Of a stretch of 61,222 bases of DNA, positions 1 through 61,222 are shown piece by piece; within the stretch, counting starts at the first letter, position 1; each line of letters begins with the position of its first letter. Under the pieces are notes generated by a model. It made no database searches. It was not told where the DNA came from and saw only the letters and a list, made by a program, of their open reading frames with translations. The DNA is from Clostridiales bacterium (GTDB lineage: Bacteria; Bacillota; Clostridia; Christensenellales; Borkfalkiaceae), in assembly GCA_015069285.1 (NCBI GenBank), contig SVIX01000005.1:1-61222 (forward strand). The letters run 5' to 3'. Made by a program: the position numbers and the translations under genes.

Positions 1-853
1 TTTTCATAATTTTTGTTGCGCGCATCACGAAAGTTTCCCCCGCATTGATACAACCAGAGAGCAATTCCCCGTTCATCTTCACGCTTTTGGGTACGCTTTC
101 CCCCGTCAACGATTTATTATCCAACAAAGCGTTTTCTCCGATTAAAACGCCGTCCACGGGTACTTTTTCCCCGTGTTTTACAAGCAAAATATCCCCTACG
201 CAAATTTCTTCGGGCGATACCTGACGTTGCGTTTTTCCTTTAAATACGATAGCGCGTTCCGCTTTTAAATTTATAATATCGACAATACTGCTACGGGAAC
301 TATCAACTGCCATACCTTGTAAAGTTTCCCCGATTTGATACAAGAGCATCACGAGCACCGCCTCCTCGGTTTCGCCAAGCAATACAGCGCCGATAGAGGC
401 AACCGTCATTAAAAAGTTTTCGTCGAAAATTTTACCTTTCGCGACGTTTTTTACGGTACGCACTAACACCGTATACCCAACGCAAAAATAGGCGATTGCA
501 TAACACACCAACGCACCAATTTGCATAGAAAAATTTTTAAATAAATATCCACCGATAAAAAACAAAAGAGCAATCGCTACGCGCAACCATTCCCAAAACC
601 GTTTATTTTTCCACGGTTTACAACCGCCCCTCTTTTCGCTTTTGTTCCCTTCTATCACGCGTACTTCTTCAAAATGATTGGCAATTTCTATCGCGCGTTT
701 TAAAGCGTCTTCCGTTTGATATTCAAGCGTCAAAGTTTGCGTAACGAACGCCACAACCGCCCAATCGATTCCCTCTATTTGCGCAATTCTACGTTCTAAT
801 TCCGACGCGCAATTTGCGCAATCCAATCCCTCCAAGCGTAAAACAGTTTCCAT
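1..853 (-). CDS. Heavy-metal translocating P-type ATPase, N-terminal part (runs off the window)
   Basis: Open reading frame translated from the reverse strand, starting at ATG 851-853 behind an AAGGTGAT ribosome site and still open at base 1. About 284 residues are visible. An HMA metal-binding domain comes first, with the CxxC motif LDCANCA at about residues 9-15. A basic linker follows (KRGGCKPWKNK), then membrane segments, then the actuator domain with the TGE loop in SLTGESVPK near residue 260. The phosphorylation (DKTG) and ATP-binding domains lie outside the window. The CANC motif and the upstream ArsR-type repressor, only 9 bp away, point to a Zn/Cd/Pb efflux pump of the ZntA/CadA type (P1B-2). 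The CPC-type membrane motif that would settle specificity is not visible. Exports the metal from the cytoplasm at the cost of ATP. Confidence 0.9.
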   Translation of the reverse strand, partial: METVLRLEGLDCANCASELERRIAQIEGIDWAVVAFVTQTLTLEYQTEDALKRAIEIANHFEEVRVIEGNKSEKRGGCKPWKNKRFWEWLRVAIALLFFIGGYLFKNFSMQIGALVCYAIAYFCVGYTVLVRTVKNVAKGKIFDENFLMTVASIGAVLLGETEEAVLVMLLYQIGETLQGMAVDSSRSSIVDIINLKAERAIVFKGKTQRQVSPEEICVGDILLVKHGEKVPVDGVLIGENALLDNKSLTGESVPKSVKMNGELLSGCINAGETFVMRATKIMK

Positions 854-862
854 TTTATCACC

Positions 863-1222
863 TTATTCATCACACACGAGCGCGTGATACACACCCGTTC
901 GTACAAGCTCACTAATATGCGTATCGGCAATCGAATATTCCACGTTTTGTCCTAATCGTTTACTTTTTACGATACCGTTGTCCCGCAGAATACGCAATTG
1001 ATGGCTGACCGCGCTTTGCGTACCTCCGCACACTTCCGTTAAGTGGTATACGCACATATCGCCGTTCAAAAGCGCAAGTACGATTTTTAAACGGTTTGCG
1101 TCGGATAATAAAGCAAATAGCTTACACACCTTTCGCGCCTCCGTATCCGATAAAATTCCCTCTTTTGCTCGTTGCATTGAAATCGTATGCTCTTTCTCGC
1201 GTTCACAAAATCCTTTCGCCAT
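863..1222 (-). CDS. ArsR/SmtB-family metal-responsive repressor
   Basis: 119-residue winged-helix repressor; ATG 1220-1222 follows a good AAGGAG site. The core is typical of the family: LFALLSDANRLKIVLALL, then the recognition helix GTQSAVSHQLRILR, then the wing. The alpha-3 ELCVC-type site of CadC is reduced to a single Cys (DMCVYHL). The alpha-5 site of the SmtB/CzrA class is largely kept: D-T-H followed by His 11 residues later. The expected fourth ligand at +14 is Val, with Cys, Asp and Glu just after it, so the metal site may be altered. It sits 9 bp before the P-type ATPase gene as one transcription unit. The long leader has a strong promoter and an ArsR-type inverted repeat over the start point, so autoregulation by derepression with metal is likely. 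Confidence 0.92.
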   Translation of the reverse strand: MAKGFCEREKEHTISMQRAKEGILSDTEARKVCKLFALLSDANRLKIVLALLNGDMCVYHLTEVCGGTQSAVSHQLRILRDNGIVKSKRLGQNVEYSIADTHISELVRTGVYHALVCDE

Positions 1223-1276
1223 ATTTTTTACTCCTTTTTATTTTATCTATTCGTAATTAATTTACGTTATGTCTTA

Positions 1277-1503
1277 TTTTTACAAAATATACCGTCCAAT
1301 AAAACGCTCCCTTTTTTTGACACCTGTCACCCCCTTTTGAAAGAGGTTAAATCGCCATTTTTACAAAATATGCCGTCCGATAAACCGTCCCTTTTTTTTA
1401 CCCCCGCCACCTCTTTTGAAAAAGGTTAAATCGTCATTTTTACAAAATATGCCATCCGATAACCCGTCCCTTTTTTTACACCCGTGAAGAGGTTAAATCG
1501 TCA
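1277..1503. repeat. Three tandem copies of a ~67-81 bp repeat in the arsR leader
   Basis: Copies begin at 1277, 1358 and 1437 with TTTTTACAAAATAT and end with GGTTAAATCG(T/C)CA; a fourth copy is started at 1504. Between them is a C-rich stretch (CCGTCC, CCCTTTTTTT). The array lies between the promoter/operator at 1549-1604 and the repressor start at 1222, so it would be transcribed as a roughly 340-nt leader. No convincing coding frame is seen. Confidence 0.75.
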
Positions 1504-1548
1504 TTTTTACAAAGTTTCATTCCTTCTATTTTCTTTTCTATTTTTTTA

Positions 1549-1566
1549 TATGAGAATATGTTCATA
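1549..1566. promoter_or_regulatory. ArsR-type operator 1
   Basis: Inverted repeat TATGAGAA-TA-TGTTCATA, the half-site form (TATGAACA/TGTTCATA) expected for ArsR/SmtB repressors. It covers the predicted transcription start just downstream (minus strand) of the -10 box of the arsR promoter. Confidence 0.7.
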
Positions 1567-1575
1567 TTTTCATAT

Positions 1576-1604
1576 ATTATAGCAAAATTTGAGCGGGGCG
1601 TCAA
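1576..1604 (-). promoter_or_regulatory. Promoter of the arsR / metal ATPase unit
   Basis: On the minus strand TTGACG (1599-1604) and TATAAT (1576-1581) are separated by exactly 17 nt. It reads toward arsR, and the operator at 1549-1566 overlaps the start point. Confidence 0.8.
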
Positions 1605-1679
1605 GTGTTTTTGGGTAAAAACAAACACACAAAATTACGCAAGGAATCGTTCGAGCCTTTTTAGGAAATTCAATCCTTA

Positions 1680-2310
1680 TTTTCCAGCAAGAACCTCACG
1701 CTCCACCTTTTTACAAAAGATTCACTCGTCGACTTTTTACAAAAAATTCTGTCGTCGCCTCATTTTGCAAAAGATTTGGTTGTCATTTTTTGCAAGAAAT
1801 TCAAGCGTTATCTTTTTTACAAAAAGGTTCGTTCACGTCTTTTTTTAAAAGCGCAATCATCCAACTTTTGTAAAAGCTTCCGTTATCATTTTTCGCAAGA
1901 GATTCATTCTCCACCCTTTCCCCCTAAGAAGTTCATTTCTTCCATTTTTTATATAATATATGAGAGCGTGTTCATATATTCATATACAATGTATTTTTTG
2001 GATAAGAATCAAACCTTTTACTAAAAGCACCAAATTACACATGGAATTATTCAAGTCTTTTTGGAATATTCAATCCACTTCTCTTTTTTGCAAAAAAAAA
2101 TCCTATAATTATTTTCCAACAAGAAGTTCGCTCTTAGCTTTTTCAAAAGAGCTCAATCACCCAACTTTTGTAAAAGATTTCGTTATCATCTTTTTGAAAA
2201 AGGTTCTATCATTGTCTTCTACCAGAAACTCAGTCGCCATTTTTCCACAAGAGCCTCATTCTCCACCCTTTTCGCTCAAGAAGTCCATTCCTCTCAGGTT
2301 TGTTTATGGT
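1680..2310. repeat. Degenerate T-rich repeats, no gene seen
   Basis: From about 1680 to 1945 the sequence is a run of imperfect units of roughly 23-30 bp of the form TTTTTACAAAAGATTC followed by a TCGTCA-like block. A second, diverged copy of the block is seen near 2040-2310: blocks such as CCAACTTTTGTAAAAG (1861 and 2160) and CATTCTCCACCCTTT recur in both. Each copy ends at an ArsR-like palindrome (1959-1976 and 2315-2332), so the whole looks like an old duplication of the arsR upstream region. Short open frames here have no ribosome sites and are not called. Confidence 0.6.
1959..1976. promoter_or_regulatory. ArsR-type operator-like palindrome 2
   Basis: TATGAGAG-CG-TGTTCATA, same layout as operator 1. 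The flanking minus-strand promoter is weaker (TTGATT, 18 nt, TGTATA). Probably the duplicated remnant of the first control region. Confidence 0.5.
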
Positions 2311-2314
2311 ATTA

Positions 2315-2332
2315 TATGAAAATATGTTCATA
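2315..2332. promoter_or_regulatory. ArsR-type operator-like palindrome 3
   Basis: TATGAAAA-TA-TGTTCATA, the closest of the three copies to the consensus half-site. No good promoter is paired with it. Confidence 0.5.
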
Positions 2333-2412
2333 TATTCATATAATATAACAAACTTGAATATGTGCGACGAACAAATATATTTTTTACTACTATATGGAAC
2401 ATTTACAACATA

Positions 2413-2700
2413 TCCGACCTTTATAACATATCAAGCGTTTACAATATATCTGACCTTTACAACATATTAGGCGTTTACAATACGTCCGACCTTTATAACA
2501 CATCAGGCGTTTACAATATATCTGACCTTTATAACATATCAGGCGTTTACAATATATCTGACCTTTATAACATATCAGGCGTTTACAATATGTCTGACCT
2601 TTATAACATATCAGGCGTTTACAATATGTCCGACCTTTATAACATATCAGGCGTTTGCAATATGTCCGACCTTTATAACATATCAGACGTTTACAATATA
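2413..2700. repeat. 36-bp minisatellite, 8 units (each of two related 18-bp halves)
   Basis: Eight head-to-tail 36-bp units, each made of an ATATCTGACCTTTATAAC-like half and an ATATCAGGCGTTTACAAT-like half. Half-units flank the array on both sides. Because 36 is a multiple of three, the plus frame from GTG 2362 to 2730 stays open. It would encode 12-residue repeats (SDLYNISGVYNI), but there is no ribosome site and no promoter. Either a non-coding satellite or a tiny repeat protein; the former is more likely. Confidence 0.85.
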
Positions 2701-2807
2701 TTAGACATTATAAAAAAAGAAGAATTATAACGATAGTTAAAGAAAAACCGTTCTTATTCAGCAACGAATCCACAAAACAATTTCATCTATACCATTACGC
2801 GCCCCCG

Positions 2808-2850
2808 AAAAATAAAACGGATATTTATACCCATTCGCATAAACATCCGT
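2808..2850 (-). terminator. Intrinsic terminator of the MFS gene
   Basis: Minus-strand hairpin: ACGGATGTTTAT pairs with ATAAATATCCGT (12 bp, one mismatch, 10-nt loop), followed by TTTATTTTT. It lies 27 bp after the stop codon. Confidence 0.75.
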
Positions 2851-2876
2851 CAAGTTCTTCAATTTTATAAATCTTT

Positions 2877-4091
2877 TCATGCGTTTTTACTTTTAAGCCC
2901 TTCAAATTCTTTGGGGGCAGTTTTAAAAAAACGCATAATGACGAGCATTAAAACAATCCCTAAAACGGGAAAAATTGCGCTTACGAGCATACCCGTTTGC
3001 AAACTGAACGCATCGGCTACTATGCCCATAAGTTGCGGAGCGACAGACGCGCCCAAGTCCCCGCCCGCCGCCATCAACGCATACGACGCAACGCCTACGT
3101 CGGGGAGTTTTTCTTCCATCATAATCAACGTTCCGGGCCAAAGCATAGCCGTAAAAATACCCGTCATAATGCAAGCAATACACGCAAAAACAATATTTGA
3201 AGAAAGCCCAACGACAAGATAACAAACCCCTGCGCCCGTCATACCGATAAGCAATATTCTACTGATATTTTTACCCCACTTTGCGTAAGCGATTCTCGTC
3301 AATCCCAAAAGAATGGCAAACGTCGCCATACCGAGAATATCCCCAAGCGTTTTATCAATATGCAATTGCGCGTCCATATAACTAGAAATCCAATTCGACA
3401 TTACGTTTTCCGCGCAACTGCCAAGAAAAATACACGCGACGCAAAGCGCAATCCCAAGCGTTCTTTTTTTGCTTTTCGCAACGCATACGGTACTTTCTTC
3501 CTTGTTCATATCCGGCATAGGGGAAATCATAAACAATATTGACGCAAGGATTGGCAATACCGCAAAAAACATCGTAAGATACGCCCAATATTCCGCGCCT
3601 ATAAATTTAATAAACAGCGTACCGATTACAACGACGCTAAACACCCCGAACGCATACAAAGAGTGCAATAAACTCATATCTCTTTGTGGATTCTCCGACG
3701 GGATTGACGCAATCATCGGGCTTAACAAGACCTCGGAAAGCCCCGCGGCGACTGAAAAGAAAATCGTACCGATTAATAACCCGACGTAAGCAAATTCGGG
3801 GAACGCCATAGGAAAAATCGCGTATATCAATAATCCTAGCGACGTAATCAACGGCATAATTTTTACAACAACGCGGATATTAAATTTTTTGGAAAACACG
3901 GTAAAAATCAAATCTATCGCCAACTGCGTACAAAAATTCGTTAAAATCAACGTACCTAACAACGTCCACGAAACGTTATATATTTCGTGGAAGGTAACAA
4001 ACAATAACGGTGGTAAGCAAAACACCGAAGACATTGTAAAATACGCGCTATAACATGCAAACTTCGTTCTTTTAAAATTCACGTTCGCCAT
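2877..4091 (-). CDS. Major facilitator superfamily transporter
   Basis: 404 residues with about twelve hydrophobic segments and a short basic central loop (VAKSKKRT) after the sixth, the standard MFS layout and length. The sequence resembles the fucose-permease-like branch common in Clostridia, with a GxxxxGxxxAPQL-type motif near the C-terminus (GGDLGASVAPQLMG). The substrate cannot be told from sequence; a sugar or other small nutrient is most likely. It is a single-gene unit with its own promoter (4144-4172) and terminator (2808-2850). ATG 4089-4091 follows AAGGT. Confidence 0.85.
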   Translation of the reverse strand: MANVNFKRTKFACYSAYFTMSSVFCLPPLLFVTFHEIYNVSWTLLGTLILTNFCTQLAIDLIFTVFSKKFNIRVVVKIMPLITSLGLLIYAIFPMAFPEFAYVGLLIGTIFFSVAAGLSEVLLSPMIASIPSENPQRDMSLLHSLYAFGVFSVVVIGTLFIKFIGAEYWAYLTMFFAVLPILASILFMISPMPDMNKEESTVCVAKSKKRTLGIALCVACIFLGSCAENVMSNWISSYMDAQLHIDKTLGDILGMATFAILLGLTRIAYAKWGKNISRILLIGMTGAGVCYLVVGLSSNIVFACIACIMTGIFTAMLWPGTLIMMEEKLPDVGVASYALMAAGGDLGASVAPQLMGIVADAFSLQTGMLVSAIFPVLGIVLMLVIMRFFKTAPKEFEGLKSKNA

Positions 4092-4143
4092 AAATACCTT
4101 CTTAAAACTTAAACGTTATATCCCTCGTTTTTTTATTACTGTT

Positions 4144-4172
4144 ATTGTACGCGCCTTCTTTCTTTTTGTCAA
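4144..4172 (-). promoter_or_regulatory. Promoter of the MFS gene
   Basis: TTGACA (4167-4172), 17 nt, TACAAT (4144-4149) on the minus strand. Confidence 0.8.
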
Positions 4173-4215
4173 GTCTTTTGCTCGCTATTTTCTTTAAAAA
4201 TAAACCGACGCATAT

Positions 4216-4258
4216 AAAAAGCGTTCTTTAAAAAATACCTTTTCAAAGAACGCTTTTT
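4216..4258. terminator. Terminator of the flavodiiron operon
   Basis: AAAAAGCGTTCTTT (4216-4229) pairs with AAAGAACGCTTTTT (4245-4258), with A and T runs in the stem ends, so it can work in both directions. It lies 20 bp after the last gene of the operon. Confidence 0.8.
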
Positions 4259-4277
4259 ATTTTTTTCGTGCTTTTTC

Positions 4278-4472
4278 TTATTTCATCATAATTTCGGATA
4301 TAACGTCCAAAACTTTATCGTGACAACCGCCACAACCCGTCGAACAATGCGTGATTTTTTGCACGTCTTCGAACACTTCCATCACGTCTTCCATTTTGGT
4401 ATGGTTCGCGAGCGCGTGTTCAATATCCGTATAGCTAACTTGCTTACAATTACAAATGATATAGTTTTCCAT
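4278..4472 (-). CDS. Bfd-like [2Fe-2S] ferredoxin-type protein
   Basis: 64 residues from ATG 4470-4472, chosen because AAGGAG lies directly upstream; the frame is open further but without a ribosome site. The N-terminal pair CNC (residues 6-8) and the C-terminal cluster CSTGCGGC match the CxC...CxxC pattern of bacterioferritin-associated ferredoxin (BFD-like [2Fe-2S] domain). It is the last gene after a flavodiiron protein and a rubredoxin, so it probably passes electrons in the same oxygen or NO-reducing chain. Direct partners are inferred from the operon only. Confidence 0.82.
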   Translation of the reverse strand: MENYIICNCKQVSYTDIEHALANHTKMEDVMEVFEDVQKITHCSTGCGGCHDKVLDVISEIMMK

Positions 4473-4491
4473 AGTATATATAATTCTCCTT

Positions 4492-4653
4492 TTAATTTTC
4501 TTTCGTAAAATTTTCTTTGCCCACACCGCAAAGTTCACATTCGAACCCTTCGGGCAACTCTTCAAATTTCGTACCGGCAACGATACCTCTATCAGGCAAC
4601 CCGACTTCTTCGTCGTATACCCAACCGCATACCGAACATACGTATTTGCTCAT
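4492..4653 (-). CDS. Rubredoxin
   Basis: 53 residues from ATG 4651-4653, set by a GGAGG site 7 bp upstream; this is the usual rubredoxin length. Both iron-binding CxxCG knuckles are present: YVCSVCGWVYD near the start and CELCGVGK near the end, with the conserved LPEGFECELC turn. A small cytoplasmic one-electron carrier. It is the natural electron donor to the flavodiiron protein encoded 16 bp upstream. Confidence 0.97.
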   Translation of the reverse strand: MSKYVCSVCGWVYDEEVGLPDRGIVAGTKFEELPEGFECELCGVGKENFTKEN

Positions 4654-4669
4654 ATTTTTTCCTCCTTTT

Positions 4670-5824
4670 TTATTCCACAAGTTCTTTCGCAAGAGCTTGT
4701 ATTTGCTGATAGTTTTCTTGGCTGACCGACGATAAAATTTTCACCGCCGTTTGCGCGTATTGTAAATTTTTACACCCCTCCAACAAACCTTGCATAACTT
4801 TCGTCGCCATAGGCGCCCAACTGCCGTTTTCAATAAACGCTACCGTTCTGTTTTGGAAATTCCGTTCTTTTAAGGCGTGAATAAAGGTATGCATAAACGG
4901 GAAAATCTCGCCGTTATACGTGGTCGTTGCCAAAACGATTTTACCGTAACGGAACGCGTCCTCCACCGCCTCCGCCATATCCTCTCTGGCAAGGTCGGTA
5001 ACCGTAACTTTAGCGCAACCGTTTTCCCGCAACGCCTCGGCAAGCAGTTCTACCGCTTTTTTGGTATTGCCGTATACGGAGGTATACGCAATAAACACCC
5101 CATCGCTTTCCACGGCGTAACTTGACCAAGTATTATATAAATCCAAATAATACGCCAAATTCTCATTGAGTATCGGTCCGTGTAACGGACAAATCACCGA
5201 AATTTCAAGGCTCGCAAGTTTTTTCAACAACGCTTGTACCTGCGCGCCGTATTTCCCGACGATTCCAAAATAATACCGTCTTGCCTCGCACGCCCAATCC
5301 TCCTTTGTACCAATCGCGCCGAATTTACCAAACCCGTCGGCGGAAAATAAAACCTTATCTTTATCGTCGTAGGTAACGATAACTTCCGGCCAATGCACCA
5401 TAGGCGCAGTAAAAAAGCGCAACGTACGCGTTCCGAGCGCAAGCGTCGAACCCTCTGTTACCACCACTTGTTTTTCCAAGAAATCCGTTCCGAAATAATT
5501 TTTCATCATCACGAACGCCTTTGCCGACGCCACGATACGCGCGGACGGGTATTTTTGGCTAAACGCAACGATATTCGCCGAATGGTCAGGCTCCATATGT
5601 TGTACGATTAAATAATCGGGTTGTTTCTCCCCTAACACCTTTTGTACGTTGTCCAACCATTCTTCCCCGAACTTCTTATCCACCGTATCCAATACGGCGA
5701 TTTTTTCGTCCAAAATCACGTACGAGTTATATGCCATACCGTTTGGCACAGCGTATTGTCCTTCGAATAAATCCAAGTCATTATCGTTGACACCAACGTA
5801 TTTTATCTTTTCCGTAATTTCCAT
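4670..5824 (-). CDS. Flavodiiron protein (FprA-type O2/NO reductase)
   Basis: 384 residues, the normal family length. The first ~250 residues form a metallo-beta-lactamase-like domain with the diiron ligand motif HMEPDH (about residues 80-85), a second His in APMVHWPEV and a later ligand in CPLHGPIL. The C-terminal ~140 residues are a flavodoxin domain (FIAYTSVYGNTKKAVELLAE, FMN phosphate loop). Such enzymes reduce O2 to water, or NO to N2O, in the cytoplasm of anaerobes, taking electrons from rubredoxin. It is the first gene of the flavodiiron-rubredoxin-Bfd operon. ATG 5822-5824 follows GGAGA, and the promoter is at 5861-5889. Confidence 0.96.
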   Translation of the reverse strand: MEITEKIKYVGVNDNDLDLFEGQYAVPNGMAYNSYVILDEKIAVLDTVDKKFGEEWLDNVQKVLGEKQPDYLIVQHMEPDHSANIVAFSQKYPSARIVASAKAFVMMKNYFGTDFLEKQVVVTEGSTLALGTRTLRFFTAPMVHWPEVIVTYDDKDKVLFSADGFGKFGAIGTKEDWACEARRYYFGIVGKYGAQVQALLKKLASLEISVICPLHGPILNENLAYYLDLYNTWSSYAVESDGVFIAYTSVYGNTKKAVELLAEALRENGCAKVTVTDLAREDMAEAVEDAFRYGKIVLATTTYNGEIFPFMHTFIHALKERNFQNRTVAFIENGSWAPMATKVMQGLLEGCKNLQYAQTAVKILSSVSQENYQQIQALAKELVE

Positions 5825-5860
5825 AGAGAAACGTTCTCCTATTCGTCGTTATTCCTTTAT

Positions 5861-5889
5861 AGTATACTATAAAAGCAAAAAATTATCAA
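5861..5889 (-). promoter_or_regulatory. Promoter of the flavodiiron operon
   Basis: TTGATA (5884-5889), 17 nt, TATACT (5861-5866) on the minus strand, 37 bp upstream of the start codon. Confidence 0.8.
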
Positions 5890-5908
5890 GCGAATGAACG
5901 GTTTTTTT

Positions 5909-5940
5909 TACGCGCTCCCGAAAATTATCGGAAGCGCGTA
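5909..5940. terminator. Hairpin after the GH106-like gene, U-tract only on the plus strand
   Basis: TACGCGCTCCCGA (5909-5921) pairs with TCGGAAGCGCGTA (5928-5940), one mismatch. It starts 6 nt after the stop codon of the minus-strand glycosidase. In that direction it is followed by an A-run, not a U-run. In the plus direction it is followed by CCTTTTTTATTT, so as an intrinsic terminator it would stop antisense transcripts. Confidence 0.6.
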
Positions 5941-5946
5941 CCTTTT

Positions 5947-8769
5947 TTATTTCATTATTAAAATTTTATCTACCCCAAACGGCACGCTGATATGTTTTTC
6001 CTCGAAGATATCGGGCGTACCGTCTTTCCAACGCGTGCGCATAGTAAACGCCCAAGGTCCGACGGCCCTTTCCCCTCTTTTACAATGGTGCGGTCCGAAC
6101 AAGTTCCGCAAGCTGGAATATACCACGATACGAATATCGTTTTTACCCGTCTTCAAATACTCCGTAACGTCCGTTTTTTCCGTCAACGTCATATTTTTCG
6201 TTTTACCGTTGATGGTAATTTCCGCCATTTGGTATCTACCGATAAGCGACAGCGACCTTTCGCCCTTCCCGTCATACTCGTATTCGCCGTTTAAGGTAAT
6301 CGTCCCCTTAAAGAACGGGTATCCGTTTTTGTAATTATCCGTCGTAACGGTAGGCAACGCCGTACGAGGCGAAAGTGATAAATCGTCGTTTACCGTAAAC
6401 GCACCCTTGATATACGCGTTTTCAATATGCGTATCGTAATATAAGCAATTACGTAAGCTCTCGGTTGCGTGCGGGTCAAAAAGCGCAAGATGCACGCCGT
6501 CGTGTTGGAAATAGTCCACGCAATACACGAATTCGTTGTCGCCTTCTTGGATAAATTGGGTAATATCCGCCTCGCGGAAATTGAAATCAAAATCGTTCTT
6601 GCCAAGCGTAATCGCGTGATTATTCACCGTAAAGGAAATAAAGCGATTCTTTTCCACAATCAGTTTCAACGGCATTTTTTCTCGCACGTTAAAGGTATGT
6701 TTTACGTATAATTTTCCTTTGTAATCCGCGCGGAGTAAATCGTCGACGTGCTTATGTATATACGCCTTTTCGCTAAAATTTTCTCCGTCGTAGCTTATCG
6801 CGCAAAAATCGCATACCAAATAATTATCGGTCACATCCGTCACGGTAAACGCGTTCGTAATTTCTTGCGTTTGCTCCTCTTTTTGGTAGGGCGTTGCGCT
6901 TGCGTCTTTGATTAGAACCATACTACCGCACGGCGGTAAGATATAATCGTTCGTAATATTTTCAAGCTCGAAATTTTGTAAATCCAACGCTTTATACTTT
7001 TCCGCAACCCCTTGCAACTTAATTTTTGCAGGGTCGTCTATCGAATAGTTTTTGATAAATAAGAAATCCCCTAAATCGCTACTGCGCGCAGTAATCGCCG
7101 CCAAGCCCTCTTCGCAGTAAAATTGTAAGTGCGCGTTCTTTTTAATTTCTTCCATCGTCGTATTGGAAACGAGCGGACATTCTGCCTTCGCCCCGTCTAC
7201 CCATTCGGGCGTTTTTTCCACCAACAGCTTTCCCGTAAACGCCTTTAAAAGTTCCAACGTCGTCCCCGAAATGTTTTTCATCTTGGGTACGAGCACCGTA
7301 TTATACTCGTTTTTTCCAACGAAAAGCCGTCCGTTTTCCACTTTGCCGTGACGGGCTAAAATACGCTCGTCCGCAAATTGATATAAAATACCGTTTTTCC
7401 GTAAATAGCTTAACGTACCCTCAAACGATTCTTCCAATTCTTTTATGCTATTACGCTCTTCATCACGCACCCAATCAAAATACACGCTACGGATAGGATG
7501 AATTATCAACACGTCGTATTTTTCATCCGTATTTGCTACCGTATATCCGAGTTTCGTGAAATAATCGTTAAATTCCCTAAACCCCTTCCACCAATTATTG
7601 TGTTTAGAAAACACGGGCGGGTGGTCGTGTTTTCCTTGCCCTGCCATCGAATAGGGGAACAAATGGTGGCACATTAAATTAACGCCGTGAAAGTATTGTA
7701 ATTCCGCAAGACTTTTTAATTCACGAGGCGTAACGTCGTTACCCGAACACCCGAACGTTTCCGTCAAGATATGTTTAATACCAAGCTGACTTGCAACGCT
7801 CCCCACCTGTTTAGAGGCGAGGTCCATATTATAATCTCTGGATAAAGCGTCTATGCCGGGTATATGCTCGTACTCGTAGGTAGACGTGCAATCCGCTCCA
7901 CCGAACATATGCCCCGTAAGACAGGTTTCTTCAATCGAATGTCCGGTAAATTGACAATTATGTTCCTCGCACCAATCGTATAACTTTTTATAAAAATTCT
8001 CCACGTATAAATCGTTGGCTATCGTATAATAACGCAAACGGAACTTGTATCCCCTCTCGTCGTGCAAGAATAACCAAATCAAGCCGTCCCGAATATCTTT
8101 GCCATACTTCTCTTCGTACGTTTTCGCAAGCGTCCGCGAATACATAGTCGCCCAACGGTAATACTGCGGTTCGTCCGTAAAAAATCCCGCAAGTTCTTTT
8201 CCAAAACTTTCGGAAAAGCGTTCGTAATATTTTTCGTGCGTTTCTTTGATAAACGCGTCTACGACTTCGGGATTGAGGATATCCGTATTGGAAGAACTCG
8301 TACGCACATAAATACAATGATATTCCTTTACCCCGTCTATCGGCGCGCCAACGCGAACGTATCCCTCTTTTTCACTTTGCATAAACACGGCAAACGCGCT
8401 TTCGTCAAATTTTTCGGTTATCTTATACTCCAAAAATTGAGCGCGATAGCTTTCGTTCCCCAATAACTTCCCGCCGACAAACCCGCTCGGCCAACCGTTT
8501 TCGTCGTATACCCAAGCGTTCATACCAAGTTCTTTTGCTCTTTTTAAACAAGCCGAAATACAGGAAAACCATTTTTCTCCAAGATATTCCGTCGTCAAGC
8601 CCAAACGAGCGTGCATAATAAATCCGCCCATTCCCGCTTCGTACATTTCATCGATTTGCCTGACGAGTTCCACTTCGTCCAATTCGTTGTTCCAACTCCA
8701 AAACGGAATTGCACGGTAATCCGTTAAATCTTGCGCTAAAGCTTTTTGTAAATTCTCGGTTACGCTCAT
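5947..8769 (-). CDS. GH106-like glycoside hydrolase (putative alpha-L-rhamnosidase family)
   Basis: 940 residues without a signal peptide. The N-terminus (YRAIPFWSWNNELDEVELVR, then MYEAGMGGFIMHAR) is typical of the glycosyl hydrolases grouped with GH106 alpha-L-rhamnosidases, which start with a W-W-N barrel strand and an AGxGGFxMHxR motif. Also typical are WVYDENGWPSGFVGG and GFFTDEPQY in the (beta/alpha)8 catalytic part. The C-terminal third is beta-rich, with sandwich-type carbohydrate-binding segments (KLYVKHTFNV; GEYEYDGKGERSLSLIGRY). The lack of a signal peptide suggests it acts on imported oligosaccharides. Exact sugar specificity is inference. ATG 8767-8769 follows GGAGATAA. Confidence 0.8.
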   Translation of the reverse strand: MSVTENLQKALAQDLTDYRAIPFWSWNNELDEVELVRQIDEMYEAGMGGFIMHARLGLTTEYLGEKWFSCISACLKRAKELGMNAWVYDENGWPSGFVGGKLLGNESYRAQFLEYKITEKFDESAFAVFMQSEKEGYVRVGAPIDGVKEYHCIYVRTSSSNTDILNPEVVDAFIKETHEKYYERFSESFGKELAGFFTDEPQYYRWATMYSRTLAKTYEEKYGKDIRDGLIWLFLHDERGYKFRLRYYTIANDLYVENFYKKLYDWCEEHNCQFTGHSIEETCLTGHMFGGADCTSTYEYEHIPGIDALSRDYNMDLASKQVGSVASQLGIKHILTETFGCSGNDVTPRELKSLAELQYFHGVNLMCHHLFPYSMAGQGKHDHPPVFSKHNNWWKGFREFNDYFTKLGYTVANTDEKYDVLIIHPIRSVYFDWVRDEERNSIKELEESFEGTLSYLRKNGILYQFADERILARHGKVENGRLFVGKNEYNTVLVPKMKNISGTTLELLKAFTGKLLVEKTPEWVDGAKAECPLVSNTTMEEIKKNAHLQFYCEEGLAAITARSSDLGDFLFIKNYSIDDPAKIKLQGVAEKYKALDLQNFELENITNDYILPPCGSMVLIKDASATPYQKEEQTQEITNAFTVTDVTDNYLVCDFCAISYDGENFSEKAYIHKHVDDLLRADYKGKLYVKHTFNVREKMPLKLIVEKNRFISFTVNNHAITLGKNDFDFNFREADITQFIQEGDNEFVYCVDYFQHDGVHLALFDPHATESLRNCLYYDTHIENAYIKGAFTVNDDLSLSPRTALPTVTTDNYKNGYPFFKGTITLNGEYEYDGKGERSLSLIGRYQMAEITINGKTKNMTLTEKTDVTEYLKTGKNDIRIVVYSSLRNLFGPHHCKRGERAVGPWAFTMRTRWKDGTPDIFEEKHISVPFGVDKILIMK

Positions 8770-8844
8770 TATTTATCTCCTTTTTCTCTTACTTTAAATA
8801 TTTGCTTAAAAGATGCCTATCTACGAGCATACTTTACATTATAT

Positions 8845-8872
8845 ATTATACTATAAATCCAACAATTTACAA
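8845..8872 (-). promoter_or_regulatory. Promoter of the GH106-like gene
   Basis: TATAAT (8845-8850) with TTGTAA (8867-8872) 16 nt upstream on the minus strand. The remaining sequence to 9029 is AT-rich and shows nothing else. Confidence 0.55.
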
Positions 8873-9029
8873 AACAAAACAAAAAAAAATACAAATTGAA
8901 AAGGTTAAATGATAAAATCAACTTTTTTTCTGCTCATTTCTTGAAAAAACGCGCAAAACGCTCAATAGAAGTATTTTAAAGATAATTTTACTCCTTAAAA
9001 GCAAAAACACACACGCTTAAAGTGGCACT

Positions 9030-9074
9030 AAAAGAATGAAAAACACGCTAAAAAAGCGTGTTTTTCATTCTTTT
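9030..9074. terminator. Terminator at the end of the Opp run
   Basis: Perfect 20-bp stem, AAAAGAATGAAAAACACGCT (9030-9049) with AGCGTGTTTTTCATTCTTTT (9055-9074), 5-nt loop. The T-rich distal stem allows termination in either direction. It lies 14 bp after the last minus-strand gene of the long run. Confidence 0.85.
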
Positions 9075-9088
9075 TATAACAAGATTTA

Positions 9089-9355
9089 TTAATGCATCCA
9101 AAAAAAGTAGAGAAAGAAAAGAACCAACACGAGCGCTACGATAAACATACAAAATACAGGCATTACCGCTCCTAACGCCGCTTTATAAATCGCCCAACGC
9201 TCTTTACGGGTTACGTTCGCCTCGCGCAAAGCTTTTCTGTTTTCGCGACTCTTACGGGATTTATAGCCCGTAATATATTCGCTATCCATACTTGCTACGA
9301 CGCGACCGTCGTCCACGAATTTTTCCTTTTTCTTTTTAGACTTTTTTTCGCGCAT
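9089..9355 (-). CDS. Small membrane protein of unknown function, last gene of the Opp run
   Basis: 88 residues. A very basic N-terminal two-thirds (start MREKKSKKKKEKF, then many K/R) is followed by one long hydrophobic segment (about residues 64-86: VMPVFCMFIVALVLVLFFLY) reaching almost to the C-terminus, so it looks tail-anchored with a cytoplasmic basic domain. Not recognised as a family. It begins 15 bp after oppF and is followed by a strong terminator, so it is co-transcribed with the transporter. A weak AGAGGC ribosome site precedes ATG 9353-9355. Confidence 0.65.
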   Translation of the reverse strand: MREKKSKKKKEKFVDDGRVVASMDSEYITGYKSRKSRENRKALREANVTRKERWAIYKAALGAVMPVFCMFIVALVLVLFFLYFFWMH

Positions 9356-9370
9356 TCTTTGCCTCTTGCA

Positions 9371-10411
9371 TTAGTCTTCTTGCGAGTACAAATGACACGC
9401 AACTTTATGACCGTTTCCGTAATCTTTAAATTTCGGCGCAACCGTTTTACAAATTTCCATACATTTTCCGCAACGGGTATGGAATTTACAACCCGACGGA
9501 GCGTTGATGGGGCTGGGAATATCCCCGCTCAAAATAATACGGTTCATCTTCACGTTGGGGTCGGGTACGGGTACAGCCGAGAAAAGGGCCTCCGTGTACG
9601 GATGCATAGGATTTTCAAAAATATCCTGCGTAGAGCCGTATTCGACCATACTGCCCAAATACATTACCCCTATATAATCGGAGATATGTTCTACAACGGA
9701 TAAGTCGTGCGAAATAAAGATATACGTTAAACCCATTTCCTTTTGCAAATCACGCAAAAGATTGATAATTTGCGCTTGAATGGAAACGTCGAGCGCAGAT
9801 ACGGGTTCGTCGCAAACGACGAATTTCGGCTTTAACGCAAGCGCCGTTGCGATACAAATACGTTGTCTTTGTCCACCCGAAAATTCGTGCGGATATCTTT
9901 CGTAATAATGATACGGCAACCCGCATTTTTTCATTATATCCAACACGTAAGCTTTTAAATCCTTTTTATCGACGAGTTTGTGTTCCAACACCGCTTCGCC
10001 GATAATTTCACCGATAGGCATACGGGGCGACAAACTCGAATACGGGTCTTGGAAAATAATTTGCATCGACGGACGTAAAGCGTTCATTTCTTTCGTTTTC
10101 AAAGCGTTGATGTCTTTTCCCTCAAAGAGAATTTCACCTTCCGTTGCGGGGTGTAAACGCAAAATCGTTCTACCGAGCGTCGTTTTTCCGCAACCAGACT
10201 CGCCCACGATACCAAGCGTCGTGCCTTCTTTAATTTCAAAGCTTACGTCGTCGACCGCTTTTAAATATTTCGTAGGACGGCCGAAGAAATCCGTTTCTAC
10301 GGGGAAATATTTTTTCAAGTTTTTAACGACGAGAATTGCGTCGGAAGTATTTTCCGTTTGCGTTTCTTCAACCAATTCTTCCGTCACCTTCGTTTCTTCG
10401 ATATTAGACAT
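9371..10411 (-). CDS. oppF: Oligopeptide ABC transporter ATPase (OppF/DppF type)
   Basis: 346 residues, single nucleotide-binding domain. Walker A is GESGCGKTTLGR (about residue 70), signature SGGQRQR, Walker B VVCDEPVSALD, switch His in FISHDLSVV. The C-terminal oligopeptide/dipeptide extension has the Cys cluster CKFHTRCGKCMEIC, typical of Opp/Dpp ATPases. It pairs with OppD to drive peptide import. Its start overlaps the end of oppD by 8 bp, which indicates translational coupling. Confidence 0.95.
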   Translation of the reverse strand: MSNIEETKVTEELVEETQTENTSDAILVVKNLKKYFPVETDFFGRPTKYLKAVDDVSFEIKEGTTLGIVGESGCGKTTLGRTILRLHPATEGEILFEGKDINALKTKEMNALRPSMQIIFQDPYSSLSPRMPIGEIIGEAVLEHKLVDKKDLKAYVLDIMKKCGLPYHYYERYPHEFSGGQRQRICIATALALKPKFVVCDEPVSALDVSIQAQIINLLRDLQKEMGLTYIFISHDLSVVEHISDYIGVMYLGSMVEYGSTQDIFENPMHPYTEALFSAVPVPDPNVKMNRIILSGDIPSPINAPSGCKFHTRCGKCMEICKTVAPKFKDYGNGHKVACHLYSQED

Positions 10412-11573
10412 TCTTTTCCTCCTTCGCGTCCTCGTACAAATAACAAGATACGCTATGCGTGGGCGACACTTGGATAAAGCCCGGATATTCTCCGTTGCAC
10501 TTGCCTATACACTTATCACAACGGTCTTTAAAGTAGCAGTAATTGGGCATATCGATAGGATTGGGAACTTGCCCGGGGATATTGTACAATCTATCCACCT
10601 TACGACGCACGACGGGCTTGCTCTTTTGTAAGCCGATGGTATAGGGGTGTAAAGGATTTTCAAAAATTTCCTTGGTCGTTCCTCTTTCGATAACGCGACC
10701 TGCATACATAACGACGACGTAATCCGCCATTTCCGCAATAACACCTAAGTCGTGCGTGATTAACATAATCGAACCGTCAATCTTCGTTTTAATGTCACGA
10801 AGTAAATCGAGAATTTGCGCTTGAATGGTAACGTCGAGCGCCGTCGTCGGTTCGTCTGCTATAATTAAACGAGGGTTGCAAGAAAGCGCAATCGCAATCA
10901 TAACACGCTGACGCATACCGCCCGAAAGCTCGTGCGGATAGCAATCGTACACCCGTTCAGGCGCGGCAATCCCAACAAGCTCCAACATTTCAAGGCTTCT
11001 TGCCTTGGCTTGTTCTTTCGTGCAATTCGGGGTATGTAACAATACCATTTCGTTCATTTGATACCCAATCTTAAAGACGGGATTCAACGAAGTCATCGGT
11101 TCTTGGAAAATCATAGCGATTTGTTCGCCTCTGATTTTACGCATATCCGCATAGGGAATTTTCGCAATATCAAACGCTTTATCCCCCATATTAAAACGGA
11201 TACTTCCGTCTACGATTTGTCCTCTCGGTCCTTGTACGAGTTGCATAAGCGATAAGCTCGTTACCGATTTTCCGCAACCGGACTCGCCTACGACGCCCAC
11301 CGTCGCGCCTTTGGGAATATCGAACGATACTCCGTCCACCGCTTTTACGACGCCTGCGTCCCCAAAGAAGTAGGTGTGCAAGTTGTCAAACTCAACGATA
11401 TTATTCTCGTCGCGCATTTGCGTCGTATACGCTTCTTCGGAAACGGCTTTTTTCTTTCTCTTTTCAAGCTCACGAATGATGCGCGCGTTTTGTTTGGCAA
11501 TCGCGCGCGTTTCTTTTGCGCTTAAATAATGTGCTTTTTCTTTTTTCGTGGAATCATTTTTCTTAAATAACAT
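10404..11573 (-). CDS. oppD: Oligopeptide ABC transporter ATPase (OppD/DppD type)
   Basis: 389 residues. A charged N-terminal extension of about 60 residues (lysine/alanine rich, probably helical) precedes the ATPase domain. Walker A is GESGCGKSVTSL, signature LSGGMRQR, Walker B IIADEPTTALD, switch LITHDLGV. The Opp-type C-terminal Cys motif is CYFKDRCDKCIGKC. It works as a heterodimer with OppF. It begins 37 bp after oppC in the same transcription unit. Confidence 0.95.
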   Translation of the reverse strand: MLFKKNDSTKKEKAHYLSAKETRAIAKQNARIIRELEKRKKKAVSEEAYTTQMRDENNIVEFDNLHTYFFGDAGVVKAVDGVSFDIPKGATVGVVGESGCGKSVTSLSLMQLVQGPRGQIVDGSIRFNMGDKAFDIAKIPYADMRKIRGEQIAMIFQEPMTSLNPVFKIGYQMNEMVLLHTPNCTKEQAKARSLEMLELVGIAAPERVYDCYPHELSGGMRQRVMIAIALSCNPRLIIADEPTTALDVTIQAQILDLLRDIKTKIDGSIMLITHDLGVIAEMADYVVVMYAGRVIERGTTKEIFENPLHPYTIGLQKSKPVVRRKVDRLYNIPGQVPNPIDMPNYCYFKDRCDKCIGKCNGEYPGFIQVSPTHSVSCYLYEDAKEEKNV

Positions 11574-11610
11574 AATTTACACCAATATTTTCCTGTTTTG
11601 CTCTTTCGGA

Positions 11611-12732
11611 TTACTTCTTGGATTTCGGGTCAAACGCGTCGCGAAGTCCGTCGCCAATGAAGTTAAAGGCAAGCACCGCAAGCACGATACAAAGCCCTGC
11701 GGGAATCCACAAGTTGGGATAATTTTGCAATATAATCGGGTCTTTAATATCCCCAATCATACCGCCCCAAGCGGCGTAGGGTTTAGGTACGCCCAAGTTC
11801 AAATACGAAAGCGTTGCTTCCGAAAGGATAACGCTACCAAGCCCCAACGTCATAGACACGATAAGCTGTGGCATTACGTTCGGAATTAAATGGCTGAAAA
11901 TTTTGCGTTTGGTGGAAAGACCGCGCGCCGTTGCGGAAACCATAAATTCCTGCTCACGCAAGGACAAAATTTGTCCGCGCACGATACGAGCGATACCCGT
12001 CCAACCAAAGAAGGTTAAAAACGCCATCATATAATAAATTCTTACGCTTGCTTTTATTCCGAGCGCGTCCAAAATCGCACCGATAATCAACATTAACGGC
12101 AAAGAAGGCAAACAGTTGAAGATATCTACGATACGCATTATCAAGGTATCTACCCATTTCCCGAAATAGCCCGCAAGTCCACCTAAAATAACGCCGAGGA
12201 TAACTTCCATAAATACAACGATAAAGCTAATCGTAAGCGAAATTCTACCACCGTACATAAGACGCGTCAATACGTCCATACCGTCGGCGTCCGTACCAAA
12301 CCAATGTTCGGAGGAAGGCAACGCGTGGTCGTCTACTTTTTTCGCCGTTTTATCCATTTGGTAAACGGTATACGTTTCGTACTGTAATTCGCCGTTTTCG
12401 TCTAATACGGGTTGACCGAATTCGTCGTACATAGGTACTTCGTAGGTAAACTCGGTTACGACGACGTTCATACGGTCGGTATCGTAATCAATTTCCGTTT
12501 CGCCGTAGGGCGAGAACAACGGACCGATAAAGGAGAATAAAAACAAACCGATAATCAATACCAATCCGACGATAGAAAGTTTGGAGCGGAAAAAGCGTTT
12601 CATTACCAACTGCGAAGGGCTCAACGCCTTCACGTTATCCGACAGGAAACCTTGTTGCTCCGTTTGCGTTTCCGCCTCTGCGTTTTCCACAAGCGTTTCT
12701 TCTTGCAATCCGTCAAGTTTTTCTTCGTTCAT
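11611..12732 (-). CDS. oppC: Oligopeptide ABC transporter permease (OppC type)
   Basis: 373 residues with about six membrane segments and the permease coupling loop (SATARGLSTKRKIFSHLIPN). Compared with typical OppC (~300 residues) there is an acidic cytoplasmic N-terminal tail of ~35 residues and a longer extracellular loop after the first membrane helix (about residues 75-120, with YDEFGQPVLDENGELQY). That loop is in the place where OppC usually has a short loop before the GTD motif (HWFGTDADGMDVLTRL, present). Confidence 0.94.
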   Translation of the reverse strand: MNEEKLDGLQEETLVENAEAETQTEQQGFLSDNVKALSPSQLVMKRFFRSKLSIVGLVLIIGLFLFSFIGPLFSPYGETEIDYDTDRMNVVVTEFTYEVPMYDEFGQPVLDENGELQYETYTVYQMDKTAKKVDDHALPSSEHWFGTDADGMDVLTRLMYGGRISLTISFIVVFMEVILGVILGGLAGYFGKWVDTLIMRIVDIFNCLPSLPLMLIIGAILDALGIKASVRIYYMMAFLTFFGWTGIARIVRGQILSLREQEFMVSATARGLSTKRKIFSHLIPNVMPQLIVSMTLGLGSVILSEATLSYLNLGVPKPYAAWGGMIGDIKDPIILQNYPNLWIPAGLCIVLAVLAFNFIGDGLRDAFDPKSKK

Positions 12733-12745
12733 TTCTTCCGCCTCC

Positions 12746-13726
12746 TTATTTCAATTTTACGCGCGGGTCAACCACCGCATACATAATATCCGTCAAAAGC
12801 ATACCTAAAACCGTCAACACGGCAAGGAACATATTATATCCCATAACGAATGGAATGTCCCCTGCGTTCAACGCTTGATACGCCTTTAAGCCGATACCGG
12901 GAATCGCGAATACCTGTTCAATAATCATTGAACCGCCGAATAACCCGGGCAACAATCCCGCCAACATCGTTACGAGCGGAATCATCGTATTTTTAAACGC
13001 GTGCTTATATACGACCGTCATTTCCGACGCGCCCTTAGCTCTTGCGGTACGAATATAATCCGCCGTCAACACTTCCAACATATTCGTACGGGTATAACGC
13101 ATCAACCCGCCAATGCTCAAAATAACGACGGTTACCATCGGAAGAACCAAATGCCACGCTTTATCCCAGAAGAGTTCCCAAGGCGTTGCGTTAAGCATAC
13201 CGCTACTTACCAAACCCAAACTCGTATCAAACCAGCCTAAGTCAAAGGCAAACGTTTTAATTAAGATTGCCGAGAAAAAGAAGGAAGGCAAGGAAATACC
13301 CAACATCGTAATTACCGTCGTCGTATAGTCGAAAATACTATACTGTTTGACCGCCGCGCGAACGCCGAGTAAAATACCGAGCGGATAATAAATGAGTAGC
13401 GCGATAAGCGTTAATAAGAAGGAAATCCACATATTATCGCCGATAACTTCCATTACGGGCGCGTCGAATTGGAAAGACATACCAAAATCGCCCTGTAACG
13501 CTTTGCCGAGCCATTTAAAATATCCAACGATAACGGTATCGTTTAAGCCGTACAATTCCTTCATCGCCGTAATACGTTCGGGACTGATTTCGCTGTTGGG
13601 GTTTAACGTAAACTTTTGTTCTACGTAGTCACCCGGCATCATTCTCAATAACGCATACATCAATAACGATACCCCGAAGATAATAAGTACCGATAATAAA
13701 ATTCTTTTCGTAATATATTTAAACAT
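12746..13726 (-). CDS. oppB: Oligopeptide ABC transporter permease (OppB type)
   Basis: 326 residues, the usual OppB length. The N-terminal membrane helix MFKYITKRILLSVLIIFGV and the MPGD motif are classic for OppB/DppB. The coupling loop is ADYIRTARAKGASEMTVVYK, followed by EQVFAIPGIG. It forms the translocation channel with OppC. It is separated from oppA by a 116-bp gap that contains a strong hairpin, and oppC follows after 13 bp. Confidence 0.95.
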   Translation of the reverse strand: MFKYITKRILLSVLIIFGVSLLMYALLRMMPGDYVEQKFTLNPNSEISPERITAMKELYGLNDTVIVGYFKWLGKALQGDFGMSFQFDAPVMEVIGDNMWISFLLTLIALLIYYPLGILLGVRAAVKQYSIFDYTTTVITMLGISLPSFFFSAILIKTFAFDLGWFDTSLGLVSSGMLNATPWELFWDKAWHLVLPMVTVVILSIGGLMRYTRTNMLEVLTADYIRTARAKGASEMTVVYKHAFKNTMIPLVTMLAGLLPGLFGGSMIIEQVFAIPGIGLKAYQALNAGDIPFVMGYNMFLAVLTVLGMLLTDIMYAVVDPRVKLK

Positions 13727-13797
13727 ACTTCACCTTGATACTTTTAAGCGTTCTCTTTGAAAGCGCACGCCTAAAAACTCAAATTTTCCTTTTGTTT

Positions 13798-13829
13798 GCG
13801 AAGGGTTGGGCTTAAGCGCAACCCTTCGC
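13798..13829. terminator. Hairpin between oppA and oppB, U-tract only on the plus strand
   Basis: GCGAAGGGTTG (13798-13808) pairs perfectly with CAACCCTTCGC (13819-13829). Transcribed from oppA it is followed by AAACAAAAGG, so it is not an intrinsic terminator in that direction. Reading on the plus strand it is followed by GCATTTTTTT. Its place after the binding-protein gene fits a processing or 3'-end-protecting element that lets oppA outnumber the permease genes. Confidence 0.6.
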
Positions 13830-13842
13830 GCATTTTTTTCAG

Positions 13843-16533
13843 TTAAGCGTTTTGAATAAAGCTTACCTTCCACATTTCACTTAAAGGTCCTGCAAACGGC
13901 GTAGGATTTTTCTTAAACGTCGTTGCGTCAAGTACCTTATTGTTGTAAACGTTCATATCGCTTCTTTGGTATACGGGAAGTTCTACCGCAAGTTCCATAA
14001 CGAGGTCGGACGCGTCACGGTAAATTTGCGCACGTTCCGCCGTAATAATCGTTTCACGGCCTTCGTCGATTTTTTGGCTAATCTCTTCCACGAGCGCCTT
14101 TTCTTCCGACGTACCGTCCGTCTTAATGTGGTCGTAACCCCAGTTCAAGATAGACGTTGCTTTACTGTCTTTATGGTAAACTTGGTACATATCGGGGTCA
14201 AGCGAAGCGGACCAAGCAGCCGCCCAAATCGCCAAGTTACCGCTCGCAAGCTTGAAGAGCGCTCTCGAATCGGGAATAACTTCGATTTCCATACCCAATT
14301 CATTGAGGATATCACGCGCCTTTAAGAAGGTCTTATACGCAGGGTGGTCGGTCGTATCGCCTGCAACGGTAAACGTATATTTCAAAAGTTCACCGTCCGT
14401 ATCGTACCACTTACCGCCTCTATACTCGCAATCACCTGCTTGCAAATAGTTACGAATCGTTTCTTTTACTTTCGTTTCGGAATCGTAATAGGGATAATAT
14501 TGCTCGTCGGTTTTACCGTCTTTGCTGATAGGCTCCCAAGCTTCGATACCGTCGTTTTCAAATTCGTCGTATACCCAAGAAGTCTTGGAGAACGCACGAT
14601 AGATAGGTTCGGACAACGTACCAGGGTAGTAATTTTGTACGAGCGAAATATCCATAGCGGACATAATCGCACGACGAACGTTAATATTAGGTACGAATTT
14701 CGCGTTGATACCGATATAACCGTAACCTGCCGTCTTGGACATAATTCTGTTCAAATCGTTGTGGTTGTCAATAATCGCAATATTATCCGTCGTAGCCGAA
14801 GGGTCTGCGTAGTGGATAGCACCGCTTTGCAAAGCAGTCATCGTGTTTGCGGAGTTGACAACTTTATATTGAATGTGCTTAATTTTTGCGTTATAAACGG
14901 CGTCTCTGTTTCCACCCGTCGTGACGAAGTTTTCGTTACGGATAAAGTAACAAACGTTATTATCCAAGAAACCGTTTGCAAGCTTTTCAAAGCTTTCCGC
15001 GTCTTTGCTCCAATCGTAAACGTAGTCGTTCATCGTAGACGCTTTATAAATACCCGCGCCCATAGGCACTTTATTTCTGCGTTTCAACGCATTCATAAAT
15101 TCAACGCTCGAGTATTTTACACCGAAATCGCTATCGTAATCGGTATCGGAAAGCGCGGCTTCCGTAAGTTCGTTCGTCGAATAGTAATGCATAGGCGATA
15201 CGGAGAACGCGAAATTCCATTTTGCTTTCGGGTCAACGCCGTTGATGGTAATTTCAAGCATTTCGTACTGAGAATAATCTTCTTCGGGATATTTCTTTTG
15301 CCCGTCGAATTCGCTCGCCGACTTAATTTTGATACCTTCGATGTTTTTAATCAAAAGTTGACCGTTTTGCTTACGCGCTTCGTAGTAAAGTTCTTTGTCT
15401 TCCGCTGCAAACAAGGTAGAAATCGTACCCGAAGTAGCCCAACCGCCAAGGATTTGCGCAACGAATTCGTCGTCCGTAAGGTACGCGCTCTTTACTTCTT
15501 CAATCGCTTGTTCTTTGGTATACGTAGCGTTGGGGTCGTATCCGTACAAATTCCATTCGATAATATACTTACCGTTTTCGTCCTTCGGATAGGTGGTAAC
15601 GCCTGCTACCGTTTCCGATTTACGGGAAACTAAGCCTTCGTTATAGAAATATAATTGCCAAGGTTGCGTGAACGGATATTCCGTTTGCATAGACGCAAGG
15701 TCGGAAGACGCCGCGTTCCAGTCGCTCGTAATTTCTTCAATCCAATAGGATTTAATCGTTTCGATATCCGCTTGAATTGCGTTTACGTCGTACGTTCTGT
15801 TGATTTGTTGTTGCGCGCAAAGGGTATTATACGTCGCAATCAAGGAATTGGCGTTGCTTGCTTCGGTTACGTATGCAATAATCGCCATCATACGTTGACG
15901 GGAAAGGGTCGCGAAGGTATTTTCCAACGCGGCTTGCGCGCCCTCGGAAATGTTACCCTCTTGTTGCATTTGATAATTACGCAAACCTACGATGTCGGTA
16001 GAGTACATCGTCGAAGAACCCGTGTACGCAGGGTCAAGATATACGTACATATTGAAAAGTACGTCGTGCGCCGTTAAAGGCTGACCGTCTGAGAAAAGAA
16101 TATCTTTTTTCAAAACCATTTGATAAACCGTCGTACCGTCTTTATCACCCGTCGTCGTTGCTTCGCCTCTATCGTCATACATAATTTCGCTGTAATCAAG
16201 CGTTACTACCGGCTCGTCCTTACCGTATACGACGACGTTACCCGTATCGTCCGACGAAAGCATACTAATTTGCGTTTGTCCTACTACGCCCGTATCGTAA
16301 GCCGACGTAGCGAAGAACGGACTGAATACGCCGTCAAATTCACCAGAGCTAAACACCAACGCGTCTTTTTCGTTGTCAAAACTCGTAGACCCGCTCGGAG
16401 GGGTAGGTCCGTCGCCACTGTTGTCAGGTTTACAGCTGACGAGTGCAGGCGTCGCAAACGATGCAACCAACAAAAAACTTACGATAGACAAAAGTTTTTT
16501 GCTTTTCAAGAATCTTGAAAATTTCTTTTCCAT
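13843..16533 (-). CDS. oppA: Peptide ABC transporter substrate-binding lipoprotein (family 5), oversized
   Basis: Lipoprotein: basic start, hydrophobic segment and lipobox ALVS-C with Cys34. Family 5 solute-binding protein features are clear: start of lobe I at about residue 90 (VTLDYSEIMYDD), LKKDILFSDGQPLTAHDVLFN, later NINVRRAIMSAMDISLV and WAAAWSASLDPDMYQVYH. At 896 residues it is about 300 longer than usual OppA. The extra sequence lies mainly between residues 190 and 480 (many Ala/Gln helices, LSRQRMMAIIAYV, and an FAAEDKELYYEA segment). It delivers extracellular peptides to OppBC. Peptide rather than another family 5 substrate is inferred from the neighbouring surface protease. Confidence 0.93.
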   Translation of the reverse strand: MEKKFSRFLKSKKLLSIVSFLLVASFATPALVSCKPDNSGDGPTPPSGSTSFDNEKDALVFSSGEFDGVFSPFFATSAYDTGVVGQTQISMLSSDDTGNVVVYGKDEPVVTLDYSEIMYDDRGEATTTGDKDGTTVYQMVLKKDILFSDGQPLTAHDVLFNMYVYLDPAYTGSSTMYSTDIVGLRNYQMQQEGNISEGAQAALENTFATLSRQRMMAIIAYVTEASNANSLIATYNTLCAQQQINRTYDVNAIQADIETIKSYWIEEITSDWNAASSDLASMQTEYPFTQPWQLYFYNEGLVSRKSETVAGVTTYPKDENGKYIIEWNLYGYDPNATYTKEQAIEEVKSAYLTDDEFVAQILGGWATSGTISTLFAAEDKELYYEARKQNGQLLIKNIEGIKIKSASEFDGQKKYPEEDYSQYEMLEITINGVDPKAKWNFAFSVSPMHYYSTNELTEAALSDTDYDSDFGVKYSSVEFMNALKRRNKVPMGAGIYKASTMNDYVYDWSKDAESFEKLANGFLDNNVCYFIRNENFVTTGGNRDAVYNAKIKHIQYKVVNSANTMTALQSGAIHYADPSATTDNIAIIDNHNDLNRIMSKTAGYGYIGINAKFVPNINVRRAIMSAMDISLVQNYYPGTLSEPIYRAFSKTSWVYDEFENDGIEAWEPISKDGKTDEQYYPYYDSETKVKETIRNYLQAGDCEYRGGKWYDTDGELLKYTFTVAGDTTDHPAYKTFLKARDILNELGMEIEVIPDSRALFKLASGNLAIWAAAWSASLDPDMYQVYHKDSKATSILNWGYDHIKTDGTSEEKALVEEISQKIDEGRETIITAERAQIYRDASDLVMELAVELPVYQRSDMNVYNNKVLDATTFKKNPTPFAGPLSEMWKVSFIQNA

Positions 16534-16556
16534 TTTTTATTTCTCCTTTTTTGTTT

Positions 16557-17978
16557 TTATTCTTCCGTTTCTATTTTTATGGTCGTAACGTTATCCGCGC
16601 TCGTTTCCACAATGAGTACGTTTTCTTGTCCTTCAGCAGGCGCATTGAAATACAATCCGCGACAAGCTGTATCCGTATGGATAACCGCGTCGTAATACGT
16701 TTCGTTTTTCCGTACGATACGGCAATCTTTTACCGTTACGCCCTCAAATTTGCCTTCGCTACTAATCTCGTACGCCAAGAATCCAATTCTTTGTTCGCCG
16801 GGTATCTTATTCCCTGATACGAAAAACTCGCTCACGTTTACTTTTAACGTCACGTTTTCCAAAATGAGGTCTTTTACCAAACCTTTCATCGTACCGAAAA
16901 TACTGTGCGCTTTATAGCCTGCGGTTTTCTTTTCCGCCAACGAGGTTACCGTTACGTTTTTCAAGGCGTATCCGTTACCGTAAATCGTACCCGTGAAATT
17001 ATTTTGCGCGTCCCAAGCAACGCTGTCCGCATAATCTACGTCTTCAAGCAAATACCATTTGCTTGCGTTCGTCAACGTTTTCTTGTTTTCGTTGGAAATA
17101 AATTCAAATCTACCCGCAAGGTATTTCACGTAAATTTTAACGTCGTTCGTTTCTACCGTTTCCGTCTTTTCTTGATTGGTTTCCGGGTCGATTACCGTTA
17201 CTTCTTCCGTACGCGTACCGGGATGCACCAAATCCATCGGCATTACGTTCGTCAAGTCTTCATCCATATAAAAATCAAGGAAGGTGTAATTACTTAAGCT
17301 CGGACGAATGTAGTCGGGACGACGGAAAAGTTCGCCGTCTTTTTTCTCGTACAATTTATCCGAAATCGTTGCGCCGGGGTTTACCGTATAACTACGTATT
17401 TCCCTTTCGCTCGTTACCATCGTTCCGTCCTCTTGCTCCACTTCTTCCGTCAAGCAAAGGATAAAACGGTAAACTTTCGTCCATTGCGCAACCAACGTAA
17501 TATCTTCGGTAACTTTATCTTTCGCAAAATTCCACGGCTCGCCCGTAACGAGTACGGGGGTTCTGTTCTCCCCTTCTCCTTCGTAAATCACCTTTCCGTC
17601 TTCGTCCGTTTTTGCTTGGAACCAAGACTTCGAAGCGATTGCCGCCAAATTCTTTTCCTCTTCGGAAGACGCTTTCGTTTCGTTTATCAACTGATAATTA
17701 CGTCTTGTAGGCACTTTAACGGACGCTTGCGTGTTCGCGTCGACGTAGCCCGGCGCAGGCGCAAGTGAATTCTCTTTCACAAGCGCGTACGTCACCGAAG
17801 AATTGCTCCCGTACGTTCCGCCGTTCGCGTCGTACGTAACGCAACAATTATATCCTTCCTGTCTTTTCTTTTCCTCTTGATTGAGCCCGTAGGTACACGA
17901 CGTAAACACGCCCGCTAAAAGCACCGTCGTCAACGCCATAGTCACTCCAATCAAAATTCTTTTAAACAACTTATTCAT
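16557..17978 (-). CDS. InlB-repeat / GLUG-like surface lipoprotein
   Basis: 473 residues from ATG 17976-17978, which has GGAGG 11 nt upstream; the frame is open for 9 more codons but the next start has no ribosome site. Lipobox TS-C, Cys28. After it come InlB/Listeria-Bacteroides repeat-like segments (YDANGGTYGSNSS, ending TLVAQWTK). A segment then resembles the GLUG/beta-helix repeats seen in surface adhesins (TGTIYGNGYALKNVTV; FGTMKGLVKDLILENVTL; IGFLAYEISSEG). A surface-bound, probably ligand-binding protein. It is the gene immediately before oppA (23-bp gap). Confidence 0.75.
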   Translation of the reverse strand: MNKLFKRILIGVTMALTTVLLAGVFTSCTYGLNQEEKKRQEGYNCCVTYDANGGTYGSNSSVTYALVKENSLAPAPGYVDANTQASVKVPTRRNYQLINETKASSEEEKNLAAIASKSWFQAKTDEDGKVIYEGEGENRTPVLVTGEPWNFAKDKVTEDITLVAQWTKVYRFILCLTEEVEQEDGTMVTSEREIRSYTVNPGATISDKLYEKKDGELFRRPDYIRPSLSNYTFLDFYMDEDLTNVMPMDLVHPGTRTEEVTVIDPETNQEKTETVETNDVKIYVKYLAGRFEFISNENKKTLTNASKWYLLEDVDYADSVAWDAQNNFTGTIYGNGYALKNVTVTSLAEKKTAGYKAHSIFGTMKGLVKDLILENVTLKVNVSEFFVSGNKIPGEQRIGFLAYEISSEGKFEGVTVKDCRIVRKNETYYDAVIHTDTACRGLYFNAPAEGQENVLIVETSADNVTTIKIETEE

Positions 17979-18049
17979 TCTTGAATAATCCTCCTGCATC
18001 CGCACAACGGCGATTGCTCATCGCGCACGCCTTTTTCGGATATTTTATT

Positions 18050-20899
18050 TCATAACACCGTAAGGCTAAGTTGCGCTTCGGCAATATTGCCAAATTCGTC
18101 TTCCGCCACCAAGATAACTTGATAAGAACCCGATCTACTCAAATTATACTTACCGTTTTCGACTGCAACGGGCGTAGGACCTACCTGCGTCATTCTTACG
18201 ACGCTCGCGATATACACTTCGCAATCCTCCGCAAGCGAGGTATCGTCGCTTACCGTATATACACCTTGCGCCTTCAAAAACGCCAACAAATCAAACGCAG
18301 AGATATTCGGCGTCGTCGTCGAAAGCTCTACCGCGCCGTTTACCGTAAGCGTAGGTGGCATCGTTTCTATCGCTTTTACGACGATGTCTTTGTACTCCGT
18401 ATTCGCAAACGCGCTCTTATAAATATCTACGTACGAGGCCGTTTTAAAGTCGTCGTCCACACTCCAATTATCCACCCATTTATCTTTAACGTAAATTACG
18501 GGGGTAACGAAGCGTCCGTTTTTGGTGTAGCCTGCGTTCGTCAAAACGTTCGTTCCGAATTTTACCGTTTGATTGTTGATAAGCTCACCGCGAAGAATAA
18601 TTCTTCTCAAAGACGTACAACCTTTAAACGCTTGGTTGGACAACCTAGCAAACATCGAATAATCGCTCGTACCAAAATCCGCGAACGCCAAACTCGTACA
18701 ATTTTCAAACGCGCTCTCGCCCACGCTTGTAAGCGCGTTCGTAAACGCTACGCTCGGCAAAGACGAGCAGTTATAGAACGCTCTCGCATTTACCGTTTGT
18801 AAGTTTTGAAGATTGGATACGTTGATATCCGTCAACCGTACGCACCCTTCAAACATACTCTCGCCAAAATAGGAAAGGTTATACGCCGACACGAAGGTTA
18901 CCGTCGTAAGTCGTTGACAATCTTTGAAAATTCCTTTGCCCATACTTGCAAACGCTTTACCCAATTTTACCGTTTCAAGCGCGCTACCCTCAAAGGCGTA
19001 ATCGCTCACGTAACGGGTATTATCGTGTAAGGTAAGATTTTTTACCGTCGTGTTATTTTTGAAAGCGTTACCACCGATAGCCACGGCAGTACCGGGAGTC
19101 GTTACCGTAACGTCCGTACCCGTGTAACCGTAAACAATCGTTTTGCTGTTATCGAAGAATACGAATCCGCCTTGCGTAGGCATCGTCGTTTCGTAAACGG
19201 TATTGGCAAAAACCGTTGCACCGATTTGCGTAATTTCGCTATTAAAGGTAATCGTTGCCAAAGCCGTACTTCCGCTAAATACGTTATCCCCTAAATAATA
19301 TAAGGAGGAGGGAAGGGAGATACTCGTTAATTTCGTGTTTTTAAACGCTTGCGCGCCAAACCCGAAAATACCGTTCGGTAAAGAAATTTCGTTTACGGGA
19401 TAATCCGCAAACGCGTTATCCCCTATCCAAATTACGGGCAACTGACCGTGCGAACCGTCGTTATAATATTGAGGAATAATCAACAACAATCCGTCTTTCG
19501 TTTTATAGGATTCTGCAACGCTTGCCTCATAGCCTTTCAAGACGTAACCGTTTACGTTCGCGCCTTTATCGTTCGTCATTGACGCGTATTCGTAAACGAG
19601 GTTTGCAGACGCCACGTACGGATATAAGCACATATCCATCGCCACCAAATCGTTGGCTAAATAGCGGTTACCGCCAACGGTGTAGAACCCGTCTACCGTA
19701 CAGCCTTTCGCCTCGTATTCCGCTTTTGCCTCGTTGAGAATCGGGTCTATCACGGACGCGGGAATCACCGTGTTCTTCTTAACGAAATAGCTTTCCGTTT
19801 CCTCTGCAAACGATACTTGGCAATAGCTTGCCGAACGCGTCCAAACGGCAAACAAATCTACCGTTTGTTTATGCGGTAACGTTCCGTCAAAACGCTGAGT
19901 ACCCTTTTCGTCAAACGCCCAAGCGCTGAAATTATATACGGGTCTTTCCGTCAAATCCGCCACGTCGCCTAAATACTGCGACGAAATCGCTTGCGTAATT
20001 GCCGATTGGAAAGTATCCAACGCCGTACCGACGTTTAACGTTTCTCCCTCGTTGCCTGATACGGTAACGCTCGTTTGCGCAACCGACGCGTGATTCAAAT
20101 GCAACGTTACCTGAATATCTTTTAATTGTTCGTGCCATTTCGCATACACGGTAACGATATTCTTAGGAATGGTGACAAGCTCGTAAGGAATCGTCAAAGC
20201 CTCGTCAACGTACCAACCATCGAAGATGAAACCCGTTTTCGTGGGCGTTCCTACTTCCCCGACGGGTTCGCCCGTTTGTCCGAATATCGGTTGCATCGCG
20301 CTACCGCCGTTCGTGTCAAAAAGGATACCGCTAAGCGTCGTCCATTTTGCGTATACGGTCAAATTATTCTTAGGCATTTGCGCGCCCAAGAAAGAAAATT
20401 CTCTGGAGTAGTCCGCGTCTTTATACCAACCTGCGAACGCGTAATTTTCACGCGTAGGTTCTTCGGGTATCGCCAAATAATCGTTAGGCTTATATTGTAC
20501 GGAAGCAATATCCGAGCCTTCGCCCGTTTCAAAATGCAACCAATACAATTCTTCTGCGCCCCATTCCGCATACAAAGTTACGTCCGAGGTTACGGTAATG
20601 ACGGCGTTTGCCCTTTGCGTCAACGCTTCGTCGAAACACCAACCGTAAAAATAGCTATCCTCTTTCGTCGTCGTATATTCGTCTAAATTCAAGGTAGCGT
20701 TTTCTTCCAACGTTACCGATTGTACCGCGCTACCGCCGTTCGTTTCAAAAGAAACCACGTACGACGCCGTTTCTTCGGGAGGTGTCGACGAGCTGGAAGA
20801 CGAGGAGCTTTCGTCGTCTTTGCAGGCGCTTAAAAGGAATGCTGAACAGCTAAAAAGCAACGTAAACGCTAAGCTTACTATTAAAGATTTTTTCTTCAT
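18050..20899 (-). CDS. Surface lipoprotein with InlB repeats and BspA-type LRRs
   Basis: 949 residues; lipobox LLSA-C (Cys26) followed by a serine-rich linker (SSSSSSSS). Four InlB/Listeria-Bacteroides repeats lie at about residues 45-350, each ending in a motif such as TLYAEW, TVYAKW or LFAVW. BspA-type leucine-rich repeats (LRR_5) run from about 480 to 820 (IGDNAFADYPVNEISLP; SFENCTSLA-like units). The last ~110 residues are an Ig-like or cadherin-like domain (PPTLTVNGAVEL...QVILVAEDEFGN). Such proteins bind host or dietary proteins in known BspA and internalin cases; the ligand here is unknown. AAGGAGG sits 9 bp before ATG 20897-20899. Confidence 0.88.
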   Translation of the reverse strand: MKKKSLIVSLAFTLLFSCSAFLLSACKDDESSSSSSSSTPPEETASYVVSFETNGGSAVQSVTLEENATLNLDEYTTTKEDSYFYGWCFDEALTQRANAVITVTSDVTLYAEWGAEELYWLHFETGEGSDIASVQYKPNDYLAIPEEPTRENYAFAGWYKDADYSREFSFLGAQMPKNNLTVYAKWTTLSGILFDTNGGSAMQPIFGQTGEPVGEVGTPTKTGFIFDGWYVDEALTIPYELVTIPKNIVTVYAKWHEQLKDIQVTLHLNHASVAQTSVTVSGNEGETLNVGTALDTFQSAITQAISSQYLGDVADLTERPVYNFSAWAFDEKGTQRFDGTLPHKQTVDLFAVWTRSASYCQVSFAEETESYFVKKNTVIPASVIDPILNEAKAEYEAKGCTVDGFYTVGGNRYLANDLVAMDMCLYPYVASANLVYEYASMTNDKGANVNGYVLKGYEASVAESYKTKDGLLLIIPQYYNDGSHGQLPVIWIGDNAFADYPVNEISLPNGIFGFGAQAFKNTKLTSISLPSSLYYLGDNVFSGSTALATITFNSEITQIGATVFANTVYETTMPTQGGFVFFDNSKTIVYGYTGTDVTVTTPGTAVAIGGNAFKNNTTVKNLTLHDNTRYVSDYAFEGSALETVKLGKAFASMGKGIFKDCQRLTTVTFVSAYNLSYFGESMFEGCVRLTDINVSNLQNLQTVNARAFYNCSSLPSVAFTNALTSVGESAFENCTSLAFADFGTSDYSMFARLSNQAFKGCTSLRRIILRGELINNQTVKFGTNVLTNAGYTKNGRFVTPVIYVKDKWVDNWSVDDDFKTASYVDIYKSAFANTEYKDIVVKAIETMPPTLTVNGAVELSTTTPNISAFDLLAFLKAQGVYTVSDDTSLAEDCEVYIASVVRMTQVGPTPVAVENGKYNLSRSGSYQVILVAEDEFGNIAEAQLSLTVL

Positions 20900-20913
20900 T
20901 GCTTTCTACCTCC

Positions 20914-23900
20914 TTACGCTTGCAAGGCGGACATTTTATTTACCGCCTCGTCAAGCTTCGTCTTACATTCTTCCGGTATAAACGCTTTTTGCGTTTCGGA
21001 CATCATAAAGTAAATCATATTCATTTGCGCAACGATTTCTTTATCCGCCGACGTCAACGCGTTCACGTCAAGCGCCGTCAGCCAATCAAGAAGTTTTTGC
21101 GTATCTTCTTCAATCAACTCTTCGGAATACGTTTTTTCCATGAAACAGAATTGATACAACAAGCTTTCAAAGCCTTTCGCGTTTACGGGGATAATCATAT
21201 CGCTCATTAAGTATCCCATATTGTATACGAAGTTGATATACATCTTATCCAACGCCGTCGATTCTTCAATATAATCCGATTCGAGCGCCGGGGCTTGCAA
21301 GCCTTTGAAGATGAACTTCGCATACGGCGTACGCGACGTTTGCGCAAGCTCTTGATTTTGTACCAAAACCATATAACCGAGGTTAAAGAACGCGTACGCG
21401 CCAATCGTCTTTACGCTTGCGGGAATTTCTACCGCGTGAATTAATTGACAATGTCCCATCGCCCACGTTGCAATTCTCGACGTTCCGTCTAAGATTTTGA
21501 AGGGCTTTAATTTCGTATAATCGTCGTTAATCTCTTGATAATCGCTAAGTCCGTTGGGTACGGCTACGAGTTCGTAAGAACCGTTTTCAAGACGCTTATA
21601 CAATCCGCCGTATTCCTCGTCCACGAAGAATACCTTATTCTTTGCGTTTACCTCAATCTTGCGTAAGTTCATACACGCTGCAAAAGCGGGCGCGTTGATT
21701 TCTTTCAAAGACGCAGGCAAGGTAATCGTTTGCAAGGACGAGTTTACGAATACCGCACCGCCGAGCGAAACGAGTTTATTTCCGAATTCCACGTAATTTA
21801 CGTTTTGCGTGGATTCCATATAGAACGCCATATCGCCTACTTTTTCGACGTTCGGCATTCTAATAAAGCTTATGTTTTTACAGTTATAGAATGCACCCGC
21901 GCCAATTTCTATCGCATTGGTCAAGTTAAAGAAGTTTTGTCCCGAACCGATATCCGTACCAAGGAACGCTTGGTCGCCGATATATTCTATAAACTCAACT
22001 TTCATCGTTCTAAGACTGCTACCGATAAACGCGTTTAAACCTACCCGTTCAATGGCGTCGGTTACCGTTACCGTATGCAACGCAGTTGCGTAATGAAAGG
22101 CGTAATCGGATATTTCTTTTACGCCCGACAAATTGATAACCTTCAAAACGGTATTTCCTGCAAACGCAAATTTACCGATTTTTTCTACCGATTGAGGAAT
22201 GGTTACGTTCTTTAACGCATTTTGATAATAGAAACCTTTATCAAGACGATTTTCGTCAATCGGGGTAAAGAAGGCGTAGTCACCAAGCACTTTCGCGCCG
22301 TCGCCCATCTCGAACGACTTCAACGCAGGGTCAGCGGAGAAGACGTAATTGCCCATTTCTTTCAAGTTCGCCGACACGTACACGCTTTCAAGCGCGGAAC
22401 AGCCTACGAACGCGTAACCTTCAAGCACTTCTACCGTATCGGGCATTACGACCTCTTTCAAGGACGCGCAACCTACGAAGGCGGCAGTAGAAATGGTATG
22501 TAATACCGACTGCTCGGCAAAACGCACTTCTGCAAGCGACGCACAATCCCCAAACGCTTCCATACCGATAACGCGTACGTTTTCACCAATCGTTACCGTA
22601 CGGATATCCGTATTTTTAAACGCATAAGCGCCTACGCTTTCTAACGAAGCGGGTAATTGTACGTTGGTAAGTTTCGTACAGTTATAGAAGGTATACGGAG
22701 AAATTTCCGTCAAATCGCAAAGGAATACGACCGTTTGCAACGACGTGCAGTCCGCGAACGCGTACTCGTCGATTTCCGTTACCGTCGAAGGAATAACGAC
22801 TTTCGTGATTTTCGCGTTACGGAACGCGCCGTATCCTATTTTCGTCACGCCTTCAGGAATTATTACTTCCTTACCGTTAAGCGAGGAATTGTTCGCGTAA
22901 GAATATTCCGCTATTTCCGTCATATTCGAAGGCACGGTAAACACGTTGCCGTTCGTATGCGGATAATTGGTCGGCGCTAAAATAATGCGCGTGCCGTTCT
23001 TATTGGTAAGCATCGTATATCCACCGCTCGTCGCCGTGTTATACACTTCGCTTTCTCCGTTAAGCGTTACCGTTTTCAATGCGTTACAATAAGCAAAGAC
23101 GTTATTGCCTACCTTTTGGATATTCGAATCGGAATGTACCGAAATGGTGGTAAGGTTCGTACATCTGTTAAACGCCAATTCTCCAATTTCCGTTACGCCC
23201 TTAGGCATATCGAAGGAAACAAGACTGCTACAACCGCTGAACGCGTTTTTACCAATCGTTTGACAAGAGCCTTTAAACTCTACTTCCGTCAAAGCGGTAC
23301 AACCGCTAAACGCATTTTCGCCAATCGACGTTACGTCGTTATGGAAAATAACTTTTTCTAATTTTTTTGCGTTAGAGAATAAACCTTTCACAACCGTAGA
23401 ACCGTAATAGTCCACCGTCGTTAAGCCCGTGTTTGCAAACACGTTGTTTGCCAATACGGTATCTTTATTCAAGCTTACGCTCGTCAACGCGGTACATCCG
23501 CCGAAAACGGAACTTTCCGCATAACGCAAGTTGGTCAAATCTGCCGAAGTCAATTTACTGCAACCGTACATCGCGTAAGAGAACGCCGCCGTTACTCTGG
23601 AGAAGTCAAAGGTATCCAATTTATAGCAACCGTCAAACGCGCCGTAGCTCAAAACGATACGTTTCGCCGTAGATTTTTCGCTCACGTTTGCGTAGAACAC
23701 GTCCCAATTATAGGTGTTGTTGTCTGCGTCGTATTCAATGCCCGACTTACTATCCTCACCAGCGTCGTACCAATACACTTCTTCCAAAGGTGTACCCTCA
23801 AACGCGTACGAGGAAATTTGCTCGATGGACGAAGGCAAATAAATTCTTCGAATGGAAGTTCCCGAGAAACAGTTTGCGCCAATACTCGTAACCCCTTGAG

Positions 23901-26900
23901 GTACGACTACCGTATCCAATCCTTTTACGTCCTCAAACGTACCTTCGTAGCCGTTGCTCGTCGTATAGTATCCCATGATCACGATACCGAGGTTTGCGGG
24001 AATAACGAGCATCTTTCTTTCCTCGCCGTTTTCCGTATACGTTTCGCTATACCCTACGCCTTTATAATCGTAGAAATAATAGCTGGTCAACGTATATTCT
24101 TCTTCGATATTGATAAGGAAATTACCAATCAAACCGTTGGAAGGCGAAGAGATTAGAATATCTACGACGCCGGGCTTTTTACAAATAACGCGCGCCGACG
24201 ATGCGTTAGAACTAACGATTTCCGCCAATTCAGGGTCGGAAGTTTGCCAAGTCAAATCGGGGATACTCGTGATATACCAAGGCGAGAATTTAGGATATAA
24301 ATCCAATTCCGAACCACATTCCACCGAAGCACCGCCCGTCGATACGTTACGGGTCACTTCCTTTGTGCGGTTGTAATAAGAACCAACCGTAATTCTTTCA
24401 ATAAAGGTATTCAGCGCGTCGCCTTGTACCGTAACGGTAAAGGTTACGTCGTTTTTCGCGTCAACGTTATTAGAAGGTCTTGCCGTAACCGTCGTAGAAC
24501 CTGCGCCTACTGCGTAGAGCACGCCGTTTTCTACCTTCACTACGTTTTCGTTCGCCGAAGTAAACCAAACGTCAAAAATCATCGGGTCTTGATGATAACG
24601 CTTAAAGGTTTTCGGCGTAATTTTACCCGTTCTGCTATTAAACGAGAACGTTTCTTCTATCCCGCACTTGGGACAAACGAAATGTTTCGTTGCGGGTTGC
24701 ACGTAAGAATTACCGTTCTTTACGACGGGCTCGGCGATAACGTTTTGGAATAACGTATACGGTGCGTACGTCGCGTTTGCGTCGTCTTCCGTTTTTTGTT
24801 TCACCGTACCCGTTTCCGCGTCGTAATAATAATCGCCTTTTTGATAGGTATATCCGTTGACTTCGTCAAACGCAAACTGACATTCTACGCCGTGCGCGTC
24901 CAAATGCGAACAGATATATCCCGTATAGCCTATCATATCCACGGAGAATTTCGCTTTGATTTTTTCGTCTTGGCTTGCAACGTAGCCCGTTCCGTCCGTC
25001 AAATCCAACGCTTCTCCGGGTTGAAGGACGACGTTACCGTTCGCAAGCGATGTCGTCACTTCTTGATTGTTGGAATCTTTATACGTATAGTTGAACGTAA
25101 TTTCGTCCACGCGCGTTTTGTTAAGCGCCACGAGATACGCCGAAGCGTTTAATGCGTAATCGTCCACACGAACGCCCAACGTATTTTTATAATCGCCCGG
25201 CAAGTTTTCAATGCTCTCGATGTAATCGGTAACGTTAATGGAAACCTTGGACGTGCCGTTGAATACGCTGTCTTTAATGGGAACGGGATAGGTCGTTACG
25301 AAATCGGCTTCCGTTTCGGATAAAGGTAAAAAGAGTTGCACGCTTTGCGGGTAATGGTTATCAAACACTTCCAAATCAAGATAAACTTTACGAGTGCCGT
25401 CCTTATTGTCTTCGTATCTAAACGTGCTGTTTTGAATCAACGGCGCTTGATAGTCCACGTAAAGCTCGAATTCTCTCGTTTCCGTTTTCTCGGACTCGTA
25501 ATCGTGACGCGCCGTCATAATAATCTTATAACGCTCGTTGTTCATCAATCCGAGTTCTTCCGACGTTAATTCTAATTCTATAACCGAAGGACCCGTATTA
25601 TGCGATTTTCTTACGTTATATTCCGTTTGGTCGAAAATGACCTCTCCCGTCACCGCGTTCTCGATACGGATATCCATTTCGCCAACGGGGCGGAGCATAC
25701 CCATATACATTGCGTATAATCCGTAAATACCGTATTCGCCATTCCCTACGGAAATTTTATCCACGGAAGATACCACGCCCGAGTCTGCGTCGTTCGGGGT
25801 TCTGTATAAATATTGACCTAACGGCAAGTAGTATTCTTTATAATCCTTATACGCGTAGCCGATAGCAATCGATTCGTAAACCGCGGCAACGACCTTGTCT
25901 TCTTCTTTAATGGAAGAATCGTAATGGTCTTTACTAACTTCATACGCGCTCTTATCGAACGCAGGCGCGTCTTCCCATTCCCCGTAGAAGGCAAGGTAAG
26001 GAATAGACAAATCTACGCCGTCGTTCATATCTTCTAACGTGATAAATCCTTCCACGTACATACCGTTTTCGAAGTTTTCGTTCAAATACGCTTTTTCTTC
26101 CGCGCTCAACGAAATGGTTACGGTAATTTCCGCGTCCGCGCCACCCGCAAGGGTAACCGTTTGCGTTTTTTGCCCGTTTACAAGGAAGGTTCTTTGCCCT
26201 TTATCGAGCAAATACGCTTTTTCTTCTACCGTAATATTATCGATAGAAACGCTTTCCGTCATAGCAATCGCGTCTAATTTATAGGTTTTTTCAGCGTCCG
26301 ACGTGTTTTTCACGTGGAAGGACATTTGATATACACCCGTTTTCAACGCGTCGTCGCCAAGTTCCAATTTGGTTTTCGGGCTATTTTCGACGTACAAATA
26401 CGCGTCGGTACTGATAGCTTTGCCGATATCGCCAAGCCCTGCGCCTTGCTTTCTTACTGCGTAAGGCAACCCGTTTTCATCGTAAACAATCGTTGCCGTA
26501 CTCATCAAAAGCTGATTAACGCGATTTGCAAGCGCAATACCCGTCAAACCGTACGTTTGCGAAACGTGTTGACGCAAAAGAGTAACCGCACCCGCCATAT
26601 TGGGCGACGCCATACTCGTACCGCTATATTGTGCGTAACCACCTACGACTGCGGAAGTAATCTCACCGCCGTGCGCCGTAATTTCCGGTTTAATTTTTAA
26701 GTCGTTCGAAGGTCCCCACGAAGAGAAGTCGGACATAAAAGGTCCTGCTTTATAGTCTTCGTTCAAGGAAATCGTACCCGTGCCGTTTTGCACGAATTTT
26801 TGTCCGATGGACGCCGAAACCGTACAGGTGGGAATTTTCTTACCCGTACCGAGCGACGCAGAAATCTTACCGGACATATTGTTATAGATAATACAAGCAA

Positions 26901-28542
26901 CCGCGCCTGCATCAAACGCGTTCTTTTGCTTTTCTTCAAAGGAAATATCGCCACGGCTAACGACGGCAACGCAATTTCCTTTTTTCAATTCCGTCTTAAC
27001 CGCGTTGGTATAGTTACCAGGTCTACCGTAACCGGGAACGACCACATAGCGTAATTCTTTCGTCGACGCGCCGTTCAAAAGCTCTTCAACGAACTTGCCT
27101 TGTTGACCGGACGCCGAAGAAGATTCGTTGAAATAAACCGCCGTACCGTCGTCAAGCAACATATACGAAGATTTTTGTCCGGAAATGGAGGCTACGGACA
27201 ACGCGCTAAAGTACGTGGAGGGCGAACCTACCGTCGCGCTGTCGGGGTTGGAAGTAAGGTTAGTAGAACCGTACGCACCGCCCATAGCGGAGCTTGCTTC
27301 GTTACCAGCCGCAACGACGAGGTTGACGCCTGCGGCGTATACTTTATCGTACACCGCGTTCGCCGCGTCGCCGTCTTCTTCACGGGAGAAACCGCAAGAC
27401 ATACCGAGCGACATATTAATTACGTCCGCGCCTACGAGAACGGAGTCTGCAACCGCGGCTAAAATATCGTCCATATCCGCGCCACGCGCCGTATCTTTAT
27501 CGGAGAACACTTTGCCAATCATAAGTTGTGCGTTAGGCGCAACGCCGATAAATTTCTCGCCGTTTTTAAACGCCTTGTCGTCTTCTTCCGTTACGGAATC
27601 GTCTTGACCTGCAATAATACCTGCAACGTGGACCCCGTGTGAATTTGCTATTGCGAACACGTCCGAATCCCCGTCTGCGTAGTCGTACGCAAAAGGAACT
27701 TTCGCGTTATAATACACGTCTTCCGCCGTCGTCTTGTTATCGCCACGATAACCGCTTGCCGCCAAACGGGGGAATACTTCTTGTACATCCTCTAAAACGA
27801 GTTTTTCTTCCTGAGGCATCGTTTGGAATGCGTTGTGCGCAATATCAAAACCCGTATCGAGTACGGAAACGAGCATTCCGTCACCCTTATACGAAACGTC
27901 TGAAGAATCGTAAATACCCGTGCCGTAAACGTCTACGACGTTAATCGTAGGCTCTACGGTAGGTTGAGCGTATACTTCCGAAAGAATAATATTCTTTACC
28001 CCGTTCATTTTTTCGATTTTTGCAACGTCTTCCGTTTTAACGACTAACGATACGGCGTTCAAAATGGACGTATACGTATGACGGGCTTCGTACGTCAACG
28101 ACGATTTATTCAACGTTCTGAAAAAGTCGCTTTGCTCCGTTTCCAACGTATGCGCATAGGATAAGCCTTCGTTAGCGTTCGCGTAATCGGAAAATTCAGA
28201 ATATTTTGATTGCAACGACGCGCTTTCTAAATACAAATCAAGTTGCGACTTGGATTCAAATTCGACGATAATTCTACGCGTGCCGTTGGCGTTTTGATTC
28301 AAATTGTTTAACGCCGTCACCAAATTGTCGTTAAAAAATTGGGTATTATCGAGCGACGCGGTAAAATCGTCGGATAATCTCGTAAGATTATTCTTTGCCG
28401 TTACCGTGGGGAATTCGCCCAACCCTACGTTTGCTTGATGATTGACAGGAATTTGAATTGCAACGGACGCGCTTAAAAGCGACGCCATAAAAAGCGACAA
28501 CGACGCAACTGCAATTTTCTTAGTCTTGTGTTTCAATTTCAT
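20914..28542 (-). CDS. Giant S8 subtilisin-like serine protease with PA, Ig-like and C-terminal LRR domains
   Basis: 2542 residues with a signal peptide (SLFMASLLSASVA) but no lipobox Cys, LPXTG or SLH domain. All three catalytic residues are visible: Asp near 228 (SVLDTGFD), His near 302 (NSHGVHVAG), Ser near 640 (YSGTSMASPNMAG). A PA-type insert (NCVAVVSRGDISFEEKQ) lies between His and Ser, so the layout is that of C5a-peptidase/lactocepin-type surface proteases. Beta-sandwich domains follow, a Big_2-type Ig domain near 1350-1420 (NVVKVENGVLYAVGAGSTTV), and a CPKC-containing insert. BspA-type LRRs cover about 1560-2390. The helical tail has no anchor. AGGAGG ends only 1 nt before the ATG, so the in-frame TTG at codon 3 may be the true start. 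Degrades proteins outside the cell. Confidence 0.93.
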   Translation of the reverse strand: MKLKHKTKKIAVASLSLFMASLLSASVAIQIPVNHQANVGLGEFPTVTAKNNLTRLSDDFTASLDNTQFFNDNLVTALNNLNQNANGTRRIIVEFESKSQLDLYLESASLQSKYSEFSDYANANEGLSYAHTLETEQSDFFRTLNKSSLTYEARHTYTSILNAVSLVVKTEDVAKIEKMNGVKNIILSEVYAQPTVEPTINVVDVYGTGIYDSSDVSYKGDGMLVSVLDTGFDIAHNAFQTMPQEEKLVLEDVQEVFPRLAASGYRGDNKTTAEDVYYNAKVPFAYDYADGDSDVFAIANSHGVHVAGIIAGQDDSVTEEDDKAFKNGEKFIGVAPNAQLMIGKVFSDKDTARGADMDDILAAVADSVLVGADVINMSLGMSCGFSREEDGDAANAVYDKVYAAGVNLVVAAGNEASSAMGGAYGSTNLTSNPDSATVGSPSTYFSALSVASISGQKSSYMLLDDGTAVYFNESSSASGQQGKFVEELLNGASTKELRYVVVPGYGRPGNYTNAVKTELKKGNCVAVVSRGDISFEEKQKNAFDAGAVACIIYNNMSGKISASLGTGKKIPTCTVSASIGQKFVQNGTGTISLNEDYKAGPFMSDFSSWGPSNDLKIKPEITAHGGEITSAVVGGYAQYSGTSMASPNMAGAVTLLRQHVSQTYGLTGIALANRVNQLLMSTATIVYDENGLPYAVRKQGAGLGDIGKAISTDAYLYVENSPKTKLELGDDALKTGVYQMSFHVKNTSDAEKTYKLDAIAMTESVSIDNITVEEKAYLLDKGQRTFLVNGQKTQTVTLAGGADAEITVTISLSAEEKAYLNENFENGMYVEGFITLEDMNDGVDLSIPYLAFYGEWEDAPAFDKSAYEVSKDHYDSSIKEEDKVVAAVYESIAIGYAYKDYKEYYLPLGQYLYRTPNDADSGVVSSVDKISVGNGEYGIYGLYAMYMGMLRPVGEMDIRIENAVTGEVIFDQTEYNVRKSHNTGPSVIELELTSEELGLMNNERYKIIMTARHDYESEKTETREFELYVDYQAPLIQNSTFRYEDNKDGTRKVYLDLEVFDNHYPQSVQLFLPLSETEADFVTTYPVPIKDSVFNGTSKVSINVTDYIESIENLPGDYKNTLGVRVDDYALNASAYLVALNKTRVDEITFNYTYKDSNNQEVTTSLANGNVVLQPGEALDLTDGTGYVASQDEKIKAKFSVDMIGYTGYICSHLDAHGVECQFAFDEVNGYTYQKGDYYYDAETGTVKQKTEDDANATYAPYTLFQNVIAEPVVKNGNSYVQPATKHFVCPKCGIEETFSFNSRTGKITPKTFKRYHQDPMIFDVWFTSANENVVKVENGVLYAVGAGSTTVTARPSNNVDAKNDVTFTVTVQGDALNTFIERITVGSYYNRTKEVTRNVSTGGASVECGSELDLYPKFSPWYITSIPDLTWQTSDPELAEIVSSNASSARVICKKPGVVDILISSPSNGLIGNFLINIEEEYTLTSYYFYDYKGVGYSETYTENGEERKMLVIPANLGIVIMGYYTTSNGYEGTFEDVKGLDTVVVPQGVTSIGANCFSGTSIRRIYLPSSIEQISSYAFEGTPLEEVYWYDAGEDSKSGIEYDADNNTYNWDVFYANVSEKSTAKRIVLSYGAFDGCYKLDTFDFSRVTAAFSYAMYGCSKLTSADLTNLRYAESSVFGGCTALTSVSLNKDTVLANNVFANTGLTTVDYYGSTVVKGLFSNAKKLEKVIFHNDVTSIGENAFSGCTALTEVEFKGSCQTIGKNAFSGCSSLVSFDMPKGVTEIGELAFNRCTNLTTISVHSDSNIQKVGNNVFAYCNALKTVTLNGESEVYNTATSGGYTMLTNKNGTRIILAPTNYPHTNGNVFTVPSNMTEIAEYSYANNSSLNGKEVIIPEGVTKIGYGAFRNAKITKVVIPSTVTEIDEYAFADCTSLQTVVFLCDLTEISPYTFYNCTKLTNVQLPASLESVGAYAFKNTDIRTVTIGENVRVIGMEAFGDCASLAEVRFAEQSVLHTISTAAFVGCASLKEVVMPDTVEVLEGYAFVGCSALESVYVSANLKEMGNYVFSADPALKSFEMGDGAKVLGDYAFFTPIDENRLDKGFYYQNALKNVTIPQSVEKIGKFAFAGNTVLKVINLSGVKEISDYAFHYATALHTVTVTDAIERVGLNAFIGSSLRTMKVEFIEYIGDQAFLGTDIGSGQNFFNLTNAIEIGAGAFYNCKNISFIRMPNVEKVGDMAFYMESTQNVNYVEFGNKLVSLGGAVFVNSSLQTITLPASLKEINAPAFAACMNLRKIEVNAKNKVFFVDEEYGGLYKRLENGSYELVAVPNGLSDYQEINDDYTKLKPFKILDGTSRIATWAMGHCQLIHAVEIPASVKTIGAYAFFNLGYMVLVQNQELAQTSRTPYAKFIFKGLQAPALESDYIEESTALDKMYINFVYNMGYLMSDMIIPVNAKGFESLLYQFCFMEKTYSEELIEEDTQKLLDWLTALDVNALTSADKEIVAQMNMIYFMMSETQKAFIPEECKTKLDEAVNKMSALQA

Positions 28543-28596
28543 GCCTCCTACTTACTCTTCTGACCGCAACGCTTAAGGTTACGGATTCTTCCTTTT

Positions 28597-28628
28597 ACCG
28601 AGTTTGACGAGAATACGTCAAACTCGGT
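28597..28628. terminator. Hairpin between the Ig-like lipoprotein and protease genes
   Basis: Perfect 13-bp stem: ACCGAGTTTGACG (28597-28609) with CGTCAAACTCGGT (28616-28628), 6-nt loop. On the minus (transcribed) strand it is followed by AAAAGGAA rather than U. On the plus strand CGTTTTATTCTTTT follows. It begins 12 nt after the stop codon. Confidence 0.6.
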
Positions 28629-28640
28629 CGTTTTATTCTT

Positions 28641-31600
28641 TTATTCCGCGGGGGTGTACTCAACGTTTAACCCTGCGTCTTTACATTTTTGCAAATAATA
28701 CGTATACGTTTCCCCGAAATACGAATGGAATTTTTCTACGTCTGCTCCGCTTGCGTCTTTCTCAAGGTAGTAATAATCTTCCAAAAGATTCTGCAACATC
28801 TCGTCAAGCATAGACAAGTAGCTGTTTCCGTCTTCGTCTTCCATATCAGGATATTTTTGATAGAACGTATAGATATATTCCAAGTTCATCAAATCGCCCA
28901 CAACGATTTGCGCATCCGAACTCAAGCCTTGCTCTTTCGCGAACCGTACCATAGAATTACGATACATACCGTATTGGTCCAACGCCGAAATATAATGTTG
29001 TTGGTCTACGGAAAGCGTACGATACGTACTAAGCACTTTCATTACTTGGTCTACGTCGTCATAGAAAATATGATTAACGTCCGAAGAACCTACCGTGTTC
29101 CAATTTACGAAAGTATAATATAAGTAATGCGCATCCGTAAGGAACTCTTTCAACGTAACGCCGTTTTCGTTTTCGGTGTTGATATCGTTATAATAATCCA
29201 ACAACAACGTATCCGCCGTGAATAAACTATTTCTCAAAAGTGCCATATACTCTTCACGGATATAATACATCAAGAAATCCGCCGTACCGCCAAGCGTTAC
29301 GGGAGCTCCGCCCGGTATTACCATATCTTTCGTTTTAATATCGAAACAGTATGCCTTCATGACGCTTTCTTCGCCCGATTGCAAAATTTTGTTAGCGATC
29401 ATCTCTGCTTTTTCATAGGCAGACAACACGCTCAAAACGATGGTGGTTCTTTGGTTTTGTTGGAAGTTCTTATTCAATTCTATCGTGAAATACGCTTCCG
29501 TGAGTATCGTATACAATTCATCGAATTCGTCTTCCCATTCACCCAAATCTTCGATAACGGGATTTTCAAGGTCGGCAAATTTTACGGTTGCCAATTCGTA
29601 ATACGGGTCGTATACGTAACCCATTTTATTTAAGAATACTTGTTTATCCGCCTCGTCGACCGCGTCGAGATAATCGGCTACCGTTTGCATACCTTGGGTA
29701 AATTCTTGCATTACGTAGGGCGTCAAACCGGTATTTGCTAAACTTTCCGCCGCGAGCATAAATTGTCTGAACGCGTCGTGCGTCGATTCGGGTAATACGC
29801 TTCTATAATATTTATACACGAAAAATACGAAACCGTTATAACTCGTTTCACTATCGTCCCAAACTTTCGCAGGGAAACGGCTACCGCCCTGCAAAGGCGC
29901 GTAGAACGGGTTCAACATGTGCATAAATTTCACTTGTTGTATAGGCGATAACATAAAATACGCTTCAAGCATATTCTCTACTGCTCTTGCGAAATCTTCC
30001 GTTTCGTAATACGCTTCACCGCCTACCATTGCGCTATCCATAACCGAAAGAAGTTGCGCCCAAAGATTTTCAAATTCGGGTACGTTTACGTATGCGTTAA
30101 AATGATACAAATACCCCATTGTCGTACGACGGAATAAGTTAAACAATCCATCAAAGGAATACAAGACGAATCCGTTTTGTCCGTCGCTAATCAAATAGTC
30201 AAACTTCAAGCGGTTATACAAATCTTTTTCCATTTCGCTTCCGTTTTGTAAAATATCCGCTTGTAACTTCAATGCTTTTTCGTAGTTATATAAGAAGTCT
30301 TCCGATTTATATTGATAACCGTTAATCATATATTCCGCTTGCGTCTTAGCGTTGTAAAGATATGTATACAACGTTTCCAATTTACCGGGCAAACGGAAAT
30401 CTTTAAACGCGCTAATCTTCGAAAGGCTTACGTTGTTATCGTCGTCAAGCACTTCTTCATCGTAATAATAATCGTAAAGAATTTCAAATAAATCGTTTTT
30501 TTCTCTCCATCTGGACGCCAATGCGTACAGGTTTCTAAAACGGACGTGCGTGTACTCCGTTTCACGCAAAATTACCCACGTCGCTTCGATTTGCGTTTTA
30601 TACGTCGTCTTCAACGCGTCGCTCGTCCAATCCTTAGGAACGTCTTTAAGCGATTCGTACAATTCAATCATCAACCCAAGTTGACCTGCGAATTCGTCCA
30701 TCGTTTCCGTGGAATATACCGCGCTCAAAATATCGGCAATCGTAAGGTCTTCCTCGTCGTCTTCAACGGCAGGAACAATCACCGTATCAGCAAAATCCGT
30801 TTCCAACTTCTTTAAAACGAGCGAATCTTCATAAATAACGGGATTCTTTGCTTTTAAATTGGTATAGACGACTTTCGTCTTTTCGAAATCCGCACAATCC
30901 CAATACAATCCGCCGTCTTTTAAGTAGAATGCGTCTTTATACGATTCAAACGCTTGTTTCCATACGCCAAGACCGTAGGTTGCCGCTACTTTAGCGACCG
31001 CTTGAATTTCCGCTTCCGTAATATCCGTTTTCTCGTCGTCGCTCATTTCGAAATAGACTTCCATCGCCTCCAAAGCGTTTTTGCCCATTTCCGCCGTGCA
31101 ACCCGCGGGCGCTTGTTCGTCCGTGAATTTCAAATCTTTCATCTCTTCTGCGCGAAGTTTGATTAAAGACAAATCGCTGAAACGGATTTGAATATCGTAC
31201 GACTTTTCATTGCCAAGATATTCTACCGTCAAAGTTTGCGTCAAAGGTGTTTCACGGTGCGCAAGGGTCGCCTGCGCTAAATCGAATCCACGCACCATAT
31301 CCGTCGTTAAAACTTGATAACGAACGAGCGTTCCGTCGGCGTTTTTCAAAGAAATATATCCGCCCGAAACGTCCAACGCCGTTTCGTGGTTATCGTATTC
31401 TTTTTTGTTCGGGGCTTTAAATTCCACCGTAGTTACGTCGTGAACGGAAACGTTGAACGTACCGCTATACGAAACGGAGTCCTTTTCATAAACCACCGTT
31501 ACGGGCAAAGAAGAATTTGCGCTCTCCGAAGAAAAGCCCGACAGCGTAACCGTTTCGTCGTTCATAGGTACTGTAAAATTCGTACCGTCGTCATTGGTAA

Positions 31601-31988
31601 TAACAAGTTCGCCCTTATCATAATTGAACGGCTCGCCTACGAAATACGCGGATTCGAATTTATCCACGGCAATACGAGGTACGACGTTAATTTTAATCGT
31701 CGTCGTTTTTTCTTCGTAGGTAATGGTTAAAATCTGTTCGCCCAATTTATTTTTATCGTAACCGGATACGACGACGGAAGGGTCGTTGAGTGGAATTTCA
31801 ACGAGTTCGCCTTTAATTTCAGCCGTCAGTTTACCCGTAGCCAAATTTAAATCGCTACCTTCCACGTAGACTAATTGTGGCATATCTTTTTTGAGTACGT
31901 CAATTTGTTCGACTTTTTTACAGCCGACGAAGGCGCATGCAAAAAGCGTCATACTTGCCAACACAATAAGAAGTTTCTTCAATTTCAT
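28641..31988 (-). CDS. Large lipoprotein with N-terminal Ig-like domains, function unknown
   Basis: 1115 residues; lipobox FVG-C (Cys23). Residues about 35-270 contain two or three bacterial Ig-like units (VVVSGYDKNKLGEQILTITY; VTLSGFSSESANSSLPVTVV; SYDIQIRFSDLSLIKLR). The other ~840 residues are mainly helical with many Tyr and acidic residues (YDYYYDEEVLDDDN; FWLP-type segments absent) and match no family I know. It has no LRR or protease motif. It is encoded between the LRR lipoprotein (44 bp) and the giant protease (98 bp), so a structural or scaffold role in the same surface complex is possible. TAAAGGAGTTAGG is the ribosome site. Confidence 0.75.
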   Translation of the reverse strand: MKLKKLLIVLASMTLFACAFVGCKKVEQIDVLKKDMPQLVYVEGSDLNLATGKLTAEIKGELVEIPLNDPSVVVSGYDKNKLGEQILTITYEEKTTTIKINVVPRIAVDKFESAYFVGEPFNYDKGELVITNDDGTNFTVPMNDETVTLSGFSSESANSSLPVTVVYEKDSVSYSGTFNVSVHDVTTVEFKAPNKKEYDNHETALDVSGGYISLKNADGTLVRYQVLTTDMVRGFDLAQATLAHRETPLTQTLTVEYLGNEKSYDIQIRFSDLSLIKLRAEEMKDLKFTDEQAPAGCTAEMGKNALEAMEVYFEMSDDEKTDITEAEIQAVAKVAATYGLGVWKQAFESYKDAFYLKDGGLYWDCADFEKTKVVYTNLKAKNPVIYEDSLVLKKLETDFADTVIVPAVEDDEEDLTIADILSAVYSTETMDEFAGQLGLMIELYESLKDVPKDWTSDALKTTYKTQIEATWVILRETEYTHVRFRNLYALASRWREKNDLFEILYDYYYDEEVLDDDNNVSLSKISAFKDFRLPGKLETLYTYLYNAKTQAEYMINGYQYKSEDFLYNYEKALKLQADILQNGSEMEKDLYNRLKFDYLISDGQNGFVLYSFDGLFNLFRRTTMGYLYHFNAYVNVPEFENLWAQLLSVMDSAMVGGEAYYETEDFARAVENMLEAYFMLSPIQQVKFMHMLNPFYAPLQGGSRFPAKVWDDSETSYNGFVFFVYKYYRSVLPESTHDAFRQFMLAAESLANTGLTPYVMQEFTQGMQTVADYLDAVDEADKQVFLNKMGYVYDPYYELATVKFADLENPVIEDLGEWEDEFDELYTILTEAYFTIELNKNFQQNQRTTIVLSVLSAYEKAEMIANKILQSGEESVMKAYCFDIKTKDMVIPGGAPVTLGGTADFLMYYIREEYMALLRNSLFTADTLLLDYYNDINTENENGVTLKEFLTDAHYLYYTFVNWNTVGSSDVNHIFYDDVDQVMKVLSTYRTLSVDQQHYISALDQYGMYRNSMVRFAKEQGLSSDAQIVVGDLMNLEYIYTFYQKYPDMEDEDGNSYLSMLDEMLQNLLEDYYYLEKDASGADVEKFHSYFGETYTYYLQKCKDAGLNVEYTPAE

Positions 31989-32032
31989 TCTTCCTAACTC
32001 CTTTAATGGATTTTTATTGCCCTATTTATAAA

Positions 32033-34789
32033 TTACGCGTCAACGTTTTGCGTCCAAACGGAGTATAACGTTGCTCCGTTCGGCGCTTCCGCCAACTTAT
32101 CCGCCGTATATTCCGCCGTCGTCGCATTTGCTTGCGTAGACCAACCGACAAAAGTCCATCCTGCTCTATAAGGCGCGCTAATACCGTTTACTGCTTTCGG
32201 ATTATCAATACGCGCGTCCGATTTTACGAAGGACACGACGTACGATTTATCTGCCGATAACGTACAATCCCAAACGACCGTTCTATACGAAGAGTTCCAT
32301 TGTACCCAATATTGCGGTACTTTTTCGTATTCACAATAGAAGGTCGCGTTATTGCAAGCGTTAAACACGTGCTTACCCATCGTAACGACGTTACCAGATA
32401 ACGTTACGCTCGTCAAAGCGGAACACGTTCTAAACGCATAATCGTTCACCGTCGTCAAGCTTGCAGGTAAGGTAACGTTTTGCAAACCGATACAACCGTA
32501 AAACGCATATCTGCCAATTTCCGTCAACGAATTGCCGAAATTAATATCCACGATAGAGGTGCAACCTCTAAACGCGTAATTTCCGATTCTTTCCACGGAG
32601 GGAATCGAAACGCTCGCAAGCGCGGTACAACCGTAAAACGCGTAATCGTTCAAGTTCTTCAATCCGTTGCCAATCGTAACGCTCGTCAAACTCGTACATT
32701 TATTAAACACACGCGAGCCGATACTCGTTACGTTGTCGGGGATATTCAAGCTTGTAAGCGCGCTACAACCGTAAAACGCGCGATCCCCAATCGATTGCAA
32801 TCCCGCGCCAAACGTCACTTCTTGCAACGATTCGCACTTATAAAACGCGAATTGGTCAAGCGAACGGACGCTATCGGGAATAGACAAGGTTGCCAAACTC
32901 ATACATTTATTAAACGCCGAATATCCGATACTCGTTACCGTTTCGGGAATGGTAACGCTCGGCAAATTCAAGCATTGATAGAAGGTAAAGTCTTTAATCT
33001 CTTTAATACCCAAAGGCAAGTTTACGTACGTCAAGTTCGAACAGCCGTAAAACGCCGCGCGACCGATATATTGTACCGTTTCAGGTAAATAAATGGAGTT
33101 TACCGCTACGCAATTATAAAACGCATAATCCGCAATACCGACGATACCTGCAGGAAGCTCTGCGTTTTGGATATCTTGATTTGCACAGCCGACTACCCAT
33201 TTATCCATAACGACTAAGCCGAACGAACTGTTCCATTCTCTCGTCGCCTCAAAAGCGTAAGTACCAATTCTCTCCAAAGAAGTAGGGAATTCCGACTTTA
33301 AATTGAGTTTAGCACAACCTTGGAAGGCGTAATTATCAATCACTTTCAAGCCGTGTACCACACCGTTTTCATCTTCTACCGCTTGGGGAATAACGACGTT
33401 ACGCAAGTCTTTGCATTGTGCAAAGGCATATTGCCCAATCACTTCAATCCCTTCGCCAAACGCAAGGTTTGCCAAATATTTGGAATTGTAGAAAGCGCGT
33501 TTTCCGATATATTTTAAGCTTGCAGGAAGGGTCAACGCCGTTACGTGTTCGTTATTTTCAAACGCATAATCGGCAATCCCAACGATACCGTCGTCTACCG
33601 TAATCGTTTCAAGTTCCACTTGGCAACGACCGGTAATCCAACCGTCTACGACGACAACGCCCGACGTGCAATCAAGCCAAAGCTTACTTTCCGTAAATAC
33701 GTTTTTACCTAACGTTTTTAAGTTGGAGCTTAAATCCACGTCCGCCAACAGCGTACAACCGTAAAAAGCGCCTTCGCCTATCGATTCTACCGTATCGGGA
33801 ACGTTTATACCCGTAAGCGCAACGCATTTAGAAAACGCGTACTGCTCAATCGATTTTAAGCTTGAACCAAACGTTACGTTCGATAAAGCGGGACAACCCA
33901 AAAACGCGTATTCACTAATCGTTTGTAAGCCGTCGCCCAAATCGATATTTTGCAACGCTAAATTTTCCGCGAAAACGTATTGCCCTACGGTAGTTACCGC
34001 ATCGGGAAGTACGACGTTATTTAACGCGTCGCATTTGGAAAAGGCGTATTCGCCAATCGAAGTTATTTTGTCCCCAAACTCTATTTTTTCAAGCGAACGG
34101 CAATACGCAAACGCATAATTGTTGATGCTCGTTAAATTTGCGGGAAGTTTTACTTCCTTCAACGACCTGCAACCTTGGAACGCGTACGCGCCGATAGAGG
34201 TTACGGCATCGGATTTAAACGTAAGCGTTGCCATATTCGAACAGTTATAAAACGCACGCGTACCGATACTTTTTACGTTTTCGCCAATCGTTACCGACTT
34301 AACGTCCCTACTTTTGTTTGCGAACGCCATGTCTGCAATTTTCGTGATGGGCTTGCCACGGTAAGTATCCGCAATTTTGATATCGCCCGTCGCCGAACCG
34401 ATACTGCGGACTTCATATTCCGTCTTATTATTTATTAACGCGAAAACCATTCCCGTTTCCGCTTCACGGTCAAAATGGAACGGTTCGGACCAATCCGAAT
34501 CCAACACGTTTTCGTCACCGCTCACTGCTTTTACCGTAATGGTATACGAGCCTTCTAACAGGGACTCCATCGGATACGAGGGTTTTTTACTGTTATACTC
34601 TTCGTCGTTTACCATAATTTTATAGCCTTTGGCGTCTTCAATCTCTTCCCACGTTAAACGCAAAGTCGTTTCGTCGACTTTAAACGTTTGAACGTCGGGA
34701 GTTGCTAAGGTAGGCTTTTTGCAACCTACAAACACCATAAGACATCCTACGATAAAACACAAAAGCGTGAGTAATCGAAGTTTTTTCAT
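32033..34789 (-). CDS. BspA-type LRR lipoprotein with Fn3-like and InlB domains
   Basis: 918 residues from ATG 34787-34789, chosen because AAGGAGG lies 6 bp upstream and the next residues form a lipoprotein signal ending VFVG-C (Cys23). A fibronectin type III-like domain (about 28-105: LRLTWEEIEDAKGYKIMVND) is followed by about 28 BspA-type LRRs from about 130 to 830 (units such as SIGAYAFQGCRSLKEVKLP). Some LRR blocks are separated by a WLDCTSGVVVVDGWITG-like insert, itself repeated (WNSSFGLVVMDKWVVG). An InlB repeat closes the protein (GWTFVGWST...TLYSVW). First gene of the LRR/protease/Opp run. Confidence 0.9.
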   Translation of the reverse strand: MKKLRLLTLLCFIVGCLMVFVGCKKPTLATPDVQTFKVDETTLRLTWEEIEDAKGYKIMVNDEEYNSKKPSYPMESLLEGSYTITVKAVSGDENVLDSDWSEPFHFDREAETGMVFALINNKTEYEVRSIGSATGDIKIADTYRGKPITKIADMAFANKSRDVKSVTIGENVKSIGTRAFYNCSNMATLTFKSDAVTSIGAYAFQGCRSLKEVKLPANLTSINNYAFAYCRSLEKIEFGDKITSIGEYAFSKCDALNNVVLPDAVTTVGQYVFAENLALQNIDLGDGLQTISEYAFLGCPALSNVTFGSSLKSIEQYAFSKCVALTGINVPDTVESIGEGAFYGCTLLADVDLSSNLKTLGKNVFTESKLWLDCTSGVVVVDGWITGRCQVELETITVDDGIVGIADYAFENNEHVTALTLPASLKYIGKRAFYNSKYLANLAFGEGIEVIGQYAFAQCKDLRNVVIPQAVEDENGVVHGLKVIDNYAFQGCAKLNLKSEFPTSLERIGTYAFEATREWNSSFGLVVMDKWVVGCANQDIQNAELPAGIVGIADYAFYNCVAVNSIYLPETVQYIGRAAFYGCSNLTYVNLPLGIKEIKDFTFYQCLNLPSVTIPETVTSIGYSAFNKCMSLATLSIPDSVRSLDQFAFYKCESLQEVTFGAGLQSIGDRAFYGCSALTSLNIPDNVTSIGSRVFNKCTSLTSVTIGNGLKNLNDYAFYGCTALASVSIPSVERIGNYAFRGCTSIVDINFGNSLTEIGRYAFYGCIGLQNVTLPASLTTVNDYAFRTCSALTSVTLSGNVVTMGKHVFNACNNATFYCEYEKVPQYWVQWNSSYRTVVWDCTLSADKSYVVSFVKSDARIDNPKAVNGISAPYRAGWTFVGWSTQANATTAEYTADKLAEAPNGATLYSVWTQNVDA

Positions 34790-34799
34790 TCTATCCTCC

Positions 34800-34829
34800 T
34801 TGGAAATATTGAAAAACAATCTTTTCCAA
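34800..34829 (-). promoter_or_regulatory. Leader hairpin touching the ribosome site of the LRR lipoprotein
   Basis: Minus strand TTGGAAA-AG-ATTG, 5-nt loop, CAAT-A-TTTCCAA, ending directly at the AAGGAGG site (34793-34800). It could modulate translation. The 118 bp between this gene and the VWA gene show only weak promoter-like sequence (TATAAG, TATTAT). Confidence 0.4.
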
Positions 34830-34873
34830 TAAGCCTTTTAACTTATACCTATAATAACTTTAAACTTTTGCCC

Positions 34874-34908
34874 CGTAGAAGAAAGTCGTTTTTTAACTTT
34901 CTTCTACG
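34874..34908. other. Hairpin after the VWA gene without a U-tract
   Basis: CGTAGAAGAAAGT (34874-34886) pairs perfectly with ACTTTCTTCTACG (34896-34908). It lies 9 nt after the VWA stop codon. The next minus-strand bases are GGGGCAAAAG, so transcripts may read through into the LRR lipoprotein gene. Confidence 0.55.
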
Positions 34909-34917
34909 ATAAGGCTT

Positions 34918-37668
34918 TTAATTGGTTTTTTGCTGTAATGCTTTTTTCGCTTTGTAATCACGAACGATTTCGTGAGGCCACTTAAATTTAAACTTACGCA
35001 CGGCGATGTCTAACAAGAACAACACAAGCGCAATGATGATAAACGGAACGCGAGGGTCGTACGTGCGTTTCAACGTCCGTTCTATTTCCTCGTAAATTTC
35101 TTCCGCTTCCACGATTTCTTCGCCTCTACCGTTAATCGCGAGCGATTCCATTAAATCCGCACCCGTCGTAACGTCAACGAACATGTCGTATTCTTTCGAA
35201 TAGGAGAACGTTTTGTACATTTGTACTTGCGAAACAAGCACGCCTTTCGCATCTCTCTTTTTAACGGTCAACAAGTGCACGCCCGGTTGCGTAATGGAGA
35301 AAGAAATTCTACTGTATCCCTCTTCTTCGCTCGGCGTAATAATTCTCGTTTCCGTTTGCGAACCTTTGCCCGTCGGACTCGTTATCTCAAGTTCTATCTT
35401 TTCGCCTTGCTCCATATCCGTATAAATACTCATATTCGTATTATAGTTTTCTTCCTGCAATACGATATCCATATCTTGCGGACGAATATTTTGCGTCGGG
35501 AATAAACCGTTTATGATATTTGAGATAATCCGCCTACCCGTAGCGCTTTCCATAAATTTAGCAGACCACACCTCGTTTAAGTCGCACATAAAGCTACCGA
35601 CCATACCTTCGCCGTACTTCCATTGTGCGTAAATGGGAACGAATTCTCCCATCAGCGTTGCCGTCGCGTTCGTTTTTAATTTCGTACCGTAGAACCCGTC
35701 AAGCTCAGGCATATTCTTTTCATCGATACCCGTTACGACGTTTGTATAATTTGCAATCGTCGGAACGAACGGTTCGTGGTTTACTGCCTTAATTTCAGGC
35801 ATATTCAATTCTTCACGCATAATACGAGGTAACGTGGAAACGTCCCAAACGTCGTAGAAACGACCACCGCCGTCTACTTCTGCCGCCCTTTTAATGTTCG
35901 TCTTATCCGAGCTGGAAATGTCTTCCCCGATAATTACGAACGAGAAGGTAATTTCCGAAGTGTCGTGATAACGGCGAATAGGCGCAACGTATTCGTCATA
36001 GCCGTCGGCAGGAATACCGTCCGTTACGAGAATAACGTGTCGTCTTTGTACGCTCGTCAACGCTTTAAGCGCGGCGCCCGAACGTTCAAGCGCACCCGTG
36101 AACACCGTACCGCCACCAATCTCTACGGCGTCGATAGCCGCTTCAATTTTCGCGCGTTGCGTCAACGGCGTCATTTTAATTTCTTCGGAATACGTTTCTT
36201 CCAACGTCATAACGCCACACCAGTCACGTTCGGACAAGGCGTTCAAACAAGCTTTCGCGCCTTCCTTTGCAAGGTCGAGTTTCGATTGTCCCGACGAAGA
36301 GAACGCGCCGTCCATGGAACCCGAACGGTCGATGATAAGCATTACGCCGATAGGAGGCGTATAATCTATCGCTTGCACGGGCAACATTTCTTGGTAAAGC
36401 GTATTATACATATCTTCACGGTTATAAGCGTTTGCTACGACTTCCCCGTGCACGTCCAATACGGCGTTACCGTTTTCGTCTACTTGATTACCGCCGACGG
36501 TCAAAACGCCACCGCCGATATCGTTTACGTAGTTGTATAATAATTGGTCAAATCCTTCTGGCATATCTGCGTTTGCGATATTTACGAGAACGACTTGGTC
36601 AAATTGACGTAAAGCGTTTAAATCTTTGGGAGCTTTTTCTTCGTCCAAAATATTTAACGTAGTGATTTCCAAAAGTTCGTTTTCGTCCTCAAGCAATTCT
36701 TTCAATGCTTCCGACTCCCCTACGTTTCTCTCTACGAGCAATACTTTGGTAAAGCTTTCCAAATACATATACGATTGATAAACGTTGTTTTCGACATATT
36801 CGTCTGCGCCACCCGATACTTTAAAGCTTAAAGAATGCAATCCGGGAACGGCGAAGGAGTGGCTTACTTCAAATTCTTGCGTACCCGATTTTAAATCCAC
36901 GAGCATAGACGCTGCGGGCGCGCCGTTATCGTACAATTCAAGTTCTACGTTGCCTTCAAACGAGCTTTGTACGGAAACGCCTACTTTAAATTCGTCGCCA
37001 ACGTTTACGTTATAATCGGGCGTCGTCATTCCAATCAACTGAACTTCCGATTGCGGTTGTTTCGCTTCAAAATAAACGGTACTTACCTCAATTCCTTCCG
37101 CCGCGATTGCTTTAATCGTCGTTGCGACCTTACCGTCCGTTTCCAAACCGTCGGAAATTACAACGATTTTCGCCGTTTCCTTATTTTTAAATAAGTCTTT
37201 CGTGTAATTGAGAGCCGACGCGATATCCGTCGCGCTACAATCAGGCTTTTCCGCGTCTATATATTGACTATAAACGCTATCTACGTCCGTCGTAAGCGGA
37301 ACTGCGTACACCGGTTCACCGTAACCGAACGTTACGATACCGATTTGACATACGTCGCGACTGTTTTGAATTGCGGACTGAATGAAATGGTCTTTATCCT
37401 CATCCGTTTTCTCTCCGCTATACGAACTGTCTACGAGAAGGATGACTTCCGTTTCCAAATTGGGAATTTCGTAACGGAATTCAATTCCTGCAAGAACGGA
37501 TACGGAAAGAACGAACGCAACCAAATGCAATACCATAGAAACGATACGGTTTCTCGTGCGTCTGTATCTTTTCGAGATACGGAAATACAAGAAAAAGGTC
37601 AGCGCAAATGCAGGAATAATAAGGAGCAACAACCAAGGATATGAAAAAGTAATTCTAAAATTCGTCAT
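34918..37668 (-). CDS. Membrane protein with VWA domain(s) and a central amidotransferase-like region
   Basis: 916 residues. Two N-terminal membrane helices (YPWLLLLIIPAFALTFFLYF and IVSMVLHLVAFVLSVSVLAG) and one near the C-terminus (FIIIALVLFLLDIAV) leave an ~800-residue exported part. A first VWA-like fold starts at ILLVDSSYSG (about 78). A second one has a complete MIDAS start DRSGSM (about 445), with threonine and Asp positions later (VTDGIPADG). Between them is a GATase-1/DUF4159-like segment (VVLVNIANADMPEGFDQLLY; GGGVLTVGGNQVD). VWA proteins of this kind are encoded with MoxR ATPases and DUF58 proteins, as here. The protein follows the BatA-like gene by 12 bp. Confidence 0.88.
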   Translation of the reverse strand: MTNFRITFSYPWLLLLIIPAFALTFFLYFRISKRYRRTRNRIVSMVLHLVAFVLSVSVLAGIEFRYEIPNLETEVILLVDSSYSGEKTDEDKDHFIQSAIQNSRDVCQIGIVTFGYGEPVYAVPLTTDVDSVYSQYIDAEKPDCSATDIASALNYTKDLFKNKETAKIVVISDGLETDGKVATTIKAIAAEGIEVSTVYFEAKQPQSEVQLIGMTTPDYNVNVGDEFKVGVSVQSSFEGNVELELYDNGAPAASMLVDLKSGTQEFEVSHSFAVPGLHSLSFKVSGGADEYVENNVYQSYMYLESFTKVLLVERNVGESEALKELLEDENELLEITTLNILDEEKAPKDLNALRQFDQVVLVNIANADMPEGFDQLLYNYVNDIGGGVLTVGGNQVDENGNAVLDVHGEVVANAYNREDMYNTLYQEMLPVQAIDYTPPIGVMLIIDRSGSMDGAFSSSGQSKLDLAKEGAKACLNALSERDWCGVMTLEETYSEEIKMTPLTQRAKIEAAIDAVEIGGGTVFTGALERSGAALKALTSVQRRHVILVTDGIPADGYDEYVAPIRRYHDTSEITFSFVIIGEDISSSDKTNIKRAAEVDGGGRFYDVWDVSTLPRIMREELNMPEIKAVNHEPFVPTIANYTNVVTGIDEKNMPELDGFYGTKLKTNATATLMGEFVPIYAQWKYGEGMVGSFMCDLNEVWSAKFMESATGRRIISNIINGLFPTQNIRPQDMDIVLQEENYNTNMSIYTDMEQGEKIELEITSPTGKGSQTETRIITPSEEEGYSRISFSITQPGVHLLTVKKRDAKGVLVSQVQMYKTFSYSKEYDMFVDVTTGADLMESLAINGRGEEIVEAEEIYEEIERTLKRTYDPRVPFIIIALVLFLLDIAVRKFKFKWPHEIVRDYKAKKALQQKTN

Positions 37669-37680
37669 ACGGTTACTCCT

Positions 37681-39564
37681 TTATGCGTCATGCGCTTGTA
37701 ATAAGCGTTCCAAAATCAGTAAGGCAACGAGCGTCGCCGCAAAATAAATCAATAGGTCTAAATTATCATTTTCCTTCTTTATCGGCACGATTAATTCGTA
37801 TAATTCGTCAACCGTTTTTCCAATGTTGCTTTCTACCGAAGGAATTTTTACGAAAAACTGTTCTTCAACGGGTTTCCCCGACATCGGAGTTTGTACCAAC
37901 GTATACGTACCGTATTCGCTAACGACGAGTTCCGCGGGGAAATTTTCAAACGTTTCTTTGATTTTACCCGTGCTGGATTCTACCGATAAATCGTTACCTC
38001 TCGCATTGAAAGATACCGTATCGTTTACGTCAAACGCGTACTCCGTCAACGTCGAAGGCATAAAATATTCGAAAATGTTATACATCAAGATAGGGAAATC
38101 TACGAACATCGAAAAGTCTGCGTAGTTTACGCTGAAAGGCATCAATACCACTTTTTGATTTTCATCTTCCCTAACGAGCAACACGGGGTCGCCTGCGCAA
38201 TATAACAAAGGCGTAAAACCGTCGAAATTAATCAACTTCTTATATTTTGAAAGTTGCATTTTTTCAGGATTGATACGCTCGGTAAGCTCGTGCGTTTCCC
38301 CGTAAGAAAGATTGAACTTTCCGTTTACCTCACTACCCATAATAACGGGCAATCCTTCGGGGACTTTGTTCATATTAACGAGCATTACTACGCCGTCCGT
38401 CGGCATAATATCGGGCGTGGCGTTTTCGTAGATGTAAAAATCGTAACCTTCTACGGGCAATTCCGACGTTTCTACTTCCTTGTTGATTTCCTTAAATTCA
38501 ATCGACCAACGGGTGCTTAACGTGTCCCGAACACTCATAACCGACCCCGCGAAGAAGATATTCGCGTTCGGGCTATAATACAAAATCTTTAATTCGGGTT
38601 TTTTACCGCCGTAAATATAGAAGTCGTTATCTTCGGGGAAGGAATCGTTTTCGGAGATATACACGTGTACGGATTCAAACTCGTGGATTGCCGTTTGCAT
38701 ATTTTGCGTAACGAAGGAAACTTTTTTCGTTTCATCACCGCTACAACGCACGGGTAAAGACATTGGTATTGTACCGCCCCCGTTTGCGCCTTTTACGTCA
38801 CAATGTACCATAAGGTCCGTATCGCGTTGATACGCTGCCACGGAAACGTAAAACGTATAGTAGTTTTCTTCTACAACCGCTTCGCAACTTAAAATCGCCG
38901 CGTTCCATTCGCCGTTTTCAGATACGTCTACCACCGTTACACCGTTATGCGAAAGATATTCGGTACCCGTATAGAGCAACACTTCCGTGTCCGCGTTGAC
39001 GTCAACGATTTTTTGCGCAAGCTTTACCGCTCCGTCAATATCAGCCGAACCGTACGTACAAGCGTCCTCGTCTACCAATTCTGCAAGCGTTGCAAGCAAA
39101 TCCAAGGATTCTTCGCTCGTACTTCTTTGCGAAATGTACGACGCTTCTTTGCCCGCGAAAATAACCGTTACGTAACCGTTTTCTGCTAATACTTCCTCTG
39201 TCATTTTAGAAACTTCAGATACCGCGCGTTCAAAACGAGAAACTTCGTCGTATTCTGCGCGCATCGCCGCCGAAGCGTCGATAATGGCAACTTTTTCTAA
39301 AATTTCAGGCTTTTGGTTTTCTAAAATTACCGGTCGAGCTAAAATGAGCGCGCACGACGTAATTACCAAAACCTGACAAATGAAGAGCAAGATATTCCTA
39401 AACTTGTTAATAGGAATTTTCTTCCGTCTGTATTTTAAGCTTAATTCCCATACGAACGTACTGGAAACAAACTTTTGTTGAAAATTCGGTTTTAAGATAT
39501 AAATAAGGATAAGAACGAGTATCCCGATTAATCCTAAAAAACCTAAAGGTGCAAGCCAACTCAT
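37681..39564 (-). CDS. BatA-like membrane protein with a degenerate VWA domain
   Basis: 627 residues. The BatA/aerotolerance-type N-terminus has a first helix MSWLAPLGFLGLIGILVLIL, a basic loop with FVWELSLKYRRKK, and a second helix. The VWA domain that follows starts with IIDASAAMRAEYD, so the DxSxS metal site is changed to DASAA and metal binding may be lost. A C-terminal helix (LDLLIYFAATLVALLIL) closes it. Its ATG overlaps the stop of the DUF58 gene by 4 bp, which means translational coupling. Predicted partner of the VWA protein and of MoxR in the membrane. Confidence 0.86.
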   Translation of the reverse strand: MSWLAPLGFLGLIGILVLILIYILKPNFQQKFVSSTFVWELSLKYRRKKIPINKFRNILLFICQVLVITSCALILARPVILENQKPEILEKVAIIDASAAMRAEYDEVSRFERAVSEVSKMTEEVLAENGYVTVIFAGKEASYISQRSTSEESLDLLATLAELVDEDACTYGSADIDGAVKLAQKIVDVNADTEVLLYTGTEYLSHNGVTVVDVSENGEWNAAILSCEAVVEENYYTFYVSVAAYQRDTDLMVHCDVKGANGGGTIPMSLPVRCSGDETKKVSFVTQNMQTAIHEFESVHVYISENDSFPEDNDFYIYGGKKPELKILYYSPNANIFFAGSVMSVRDTLSTRWSIEFKEINKEVETSELPVEGYDFYIYENATPDIMPTDGVVMLVNMNKVPEGLPVIMGSEVNGKFNLSYGETHELTERINPEKMQLSKYKKLINFDGFTPLLYCAGDPVLLVREDENQKVVLMPFSVNYADFSMFVDFPILMYNIFEYFMPSTLTEYAFDVNDTVSFNARGNDLSVESSTGKIKETFENFPAELVVSEYGTYTLVQTPMSGKPVEEQFFVKIPSVESNIGKTVDELYELIVPIKKENDNLDLLIYFAATLVALLILERLLQAHDA

Positions 39565-40460
39565 GCCATTATACCTACCTTCAGTAACTCACCAAAAAGC
39601 ATTTTTTCAATCTTCTTATCCGTATCGATTGAAATGAATTCCGCCCCACGCGATACGCAGAAAGACTTTAAGTCGTCTTTGAAATCCGTTAAGGCTTCTT
39701 GATACGCCATTTGTAAGCTACGGGTTATTCTTAATTTCATATTTCTCGGGTCTGCTAAATCTTCAGCTTCCGAGTCAATCAAATTCAATCTACCGTTGTA
39801 AACCGGTTCAATTTCATCAGGCGTCATAATTTGTAAAAGCAATACTTGTCTTTTCTTGTAAACGAGATAATCTACCGCCTTCTTCCAATCACTCTTGGTG
39901 AAGAAATCGGAAATAATTACCGTCAAGCCGTCGTTCGAGCCGGTATTCGGACAAGACGTAATGGCTTTTCCGAGATCAGATTCTCCCGCAAATTCAAGAT
40001 TTTCAAGCTCGCTAATCGCCCTGAAAAACGAAGTTTTCCCAACGATAGTGCCAAAAGGGTCTTCCGCTTTGTCGCCTTTTACCAATTTGAAAGACAATTT
40101 ATCCATATTGTGAACGGACAAGAATCCAAGCGCCGCCGCAACGGCAACCGAATAATTCGCCTTTTTACGGTCTTCCTTGCCCATCGACGCGGAACAGTCC
40201 AAAAAGATTTGAACGTGCATCTGTCTTTCGTCCGTGAAAAGTTTTAAGAAAAACTTCTCAAAACGGCTATAAAGGTTCCAGTCGATACGTCTTATATCGT
40301 CGCCGAGCATATACTCACGATAGTCCGCAAATTCTACGGTTTGTCCGTACGTACGTACGAGATGTTTACCACCGAAAAATCCGCGAAGGTCCGCTTTCAT
40401 ATTCAATGCAAGCGTTTCAAGACGCCCGAAAAACCCATCGTTTAAATACGAGTTTTTCAT
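39561..40460 (-). CDS. DUF58-domain protein of the MoxR operon
   Basis: 299 residues, no signal peptide. The DUF58 signature YREYMLGDDIRRIDWNLYSR is at about residues 49-68, followed by a VWA-like core with FLDCSASMGKEDRKK. DUF58 proteins are almost always next to MoxR ATPases and VWA membrane proteins; they probably link the ATPase with the membrane parts. It starts 12 bp after moxR and overlaps the next gene by 4 bp. Confidence 0.92.
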   Translation of the reverse strand: MKNSYLNDGFFGRLETLALNMKADLRGFFGGKHLVRTYGQTVEFADYREYMLGDDIRRIDWNLYSRFEKFFLKLFTDERQMHVQIFLDCSASMGKEDRKKANYSVAVAAALGFLSVHNMDKLSFKLVKGDKAEDPFGTIVGKTSFFRAISELENLEFAGESDLGKAITSCPNTGSNDGLTVIISDFFTKSDWKKAVDYLVYKKRQVLLLQIMTPDEIEPVYNGRLNLIDSEAEDLADPRNMKLRITRSLQMAYQEALTDFKDDLKSFCVSRGAEFISIDTDKKIEKMLFGELLKVGIMA

Positions 40461-40472
40461 TCTTTAACTCCC

Positions 40473-41669
40473 TTATTGTTCGCTTTCCGTTTCTTCGCTC
40501 GCAACTTCTTCAACTACTTCAGTTTCGTTGTTTTTCATAGCCTTTTTCGCCGCTTTCTTCGCTTCTTTCATCGCTTTCTTCATTGCTTTCGCGTCCATAG
40601 CGACTTCTTCTCCAACGGCAACTTCTTCGTTTGCAACTTCTTCGCTCACGATAGGCATTTCGATATTTTCAACGGGCGTAAGCTTGTAACGCTTGCTTAC
40701 TTCTGCAACAATCATCTTAATGATTTCATCCGCAGAAACGCGCTCTGCAACAGCTTCGAAGGTCAACTTCAAACGGTGACGGAGAACGGGATATGCAAGT
40801 TCGTTGATATCGTTGTAGGATACGTTGAATCTACCGTTCATAAGCGCCTTAACTTTCGCCGCGGAGATAAGCGCTTGTCCTGCACGAGGGCTGGCGCCAA
40901 GACGTACGTACTTTTTCGCCGCTTCGCTTGCACATTCGCTATCAGGGTGCGTTGCCGAGCAAAGCGTCATCGTGTATCTCATAACTTCTTCCGCTACGGG
41001 GATTTGGTTTGCCGTTCTTCTCATTTCAAGCAAATCTTCGCCGTTACAAGCCGCGTCGGAAACTTCCGCCATCGTCTTTTGCGTCATGTTAACGATGTCC
41101 ATAAGTTCGTCAAGGGAAGGATTTTTAACGATAATCTTGAACATGAAACGGTCCATTTGCGCTTCGGGCAAAGGATACGTACCGTCTTGTTCGATAGGGT
41201 TTTGCGTAGCAAGTACGAAGAACGGTTCTTGCATCTTTCTCGATACGCCCATAACGGTAACCGTGTGTTCTTGCATGGCTTCAAGAAGAGCCGATTGCGT
41301 TTTCGGCGTAGCACGGTTGATTTCGTCGGCAAGAATGATGTTACTGAAAATAGGACCAGGTTGGAACTCGAATTTAGAGTTTCCTTCTTCGTCTTTTACG
41401 ATGATATTCGTACCCGTAACGTCGGCGGGCATCAAGTCGGGCGTGAACTGAATACGCGCAAACGGCATATTGAAAACACGACCAAGCGTTCTAACCAAAC
41501 GCGTCTTACCAACCCCGGGCACACCTTCAAGCAATACGTTACCGCCTGCAATCATCGCGATAACGGTTGCTTCTACAACTTCCTTTTGTCCAACGACGTC
41601 ACGCTCGATTTGCTTGAAAATATCCTTGCATTGCACACTAAACTTCTCGATGTTTTGTTCTGTAACCAT
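40473..41669 (-). CDS. MoxR-family AAA+ ATPase
   Basis: 398 residues. The MoxR AAA+ core has Walker A GVPGVGKTRL (about 53), FTPDLMPADVTGTN, Walker B ILADEINRATPKTQSALLEAMQE, sensor 1 FVLATQNPIEQDGTYPLPEAQ, and sensor 2 region RLGASPRAGQAL. The last ~60 residues are an unusual lysine/alanine-rich then acidic tail (AMKKAMKEAKKAAKK, then EEVASEETESE) that normal MoxR proteins lack. MoxR ATPases act as chaperones for VWA-containing protein complexes, and the three genes after it encode such parts. Confidence 0.95.
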   Translation of the reverse strand: MVTEQNIEKFSVQCKDIFKQIERDVVGQKEVVEATVIAMIAGGNVLLEGVPGVGKTRLVRTLGRVFNMPFARIQFTPDLMPADVTGTNIIVKDEEGNSKFEFQPGPIFSNIILADEINRATPKTQSALLEAMQEHTVTVMGVSRKMQEPFFVLATQNPIEQDGTYPLPEAQMDRFMFKIIVKNPSLDELMDIVNMTQKTMAEVSDAACNGEDLLEMRRTANQIPVAEEVMRYTMTLCSATHPDSECASEAAKKYVRLGASPRAGQALISAAKVKALMNGRFNVSYNDINELAYPVLRHRLKLTFEAVAERVSADEIIKMIVAEVSKRYKLTPVENIEMPIVSEEVANEEVAVGEEVAMDAKAMKKAMKEAKKAAKKAMKNNETEVVEEVASEETESEQ

Positions 41670-41716
41670 AATATAATTTCCTCTCTTATTTATTTTCTAT
41701 TTTTTATTTTTTTTCT

Positions 41717-42760
41717 TTAGAGTATGACGTCAAAATACGTCTGAATCAAAAGTCTTAATTCTTCAGGAATATCCTCGCCCGTCGCTAAGTATTCCATAGC
41801 TTGATTGTAATAGTCTTCAAATACGTCGCGATAATAAGTGTCGCCGTCTATTACCATATTGTTTTCAGTATACGCGCCGTTCGCGCCGGGGTTAGGCTCA
41901 CCTTCTTCTTGGCTCGGTTGGTCGGACTTACCGGGGGTATCACCTTGTCCCGGTTGACCTTCACCTTCACTGCCTTCGCCTTCGCCTTCACCTTCGCCTT
42001 CGCCTTCACCGTCGCCGATTTGACCAAAGGTTGCCACGTACTCGACGTCCTCGCCAACGCGGTAATCACATCTGTACGGGTCGGTAACGCCGTCTGACCA
42101 TTCGATAAACGCCCATCCGTCTTCCGCTACGGCAACTACTTCGGTAGCGTTTCCGCCTTGCTCGAAGATTTGTACCTCGTCACCTTCAATCATACCGCCT
42201 TCTTCGGCAACGTAGCTTACGGTTACGGTAACGACGGGTTCGTCGGGAATAATCATATCAATTACTTCTTTACCCGTAGAAACGATACCCTCGTCGCTCA
42301 AGCCCGTCACGGTCGTCATACCCGCGCCCAAAACGAAGAGCACGCAAAGCCCTATAATTAGCGCACGGGAAAATACGAAACGCATAAGCCCTGCATCCAT
42401 AAGCCCAAGCTTAAGTTTTGCGTCCTCTCTTTGCTTTTGCGCAATATACGATTCGTCCTCGATAAATTCGTTCATCGTAATCATACGCTCTTCCGTACCA
42501 AGTTGCTTGTCGATTCTCTCCGCAACCTGCCTACTCGTCGGCTTATACTTCTTCACGTATAAAAGCGGGGTAACAATCGCCGTCGTAAGCACGAACGCGA
42601 GGATAGACCATAACAACCCTTCCGCGTCTAAAAACCAAAAGATAAACGCGACGAGGAAGTTCACGGCAAAACCAATCGTCAGTCCGCTAAACAACGCCTT
42701 AATAAAACCCTCTTTCGCCAAACGTGAATAGTATTTGTCGAATAACTGTTTTACGTCCAT
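41717..42760 (-). CDS. Membrane protein with InlB-like segment and Glu-Gly repeat, first gene of the MoxR operon
   Basis: 347 residues from ATG 42758-42760, chosen for the AAGGAG site just upstream. Two helices near the N-terminus (IGFAVNFLVAFIFWFL and LWSILAFVLTTAIVTPLLYV), a cytoplasmic helical part, then a third helix (about 127-150) and an exported C-terminal half. The exported half has an InlB-like segment (VVAVAEDGWAFIEWSDG) and a GEGEGEGEGEGEG tract from a 6-bp DNA repeat (about 41960-42010), then a Pro/Gly/Ser linker. No family recognised for the whole. It is followed by moxR after 47 bp. Confidence 0.7.
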   Translation of the reverse strand: MDVKQLFDKYYSRLAKEGFIKALFSGLTIGFAVNFLVAFIFWFLDAEGLLWSILAFVLTTAIVTPLLYVKKYKPTSRQVAERIDKQLGTEERMITMNEFIEDESYIAQKQREDAKLKLGLMDAGLMRFVFSRALIIGLCVLFVLGAGMTTVTGLSDEGIVSTGKEVIDMIIPDEPVVTVTVSYVAEEGGMIEGDEVQIFEQGGNATEVVAVAEDGWAFIEWSDGVTDPYRCDYRVGEDVEYVATFGQIGDGEGEGEGEGEGEGSEGEGQPGQGDTPGKSDQPSQEEGEPNPGANGAYTENNMVIDGDTYYRDVFEDYYNQAMEYLATGEDIPEELRLLIQTYFDVIL

Positions 42761-42775
42761 ATATGTAACTCCTTT

Positions 42776-42792
42776 GCCACGAAAAACGTGGC
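42776..42792 (-). promoter_or_regulatory. Leader hairpin before the MoxR operon ribosome site
   Basis: GCCACG (42776-42781) pairs with CGTGGC (42787-42792), 5-nt loop, ending 3 nt from the AAGGAG site of the first gene. On the plus strand it is followed by GTTTTTTT and could also end antisense RNA. Confidence 0.45.
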
Positions 42793-42910
42793 GTTTTTTT
42801 CTTTTTTGTATATCATCGCCTACGGTATACATTATATATATCACCCTAAAAATAGCGCAAAACTACATAATAACACAGTATAGACTATAATATTACATCA
42901 TACAGACAAC

Positions 42911-42940
42911 ATTATATCACTTTACAAGCCTTCTTGTCAA
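42911..42940 (-). promoter_or_regulatory. Promoter of the MoxR operon
   Basis: TTGACA (42935-42940), 18 nt, TATAAT (42911-42916) on the minus strand. It gives a leader of about 145 nt. No other strong minus-strand promoter is seen until the end of the Opp run near 9 kb. Confidence 0.75.
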
Positions 42941-43014
42941 GTAAAAAAAATGAATATAGTAAATTCTTTTTCGTGATAATATAAATTTTTTTAATCGAAA
43001 AAGGAAATTACGCC

Positions 43015-43230
43015 TTTCACCGCAATCCGTCTTTTTTGCCCCTACGTTACCACAAGGCGTAGGCGTGGCAATCTCTTTCCTCCATCGGATTACTTCGTCG
43101 CTTTTCCTCAAGCAAGGCAAAGTGAACCTTGCGCTTTATCACCCTTCGCGCAAAGCATATGCGCTCACTTATCTCGCCCCTACAAAGCGTTGATAACGCT
43201 TTGTAGGGGCAACTCGTCCTCGTAATGACA
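43015..43230. repeat. REP/MITE-like intergenic repeat element
   Basis: Contains blocks of the GTCATTRCGAG...GAAGYAATCC type (minus strand GTCATTACGAGGACGAG, 43213-43229; GACGAAGTAATCC near 43087-43100; GATTGCCACGCC near 43066) that recur in intergenic repeats of many bacteria. It also has a perfect 16-bp inverted repeat GCCCCTACAAAGCGTT / AACGCTTTGTAGGGGC (43176-43191, 43195-43210). No transposase. The remaining sequence between the neighbouring genes is promoter and terminator. Confidence 0.6.
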
Positions 43231-43244
43231 AAATAGAAGGGCGT

Positions 43245-43283
43245 AAAAAAACGAAGGGCTTTCGGTTTGCCCCGAAAGCCCTT
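43245..43283 (-). terminator. Terminator of the 2798-residue LRR gene
   Basis: Minus-strand 12-bp stem AAGGGCTTTCGG / CCGAAAGCCCTT (43254-43265 with 43272-43283) followed by CGTTTTTTT (T-run at 43245-43251). Confidence 0.85.
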
Positions 43284-43308
43284 CTAAAAACTTCTTATTC
43301 AGTTTTTA

Positions 43309-46300
43309 TTACAAGATTCCCATATCTTTTGCGCCGTCGAAGAATTCACAACCATTCTTACAATTCGTACAACCGTCGATTTGGAACATCGTATCGATCA
43401 TCGTCGAATACATATTTTCTTTACCGCCTTGGCTATAGAACGAACCTTCAACAAGTTGCAATTCCTTAGGTAAGGTCAATTCTTTGCAATCCTCGAACGC
43501 ACTTGCTACAGCGGTCATCTTCGTGAAGTCGTAACCGTTTGCAAACGTTACGGTCTTCAACGCCGTACAACCGTCAAACGCTCTCGCTTGAATTGCGCTC
43601 GTACCGTGTTTAACCGTTTCACGCTCAACCGTTTCAACGAACATATCGCCAATCGCCGAATTGAAGGTTACGCTTTCCAAGTTCGCGCAATCGGTAAACG
43701 CGCCGATACCAATTATCAATTTTTCGGTAAAGCTTGCGATACCCGTTTCCTCAAATTCTACCGATTTAAGGTTCCTACATCTCGCAAACGCGTACGCGCC
43801 GATACCTTGCGCACCGTAAGCGTGCGAGTTACCGCTACCGTTAATGTTCCAACCCGTCGCGCCTACTGCTTCGCCTCTTAAACGGTTAGGAAGCTTCATC
43901 GTCGTAAGGCTCGAACAGTTGTAGAACGCGTAGTCACCGATGGACAATCTTTCCGCACCGCCTTCAATAAAGTTCACTTCTTCAAGAGCGGTACAATTTG
44001 CAAACGCATACGCGCCGATACCGTCAACGTCGTTTTCAGCCCACCAACCGAAGGTCCAGAAGGTTCCGTCTTTACCCATATCGCCCCAGCTCTTCTTTTC
44101 GAAGGTAGAACGAACGGATGCAGGAATATCGATAGACTTCAAGGATACACAGCCTTCAAACGCCGCGTCGCCAATCGCTTTAAGATACTTCGGCATCTTC
44201 ACTTCTTCAAGTGCCGTACAACCGCGGAACGCTTCCGAAGGAATTTCCTCAATCGTGTCGGGCAATACGACTTTCTTAACGTTCAAGCCGACAAAGATAC
44301 CTCTTGCAAGCGCCGTAATCGTCGGACGGATTTCCAACGTTTCGGGAACGTTCGGGGTAACGAGAATCATCTTCGTGTACGTAGCGTTATACAAGATACC
44401 GCCGTCGAACGCAAACTCAAGGTTACCGCTTTCTACCGTAATGTTATCCAACGTGCTCCAACCCGTGAATACGCCGATACCGAGATTGGTAAGCGTTGCG
44501 GGGATGAAGAATTCGGATACTTTCACGATATTTTCAAACGCGTAATCGCCAATCGATTCCAACAAAGCGCCTTCGGGAATATTGATAGCCTCTACGCTCG
44601 AACAACCGCTGAACGCAGACGCGCCAATGGAAGTAACGCTTGCAGGAATATTAATTTCTTTCAATGCAGACCAGCCCTTGAACGCGTTGTCGCCAATCGT
44701 CTTCACGCCGTCGGGAATAACGAGCGTTTGTACGAGTTTCGCATTTTCAAACGCACTATTTCCAATCGTTACCAAACCGTCGGGCAAGATTACGCTCTTG
44801 AGTGCAACGCAACCCTTAAACGCGTTTTCACCAATCGTCGTTACGAAACCGCCGATTTCAACGCTTTCCAACTTCGAACAGCCGTAGAATGCGTTCTTCG
44901 AAATTTCTTCCAAACCGCTCGAAAGTTTGATACTCGTCAAGGCAGTACAGTTATAGAAGGCTTGCACACCCATTTGCGAAACGCTATCGGGCATATCAAA
45001 GCTTGTTAACGCCGTACAACCGTAGAAGGTATCTTCACCGATATAACCGCACTCGCCAACGTTCACGCTCGCAAGTTTCGTACAATTTTCAAACGCGCCT
45101 TGTTTTGCGCCGTTGCAGTTGAGCGTACCCACCTTCGGAATGGTGATGCTCGTCAACGCCGCACAGCCGTAGAACGTACCTTGCATCGTCGTTACGTACG
45201 CGTCTTCCGCAAATCCCACTTTCGTAAGTTTCTTACAGCTAAGGAAGGTAGCATCCATCGACGTAATACCGTCGGGAATATTCGTAACTTCCTTCAAGTA
45301 GCTATTGTTTTGGAAGGTTCTTTGCAACGTCGTCGTGGTGTTATCGTCTTCGAAATGGATATAACCGTAACGCGTATTTGCAAACGCCCAGTCGCCGTTT
45401 ACTTCTACTTCCGCAGGGATGGTCAACGTATCCTTACCAGCATTACCAAGCCTGGTGCAATTGTTAAACGCTCTGTCGCCGATAACCAACGTGGAAGCTC
45501 TTTCCGCGAACGTTAATTTCGCGACGGAACTGCTCGCAAACGACTCCCAACCGATAAACAACAAATCTGCCGAAACGACAAGTTCTTTAATATTCGAATT
45601 AGACTTGAACGCGTACGTACCAATCGTTTGTACGCCTGCAGGCGTTACGTATACGCCGTCGTACGCCGTCGTCGAACCTTCTACCAAGTTACCAATCTTC
45701 TTTGCTCTCGGATAGTAAACGAGCGTTTTGCCGTCTTTCGTGAATACGACGCCGTCTACCGATTTGAAGTATTGGTTTTCTTCAGGGATATTTACCGCTT
45801 CCAACTTCGTACAGTTATCGAACAAGAAGTTGGATTGTTGTTGGTTACCAATCGTCGAAATTTGCGAGAAACTCGAAGAGAGGTTCAAGGTTTTCAAATA
45901 CGACATACCCGTAAACACGTTACCGTCAAGCATCGAAACGCCGTCGGGTATCGTCAATTCCGTCAATTTCATTCCTTGGAATATAGCGCCGGAAAGGGTG
46001 GTAATCTTACTGCCTTCTTCGAAGGAGAAGGAGGTGACGGACGAACACTCTCTAAACGCATACGTTCCAATCTTTTCTACGTTTGCGGGCACTCTAATCG
46101 CCTTAAGCTTAGTTGCTCTGTAGAACATACTATTAGGAATTGCGGTTATCTTACAACCGTCCGCGAAGGTTACTTCCGTTACGGTCGTACAATCTCTGAA
46201 CATCGACTCACCGATGGTTTCTACGTTTGCAGGGATATATACCGTCTGCACCTTGCAAGAGCTACCGTAGAACATACTCGAACCGATTGCCACCGTACGT

Positions 46301-49300
46301 TCGGGGAATCTTACGTTCTTCAAATTGGGCATATTCTGCAAAGCGTTATTGCCAATCGTCAAAGGCAATCCGTCCGCATTGTCCGCGTCTTCCCAAATAA
46401 TTTCGCTTACTTTGGAATACTGCGCGCAACGATCCGCAAACAAGGTTACCGTCTTAGGTACGGTTATCGAACCCGTCTTTTGTACGGGAACGAACATCAT
46501 TTCGTTCAAAACGCCGTCTTTTACTTTATAGAGTACGCCGTCTTTAGAACCGTAATACGCACCGCCTTCTTCTATGTTAATTTCCTTAAGAGGCGAGGAA
46601 CTACCGGTCGTAAATATTTGTTGGTCGACGCCTTCCCAAGTTACGTACGCACCGCTATAGGTCGTATAGACGGGAGCAAGACGCTTAGGTAAGGTAATCG
46701 AGGTAATCGGCGTATTCTCAAACGCTTCACGTCCGATAGACAATTCACCCGTACCGCCCATTGCGAAGGTAATGTTCTTAAGGTTCGTATTATAGAATGC
46801 ATTGTTGCCGATAGCCAATTCTTGCACGGTATTTTCGTCTACGTAAGGGGTATTTTCAACCGTCTTAGGAATGTAGAAGGAAGTGATTGCCGTGGAGGCA
46901 AACGCACTCGTACCCATACGTTGCAATCTGCTGTTTTCGGTAACGTTTACCGTGCTCAACGCCGTACAGTTACTAAACGCCATATACCCAATGAGAATCG
47001 TTCTGTCGGGAATATCAATCGTGGTAAGTTTCGTACAGCCTTTGAATACGCCGGTAAGCGAATTGCCTTGTTCTTTATCTTTTCCTTCTTCTTTACCGTC
47101 TTCTTTGCCGTCGCCTTCGTCACCTGCGTCCATACCTTCGGGCAAGTAGCCGATAATAAGGTCCGCCGTGCCGTTTGCAAAGGTTACGTTGGTAAGGTCT
47201 ACGCAATCGTTGAACGCCATATAGCCGATTTTTTCAATCGAACCGGGGATTTCAATGGTCGTAAGACCAGATTTTTGGAAGGTACCAACGGGAATTTCCG
47301 TTGCGTTGAAGCCTTCTGCGAAGGATACTACTTTCAAGTTGACACATTCTTCGAATACGTTCGTGCCGAGTTTTTCCAAACCTGCGGGAATTTCCACCGT
47401 ATTAAGCGAAGATTTCGCAAACGCGTAGTCGCCAATCGTCGTTACGCCTGCAGGGAAGGTTATCGAGGAGATGGATACGTTGTAGAACGCTTTCGCCTCA
47501 ATGATTTCCGCACGCGTAGGCAACGCAATCGTTTGTACTTTCGAACAGCCTTCGAATGCGCTTTCGCCAATCGTCAATTTCGCGTCGTCGTTACCGCTTT
47601 CGAAGTCCAACGTAGCAAGTTCTAAGCTGTTTGCAAACGCGCCTTTGCCGATATGCGTTATCGTGTTATTGATAACGATTTTCGTGATATAACGCATACC
47701 CTTGAACGCGCCTTCGGAAATGCTTTCCACGCCTACGGGAATGACGTACGAACCGTCCGCTTCAACGGATTGTCTTCCCTTCGGGAAGAATACGAGTTCT
47801 TTACCATCTTTACTGAATACGATACCATCGATATCTTTATAGTTTTCGTTATCCGTAGCTACTTTAATCTCGGAAATGTTGATACAACCGTCGAATACGC
47901 CGAGGTTAAGTTTCTTAACGCTTGCAGGAAGATTGACTTTCGTCAAACCTTTACAATCGTTGAATACGTAGTTACCAAAGGTCAATTCTCTGCCGTTTTC
48001 TTCAAACGTTACCGTTGCAAGCGCGCTTGCATTGTCAAACGCATAATCGTCAATCAACGCCATCGTTGCAGGAATGGTAAGGTTACGAAGACCGGTTGCG
48101 TTCGCAAACGCGTACTTACCAAGTTGCGCTACTGCGCTACCTTCTTTAAATTCAACTATTTTCAAGTTGGACATATCCGCAAACGCATAATCGCCAACGA
48201 TAAGTTCCATACCGGCAATCGCGCCGTCGGAGAATTCTATTCTCGACGCTCTCGAACAGCCGTAGAACGCGTATTCGCCGATAGATTCCACGTAACCGGG
48301 GATGATGATTTGCGTTAAGCGGTTACAATTATAGAACGCTCTTTCGCCGACTTCGATAATACCTCTGGGAATGGTGTACGAACCGCTTCTTGCCGCAGGG
48401 CAATAGATGAGTTTATTCTTCGCGCTATTCGTCAACACGCCTTCTACAGAGCCGTAAGTTGCGCTACCTTTTTCTACGTTAATATAAGACAATGCGTCGC
48501 AACCTTCGAACAAGGTAAGCGTTCTCGTTTCTTCGTTGATTTGAAGTTCCGCCAAACGGCTAGGTAAGGTGATTTCTTCAAGGGAGATACAGCTATTAAA
48601 CGCGCCGTCTTCAATCGTCAACGAATCGGTACCGCCTTCTGCGAAGGTAACTTTCGTTAATTTTGCACATTCTCTAAACGCGTTACCGCGGATAATCGCT
48701 ACGCTCGTAGGAATAACGACTTCGCTAATTTGCGAACCACGGAACAGGTTCAAAGGAATTTCCGTTACGCCGTCGGGAATGGTATACGTACCTTTTTTCG
48801 CCAAAGGATAATAGAAGAGTTGCGTTTGACCCGTCAAATCGTCCTTTTTCAAGAGTACGCCGTCTACCGACGAGAACACGGGCGTATTATTGCCGTCTAC
48901 GTGGTATACGTTGATTTCTTGAAGACCGTTACAACCGTAGAACGCCGTTTCTCTTTCAATAATCTTGACCGTATCGGGAATGGTAATGCTTACGATATTC
49001 GAACGCGCCTCAAACGCGTAGCCGTCTACTACCGTTACGGGGATGGAATTATACGTTTCGGGAATAGTAACCGACGTTATCTTGTGGATATTTCTACCTT
49101 TGGATACCGAATACGTACCGTCTTCAAGCAAGGTGAAGGAAAGCACGTCGCTTACGTATTGCGCGTAAACGGTTGCGCCTTGTTTCAAGTTCCAAGGTCT
49201 TAACGAGTAACCTCTATCGTCCGTGAGCTGTTGCGCGCTCGAATCGGGGCCAGCGAACCAACCTAAGAATACTTTACTCGTATCCTCTACCGTAGGTACG

Positions 49301-51705
49301 TCGAATTTAAAGTCTTTCAAGTAGGTTACGTTACCCGTTGCCACACCCAATTCGCCGTGCGCGCCAACTTCGTAAGTAACTTCGTAGCCCGCATTCGTCC
49401 AATACGCGTACAATACGAGTTCGGAGCTTTCTGCAAAGTATTCGTCGTCGTACTTATCGCCGTTGCTTTCAGGTCCTTTCGGGGTATTGTACCAACCTGC
49501 GAAGGTGTAACCGTCTTTTTCAGGCGTAGGCAAGTCAAGCTTGTCGCCCATTGCTTTATAAATAGGATCAAGTTCTTTTTTACCGCCACGTACGTCGAAG
49601 TAAATCGCTTGTACGTTTTCTACTTTAAGTTGTACCCATTCAGAGTAGGAACTGCTTTCTTCCGTTACTTTTGCGAAACGCACGTAAATGACGTTCGTAC
49701 CTTCTTTTGCGAAGGTTACGGGCGCGCTCGTTACGTTTGCGCCGTAGTTTTGGATTTCGCCCGATTCTACTCTTACTTGGTAACCGGTCGCACCTACTAC
49801 GGGTTGCCAATTCACCATACCGGATTTATAAGTAAGCGCGGTGCTCATTACGCCGTAATAAATCTTCGTTGCGTCCGACCATACCGATTCGTTGGTATCG
49901 CTCGTCGCCTTGATTTCTACGTTGTAGATTTCACCGTCTACCCAAGAGAGTTCCGTCGTGATATCCAACTCGTTCGTCGTAACGTCGCGTACGACGTTGC
50001 CTACCTTGACGGTATAACCCGTTGCGCCCGCTACTTCTTTCCAGTTCAATTTATATACGCCGTTTTCGTTTACGAGCGTTACGTTGCTCGGCGACGCCAA
50101 TTTCGTTTTATTGTAAACGAGTTCGGTTGCCTCAGGCGAGTTATAGCCAGCCGTTTCCGCATATACACTCACTTTAATTTGACCGTTTGCGTCCGCGGGA
50201 CATTCTTTGAGCGAGAAGCTCGTCTTCGTGCCGTTGTTTACGACTTCGTGCGTATGCGTTTCGTCACCGCAAGTTACCGTAACGATATATCTCGTTGCGT
50301 TGGCTACGGGATACCAGCTAAGTACTTGCGTATCCTCGTTGACCGCAAGACCGGTTACTTTATCGAGTACACGGTTATACACGAACGTTTCAGACGTCGT
50401 GGAAGCGTAACCGTCCGCCGCCGCCGTTACCGTAAAGCGAATACCGCCTTCTTGCATTTCGCAAGCGCTGAAATTGAAATGCGTCGAATCGCCGAGGTTG
50501 TACGTCGTATGCGTATGTAAATCGTTACCGCAATCAATCGTTATGTAATACGTCGTTGCGTTTTCCGCGCGATTGAAAAGCAATACGTTTCCGTCGAGTA
50601 CCGTAAATTTAGATACGCGACCAACCGCTTTATTTTGATAATATCTCTTTACCGTTTCGGAGTTATTCTCCGCACCGCTTTGCGCCGCCGCCGTTACGGT
50701 GATTTCGTAGTCGCCTGCAGGAGCAGAAGCGAAATCAATCGTATAGTTCGTACCGCTGACATCTTCGTCTACCGTACTAAAGCCACGGGGACCCGTTACT
50801 TTTAATTTGTATACGCTCACGCCCGAAACGCCGTTCCAAGATACGCCGTTTTGCGTAACTTCTACTTCGGGCGCGGAAAGCTTAGAACCGAGGTTATCCG
50901 ATTCCCAAAGCGCAAAGAGAGTGGTATTTGCCTTAAATACCGTATCGGGAGTATATTTATAGGTAAGCTTTTCGCCGTTTTCGTACGCGCTTATCCACCA
51001 ACCGCAGAACTTATACCCATCTCTCGTGGGCGTAGGCACGTCGTAAATTTTTCCTGCGTACGTTTTCAACTCCGCAATCGTATCCGTTTCATAGCCTAAA
51101 TCAAAGTCTACGACGTATTCTTCCATCGACGGGTCTAACGACGCCCATTGCGCGTATAACGTCATATTGCCCGTTACGACTTGTTCAAACGAATAAGGAA
51201 TTTTATATTCGCTATCCGCATACCAACCGAGGAATTGATGTCCCTCTTTTTCGGGGTCGTCGGGTTTCACAAACGTTTGCCCGTTCACCACGATTGCGTC
51301 GGGAACGTCGCTTCCGCCAACCTCTTCGTACGAAACGGTGTAATAAATCTTTTTCAAGAATTTATATTGACCGTCGTCGTAGTTCAACGTCAGTTCGTTG
51401 CCCGCCAACGTCGCTTGCATCGTACTGCCGTCGTCAAAAGTCAACGTTAAAACGTCGCCTTCAATTTTGTAAGTGGCAGATTTGCTTTCACCTTTTGCAA
51501 TAAACGTTGCGTTGTAGTTGTCTTCCAATGCGAGCTGGTATTCGTCAGAACCCGTATCGTAATAAAATACGCCAAGCCCGGGTACGTGTACGGGTTCGTC
51601 TTCTTTACAAGACGCTAAACCGCACGCAGTAGAAAGAGTAAAAGAAACAAGCAACATGGAGAGTGCATTTTTCCGCCAATTACGCGTGAATTTCTTTCCT
51701 TTCAT
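43309..51705 (-). CDS. Giant BspA-type LRR lipoprotein with InlB and Fn3-like domains
   Basis: 2798 residues; lipobox LAS-C (Cys33). An N-terminal small domain (about 40-125) is followed by two InlB repeats (to about 275, ending NMTLYAQW and TLFALW) and four or five fibronectin III-like domains (about 290-660; VLSWYPVANATRYIVTV and similar strands). Two more InlB-type repeats come to about 840. LRR_5 units then run almost to the C-terminus (about 860-2790), some with short Asp/Gly or charged inserts (GDEGDGKEDGKEEGKDKEQ near 1550). The tail has a small Cys cluster (CTNCKNGC). A surface protein anchored by lipid only; the ligand is unknown. Own promoter (51782-51810) and terminator (43245-43283). 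Confidence 0.93.
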   Translation of the reverse strand: MKGKKFTRNWRKNALSMLLVSFTLSTACGLASCKEDEPVHVPGLGVFYYDTGSDEYQLALEDNYNATFIAKGESKSATYKIEGDVLTLTFDDGSTMQATLAGNELTLNYDDGQYKFLKKIYYTVSYEEVGGSDVPDAIVVNGQTFVKPDDPEKEGHQFLGWYADSEYKIPYSFEQVVTGNMTLYAQWASLDPSMEEYVVDFDLGYETDTIAELKTYAGKIYDVPTPTRDGYKFCGWWISAYENGEKLTYKYTPDTVFKANTTLFALWESDNLGSKLSAPEVEVTQNGVSWNGVSGVSVYKLKVTGPRGFSTVDEDVSGTNYTIDFASAPAGDYEITVTAAAQSGAENNSETVKRYYQNKAVGRVSKFTVLDGNVLLFNRAENATTYYITIDCGNDLHTHTTYNLGDSTHFNFSACEMQEGGIRFTVTAAADGYASTTSETFVYNRVLDKVTGLAVNEDTQVLSWYPVANATRYIVTVTCGDETHTHEVVNNGTKTSFSLKECPADANGQIKVSVYAETAGYNSPEATELVYNKTKLASPSNVTLVNENGVYKLNWKEVAGATGYTVKVGNVVRDVTTNELDITTELSWVDGEIYNVEIKATSDTNESVWSDATKIYYGVMSTALTYKSGMVNWQPVVGATGYQVRVESGEIQNYGANVTSAPVTFAKEGTNVIYVRFAKVTEESSSYSEWVQLKVENVQAIYFDVRGGKKELDPIYKAMGDKLDLPTPEKDGYTFAGWYNTPKGPESNGDKYDDEYFAESSELVLYAYWTNAGYEVTYEVGAHGELGVATGNVTYLKDFKFDVPTVEDTSKVFLGWFAGPDSSAQQLTDDRGYSLRPWNLKQGATVYAQYVSDVLSFTLLEDGTYSVSKGRNIHKITSVTIPETYNSIPVTVVDGYAFEARSNIVSITIPDTVKIIERETAFYGCNGLQEINVYHVDGNNTPVFSSVDGVLLKKDDLTGQTQLFYYPLAKKGTYTIPDGVTEIPLNLFRGSQISEVVIPTSVAIIRGNAFRECAKLTKVTFAEGGTDSLTIEDGAFNSCISLEEITLPSRLAELQINEETRTLTLFEGCDALSYINVEKGSATYGSVEGVLTNSAKNKLIYCPAARSGSYTIPRGIIEVGERAFYNCNRLTQIIIPGYVESIGEYAFYGCSRASRIEFSDGAIAGMELIVGDYAFADMSNLKIVEFKEGSAVAQLGKYAFANATGLRNLTIPATMALIDDYAFDNASALATVTFEENGRELTFGNYVFNDCKGLTKVNLPASVKKLNLGVFDGCINISEIKVATDNENYKDIDGIVFSKDGKELVFFPKGRQSVEADGSYVIPVGVESISEGAFKGMRYITKIVINNTITHIGKGAFANSLELATLDFESGNDDAKLTIGESAFEGCSKVQTIALPTRAEIIEAKAFYNVSISSITFPAGVTTIGDYAFAKSSLNTVEIPAGLEKLGTNVFEECVNLKVVSFAEGFNATEIPVGTFQKSGLTTIEIPGSIEKIGYMAFNDCVDLTNVTFANGTADLIIGYLPEGMDAGDEGDGKEDGKEEGKDKEQGNSLTGVFKGCTKLTTIDIPDRTILIGYMAFSNCTALSTVNVTENSRLQRMGTSAFASTAITSFYIPKTVENTPYVDENTVQELAIGNNAFYNTNLKNITFAMGGTGELSIGREAFENTPITSITLPKRLAPVYTTYSGAYVTWEGVDQQIFTTGSSSPLKEINIEEGGAYYGSKDGVLYKVKDGVLNEMMFVPVQKTGSITVPKTVTLFADRCAQYSKVSEIIWEDADNADGLPLTIGNNALQNMPNLKNVRFPERTVAIGSSMFYGSSCKVQTVYIPANVETIGESMFRDCTTVTEVTFADGCKITAIPNSMFYRATKLKAIRVPANVEKIGTYAFRECSSVTSFSFEEGSKITTLSGAIFQGMKLTELTIPDGVSMLDGNVFTGMSYLKTLNLSSSFSQISTIGNQQQSNFLFDNCTKLEAVNIPEENQYFKSVDGVVFTKDGKTLVYYPRAKKIGNLVEGSTTAYDGVYVTPAGVQTIGTYAFKSNSNIKELVVSADLLFIGWESFASSSVAKLTFAERASTLVIGDRAFNNCTRLGNAGKDTLTIPAEVEVNGDWAFANTRYGYIHFEDDNTTTTLQRTFQNNSYLKEVTNIPDGITSMDATFLSCKKLTKVGFAEDAYVTTMQGTFYGCAALTSITIPKVGTLNCNGAKQGAFENCTKLASVNVGECGYIGEDTFYGCTALTSFDMPDSVSQMGVQAFYNCTALTSIKLSSGLEEISKNAFYGCSKLESVEIGGFVTTIGENAFKGCVALKSVILPDGLVTIGNSAFENAKLVQTLVIPDGVKTIGDNAFKGWSALKEINIPASVTSIGASAFSGCSSVEAINIPEGALLESIGDYAFENIVKVSEFFIPATLTNLGIGVFTGWSTLDNITVESGNLEFAFDGGILYNATYTKMILVTPNVPETLEIRPTITALARGIFVGLNVKKVVLPDTIEEIPSEAFRGCTALEEVKMPKYLKAIGDAAFEGCVSLKSIDIPASVRSTFEKKSWGDMGKDGTFWTFGWWAENDVDGIGAYAFANCTALEEVNFIEGGAERLSIGDYAFYNCSSLTTMKLPNRLRGEAVGATGWNINGSGNSHAYGAQGIGAYAFARCRNLKSVEFEETGIASFTEKLIIGIGAFTDCANLESVTFNSAIGDMFVETVERETVKHGTSAIQARAFDGCTALKTVTFANGYDFTKMTAVASAFEDCKELTLPKELQLVEGSFYSQGGKENMYSTMIDTMFQIDGCTNCKNGCEFFDGAKDMGIL

Positions 51706-51781
51706 AAGTTTTGCCTCCTAAACTGCTTTATTTTTATTATTTTTGCTTTTCAATGTATCAAAAAAAATAATAGTTTCATAA

Positions 51782-51810
51782 ATTATAATCGTTTTTTCGA
51801 ATATTGTCAA
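51782..51810 (-). promoter_or_regulatory. Promoter of the giant LRR lipoprotein gene
   Basis: TTGACA (51805-51810), 17 nt, TATAAT (51782-51787) on the minus strand; GGAGGC ribosome site at 51712-51717. The rest of 51811-52086 shows no convincing gene. Confidence 0.85.
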
Positions 51811-52087
51811 GCGTTTATCATCACTTTTTTGAATTTTTATAACAAATAAGCGTAAAAATATACGCATAAACAAAAAATTCGTTTTTCTGTTCTTTTTCCT
51901 CTCGTAAAGGCAAGCATATCTGTCAATAAAAAACGGTTTTTTCCTTATTTTTCTTTCAGATACGCGCCTTTTCGCAACCTTGGTCGATAAGACGAAGGGA
52001 GCGTCTTTGTGCGCCGACAAGCTCTTTTTTCTGTCATTTACCGATAGAACGTTTACGCGTTAAAGAGATGATAAATACTTTAACTGC

Positions 52088-52127
52088 AAAAACCGAGCGC
52101 AAACTTCAAGTTTACGCTCGGTTTTTT
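52088..52127. terminator. Terminator of the zinc-ribbon membrane protein gene
   Basis: AAAAACCGAGCGCAAACTT pairs with AAGTTTACGCTCGGTTTTT (one mismatch, near-zero loop), A/T-flanked and usable in both directions. 41 bp after the stop at 52169. Confidence 0.8.
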
Positions 52128-52168
52128 TAATGATTTTTTTTTGTATAATTCACAATTTTATTTTTTTC

Positions 52169-52642
52169 TCATTTATTGCTCATTCTAATATCGTTCACTT
52201 TAACAAGCATTTCGTCCTCATCACACAACATCAAAATCCCTGCTATAATATTAACAAACAACAACACGCATACTTTAAAGCCCGTCCCTATTTTCTTCCC
52301 ACTTTTTACGTCTTTAATATATTTATGCGTTGCGAATATGGATATTATAAAACCAATCAATACCGCAACGACCAAAACTATCCACATGATTTTCATTTCA
52401 ACAACACCAATGTCATTTGAAATTTCATTTAACCCATCCCATAAAATAATAGAAAAAATTTCAAGCACCATAGAACATATTCCCAATACCACACATGAAA
52501 TCACCATAAAAATACTCGCAACTTTACTACACTTCGACTGTTTTTGGGTAACAATTTCATTAAGTCGTAAAAAATTCCCACACCGTTCACAATACGTCGC
52601 CGTATCAAAATTCTTTCTCCCGCATTTATTGCAAAATTTCAT
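52169..52642 (-). CDS. Zinc-ribbon membrane protein
   Basis: 157 residues. An N-terminal zinc ribbon of the zinc_ribbon_2 type (CNKCGRKNFDTATYCERCG, four Cys) is followed by three or four membrane helices (about 45-67, 83-103, 125-143). The ribbon faces the cytoplasm if the positive-inside rule holds. Proteins with this layout are common near small regulators in Bacillota, but the function is unknown. Promoter TTGACA-17-TATAAT (52700-52728) lies between it and the divergent XRE gene. TTGGAGG site before ATG 52640-52642. Confidence 0.75.
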   Translation of the reverse strand: MKFCNKCGRKNFDTATYCERCGNFLRLNEIVTQKQSKCSKVASIFMVISCVVLGICSMVLEIFSIILWDGLNEISNDIGVVEMKIMWIVLVVAVLIGFIISIFATHKYIKDVKSGKKIGTGFKVCVLLFVNIIAGILMLCDEDEMLVKVNDIRMSNK

Positions 52643-52699
52643 AATATACCTCCAAATATTAAAAATTCAAAATACAATGCCTCTATATGAGATAATTAT

Positions 52700-52728
52700 A
52701 TTATAGTAACAATTTTTGTTATTGTCAA
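52700..52728 (-). promoter_or_regulatory. Promoter of the zinc-ribbon protein gene
   Basis: TTGACA (52723-52728), 17 nt, TATAAT (52700-52705) on the minus strand. Its spacer holds one of the two GTAAC/GTTAC palindromes. Confidence 0.8.
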
Positions 52729-52752
52729 GCAAAAAGTAACTAAAAATGTTAC
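52706..52752. promoter_or_regulatory. Two palindromes, candidate XRE operators
   Basis: GTAACAA-TTT-TTGTTAT (52706-52722) covers the spacer of the leftward promoter. GTAAC-TAAAAAT-GTTAC (52736-52752) reaches into the TACAAT box (52750-52755) of the rightward gene. Both share the half-site GTAAC, as expected for the regulator encoded at 52762. Confidence 0.6.
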
Positions 52753-52761
52753 AATTTTTAT

Positions 52762-52971
52762 ATGACACGCTTTAGGGAAAGATTAAAAGAACTAAGAATC
52801 GAAAAAAACGTTACCCAACAAGAATTAGGTAATATTATCAGTATGTCTAAAATGGCAATATCACATTGGGAAAAAGGTCATAGTGAACCAAGTATTTCTC
52901 AATTAATTTCTCTTGCCACCTACTTCGACGTAAGCGTCGATTATTTAGTAGGAAAAACCGATATCGTATAA
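52762..52971 (+). CDS. XRE/Cro-family helix-turn-helix regulator
   Basis: 69 residues, only the HTH_3 domain: RLKELRIEKNVTQQELGNIISMSKMAISHWEKG, followed by SVDYLVGKTD at the end. No ribosome site is present. A TACAAT box ends 6 bp before the ATG, so the transcript may be leaderless. It is divergent from the zinc-ribbon membrane protein gene and probably controls it and itself through the palindromes at 52706-52752. Confidence 0.9.
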   Translation: MTRFRERLKELRIEKNVTQQELGNIISMSKMAISHWEKGHSEPSISQLISLATYFDVSVDYLVGKTDIV

Positions 52972-52972
52972 C

Positions 52973-53015
52973 AACAACTATGCCTTGGCGAAAGTTTCGC
53001 CAAGGCATAGTTGTT
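52973..53015 (+). terminator. Terminator of the XRE gene
   Basis: Perfect 21-bp dyad AACAACTATGCCTTGGCGAAA / TTTCGCCAAGGCATAGTTGTT, followed by TTAATGATTTTTTTT on the plus strand. Confidence 0.85.
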
Positions 53016-53285
53016 TTAATGATTTTTTTTGTATAACAATATTCCCGCTATAATTTGTGCTAAAGAAATTATAATCGCTACGGCGAGCGGAATTACGCCA
53101 AGCCAATTTCCCTTCTCGATTATCAAGACCAACCCCCAAATCGCAAGCGCAAAAACGATAACGAGTACGGCTACCGCCAACAATACGGCGATTGCTTTAT
53201 GCTTTTTCGTGATATTCTTTTCTGGCACGAGCAAGAACATCAGCTCCATATATATTTCAAGAAGTATTTCAATCAATACGTCCAT
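53016..53285 (-). CDS. Small membrane protein, function unknown
   Basis: 89 residues with about three hydrophobic stretches: an amphipathic N-terminal segment, then AIAVLLAVAVLVIVFALAIW, then VIPLAVAIIISLAQIIAGIL. The basic end is LYKKNH. It is not recognised. It starts 15 bp after the GH78-like gene, so the two are probably co-transcribed. Confidence 0.65.
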   Translation of the reverse strand: MDVLIEILLEIYMELMFLLVPEKNITKKHKAIAVLLAVAVLVIVFALAIWGLVLIIEKGNWLGVIPLAVAIIISLAQIIAGILLYKKNH

Positions 53286-53300
53286 TTTACCGCCAATACT

Positions 53301-54698
53301 TTATGAAAGTTCTTCCTGCATAAAGCGCAACACACCCGCCGACCAGCCGTGGCAAAGGCTATGTCTAAAACCTATATAACAATACCCTCCGAAGTCGCCG
53401 TGAATATCCTTTTCGCCTGTCTTGGGCAATTCGTCGATACGCGAGGAATTTTCCACCCAATCCATATTAAAATCTTCCCAAAAGGTCGTTGCGCCTTTAT
53501 CCAACATTGCGCCGTAATATTCCTTCATCATTTCAATCGCTTTCGGTTTATCAAAGGAGGCGACCGCTTTCAAAACGTAATAGCTCATAAAGGTAGACAT
53601 TCCCCTCGCTCCGCCTACCGTCAATTTGGCTTTATCCTCTTCCGCAAGCCCTACTGCCAAATATTTTAAGCCTAAAACTTGTTTGCTCGCTTGTACGGTA
53701 ATTTCTATTTTTAACAATCTATCCAACAAAAGTTGCGCTCTTTGTGTGGAACGGTTAAAATATTGCAAAATTTGTATCGCGCGTTTTGTCGCGATAATAT
53801 TGATTGCCCGAGCGCCCGCTTTTTCGTCCACCGTATTTCTCGTAGGCCAATCGACGAAATAACCGGGATAGTTTAATTCCCCGTCTTCGCAAACGCAAGA
53901 CAACATTTGCTCCACCAACCCGTCCAAATAAGCAAGCTGGCTTTTTGCAAAGTCAAACGCTTTTGTGTAAAAAGCGTAATCGGTAACGATGATAATCCAC
54001 CACATTGAATACATAGGGTAACCGTTCATCCAATTAGGCAACGGCGTTTGTTTTTTTACGAAATTCAACGATTTTTCAATCAAGGGCAACCGTCCGTAAA
54101 GCGTAGTAAGCGCCATCATTTCAGGGTGTATATCCCCAATCCACACGAGCCTATCACGCTTGACGCCGTCCCAAAGATACCCTTTCCCTGCGCACAAATC
54201 AACGGTACGTTTTGCCACTTCGTAAATGCGTTTTATACGCTCGTCCTTACCCGTATATACGTATTGCGCGGGCTTTTTCAACGCGTAGTTTTCCGCTACG
54301 ATGCTTTTTATTTCTGCCTTCCCGTAAAAATCCAAGCGAACGAACCGAAAACCCGTTTCTCCAAACGTCATATCCGAATAGTTTTGTAAATATGTAGTGA
54401 AATCACGGTTAGAATGGTCGTTCGTTGCGTTTTGCTCTCCACCAAGCTCGCTGTAACATTCGCTTACGCTTTCCCCGAAACGGATACGAACGCGAACGTT
54501 CGAGGCTTTATACGTAAAAATGCGGATACCGCCGTTTATTTCCTTCCCAAAATCCAACACGATATAACCGTTTTCTTCTATCAACGCCGTTTGTCTTTCA
54601 GCTAAACCAATTTGAAGGTCTTGTTTCTTTAAAAGATTATCAAGCTTTTCCGCGCCTTGAAAGTCTTTTATTTTTTTTGCGTAAAGGTATTCTTTCAT
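53301..54698 (-). CDS. GH78-like alpha-L-rhamnosidase-type glycosidase
   Basis: 465 residues from ATG 54696-54698; the frame extends 21 codons further but that would run through the promoter, and a GAAAAGAAG site precedes this ATG. A short beta-sandwich part (about 30-140, FGESVSECYSELGG) precedes a six-hairpin (alpha/alpha)6 barrel. The catalytic motif of GH78 is clear: DGVKRDRLVWIGDIHPE (about 170-186), followed by WWIIIVTDYAFYT and WEDF. It is about half the length of a typical GH78 enzyme (900+), so the extra N-terminal domains are missing. No signal peptide, so it acts inside the cell. Rhamnose specificity is inferred from the family. Confidence 0.83.
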   Translation of the reverse strand: MKEYLYAKKIKDFQGAEKLDNLLKKQDLQIGLAERQTALIEENGYIVLDFGKEINGGIRIFTYKASNVRVRIRFGESVSECYSELGGEQNATNDHSNRDFTTYLQNYSDMTFGETGFRFVRLDFYGKAEIKSIVAENYALKKPAQYVYTGKDERIKRIYEVAKRTVDLCAGKGYLWDGVKRDRLVWIGDIHPEMMALTTLYGRLPLIEKSLNFVKKQTPLPNWMNGYPMYSMWWIIIVTDYAFYTKAFDFAKSQLAYLDGLVEQMLSCVCEDGELNYPGYFVDWPTRNTVDEKAGARAINIIATKRAIQILQYFNRSTQRAQLLLDRLLKIEITVQASKQVLGLKYLAVGLAEEDKAKLTVGGARGMSTFMSYYVLKAVASFDKPKAIEMMKEYYGAMLDKGATTFWEDFNMDWVENSSRIDELPKTGEKDIHGDFGGYCYIGFRHSLCHGWSAGVLRFMQEELS

Positions 54699-54732
54699 AA
54701 CTTCTTTTCTCCGTCCTTTTCCTATGGATATT

Positions 54733-54761
54733 AGTTTACTATATTCCCGTCCGTTTGTCAA
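54733..54761 (-). promoter_or_regulatory. Promoter of the GH78-like gene
   Basis: TTGACA (54756-54761), 17 nt, TAAACT (54733-54738) on the minus strand. Confidence 0.75.
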
Positions 54762-54814
54762 GCGGTTGCGCCTTTTCTTCTTTTTTCAGGGCGGTAAAAT
54801 TTTTATTTTTTATA

Positions 54815-54843
54815 TTGCAAATTTTGAAAAAATATGTTATACT
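54815..54843 (+). promoter_or_regulatory. Promoter of the 146-residue membrane protein gene
   Basis: TTGCAA (54815-54820), 17 nt, TATACT (54838-54843) on the plus strand. GGAGGTG (54851) is the ribosome site. Confidence 0.8.
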
Positions 54844-54861
54844 GTAAATAGGAGGTGCTTT

Positions 54862-55302
54862 ATGGATAACTTAAAAACGATAAAACGCTACGGTAAATTC
54901 AATCTTCTTTTAATTGGTATTTTAGCGTTGACCGTTCTCTACGCGCTTACACTACATATACGGCTTTACGAAAATTATATGCAAACCTTACCTGACAACG
55001 AGCGAACGGCGTCCGGTTTGGCGGTTATCGGTATCGTGCTTTTAAGCGTAATCGGTGCAATCGCTTTAAGCGTTACTCTCCTTTTACTCGTAGGCTCAAC
55101 CGTCGCGTTATTAAAAGCGACCAAGCCGAAAAGAACCGCGATTATTTTTAGTATCGTTTTTCAATTTTTAACCGCCGTCGGATTTTTATTTTTCTTCGCG
55201 TCCTGTTACAACGCTTTTTCCGTAATCGTCTTTACGCTCTCGGCTTTGTCCGTACTCGCCGTCGCTATATACGGTATCCGCATTTGCGCGACTTTAAAAT
55301 AA
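54862..55302 (+). CDS. Four-helix membrane protein, function unknown
   Basis: 146 residues from ATG 54862, fixed by GGAGGTG 5 nt upstream; a longer frame starting at 54724 would run through the promoter. Four hydrophobic helices (about 15-35, 58-80, 98-118, 121-140), a short outward loop (YMQTLPDNERTASG) and a basic loop (ATKPKRTA). No family recognised. Single gene, with a terminator shared with metK. Confidence 0.7.
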   Translation: MDNLKTIKRYGKFNLLLIGILALTVLYALTLHIRLYENYMQTLPDNERTASGLAVIGIVLLSVIGAIALSVTLLLLVGSTVALLKATKPKRTAIIFSIVFQFLTAVGFLFFFASCYNAFSVIVFTLSALSVLAVAIYGIRICATLK

Positions 55303-55320
55303 ACGGTCTCTTTTAAACGC

Positions 55321-55360
55321 AAAAAAACGCAAAAAGCCGTTCAGCTTTTTGCGTTTTTTT
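55321..55360. terminator. Shared bidirectional terminator
   Basis: Perfect 17-bp stem AAAAAAACGCAAAAAGC / GCTTTTTGCGTTTTTTT (55321-55337, 55344-55360) with a 6-nt loop, between two convergent genes. Confidence 0.9.
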
Positions 55361-55366
55361 CTTTAC

Positions 55367-56527
55367 TTATAAATATTTCTTTAAATCGTCTACTTTATCC
55401 AAGCGTTCCCAAGCAAAACCTTTGCGCCCGAAATGCCCGTAAGCCGACGTTTTCGCAAACACGGGTTTTCGTAAATCCAACGCCTTAATAATGGAATACG
55501 GACGGAGGTCAAATTCCTTTTTCACGATATTTGCAAGCGTTTCGTCGTCCGTTTTACCCGTTCCGTGACTATCTACGAACACCGAAACGGGGTTCGCTAC
55601 GCCGATTGCGTACGCTACTTGAATTTCCACTTCGTCGGCAAGCCCCGACGCTACGAGGTTTTTCGCAATATAACGGCAATAGTACGCCGCGCTTCTGTCT
55701 ACTTTCGTAGGGTCTTTCCCGGAAAACGCACCGCCACCGTGCGCGCATCTACCGCCATACGTGTCGACGACGATTTTTCTACCCGTCAAACCGCTATCCC
55801 CTTCCGGACCGCCGATTTCAAATCTGCCCGTGGGATTTACGAAAAGCTTGGTATTTTCGTCCATTAAATTTGCAGGGATAATTTCGTCGATAACGAATTT
55901 TTTCATATCCTCGCGAATTTTTTCTTGAGAAACAACGGCGTCGTGTTGCGTGGAAATAACCACCGCGTCAATGCGTTTTGCAACGCCGTCTTCGTATTCC
56001 ACCGTCACTTGCGTCTTCCCGTCGGGGCGTAAATAGGAAAGCGTTCCGTCCTTTCTTACCTTGGTCAATCTTTCCGCCAATTTATGCGATAAAGAAATGG
56101 TGAGTGGCATCAATTCTTCCGTTTCCCGACATGCGTACCCGAACATCATACCTTGGTCGCCCGCGCCGATTTGGTCGGCAATATCCCCGCCTGCTTTATG
56201 TTCCAAAGACGCGTCTACGCCCATAGCAATATCGGGCGATTGGCTATGGATTGCCGTAATAATTTTACATTTATCGTATGCAAACGTACCGAAATCGTAC
56301 CCGATTTTTCGAATAATCTCACGCGCCGTTTGCTCGTAGTCCACTTGCGCGGTCGTGGTTACCTCGCCCATAATCAAAAGGGTATCAAACGCTGCCGAAC
56401 ATTCGATTGCCGTACGCGCGTTAGGGTCTACGGATAAAATTGCGTCTAAAATCCCGTCGGATATATTATCGCACACTTTATCGGGGTGCCCTTCGGTTAC
56501 GCTTTCGCTCGTAAAAAACTTCTTCAC
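55367..56527 (-). CDS. metK: S-adenosylmethionine synthetase
   Basis: 386 residues, the normal length. Start GTG 56525-56527 follows GGAAGAAGAG. Signatures: [20 protein letters not shown] at the N-terminus, [20 protein letters not shown], the ATP-loop [19 protein letters not shown], and the C-terminal DVDGTGK-type stretch ([12 protein letters not shown]). Makes S-adenosylmethionine from methionine and ATP in the cytoplasm. The leader is only about 30 nt, so no SAM riboswitch fits between the promoter (56565-56593) and the start. Confidence 0.98.
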
Positions 56528-56564
56528 TATTCTCTTCTTCCTTCTTTCGTTTTATTCGCTACTT

Positions 56565-56593
56565 ATTATAGTCCATTTCTTTCGCTTTGTCAA
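56565..56593 (-). promoter_or_regulatory. metK promoter
   Basis: TTGACA (56588-56593), 17 nt, TATAAT (56565-56570) on the minus strand, about 30 bp before the start codon. Confidence 0.85.
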
Positions 56594-56601
56594 GTTAATA
56601 G

Positions 56602-56630
56602 TTGCAAAATTTTCAACGTTATGGTATAAT
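56602..56630 (+). promoter_or_regulatory. Promoter of the radical SAM gene, only 8 bp from the start codon
   Basis: TTGCAA (56602-56607), 17 nt, TATAAT (56625-56630) on the plus strand. The gene's ATG is at 56639, so transcription would start within about 2 nt of it. Confidence 0.75.
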
Positions 56631-56638
56631 ATTAAAAT

Positions 56639-57520
56639 ATGAACGATAATTTTTTTGAAAATTTAAAAAATTGCAAGCTTTGCCCCGTCGAATGTGGCGT
56701 AAACCGCGAAGAACGGGCGGGCGCGTGTGGCGTTTCGGGGCTTAAAATCGCAAAATATTATTTGCACCCCTTTGAAGAACCTTGCATTTCCTTTAAAAAC
56801 GGTAGCGGTACAATCTTTTTTTCGGGCTGTAATTTGCGTTGCGCTTTTTGCCAAAACTACGAAGTATCGCGCGCCGAACGCGGAAAGGAAATTACCCCTT
56901 ATCAGCTTGCGGATATTTTTAAGGAATTAGAGGATAACGGCGCGGAAAACATCTCGCTCGTTACCCCTTCTCACGTCGTTCCGTATTTACAAAAAGCTTT
57001 TTCTCTTTACCGTCCAAAAATCCCCGTCGTCTATAATACGAGTTCGTACGAAAAGCTAGAAACGCTGAAACGCATTGATGAATACGTGGATATTTACCTG
57101 CCCGATATGAAGTTTTATTCCCCTACCCTTTCCAAACGGTATTTAGGCAAAGAAGATTATTTCGAACGGGCAAGTACGGCGATTTCGTTTATGTCGAACA
57201 AACCCTTGCGTATGACGGATACGGGAAAAATGCTTTCGGGCGTTATCGTTCGGCATTTGATTATGCCCCTTTGCGTGTCCGACTCCAAATCCCTTTTAAG
57301 GTGGTTTGCACGCGAATTACCAAAAGACGCGTACCTAAGTTTGATGAGTCAGTACACCCCCTTTGGAAAAATCGACGCGTTCCCCGAACTCTCGCGCCCC
57401 GTCACCGCGCGGGAATACGACGCCGTCGTGCAAACGGCGTTCGACTTGGGGATTGAACGGTTGTTTTTACAAGAACGCAACTCTGCAAAAACCGCTTATA
57501 TCCCCCAATGGGATTTTTAG
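56639..57520 (+). CDS. PflX-type radical SAM protein
   Basis: 293 residues. N-terminal NCKLCPVECGVNREERAG, the extra Cys cluster typical of the PflX group (COG1313), then the SAM cluster motif CNLRCAFC (about 64-71) and IVRHLIMPLCV, all as in putative pyruvate-formate-lyase-activating-like enzymes. It probably makes a glycyl radical or related radical on a partner protein; the target is unknown. No ribosome site is seen. The -10 box ends 8 bp before ATG, so the mRNA is leaderless or nearly so. The start is supported by the distance to NCxLCP, which is normal for the family. Confidence 0.9.
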   Translation: MNDNFFENLKNCKLCPVECGVNREERAGACGVSGLKIAKYYLHPFEEPCISFKNGSGTIFFSGCNLRCAFCQNYEVSRAERGKEITPYQLADIFKELEDNGAENISLVTPSHVVPYLQKAFSLYRPKIPVVYNTSSYEKLETLKRIDEYVDIYLPDMKFYSPTLSKRYLGKEDYFERASTAISFMSNKPLRMTDTGKMLSGVIVRHLIMPLCVSDSKSLLRWFARELPKDAYLSLMSQYTPFGKIDAFPELSRPVTAREYDAVVQTAFDLGIERLFLQERNSAKTAYIPQWDF

Positions 57521-57648
57521 CGTTTGAATACGACGGATTTTAAACGGACGATTTTACTCGTCAGCTTTCCCGCGGTTTTAGGGTCGGCAAAAGCAAGACC
57601 GTTTTCCGCTTTACGGATTTCCCGTAAGATTTTTTCTTGGTTTTTCAT
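57517..57648 (-). CDS. Tiny basic protein, 43 residues (uncertain)
   Basis: Minus-strand frame ATG 57646-57648 to TAA 57517-57519, overlapping the last 4 bp of the convergent radical SAM gene. Predicted start MKNQEKILREIRKAENG, helical and basic, ending VVFKR. Codon use is like the neighbours, but there is no clear ribosome site and the frame is open upstream of the ATG. It fills most of the 181-bp gap before the ABC-F gene. Confidence 0.35.
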   Translation of the reverse strand: MKNQEKILREIRKAENGLAFADPKTAGKLTSKIVRLKSVVFKR

Positions 57649-57701
57649 TTCAATACTTTGCGTAAATCGCAAAAAAAATATACTGTTGCGAGGTTTTTCG
57701 T

Positions 57702-59579
57702 ATGCTCGTTTGTTCAGATAATCTATCGTTCGGTTTTAACGGCGAAACGCTTTTAAAGGGCGTTACTTTTACGCTGTCCGAAGGCGATAAAATCGGTCTT
57801 ATCGGCGGAAACGGCGAAGGCAAAACGACGCTTATCCGTTTGATTTTAAAAGAATTAGATTTGGATAGCGGAACGCTACAAATCAAAAACGCAATCCGAA
57901 TAGGCTATTTGGCGCAAAACGGAGGGTACGATAGCGAAAATACCGTTTTTGAGGAAATGCGCGAAGTGTTCGCCGAAGATATACGGCTTTTGGCAACGCT
58001 CCACGATACGGAAAATAAAATCGCCGTAACCGACTCCTCTACCGCGGAATACCGCGCGCTGTGTTCGCGTTACGAAAATTTGGAAAAACAAATTTCCGCA
58101 AGGGACAGCTATCAATTTGAAGTAAAAATCCGTAGCGTTTTAAACGGTATGGGTTTTGAAAACGCATACGCTCAAAAAATCTCCACGATGTCGGGTGGCG
58201 AAAAGACGCGTTTAAAACTTTGTCGCTTGCTTTTGGAAGAACCGGAGCTTTTGATTTTGGACGAACCGACCAATCACCTTGATATGAAAACTTTGTTTTG
58301 GTTGGAGGAATATCTGACTTCTTTTAAGGGCGCGTTATTTATCGTTTCGCACGACAGATATTTTTTGGATAAGCTCGTTACGCAAATTTACGAATTGGAA
58401 AGTAAAACGCTTTCCGTCTTTAAAGGGAATTATTCTAAATATAAAATTTTAAAAGCCGAAAAAACGGCCCGTATTTTAAAAGAATACGAAAAGCAACAAG
58501 AGGAACGGGCGCGCATGCAAGACTACGTGGATAGAAACCTCGTCCGCGCCTCCACGACAAAAATGGCGCAATCCCGTCGCAGGGCGCTTGAAAAAATGGA
58601 GCTCATCGAAAAACCGCCCCTTCCGCCCGATCCGCCACGCTTTACTTTTTCCTACGCCGAAAAGCCGTACGAAAAGGTAATCGAAATAAAAAATTTACAC
58701 CTTACCGTAGGCGAAAAAACGCTGTTAAACGATTTCTCTTTTACCCTTTTACGCGGTGAAAAATGCGCCGTCGTCGGGGATAACGGTACGGGCAAATCCA
58801 CGCTACTTCGCGCCCTCGTCCAAGGAAAAAATCCCGCGATTGCCTTTGGTCGGTTTGTAAAAATTGCTTACTACGACCAAGAAAACGCCAATCTCGACGG
58901 CGAAAACACCGTATTGTCCGAGCTTTGGGGTCGACATATTACTTGGGAACAAACGAAAGTCCGCGCGCTTTTGGCGCAAGCGGGTTTACCCTCCGAAGAT
59001 ATGGATAAAAAGGTTCGTATGCTTTCGGGCGGTGAACGGGCAAAACTCGCCCTCGCCGTATTTGCCTGCGAAAACGGTAACCTTTTGTTTTTAGACGAAC
59101 CGACCAACCACCTCGATTTACAAGCGCGCGAAAGTTTGGAAGAGGCGTTAAAAGCCTTTGACGGTACGGTGTTGTTCGTTTCGCACGACAGATATTTCAT
59201 CCGCGCGATAGCGGGAAAAATCCTCGAACTTGAAAACAATCAAGGCGTTTGCTTTACGGGCAATTACGACAACTATACCGCGCAAAAACAAATGCAAAGC
59301 GCGCCCCTCCCCGCCCCCTCGGCAAAACACACGCCTAAAAACAGCGGTTACCGCTCGAAAGAAGACCGCGCGTTAGAGGCGCGCAAACGAACGCGGATTC
59401 ACCAAATAGAAAAGGAAATATCCGCTTTGGAAACGGAGGAGGCGGAAATCAACGAAACGCTCGCTTTACCCGAGGTTACGGGGAATTTTGCCCTACTCAC
59501 GGAAAAATGCGACCGCTTGGAAAAAATTCATTCCCTTTTAGATACCCTTTACCAAGAATACGAAACGCTTATCGAATAA
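57702..59579 (+). CDS. ABC-F family ATPase (EttA/Uup/YbiT type)
   Basis: 625 residues with two ABC domains and no membrane segment. Domain 1 has Walker A GGNGEGKTT (about 35), signature MSGGEKTRLK, Walker B LLILDEPTNHLD. Domain 2 has Walker A GDNGTGKST (about 360), signature LSGGERAKLA, Walker B LLFLDEPTNHLD. A charged P-site tRNA-interaction linker lies between them (ARMQDYVDRNLVRASTTKMA) and a C-terminal coiled coil is present (IHQIEKEISALETEEAEIN). ABC-F proteins act on the ribosome, either in translation or in antibiotic protection; the subtype is not resolved. GAGG precedes ATG 57702. Confidence 0.92.
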   Translation: MLVCSDNLSFGFNGETLLKGVTFTLSEGDKIGLIGGNGEGKTTLIRLILKELDLDSGTLQIKNAIRIGYLAQNGGYDSENTVFEEMREVFAEDIRLLATLHDTENKIAVTDSSTAEYRALCSRYENLEKQISARDSYQFEVKIRSVLNGMGFENAYAQKISTMSGGEKTRLKLCRLLLEEPELLILDEPTNHLDMKTLFWLEEYLTSFKGALFIVSHDRYFLDKLVTQIYELESKTLSVFKGNYSKYKILKAEKTARILKEYEKQQEERARMQDYVDRNLVRASTTKMAQSRRRALEKMELIEKPPLPPDPPRFTFSYAEKPYEKVIEIKNLHLTVGEKTLLNDFSFTLLRGEKCAVVGDNGTGKSTLLRALVQGKNPAIAFGRFVKIAYYDQENANLDGENTVLSELWGRHITWEQTKVRALLAQAGLPSEDMDKKVRMLSGGERAKLALAVFACENGNLLFLDEPTNHLDLQARESLEEALKAFDGTVLFVSHDRYFIRAIAGKILELENNQGVCFTGNYDNYTAQKQMQSAPLPAPSAKHTPKNSGYRSKEDRALEARKRTRIHQIEKEISALETEEAEINETLALPEVTGNFALLTEKCDRLEKIHSLLDTLYQEYETLIE

Positions 59580-59607
59580 ATTCTTAAAAATTTTTTCCTA
59601 AAAACTC

Positions 59608-59636
59608 TTGACAACGATAAAATTTTATGATATCAT
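59608..59636 (+). promoter_or_regulatory. Promoter of the SPFH gene
   Basis: TTGACA (59608-59613), 17 nt, TATCAT (59631-59636). A GGAGGT ribosome site stands at 59659-59664. Confidence 0.8.
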
Positions 59637-59671
59637 TTTAATATCAAAACCATATTCGGAGGTAAAGTTAT

Positions 59672-60697
59672 ATGGAAGAAATTTTGTTACAGAACAAAAA
59701 ACACGGTATGCGCACTTTATTCTTGTCTATTTTGGCAGAAATCGTGGCGATAGCCGTACTTATCGTTGGCGGTATACTTATGGATACGAGCTCCAACCCT
59801 TTAGGGGTTGCGCTGTTCGTTGTTGGGTTTATCGTTATGTGCGTGGCGTGGATTCCCCTCGTCGGGCTTCGCGTGTTAAAACCGCAAGAGGCGCTTGCGC
59901 TTACTTTATTCGGGAAATATATCGGTACGATTAAAGGCGAAGGCTTTTACGCCATCAACCCTTTTTGCGTAGCGGTAAACCCTGCGTCGCAAACGAAACT
60001 CAACCAAAGCGGTGACGTTGGGCATAAACCTACTACAACGACGAACGAGAACGGCGCTTTACACCTTTCGTTGGAATCCGTAAATAAACGTATTTCTTTA
60101 AAAATAATGACTTTAAATAACAACCGTCAAAAAATCAACGATTGCCTTGGCAACCCCGTGGAAATCGGTATCGCCGTTATGTGGCGGGTTGTTGATACGG
60201 CAAAAGCGGTATTTAACGTAGATAATTATAAAGAATATTTATCCTTACAATGCGATAGCGCGCTGAGAAACATCGTACGTTTATATCCCTACGACGTCGC
60301 GCCGGGCATAGACACGACGGGCGACGGAATTGAAGACGACGGAAGTTTGCGCGGTAGTAGCGAAGTGGTTGCCTCCCGTATCCGCGCGGAAATTCAAGAA
60401 CGCGTAAAAGAGGCAGGCTTGGAAATTATCGAAGCGCGTATCACCTACCTTGCGTACGCGCCTGAAATTGCCGCGGTAATGCTCCAACGCCAACAAGCGT
60501 CCGCGATTATCGACGCAAGAAAGATGATTGTAGACGGCGCGGTAGGCATGGTAGAAATGGCGCTTGAGCGTTTGAACGAAGGCGGACTCGTACAACTCGA
60601 CGAAGAAAGAAAGGCGGCGATGGTATCGAACTTACTCGTAGTGCTTTGCGGAAACCACGACGCGCAACCCGTCGTAAACGCAGGTAATTTGTATTAA
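59672..60697 (+). CDS. SPFH/band-7 domain membrane protein
   Basis: 341 residues. Two N-terminal hydrophobic helices ([20 protein letters not shown] and [17 protein letters not shown]), then the SPFH domain ([40 protein letters not shown]) and a helical part [28 protein letters not shown] like the prohibitin/stomatin group. The C-terminal end is [19 protein letters not shown] proteins form membrane rings or microdomains. The gene is followed by two palindromes and a ribbon-helix-helix gene, a neighbourhood I recall in other Clostridia. Confidence 0.9.
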
Positions 60698-60712
60698 ATC
60701 TTTTAAAATTGT

Positions 60713-60749
60713 TTGTGGCGCGCGCCACAACTGCGTTTTGCAAAACGCA
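60713..60749. promoter_or_regulatory. Two adjacent perfect 18-bp palindromes
   Basis: TTGTGGCGCGCGCCACAA (60713-60730) and TGCGTTTTGCAAAACGCA (60732-60749), one base apart, between the SPFH gene and the ribbon-helix-helix gene. Having almost no loop, they look more like DNA-binding sites than RNA hairpins; the RHH protein encoded next is a candidate binder. Confidence 0.6.
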
Positions 60750-60776
60750 TAAAACGGAATAGGCAGGTATGCAATT

Positions 60777-60980
60777 ATGAACGACAATCAAAAAAAACAA
60801 GTCCCCTTACGTTTATCCCCTAAACTGTATAACGCGATTGCGTCGTGGGCAGAGGACGACTTCCGTTCGGTGAACGGTCAAATTGAATATTTGCTCTCGG
60901 AATGCGTTCGCCAACGCAAGAAAAACGGGAAATACGTTTCAGACGAATTGGACGTACCGCCCGAATTAGATATTGAATAA
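60777..60980 (+). CDS. Ribbon-helix-helix (Arc-like) small protein
   Basis: 67 residues. The beta strand [20 protein letters not shown] is followed by two helices ([19 protein letters not shown]), the Arc/MetJ ribbon-helix-helix pattern, and an acidic tail ([11 protein letters not shown]). Probably a DNA-binding dimer. It is downstream of the SPFH gene, with its own terminator after it. The ribosome site is weak (GGCAGG). Confidence 0.8.
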
Positions 60981-60986
60981 AAGGAA

Positions 60987-61022
60987 AATTCCTTTCTCTT
61001 TTTGGGAAAGGAATTATTTTTT
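60987..61022 (+). terminator. Terminator of the SPFH-RHH unit
   Basis: AATTCCTTTC (60987-60996) pairs with GAAAGGAATT (61006-61015), 9-nt loop, followed by ATTTTTTT. Confidence 0.85.
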
Positions 61023-61036
61023 TGCGGAAAAAACCA

Positions 61037-61065
61037 TTGACTTTTTTTTAAAAGTAGCGTATAAT
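61037..61065 (+). promoter_or_regulatory. Promoter before the tRNA-Ser-like sequence
   Basis: TTGACT (61037-61042), 17 nt, TATAAT (61060-61065), starting 28 bp before the tRNA-like sequence. Confidence 0.75.
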
Positions 61066-61092
61066 AATAAGCGTACCGATTAAAAACCCTAC

Positions 61093-61137
61093 GCAGGCGT
61101 ATCGAAGCGGTCATAACGAGGCGGTCTTGAAAACTAA
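61093..61137 (+). tRNA. tRNA-Ser(UGA)-like 5' half, no recognisable 3' half
   Basis: GCAGGCG (acceptor 5' side, 61093-61099), T8 A9, D-arm TCG...CGA (61102-61119), then GCGGT-CTTGAAA-AC with anticodon TGA at 61128-61130. The 3' side of the anticodon stem reads ACTAA instead of ACCGC. The next 85 bp contain neither a T-arm (GGTTCGAAT) nor CGCCTGC. It is a broken or interrupted gene, or a recombination product at an attachment site. A frame reading VLKTNC...RCEMSI passes through it and is still open at the window end. Confidence 0.45.
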
Positions 61138-61222
61138 TTGTTTTCTTCCTTTAGCCCTCGCTAAAACCCTTGATTTTACTGGAGTTTTCGCATCTTTTGA
61201 TGCACGGTGCGAGATGAGCATC

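What the first reader, a model, noticed from the sequence alone, without database searches (positions are those of the whole stretch)
9089..42760. A surface protein-capture, proteolysis and peptide-import locus coupled to a MoxR-VWA complex
Seen: one minus-strand run encodes an LRR/InlB lipoprotein, a large Ig-like lipoprotein, a 2542-residue subtilisin with its own LRR domain, two more InlB lipoproteins, and a full Opp transporter. The run directly follows a MoxR/DUF58/BatA-like/VWA operon with only a U-less hairpin between. Family knowledge: LRR_5 and InlB proteins bind proteins, S8/PA proteases degrade them, Opp imports peptides, MoxR ATPases assemble VWA complexes. Inference: the locus is a peptide-foraging counterpart to the Sus-type glycan systems, with the MoxR complex as assembly factor. 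I know of no described system with this composition.
Basis: partly seen in the sequence, partly recalled or inferred. Interest (0 to 1): 0.8.

Follow-up and report, generated by a model that had tools for sequence, protein, structure and literature searches.

The report
Conserved protein-eating operon of gut Clostridia
This stretch of a gut Clostridia genome encodes a giant surface protease next to the pump that would import its peptides, a pairing kept in nearly every related genome that has the protease, here joined to a separate machine that travels with its own large surface proteins; it looks like a one-locus kit for eating protein.

Summary
The genes are as described, but they form two conserved modules. 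Module 2 (9089-28542): S8-LRR protease, optional LRR lipoprotein, InlB lipoprotein, OppABCDF, small membrane protein. Of 347 genomes of the order, 74 have the protease, 75 the long OppA, 72 both; OppA lies on the same strand within 20 kb at 66 of 76 protease loci. InlB directly precedes OppA at 45 of 46 OppA ORFs. Protease and OppA trees mirror each other, beside each other or not (r=0.90, 0.92). This supports protein digestion coupled to peptide import, a one-locus relative of the lactic-acid-bacterial proteinase-plus-Opp system. Module 1 (28641-42844): membrane protein, MoxR, DUF58, BatA-like, VWA, LRR lipoprotein, giant lipoprotein. MoxR is not a general assembly factor: at the cut-off used, 28 of 74 protease genomes have module 1. 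Yet the modules are fused in one order in four genera of two families, and the fused protease lacks the promoter seen in many unfused ones. Ten literature searches found no description. Function is inferred.

The parts
41717..42844 (-). N375: membrane protein with long acidic tail, first gene of module 1 (ATG at 42760 or GTG at 42844)
   Evidence: only Flg_new_2 weakly in Pfam; 24 N375-MoxR junctions seen in the fetched regions
40473..41669 (-). MoxR AAA+ ATPase
   Evidence: Pfam AAA_3 1.4e-61, AAA_lid_2
39561..40460 (-). DUF58 protein with a DxSxS motif
   Evidence: Pfam DUF58 1.2e-32; DxSxS in 37 of 37 DUF58 ORFs
37681..39564 (-). BatA-like membrane protein with VWA-like domain
   Evidence: Pfam BatA 2.9e-8
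34918..37668 (-). VWA protein (916 aa), two VWA stretches, DxSxS motif, N- and C-terminal hydrophobic segments (by eye)
   Evidence: Pfam VWA_2 1.7e-27; DxSxS in 41 of 41 VWA ORFs
34820..34917 (-). VWA|LRR gap with hairpin lacking a U tail (about 34874-34908)
32033..34819 (-). LRR_5 lipoprotein (928 aa), constant neighbour of the VWA gene
   Evidence: Pfam LRR_5 5.3e-174; 38 of 38 loci
28641..31988 (-). BIGa: giant lipoprotein with Big_3 domain, in a slot that elsewhere holds the unrelated BIGb
   Evidence: Pfam Big_3 5.2e-11
28543..28640 (-). module border BIG|S8, hairpin without U tail at 28597-28628
20914..28542 (-). S8 subtilase with PA, fn3_5 and C-terminal LRR_5 domains (2542 aa)
   Evidence: Pfam Peptidase_S8 5.5e-40, PA, fn3_5, LRR_5; PDB C5a peptidase 8e-54
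18050..20899 (-). InlB-repeat + LRR lipoprotein (949 aa), optional gene between S8 and InlB
   Evidence: S8 followed by LRR then InlB in 7 of 65 S8 rows
16557..18005 (-). InlB-like lipoprotein (482 aa), directly before OppA
   Evidence: 45 of 46 OppA rows, the 46th being the second half of a split OppA; 19 of the 20 fetched OppA loci away from S8
13843..16533 (-). long OppA lipoprotein (896 aa), about 290 positions longer than AppA between its two aligned segments
   Evidence: SBP_bac_5 3.3e-26; AppA 1xoc profile match 1.3e-17
13727..13842 (-). OppA|OppB gap with hairpin lacking a U tail (about 13798-13829)
   Evidence: 28 of 36 gaps of 25-400 nt have z below -2
12746..13726 (-). OppB permease
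   Evidence: Opp4B best in NCBIfam, below its cut-off
11611..12732 (-). OppC permease
   Evidence: Opp4C best, 329.8 bits against cut-off 350
10404..11573 (-). OppD ATPase
9371..10411 (-). OppF ATPase
9089..9355 (-). o88: 88-aa basic protein with one C-terminal hydrophobic segment, after OppF
   Evidence: no Pfam match; 27 of 46 OppA rows read OppB-C-D-F-o88 in the fetched regions
42911..42940 (-). promoter TTGACA-18-TATAAT with TGn, start of the module 1 + 2 run
   Evidence: 12 of 12
43309..51705 (-). giant LRR_5 lipoprotein (2798 aa), ended by a terminator before the run; an LRR gene precedes N375 in 14 of 18 loci where that gene is visible

Best explanation
The locus is two surface modules joined into one transcription run. 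Module 2 digests protein at the cell surface and imports the peptides: the S8 protease cleaves extracellular protein; an InlB-type lipoprotein beside OppA and the long Opp4/App-like OppA catch the fragments; OppBCDF import them. The LRR arrays of the protease and of the optional LRR lipoprotein probably hold protein substrates. Module 1 is a MoxR ATPase with membrane-bound VWA proteins whose constant neighbour, and likely client or partner, is one LRR lipoprotein, usually followed by one of two interchangeable giant lipoproteins; most likely it uses ATP to mature, load or present these surface proteins. In this genome and in some relatives module 1 stands directly upstream of module 2, which there lacks a recognisable promoter of its own, so surface display and peptide uptake would be switched on together. 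Shown here: gene content, conserved order, co-occurrence, tree mirroring, lack of a promoter pattern at fused proteases, hairpins at three borders. Inferred: substrates, direction of the peptide flow, co-transcription, ATP-driven action of module 1.
For: Co-occurrence over 347 genomes of the order: protease 74, long OppA 75, both 72 (Fisher 4e-68); with both cut-offs loosened to 1e-20, 93, 103 and 79 (2e-41). 66 of 76 protease loci have OppA on the same strand within 20 kb (58 downstream, 8 upstream); the other ten have none on that contig. Mirrored trees, r=0.90 side by side (n=41) and 0.92 where not side by side in the assembly (n=16). InlB directly before OppA in 45 of 46 rows and 19 of 20 fetched loci away from S8. 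AppA and Opp4 are the nearest named relatives. C-terminal hydrophobic segment in 55 of 60 complete proteases. LRR follows VWA in 38 of 38 module-1 loci. Promoter pattern of 11 of 12 or better before S8 in 18 of 44 unfused against 0 of 17 fused loci (p=0.001). Hairpins (z below -2, gaps of 25-400 nt) at OppA|OppB 28 of 36, VWA|LRR 12 of 21, BIG|S8 9 of 16, against S8|InlB 5 of 13, LRR|BIG 8 of 27, N375|MoxR 3 of 17, InlB|OppA 5 of 29.
Against: No experiment or expression data. Family 5 binding proteins also bind nickel complexes and chitin oligomers, and such proteins rank beside AppA in the low-confidence fold comparison (mean pLDDT 49.5). The protease could act on one host or bacterial protein instead of food. 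The window's protease and G042's lack the C-terminal hydrophobic segment seen in 55 of 60, so they may be released or held otherwise. A 16-locus part of the protease tree has no Opp seen beside it, and G045 has the protease but no long OppA match; G006, G008 and G037 have the OppA but no protease match. Module 1 is missing from 46 of 74 protease genomes at the cut-off used, and its tree follows the protease tree only weakly when fused (r=0.48, n=15). Fisher tests treat genomes as independent, and the mirrored trees were not corrected for the species tree. The hairpin contrast with S8|InlB (5 of 13) is weak.
Confidence: 0.7

Rival explanations
1. Adhesion and host interaction: the protease cleaves a specific host, plant or bacterial protein (as the C5a peptidases that it resembles do, recalled), the LRR and InlB lipoproteins are adhesins, and Opp serves peptide sensing or general nutrition.
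For: Best solved relatives of the catalytic part are C5a peptidases (8e-54) and of the LRR part cell-surface LRR proteins; NCBIfam lists the LRR adhesin HupY/LrrG among weak relatives, far below its cut-off.
Against: Near one-to-one co-occurrence, linkage and mirrored trees with a complete transporter fit nutrient capture better than a single-target protease; the fn3_5/PA architecture is shared with nutritional cell-envelope proteinases (recalled).
Confidence: 0.15
2. Two unrelated operons that happen to be neighbours: module 1 is a general envelope-maintenance MoxR system, module 2 the peptide system, and fusion carries no meaning.
For: In the 347-genome set 28 genomes have both protease and module-1 VWA, but they share a contig in 6 and are adjacent in 4; where apart, their trees do not correlate (r=-0.07, n=9); in the genus set the co-occurrence is not significant (p=0.10).
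Against: Same order in 15 loci plus 2 cut off by contig ends, over four genera and two families; discordant S8 and VWA trees suggest that the junction arose or was rebuilt at least twice (quick trees, no formal topology test); no strong promoter pattern at fused S8; 28 of 31 module-1 genomes have the protease (4e-18).
Confidence: 0.3
3. Recycling of the cell's own surface: the protease trims or turns over the giant LRR and Ig-like lipoproteins, and Opp recovers the peptides, with MoxR/VWA as quality control.
For: The locus encodes several giant surface proteins and, in most relatives, a protease with a C-terminal hydrophobic segment side by side.
Against: Protease and Opp persist in genomes without module 1 (46 of 74 protease genomes at the cut-off used).
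Confidence: 0.08

Closest known systems
Lactic-acid-bacterial proteolytic system (cell-envelope proteinase PrtP/PrtL plus Opp/Opt)
   Same: Surface proteinase (S8 with fn3_5 and PA, recalled) and an oligopeptide ABC importer; in L. delbrueckii both parts are repressed by added peptides (PMC5561223, passages seen).
   Different: There prtL is described as monocistronic, with the opp and opt genes in operons of their own; here protease, InlB lipoprotein and OppABCDF form one conserved locus, with LRR arrays and a long OppA.
Extracellular proteases plus Opp3 of Staphylococcus aureus (PMC6495380, title and start of abstract in a search listing only)
   Same: Title states that protease-mediated growth on host proteins is opp3 dependent.
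   Different: Gene arrangement not read here; linkage of protease and opp genes there was not checked.
MoxR/VWA chaperone couples (NorQ/NorD, RavA/ViaA, CbbQ/CbbO; PMC9976466, passages seen)
   Same: MoxR ATPase genetically paired with a VWA protein bearing a MIDAS-type motif, proposed to bind the client.
   Different: NorQ and NorD are called most likely cytosolic there; here the BatA and VWA proteins carry hydrophobic segments (by eye) and the constant neighbour is an LRR lipoprotein, not a metalloenzyme.
Bat-type operons (BatA/B, MoxR, DUF58; recalled)
   Same: Pfam BatA, DUF58 and MoxR genes in one run.
   Different: LRR lipoprotein and often a giant lipoprotein appended; the NCBIfam BatB model matches with 24.1 bits against a cut-off of 350.
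SusCD glycan utilisomes and RagAB of Bacteroidota (search listing)
   Same: Surface lipoproteins and import of large nutrients acting together.
   Different: No TonB-dependent barrel among the scanned genes; import is by an ABC transporter.

Membership tests
S8 cell-envelope proteinase / C5a peptidase type | catalytic Asp, His, Ser motifs of subtilases | tested here: met
   D229, H302, S643 in the window protein
S8 cell-envelope proteinase / C5a peptidase type | PA insertion and fn3_5 domain | tested here: met
   Pfam PA 2.9e-10, fn3_5 2.5e-13
S8 cell-envelope proteinase / C5a peptidase type | C-terminal surface anchor | tested here: not met
   hydrophobic C-terminal segment in 55 of 60 complete relatives but not in the window protein or G042; no claim that the window protein is cell-bound
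S8 cell-envelope proteinase / C5a peptidase type | proteolysis of nutrient protein | not testable with these tools
   needs enzyme assay
Opp4/App oligopeptide transporter | complete OppABCDF with family-5 binding protein | tested here: met
Opp4/App oligopeptide transporter | NCBIfam Opp4 cut-offs | tested here: not met
   Opp4C 329.8 of 350, Opp4B 261.8 of 450, Opp4A 62.6 of 650 bits: nearest subgroup, not a member
Opp4/App oligopeptide transporter | binds oligopeptides | not testable with these tools
   AppA (solved with a nonapeptide) is the best solved relative by sequence
MoxR/VWA couple | MoxR Walker A and VWA DxSxS motif | tested here: met
   Walker A pattern in 30 of 35 MoxR ORFs (some MoxR ORFs are cut short), DxSxS in 41 of 41 VWA ORFs
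MoxR/VWA couple | client matured by ATP-driven remodelling | not testable with these tools
   client inferred only from constant adjacency
Sus-type or RagAB importer | TonB-dependent SusC-like barrel and SusD-like lid | tested here: not met
   no such Pfam domain among the 32 window proteins scanned at E 0.001

The most novel reading that the evidence does not exclude
Module 1 is an ATP-driven trans-membrane display machine: MoxR and DUF58 in the cytoplasm work through the BatA and VWA ectodomains to load LRR and giant lipoproteins, with the second slot swappable between unrelated proteins as exchangeable bait. Fused to module 2 it forms a Gram-positive protein 'utilisome' in which bait, protease, InlB lipoprotein and OppA with its helical insertion (residues about 197-385, the longest confident part of an otherwise poor model) act as one complex.
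Probability: 0.2. Interest if true: 0.85.

Novelty: new variant of a known kind. Interest (0 to 1): 0.6.

Why it matters
How uncultivated gut Clostridia obtain nitrogen from protein is poorly known (general knowledge). A near-constant protease-InlB-Opp locus in an order of such bacteria gives a genetic marker and a testable mechanism for protein foraging, comparable in use to polysaccharide utilisation loci. The constant MoxR-VWA-LRR set gives a candidate client, a surface LRR lipoprotein, for a class of ATPases that is among the least studied AAA+ families (PMC9976466, passage), and the interchangeable giant lipoproteins give natural variants to compare.

Tried and rejected
MoxR complex as general assembly factor of protease and Opp: rejected as a general statement, because 46 of 74 protease genomes lack module-1 VWA at the cut-off used. 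Border between VWA and LRR: rejected (38 of 38). Sus-type importer: no SusC/D domain found. Homology of BIGa and BIGb: rejected, only signal peptides align. RNA families at the gathering threshold and tRNAs in the window: none. Protease plus long OppA beyond the order: among 321 genomes of the class the two hit lists at E 1e-40 share no genome outside the order (31 and 7 genomes); other Opp types beside those proteases were not looked for. Structure: OppA was modelled from six sequences with mean pLDDT 49.5 and pTM 0.31; Foldseek ranks AppA first but with nickel- and chitin-binding proteins close behind at low TM-scores, so it decides nothing. Structures of BIGa and InlB482 were not obtained. 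Searches of solved structures: none for the InlB482 profile, Big_3 part and two weak LRR-protein matches for the BIGa profile, none for VWA as a single sequence. A species-tree control for the mirrored trees was not completed; only MetK identities to the window were obtained.

Limits of the counts. The 'strong' hits were picked from the printed lists after seeing them: 19 of 93 protease genomes and 28 of 103 OppA genomes at E 1e-20, and 21 of 52 VWA genomes at E 1e-10, were dropped as weaker matches; the loose protease/OppA count is, none was made for VWA. Linked distances are between match starts, not gene starts. Counts are over the regions that I chose to fetch, not over all genomes. In the n=16 set 'not side by side' means another contig or far away; G010, G029, G289 and G365 may be assembly breaks. 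The two partial fused loci (G009, G018) were moved from the unfused class by hand. Of the 16 proteases without Opp beside them, G016, G017:C111, G020 and G026 lie at contig ends. Lipobox counts use a lenient pattern over the first 75 residues. ORF starts are the first start codon, not verified. Trees are of the quick kind, without bootstrap or topology tests. Genomes are mostly incomplete assemblies, so absence is uncertain. The chance figure for linkage assumes a 1.7-Mb genome and independent loci.

Full report
Where it lies. The window is part of a 1.41-Mb, 77-contig, 76% complete assembly. Of 18 loci that encode a relative of the catalytic part in the named genome collection, 14 are MAGs titled Clostridia or Clostridiales bacterium, one an uncultured bacterium, and one each Erysipelotrichaceae, Lachnospiraceae and Planococcus; some titles name animal gut samples such as sheep colon and water deer colon. 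The order could not be named by any search.

The run starts behind a 12-of-12 promoter with TGn at 42940-42911, which follows a terminator at 43284-43253 that closes the upstream giant LRR gene. Between 42.9 and 27.5 kb the scan finds no minus-strand terminator-like site with more than 7 pairs. Promoter- and terminator-like sites are at the shuffled expectation and for promoters; terminator-like sites are 43 against 30 (sd 5.3), over both strands. After the last gene a long inverted repeat can be read in the 8770-9088 gap; the scan did not flag it.

Relatives show two modules. Regions around protease and VWA genes were fetched from same-genus and same-order genomes and annotated with profiles built from the window's proteins and their relatives. 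Module 1 reads N375, MoxR, DUF58, BatA, VWA, LRR of 807-992 aa, then usually a giant lipoprotein. The LRR gene follows VWA on the same strand in 38 of 38 module-1 loci fetched; the three diverged VWA loci fetched (G025:C7, G043:C128, G000:C10) have no LRR there. The next slot holds BIGa in 12, BIGb in 16 and something else or a contig end in 10. BIGa and BIGb share nothing beyond the signal peptide. Where the gene before N375 is visible it is an LRR gene in 14 of 18 loci. Module 2 reads S8, optional LRR, InlB, OppA, B, C, D, F, o88. Eight of 66 linked order-level loci have OppA upstream of S8 instead. So LRR928 and BIGa belong with MoxR, and the border lies at 28543-28640.

Protease and Opp are a near-constant pair. 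In 347 genomes drawn from the order, 74 have the protease, 75 the long OppA, 72 both (Fisher 4e-68); protease only: G339, G380; OppA only: G037, G153, G347. With looser cut-offs the figures are 93, 103 and 79. In the genus set of 49 the table is 35 both, 1 protease only, 3 OppA only, 10 neither (p=4e-7). Of 76 protease loci 66 have OppA on the same strand within 20 kb and ten have none on that contig; none has it farther away on the same contig. Among 321 genomes of the class, no genome outside the order has both at E 1e-40. InlB directly precedes OppA in 45 of 46 rows, the other being the second half of a split OppA. On a protease tree of 65 rows, 16 of the 21 rows without an OppA beside them fall in one part of the genus; four of these 16 lie at contig ends. 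In 15 of those 16 genomes a long OppA is present, in G020 only as a fragment (G045 is the exception). Of 20 OppA loci fetched away from S8, 19 still read InlB-OppA and none shows an S8 match. Protease and OppA distances correlate at r=0.90 side by side (n=41) and 0.92 where not (n=16, four of them perhaps assembly breaks). This is not corrected for the species tree.

Module 1 is a looser partner. Of 31 order genomes with module-1 VWA, 28 have the protease (4e-18), but only 28 of 74 protease genomes have module 1; in the genus set the association is not significant (p=0.10). VWA distances follow the protease at r=0.48 when fused (n=15) and -0.07 when not (n=9). Still, the fused order occurs in 15 loci with VWA present plus two cut by contig ends, in four genera of two families. 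G236's protease lies inside, and G218's in the next wider supported clade around, the group of BIGb-type fused loci, while both VWA genes lie outside the supported BIGb-type clade. On the VWA tree starred branches force at least three changes of the label 'fused'. The same junction was therefore probably made or rebuilt at least twice; the trees are quick ones without topology tests. When fused, no strong promoter pattern stands before S8: 11 of 12 or better in 0 of 17 fused against 18 of 44 unfused loci (p=0.001), 10 or better in 2 of 17 against 24 of 44.

The cluster has moved. The window's MetK, 3.7 kb beyond the giant LRR gene, is 90% identical to G031's, 87% to G005's, 78% to G042's and 54% to G289's. 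The protease is instead 76% identical to G042's, 59% to part of G032's, about 50% to those of G289 and G365 in another family, and 43-44% to G005's and G031's. VWA and OppA are also nearest G042's (80% and 76%). The cluster thus seems to have a history of its own, most simply by transfer between gut Clostridia; transfer of MetK is not excluded.

Hairpins mark borders. Stable hairpins, nearly all without a following U run, are most frequent after OppA (28 of 36 gaps with z below -2), after VWA (12 of 21) and after BIG (9 of 16); then S8|InlB 5 of 13, LRR|BIG 8 of 27, N375|MoxR 3 of 17, InlB|OppA 5 of 29. In the gaps printed, sequences differ while the position is kept. I read them as processing or stabilising elements that set protein ratios within one transcript; this is inference.

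Mechanism. The catalytic part resembles C5a peptidase (8e-54), the LRR part solved LRR proteins. The transporter is nearest Opp4 and AppA, below the curated Opp4 cut-offs. OppA carries about 290 more positions than AppA between its two aligned segments; the low-confidence model shows a confident helical part at about 197-385. Most lipoproteins carry a lipobox by a lenient pattern (OppA 40 of 44, InlB 42 of 45, LRR 56 of 64, BIGa 11 of 12, BIGb 14 of 18; protease 7 of 62). The protease has a C-terminal hydrophobic segment in 55 of 60, but not in the window or G042. The most likely reading is cleavage at the surface, capture by InlB lipoprotein and OppA, import by OppBCDF.

Literature. Ten searches showed no description of such a locus in their listings from the held library; subscription papers and preprints are not covered, and long lists were cut. 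The nearest known systems are the lactic-acid-bacterial proteinase plus Opp, with prtL monocistronic and opp and opt in operons of their own in L. delbrueckii (PMC5561223, passages), S. aureus growth on proteins through proteases and Opp3 (PMC6495380, title and start of abstract in a search listing only), and MoxR/VWA couples such as NorQ/NorD (PMC9976466, passages). PMC3587842 was seen in two passages only.

Verdict. The peptide-foraging reading is well supported by comparative evidence but untested. The MoxR assembly-factor reading is not supported in the form given; MoxR/VWA has its own constant LRR neighbour, with a recurrent but optional tie to the protease-Opp set.

Noticed in passing
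window 2402-2701, also 1276-1484 and 1707-1776: Tandem repeats (36 bp x 8.3, 92% match; 79 bp x 2.6; 26 bp x 2.6) that share a TTTACAA core, between an ArsR regulator and an MFS gene.
   Followed up: no
L097 (G000:C10), VWA match at 5752-7539: A 1384-aa frame in the window's own genome matches both BatA and VWA proteins: a second VWA locus without an LRR neighbour on this 8.6-kb contig.
   Followed up: partly
slot after the LRR gene in module 1, window 28641-31988: Two unrelated giant lipoproteins (BIGa about 1100 aa with Big_3; BIGb about 1650 aa with InlB repeats) occupy the same place in different genomes.
   Followed up: partly
window 9089-9355: o88, a small basic membrane protein without Pfam match, follows OppF in 27 of 46 OppA rows and lies elsewhere in the module in a few loci.
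   Followed up: partly
L015 and similar loci (G025:C3 and relatives): Many proteases without adjacent Opp sit near a 1400-aa lipoprotein (GLUG motif in the one scanned) and genes that by eye read like polyferredoxin and thioredoxin-like proteins.
   Followed up: no
window 5947-8769 and 53301-54761: Two rhamnosidase-like proteins flank the locus (Glyco_hydro_106 1.5e-6, below its cut-off; Bac_rhamnosid6H 4.1e-7).
   Followed up: no
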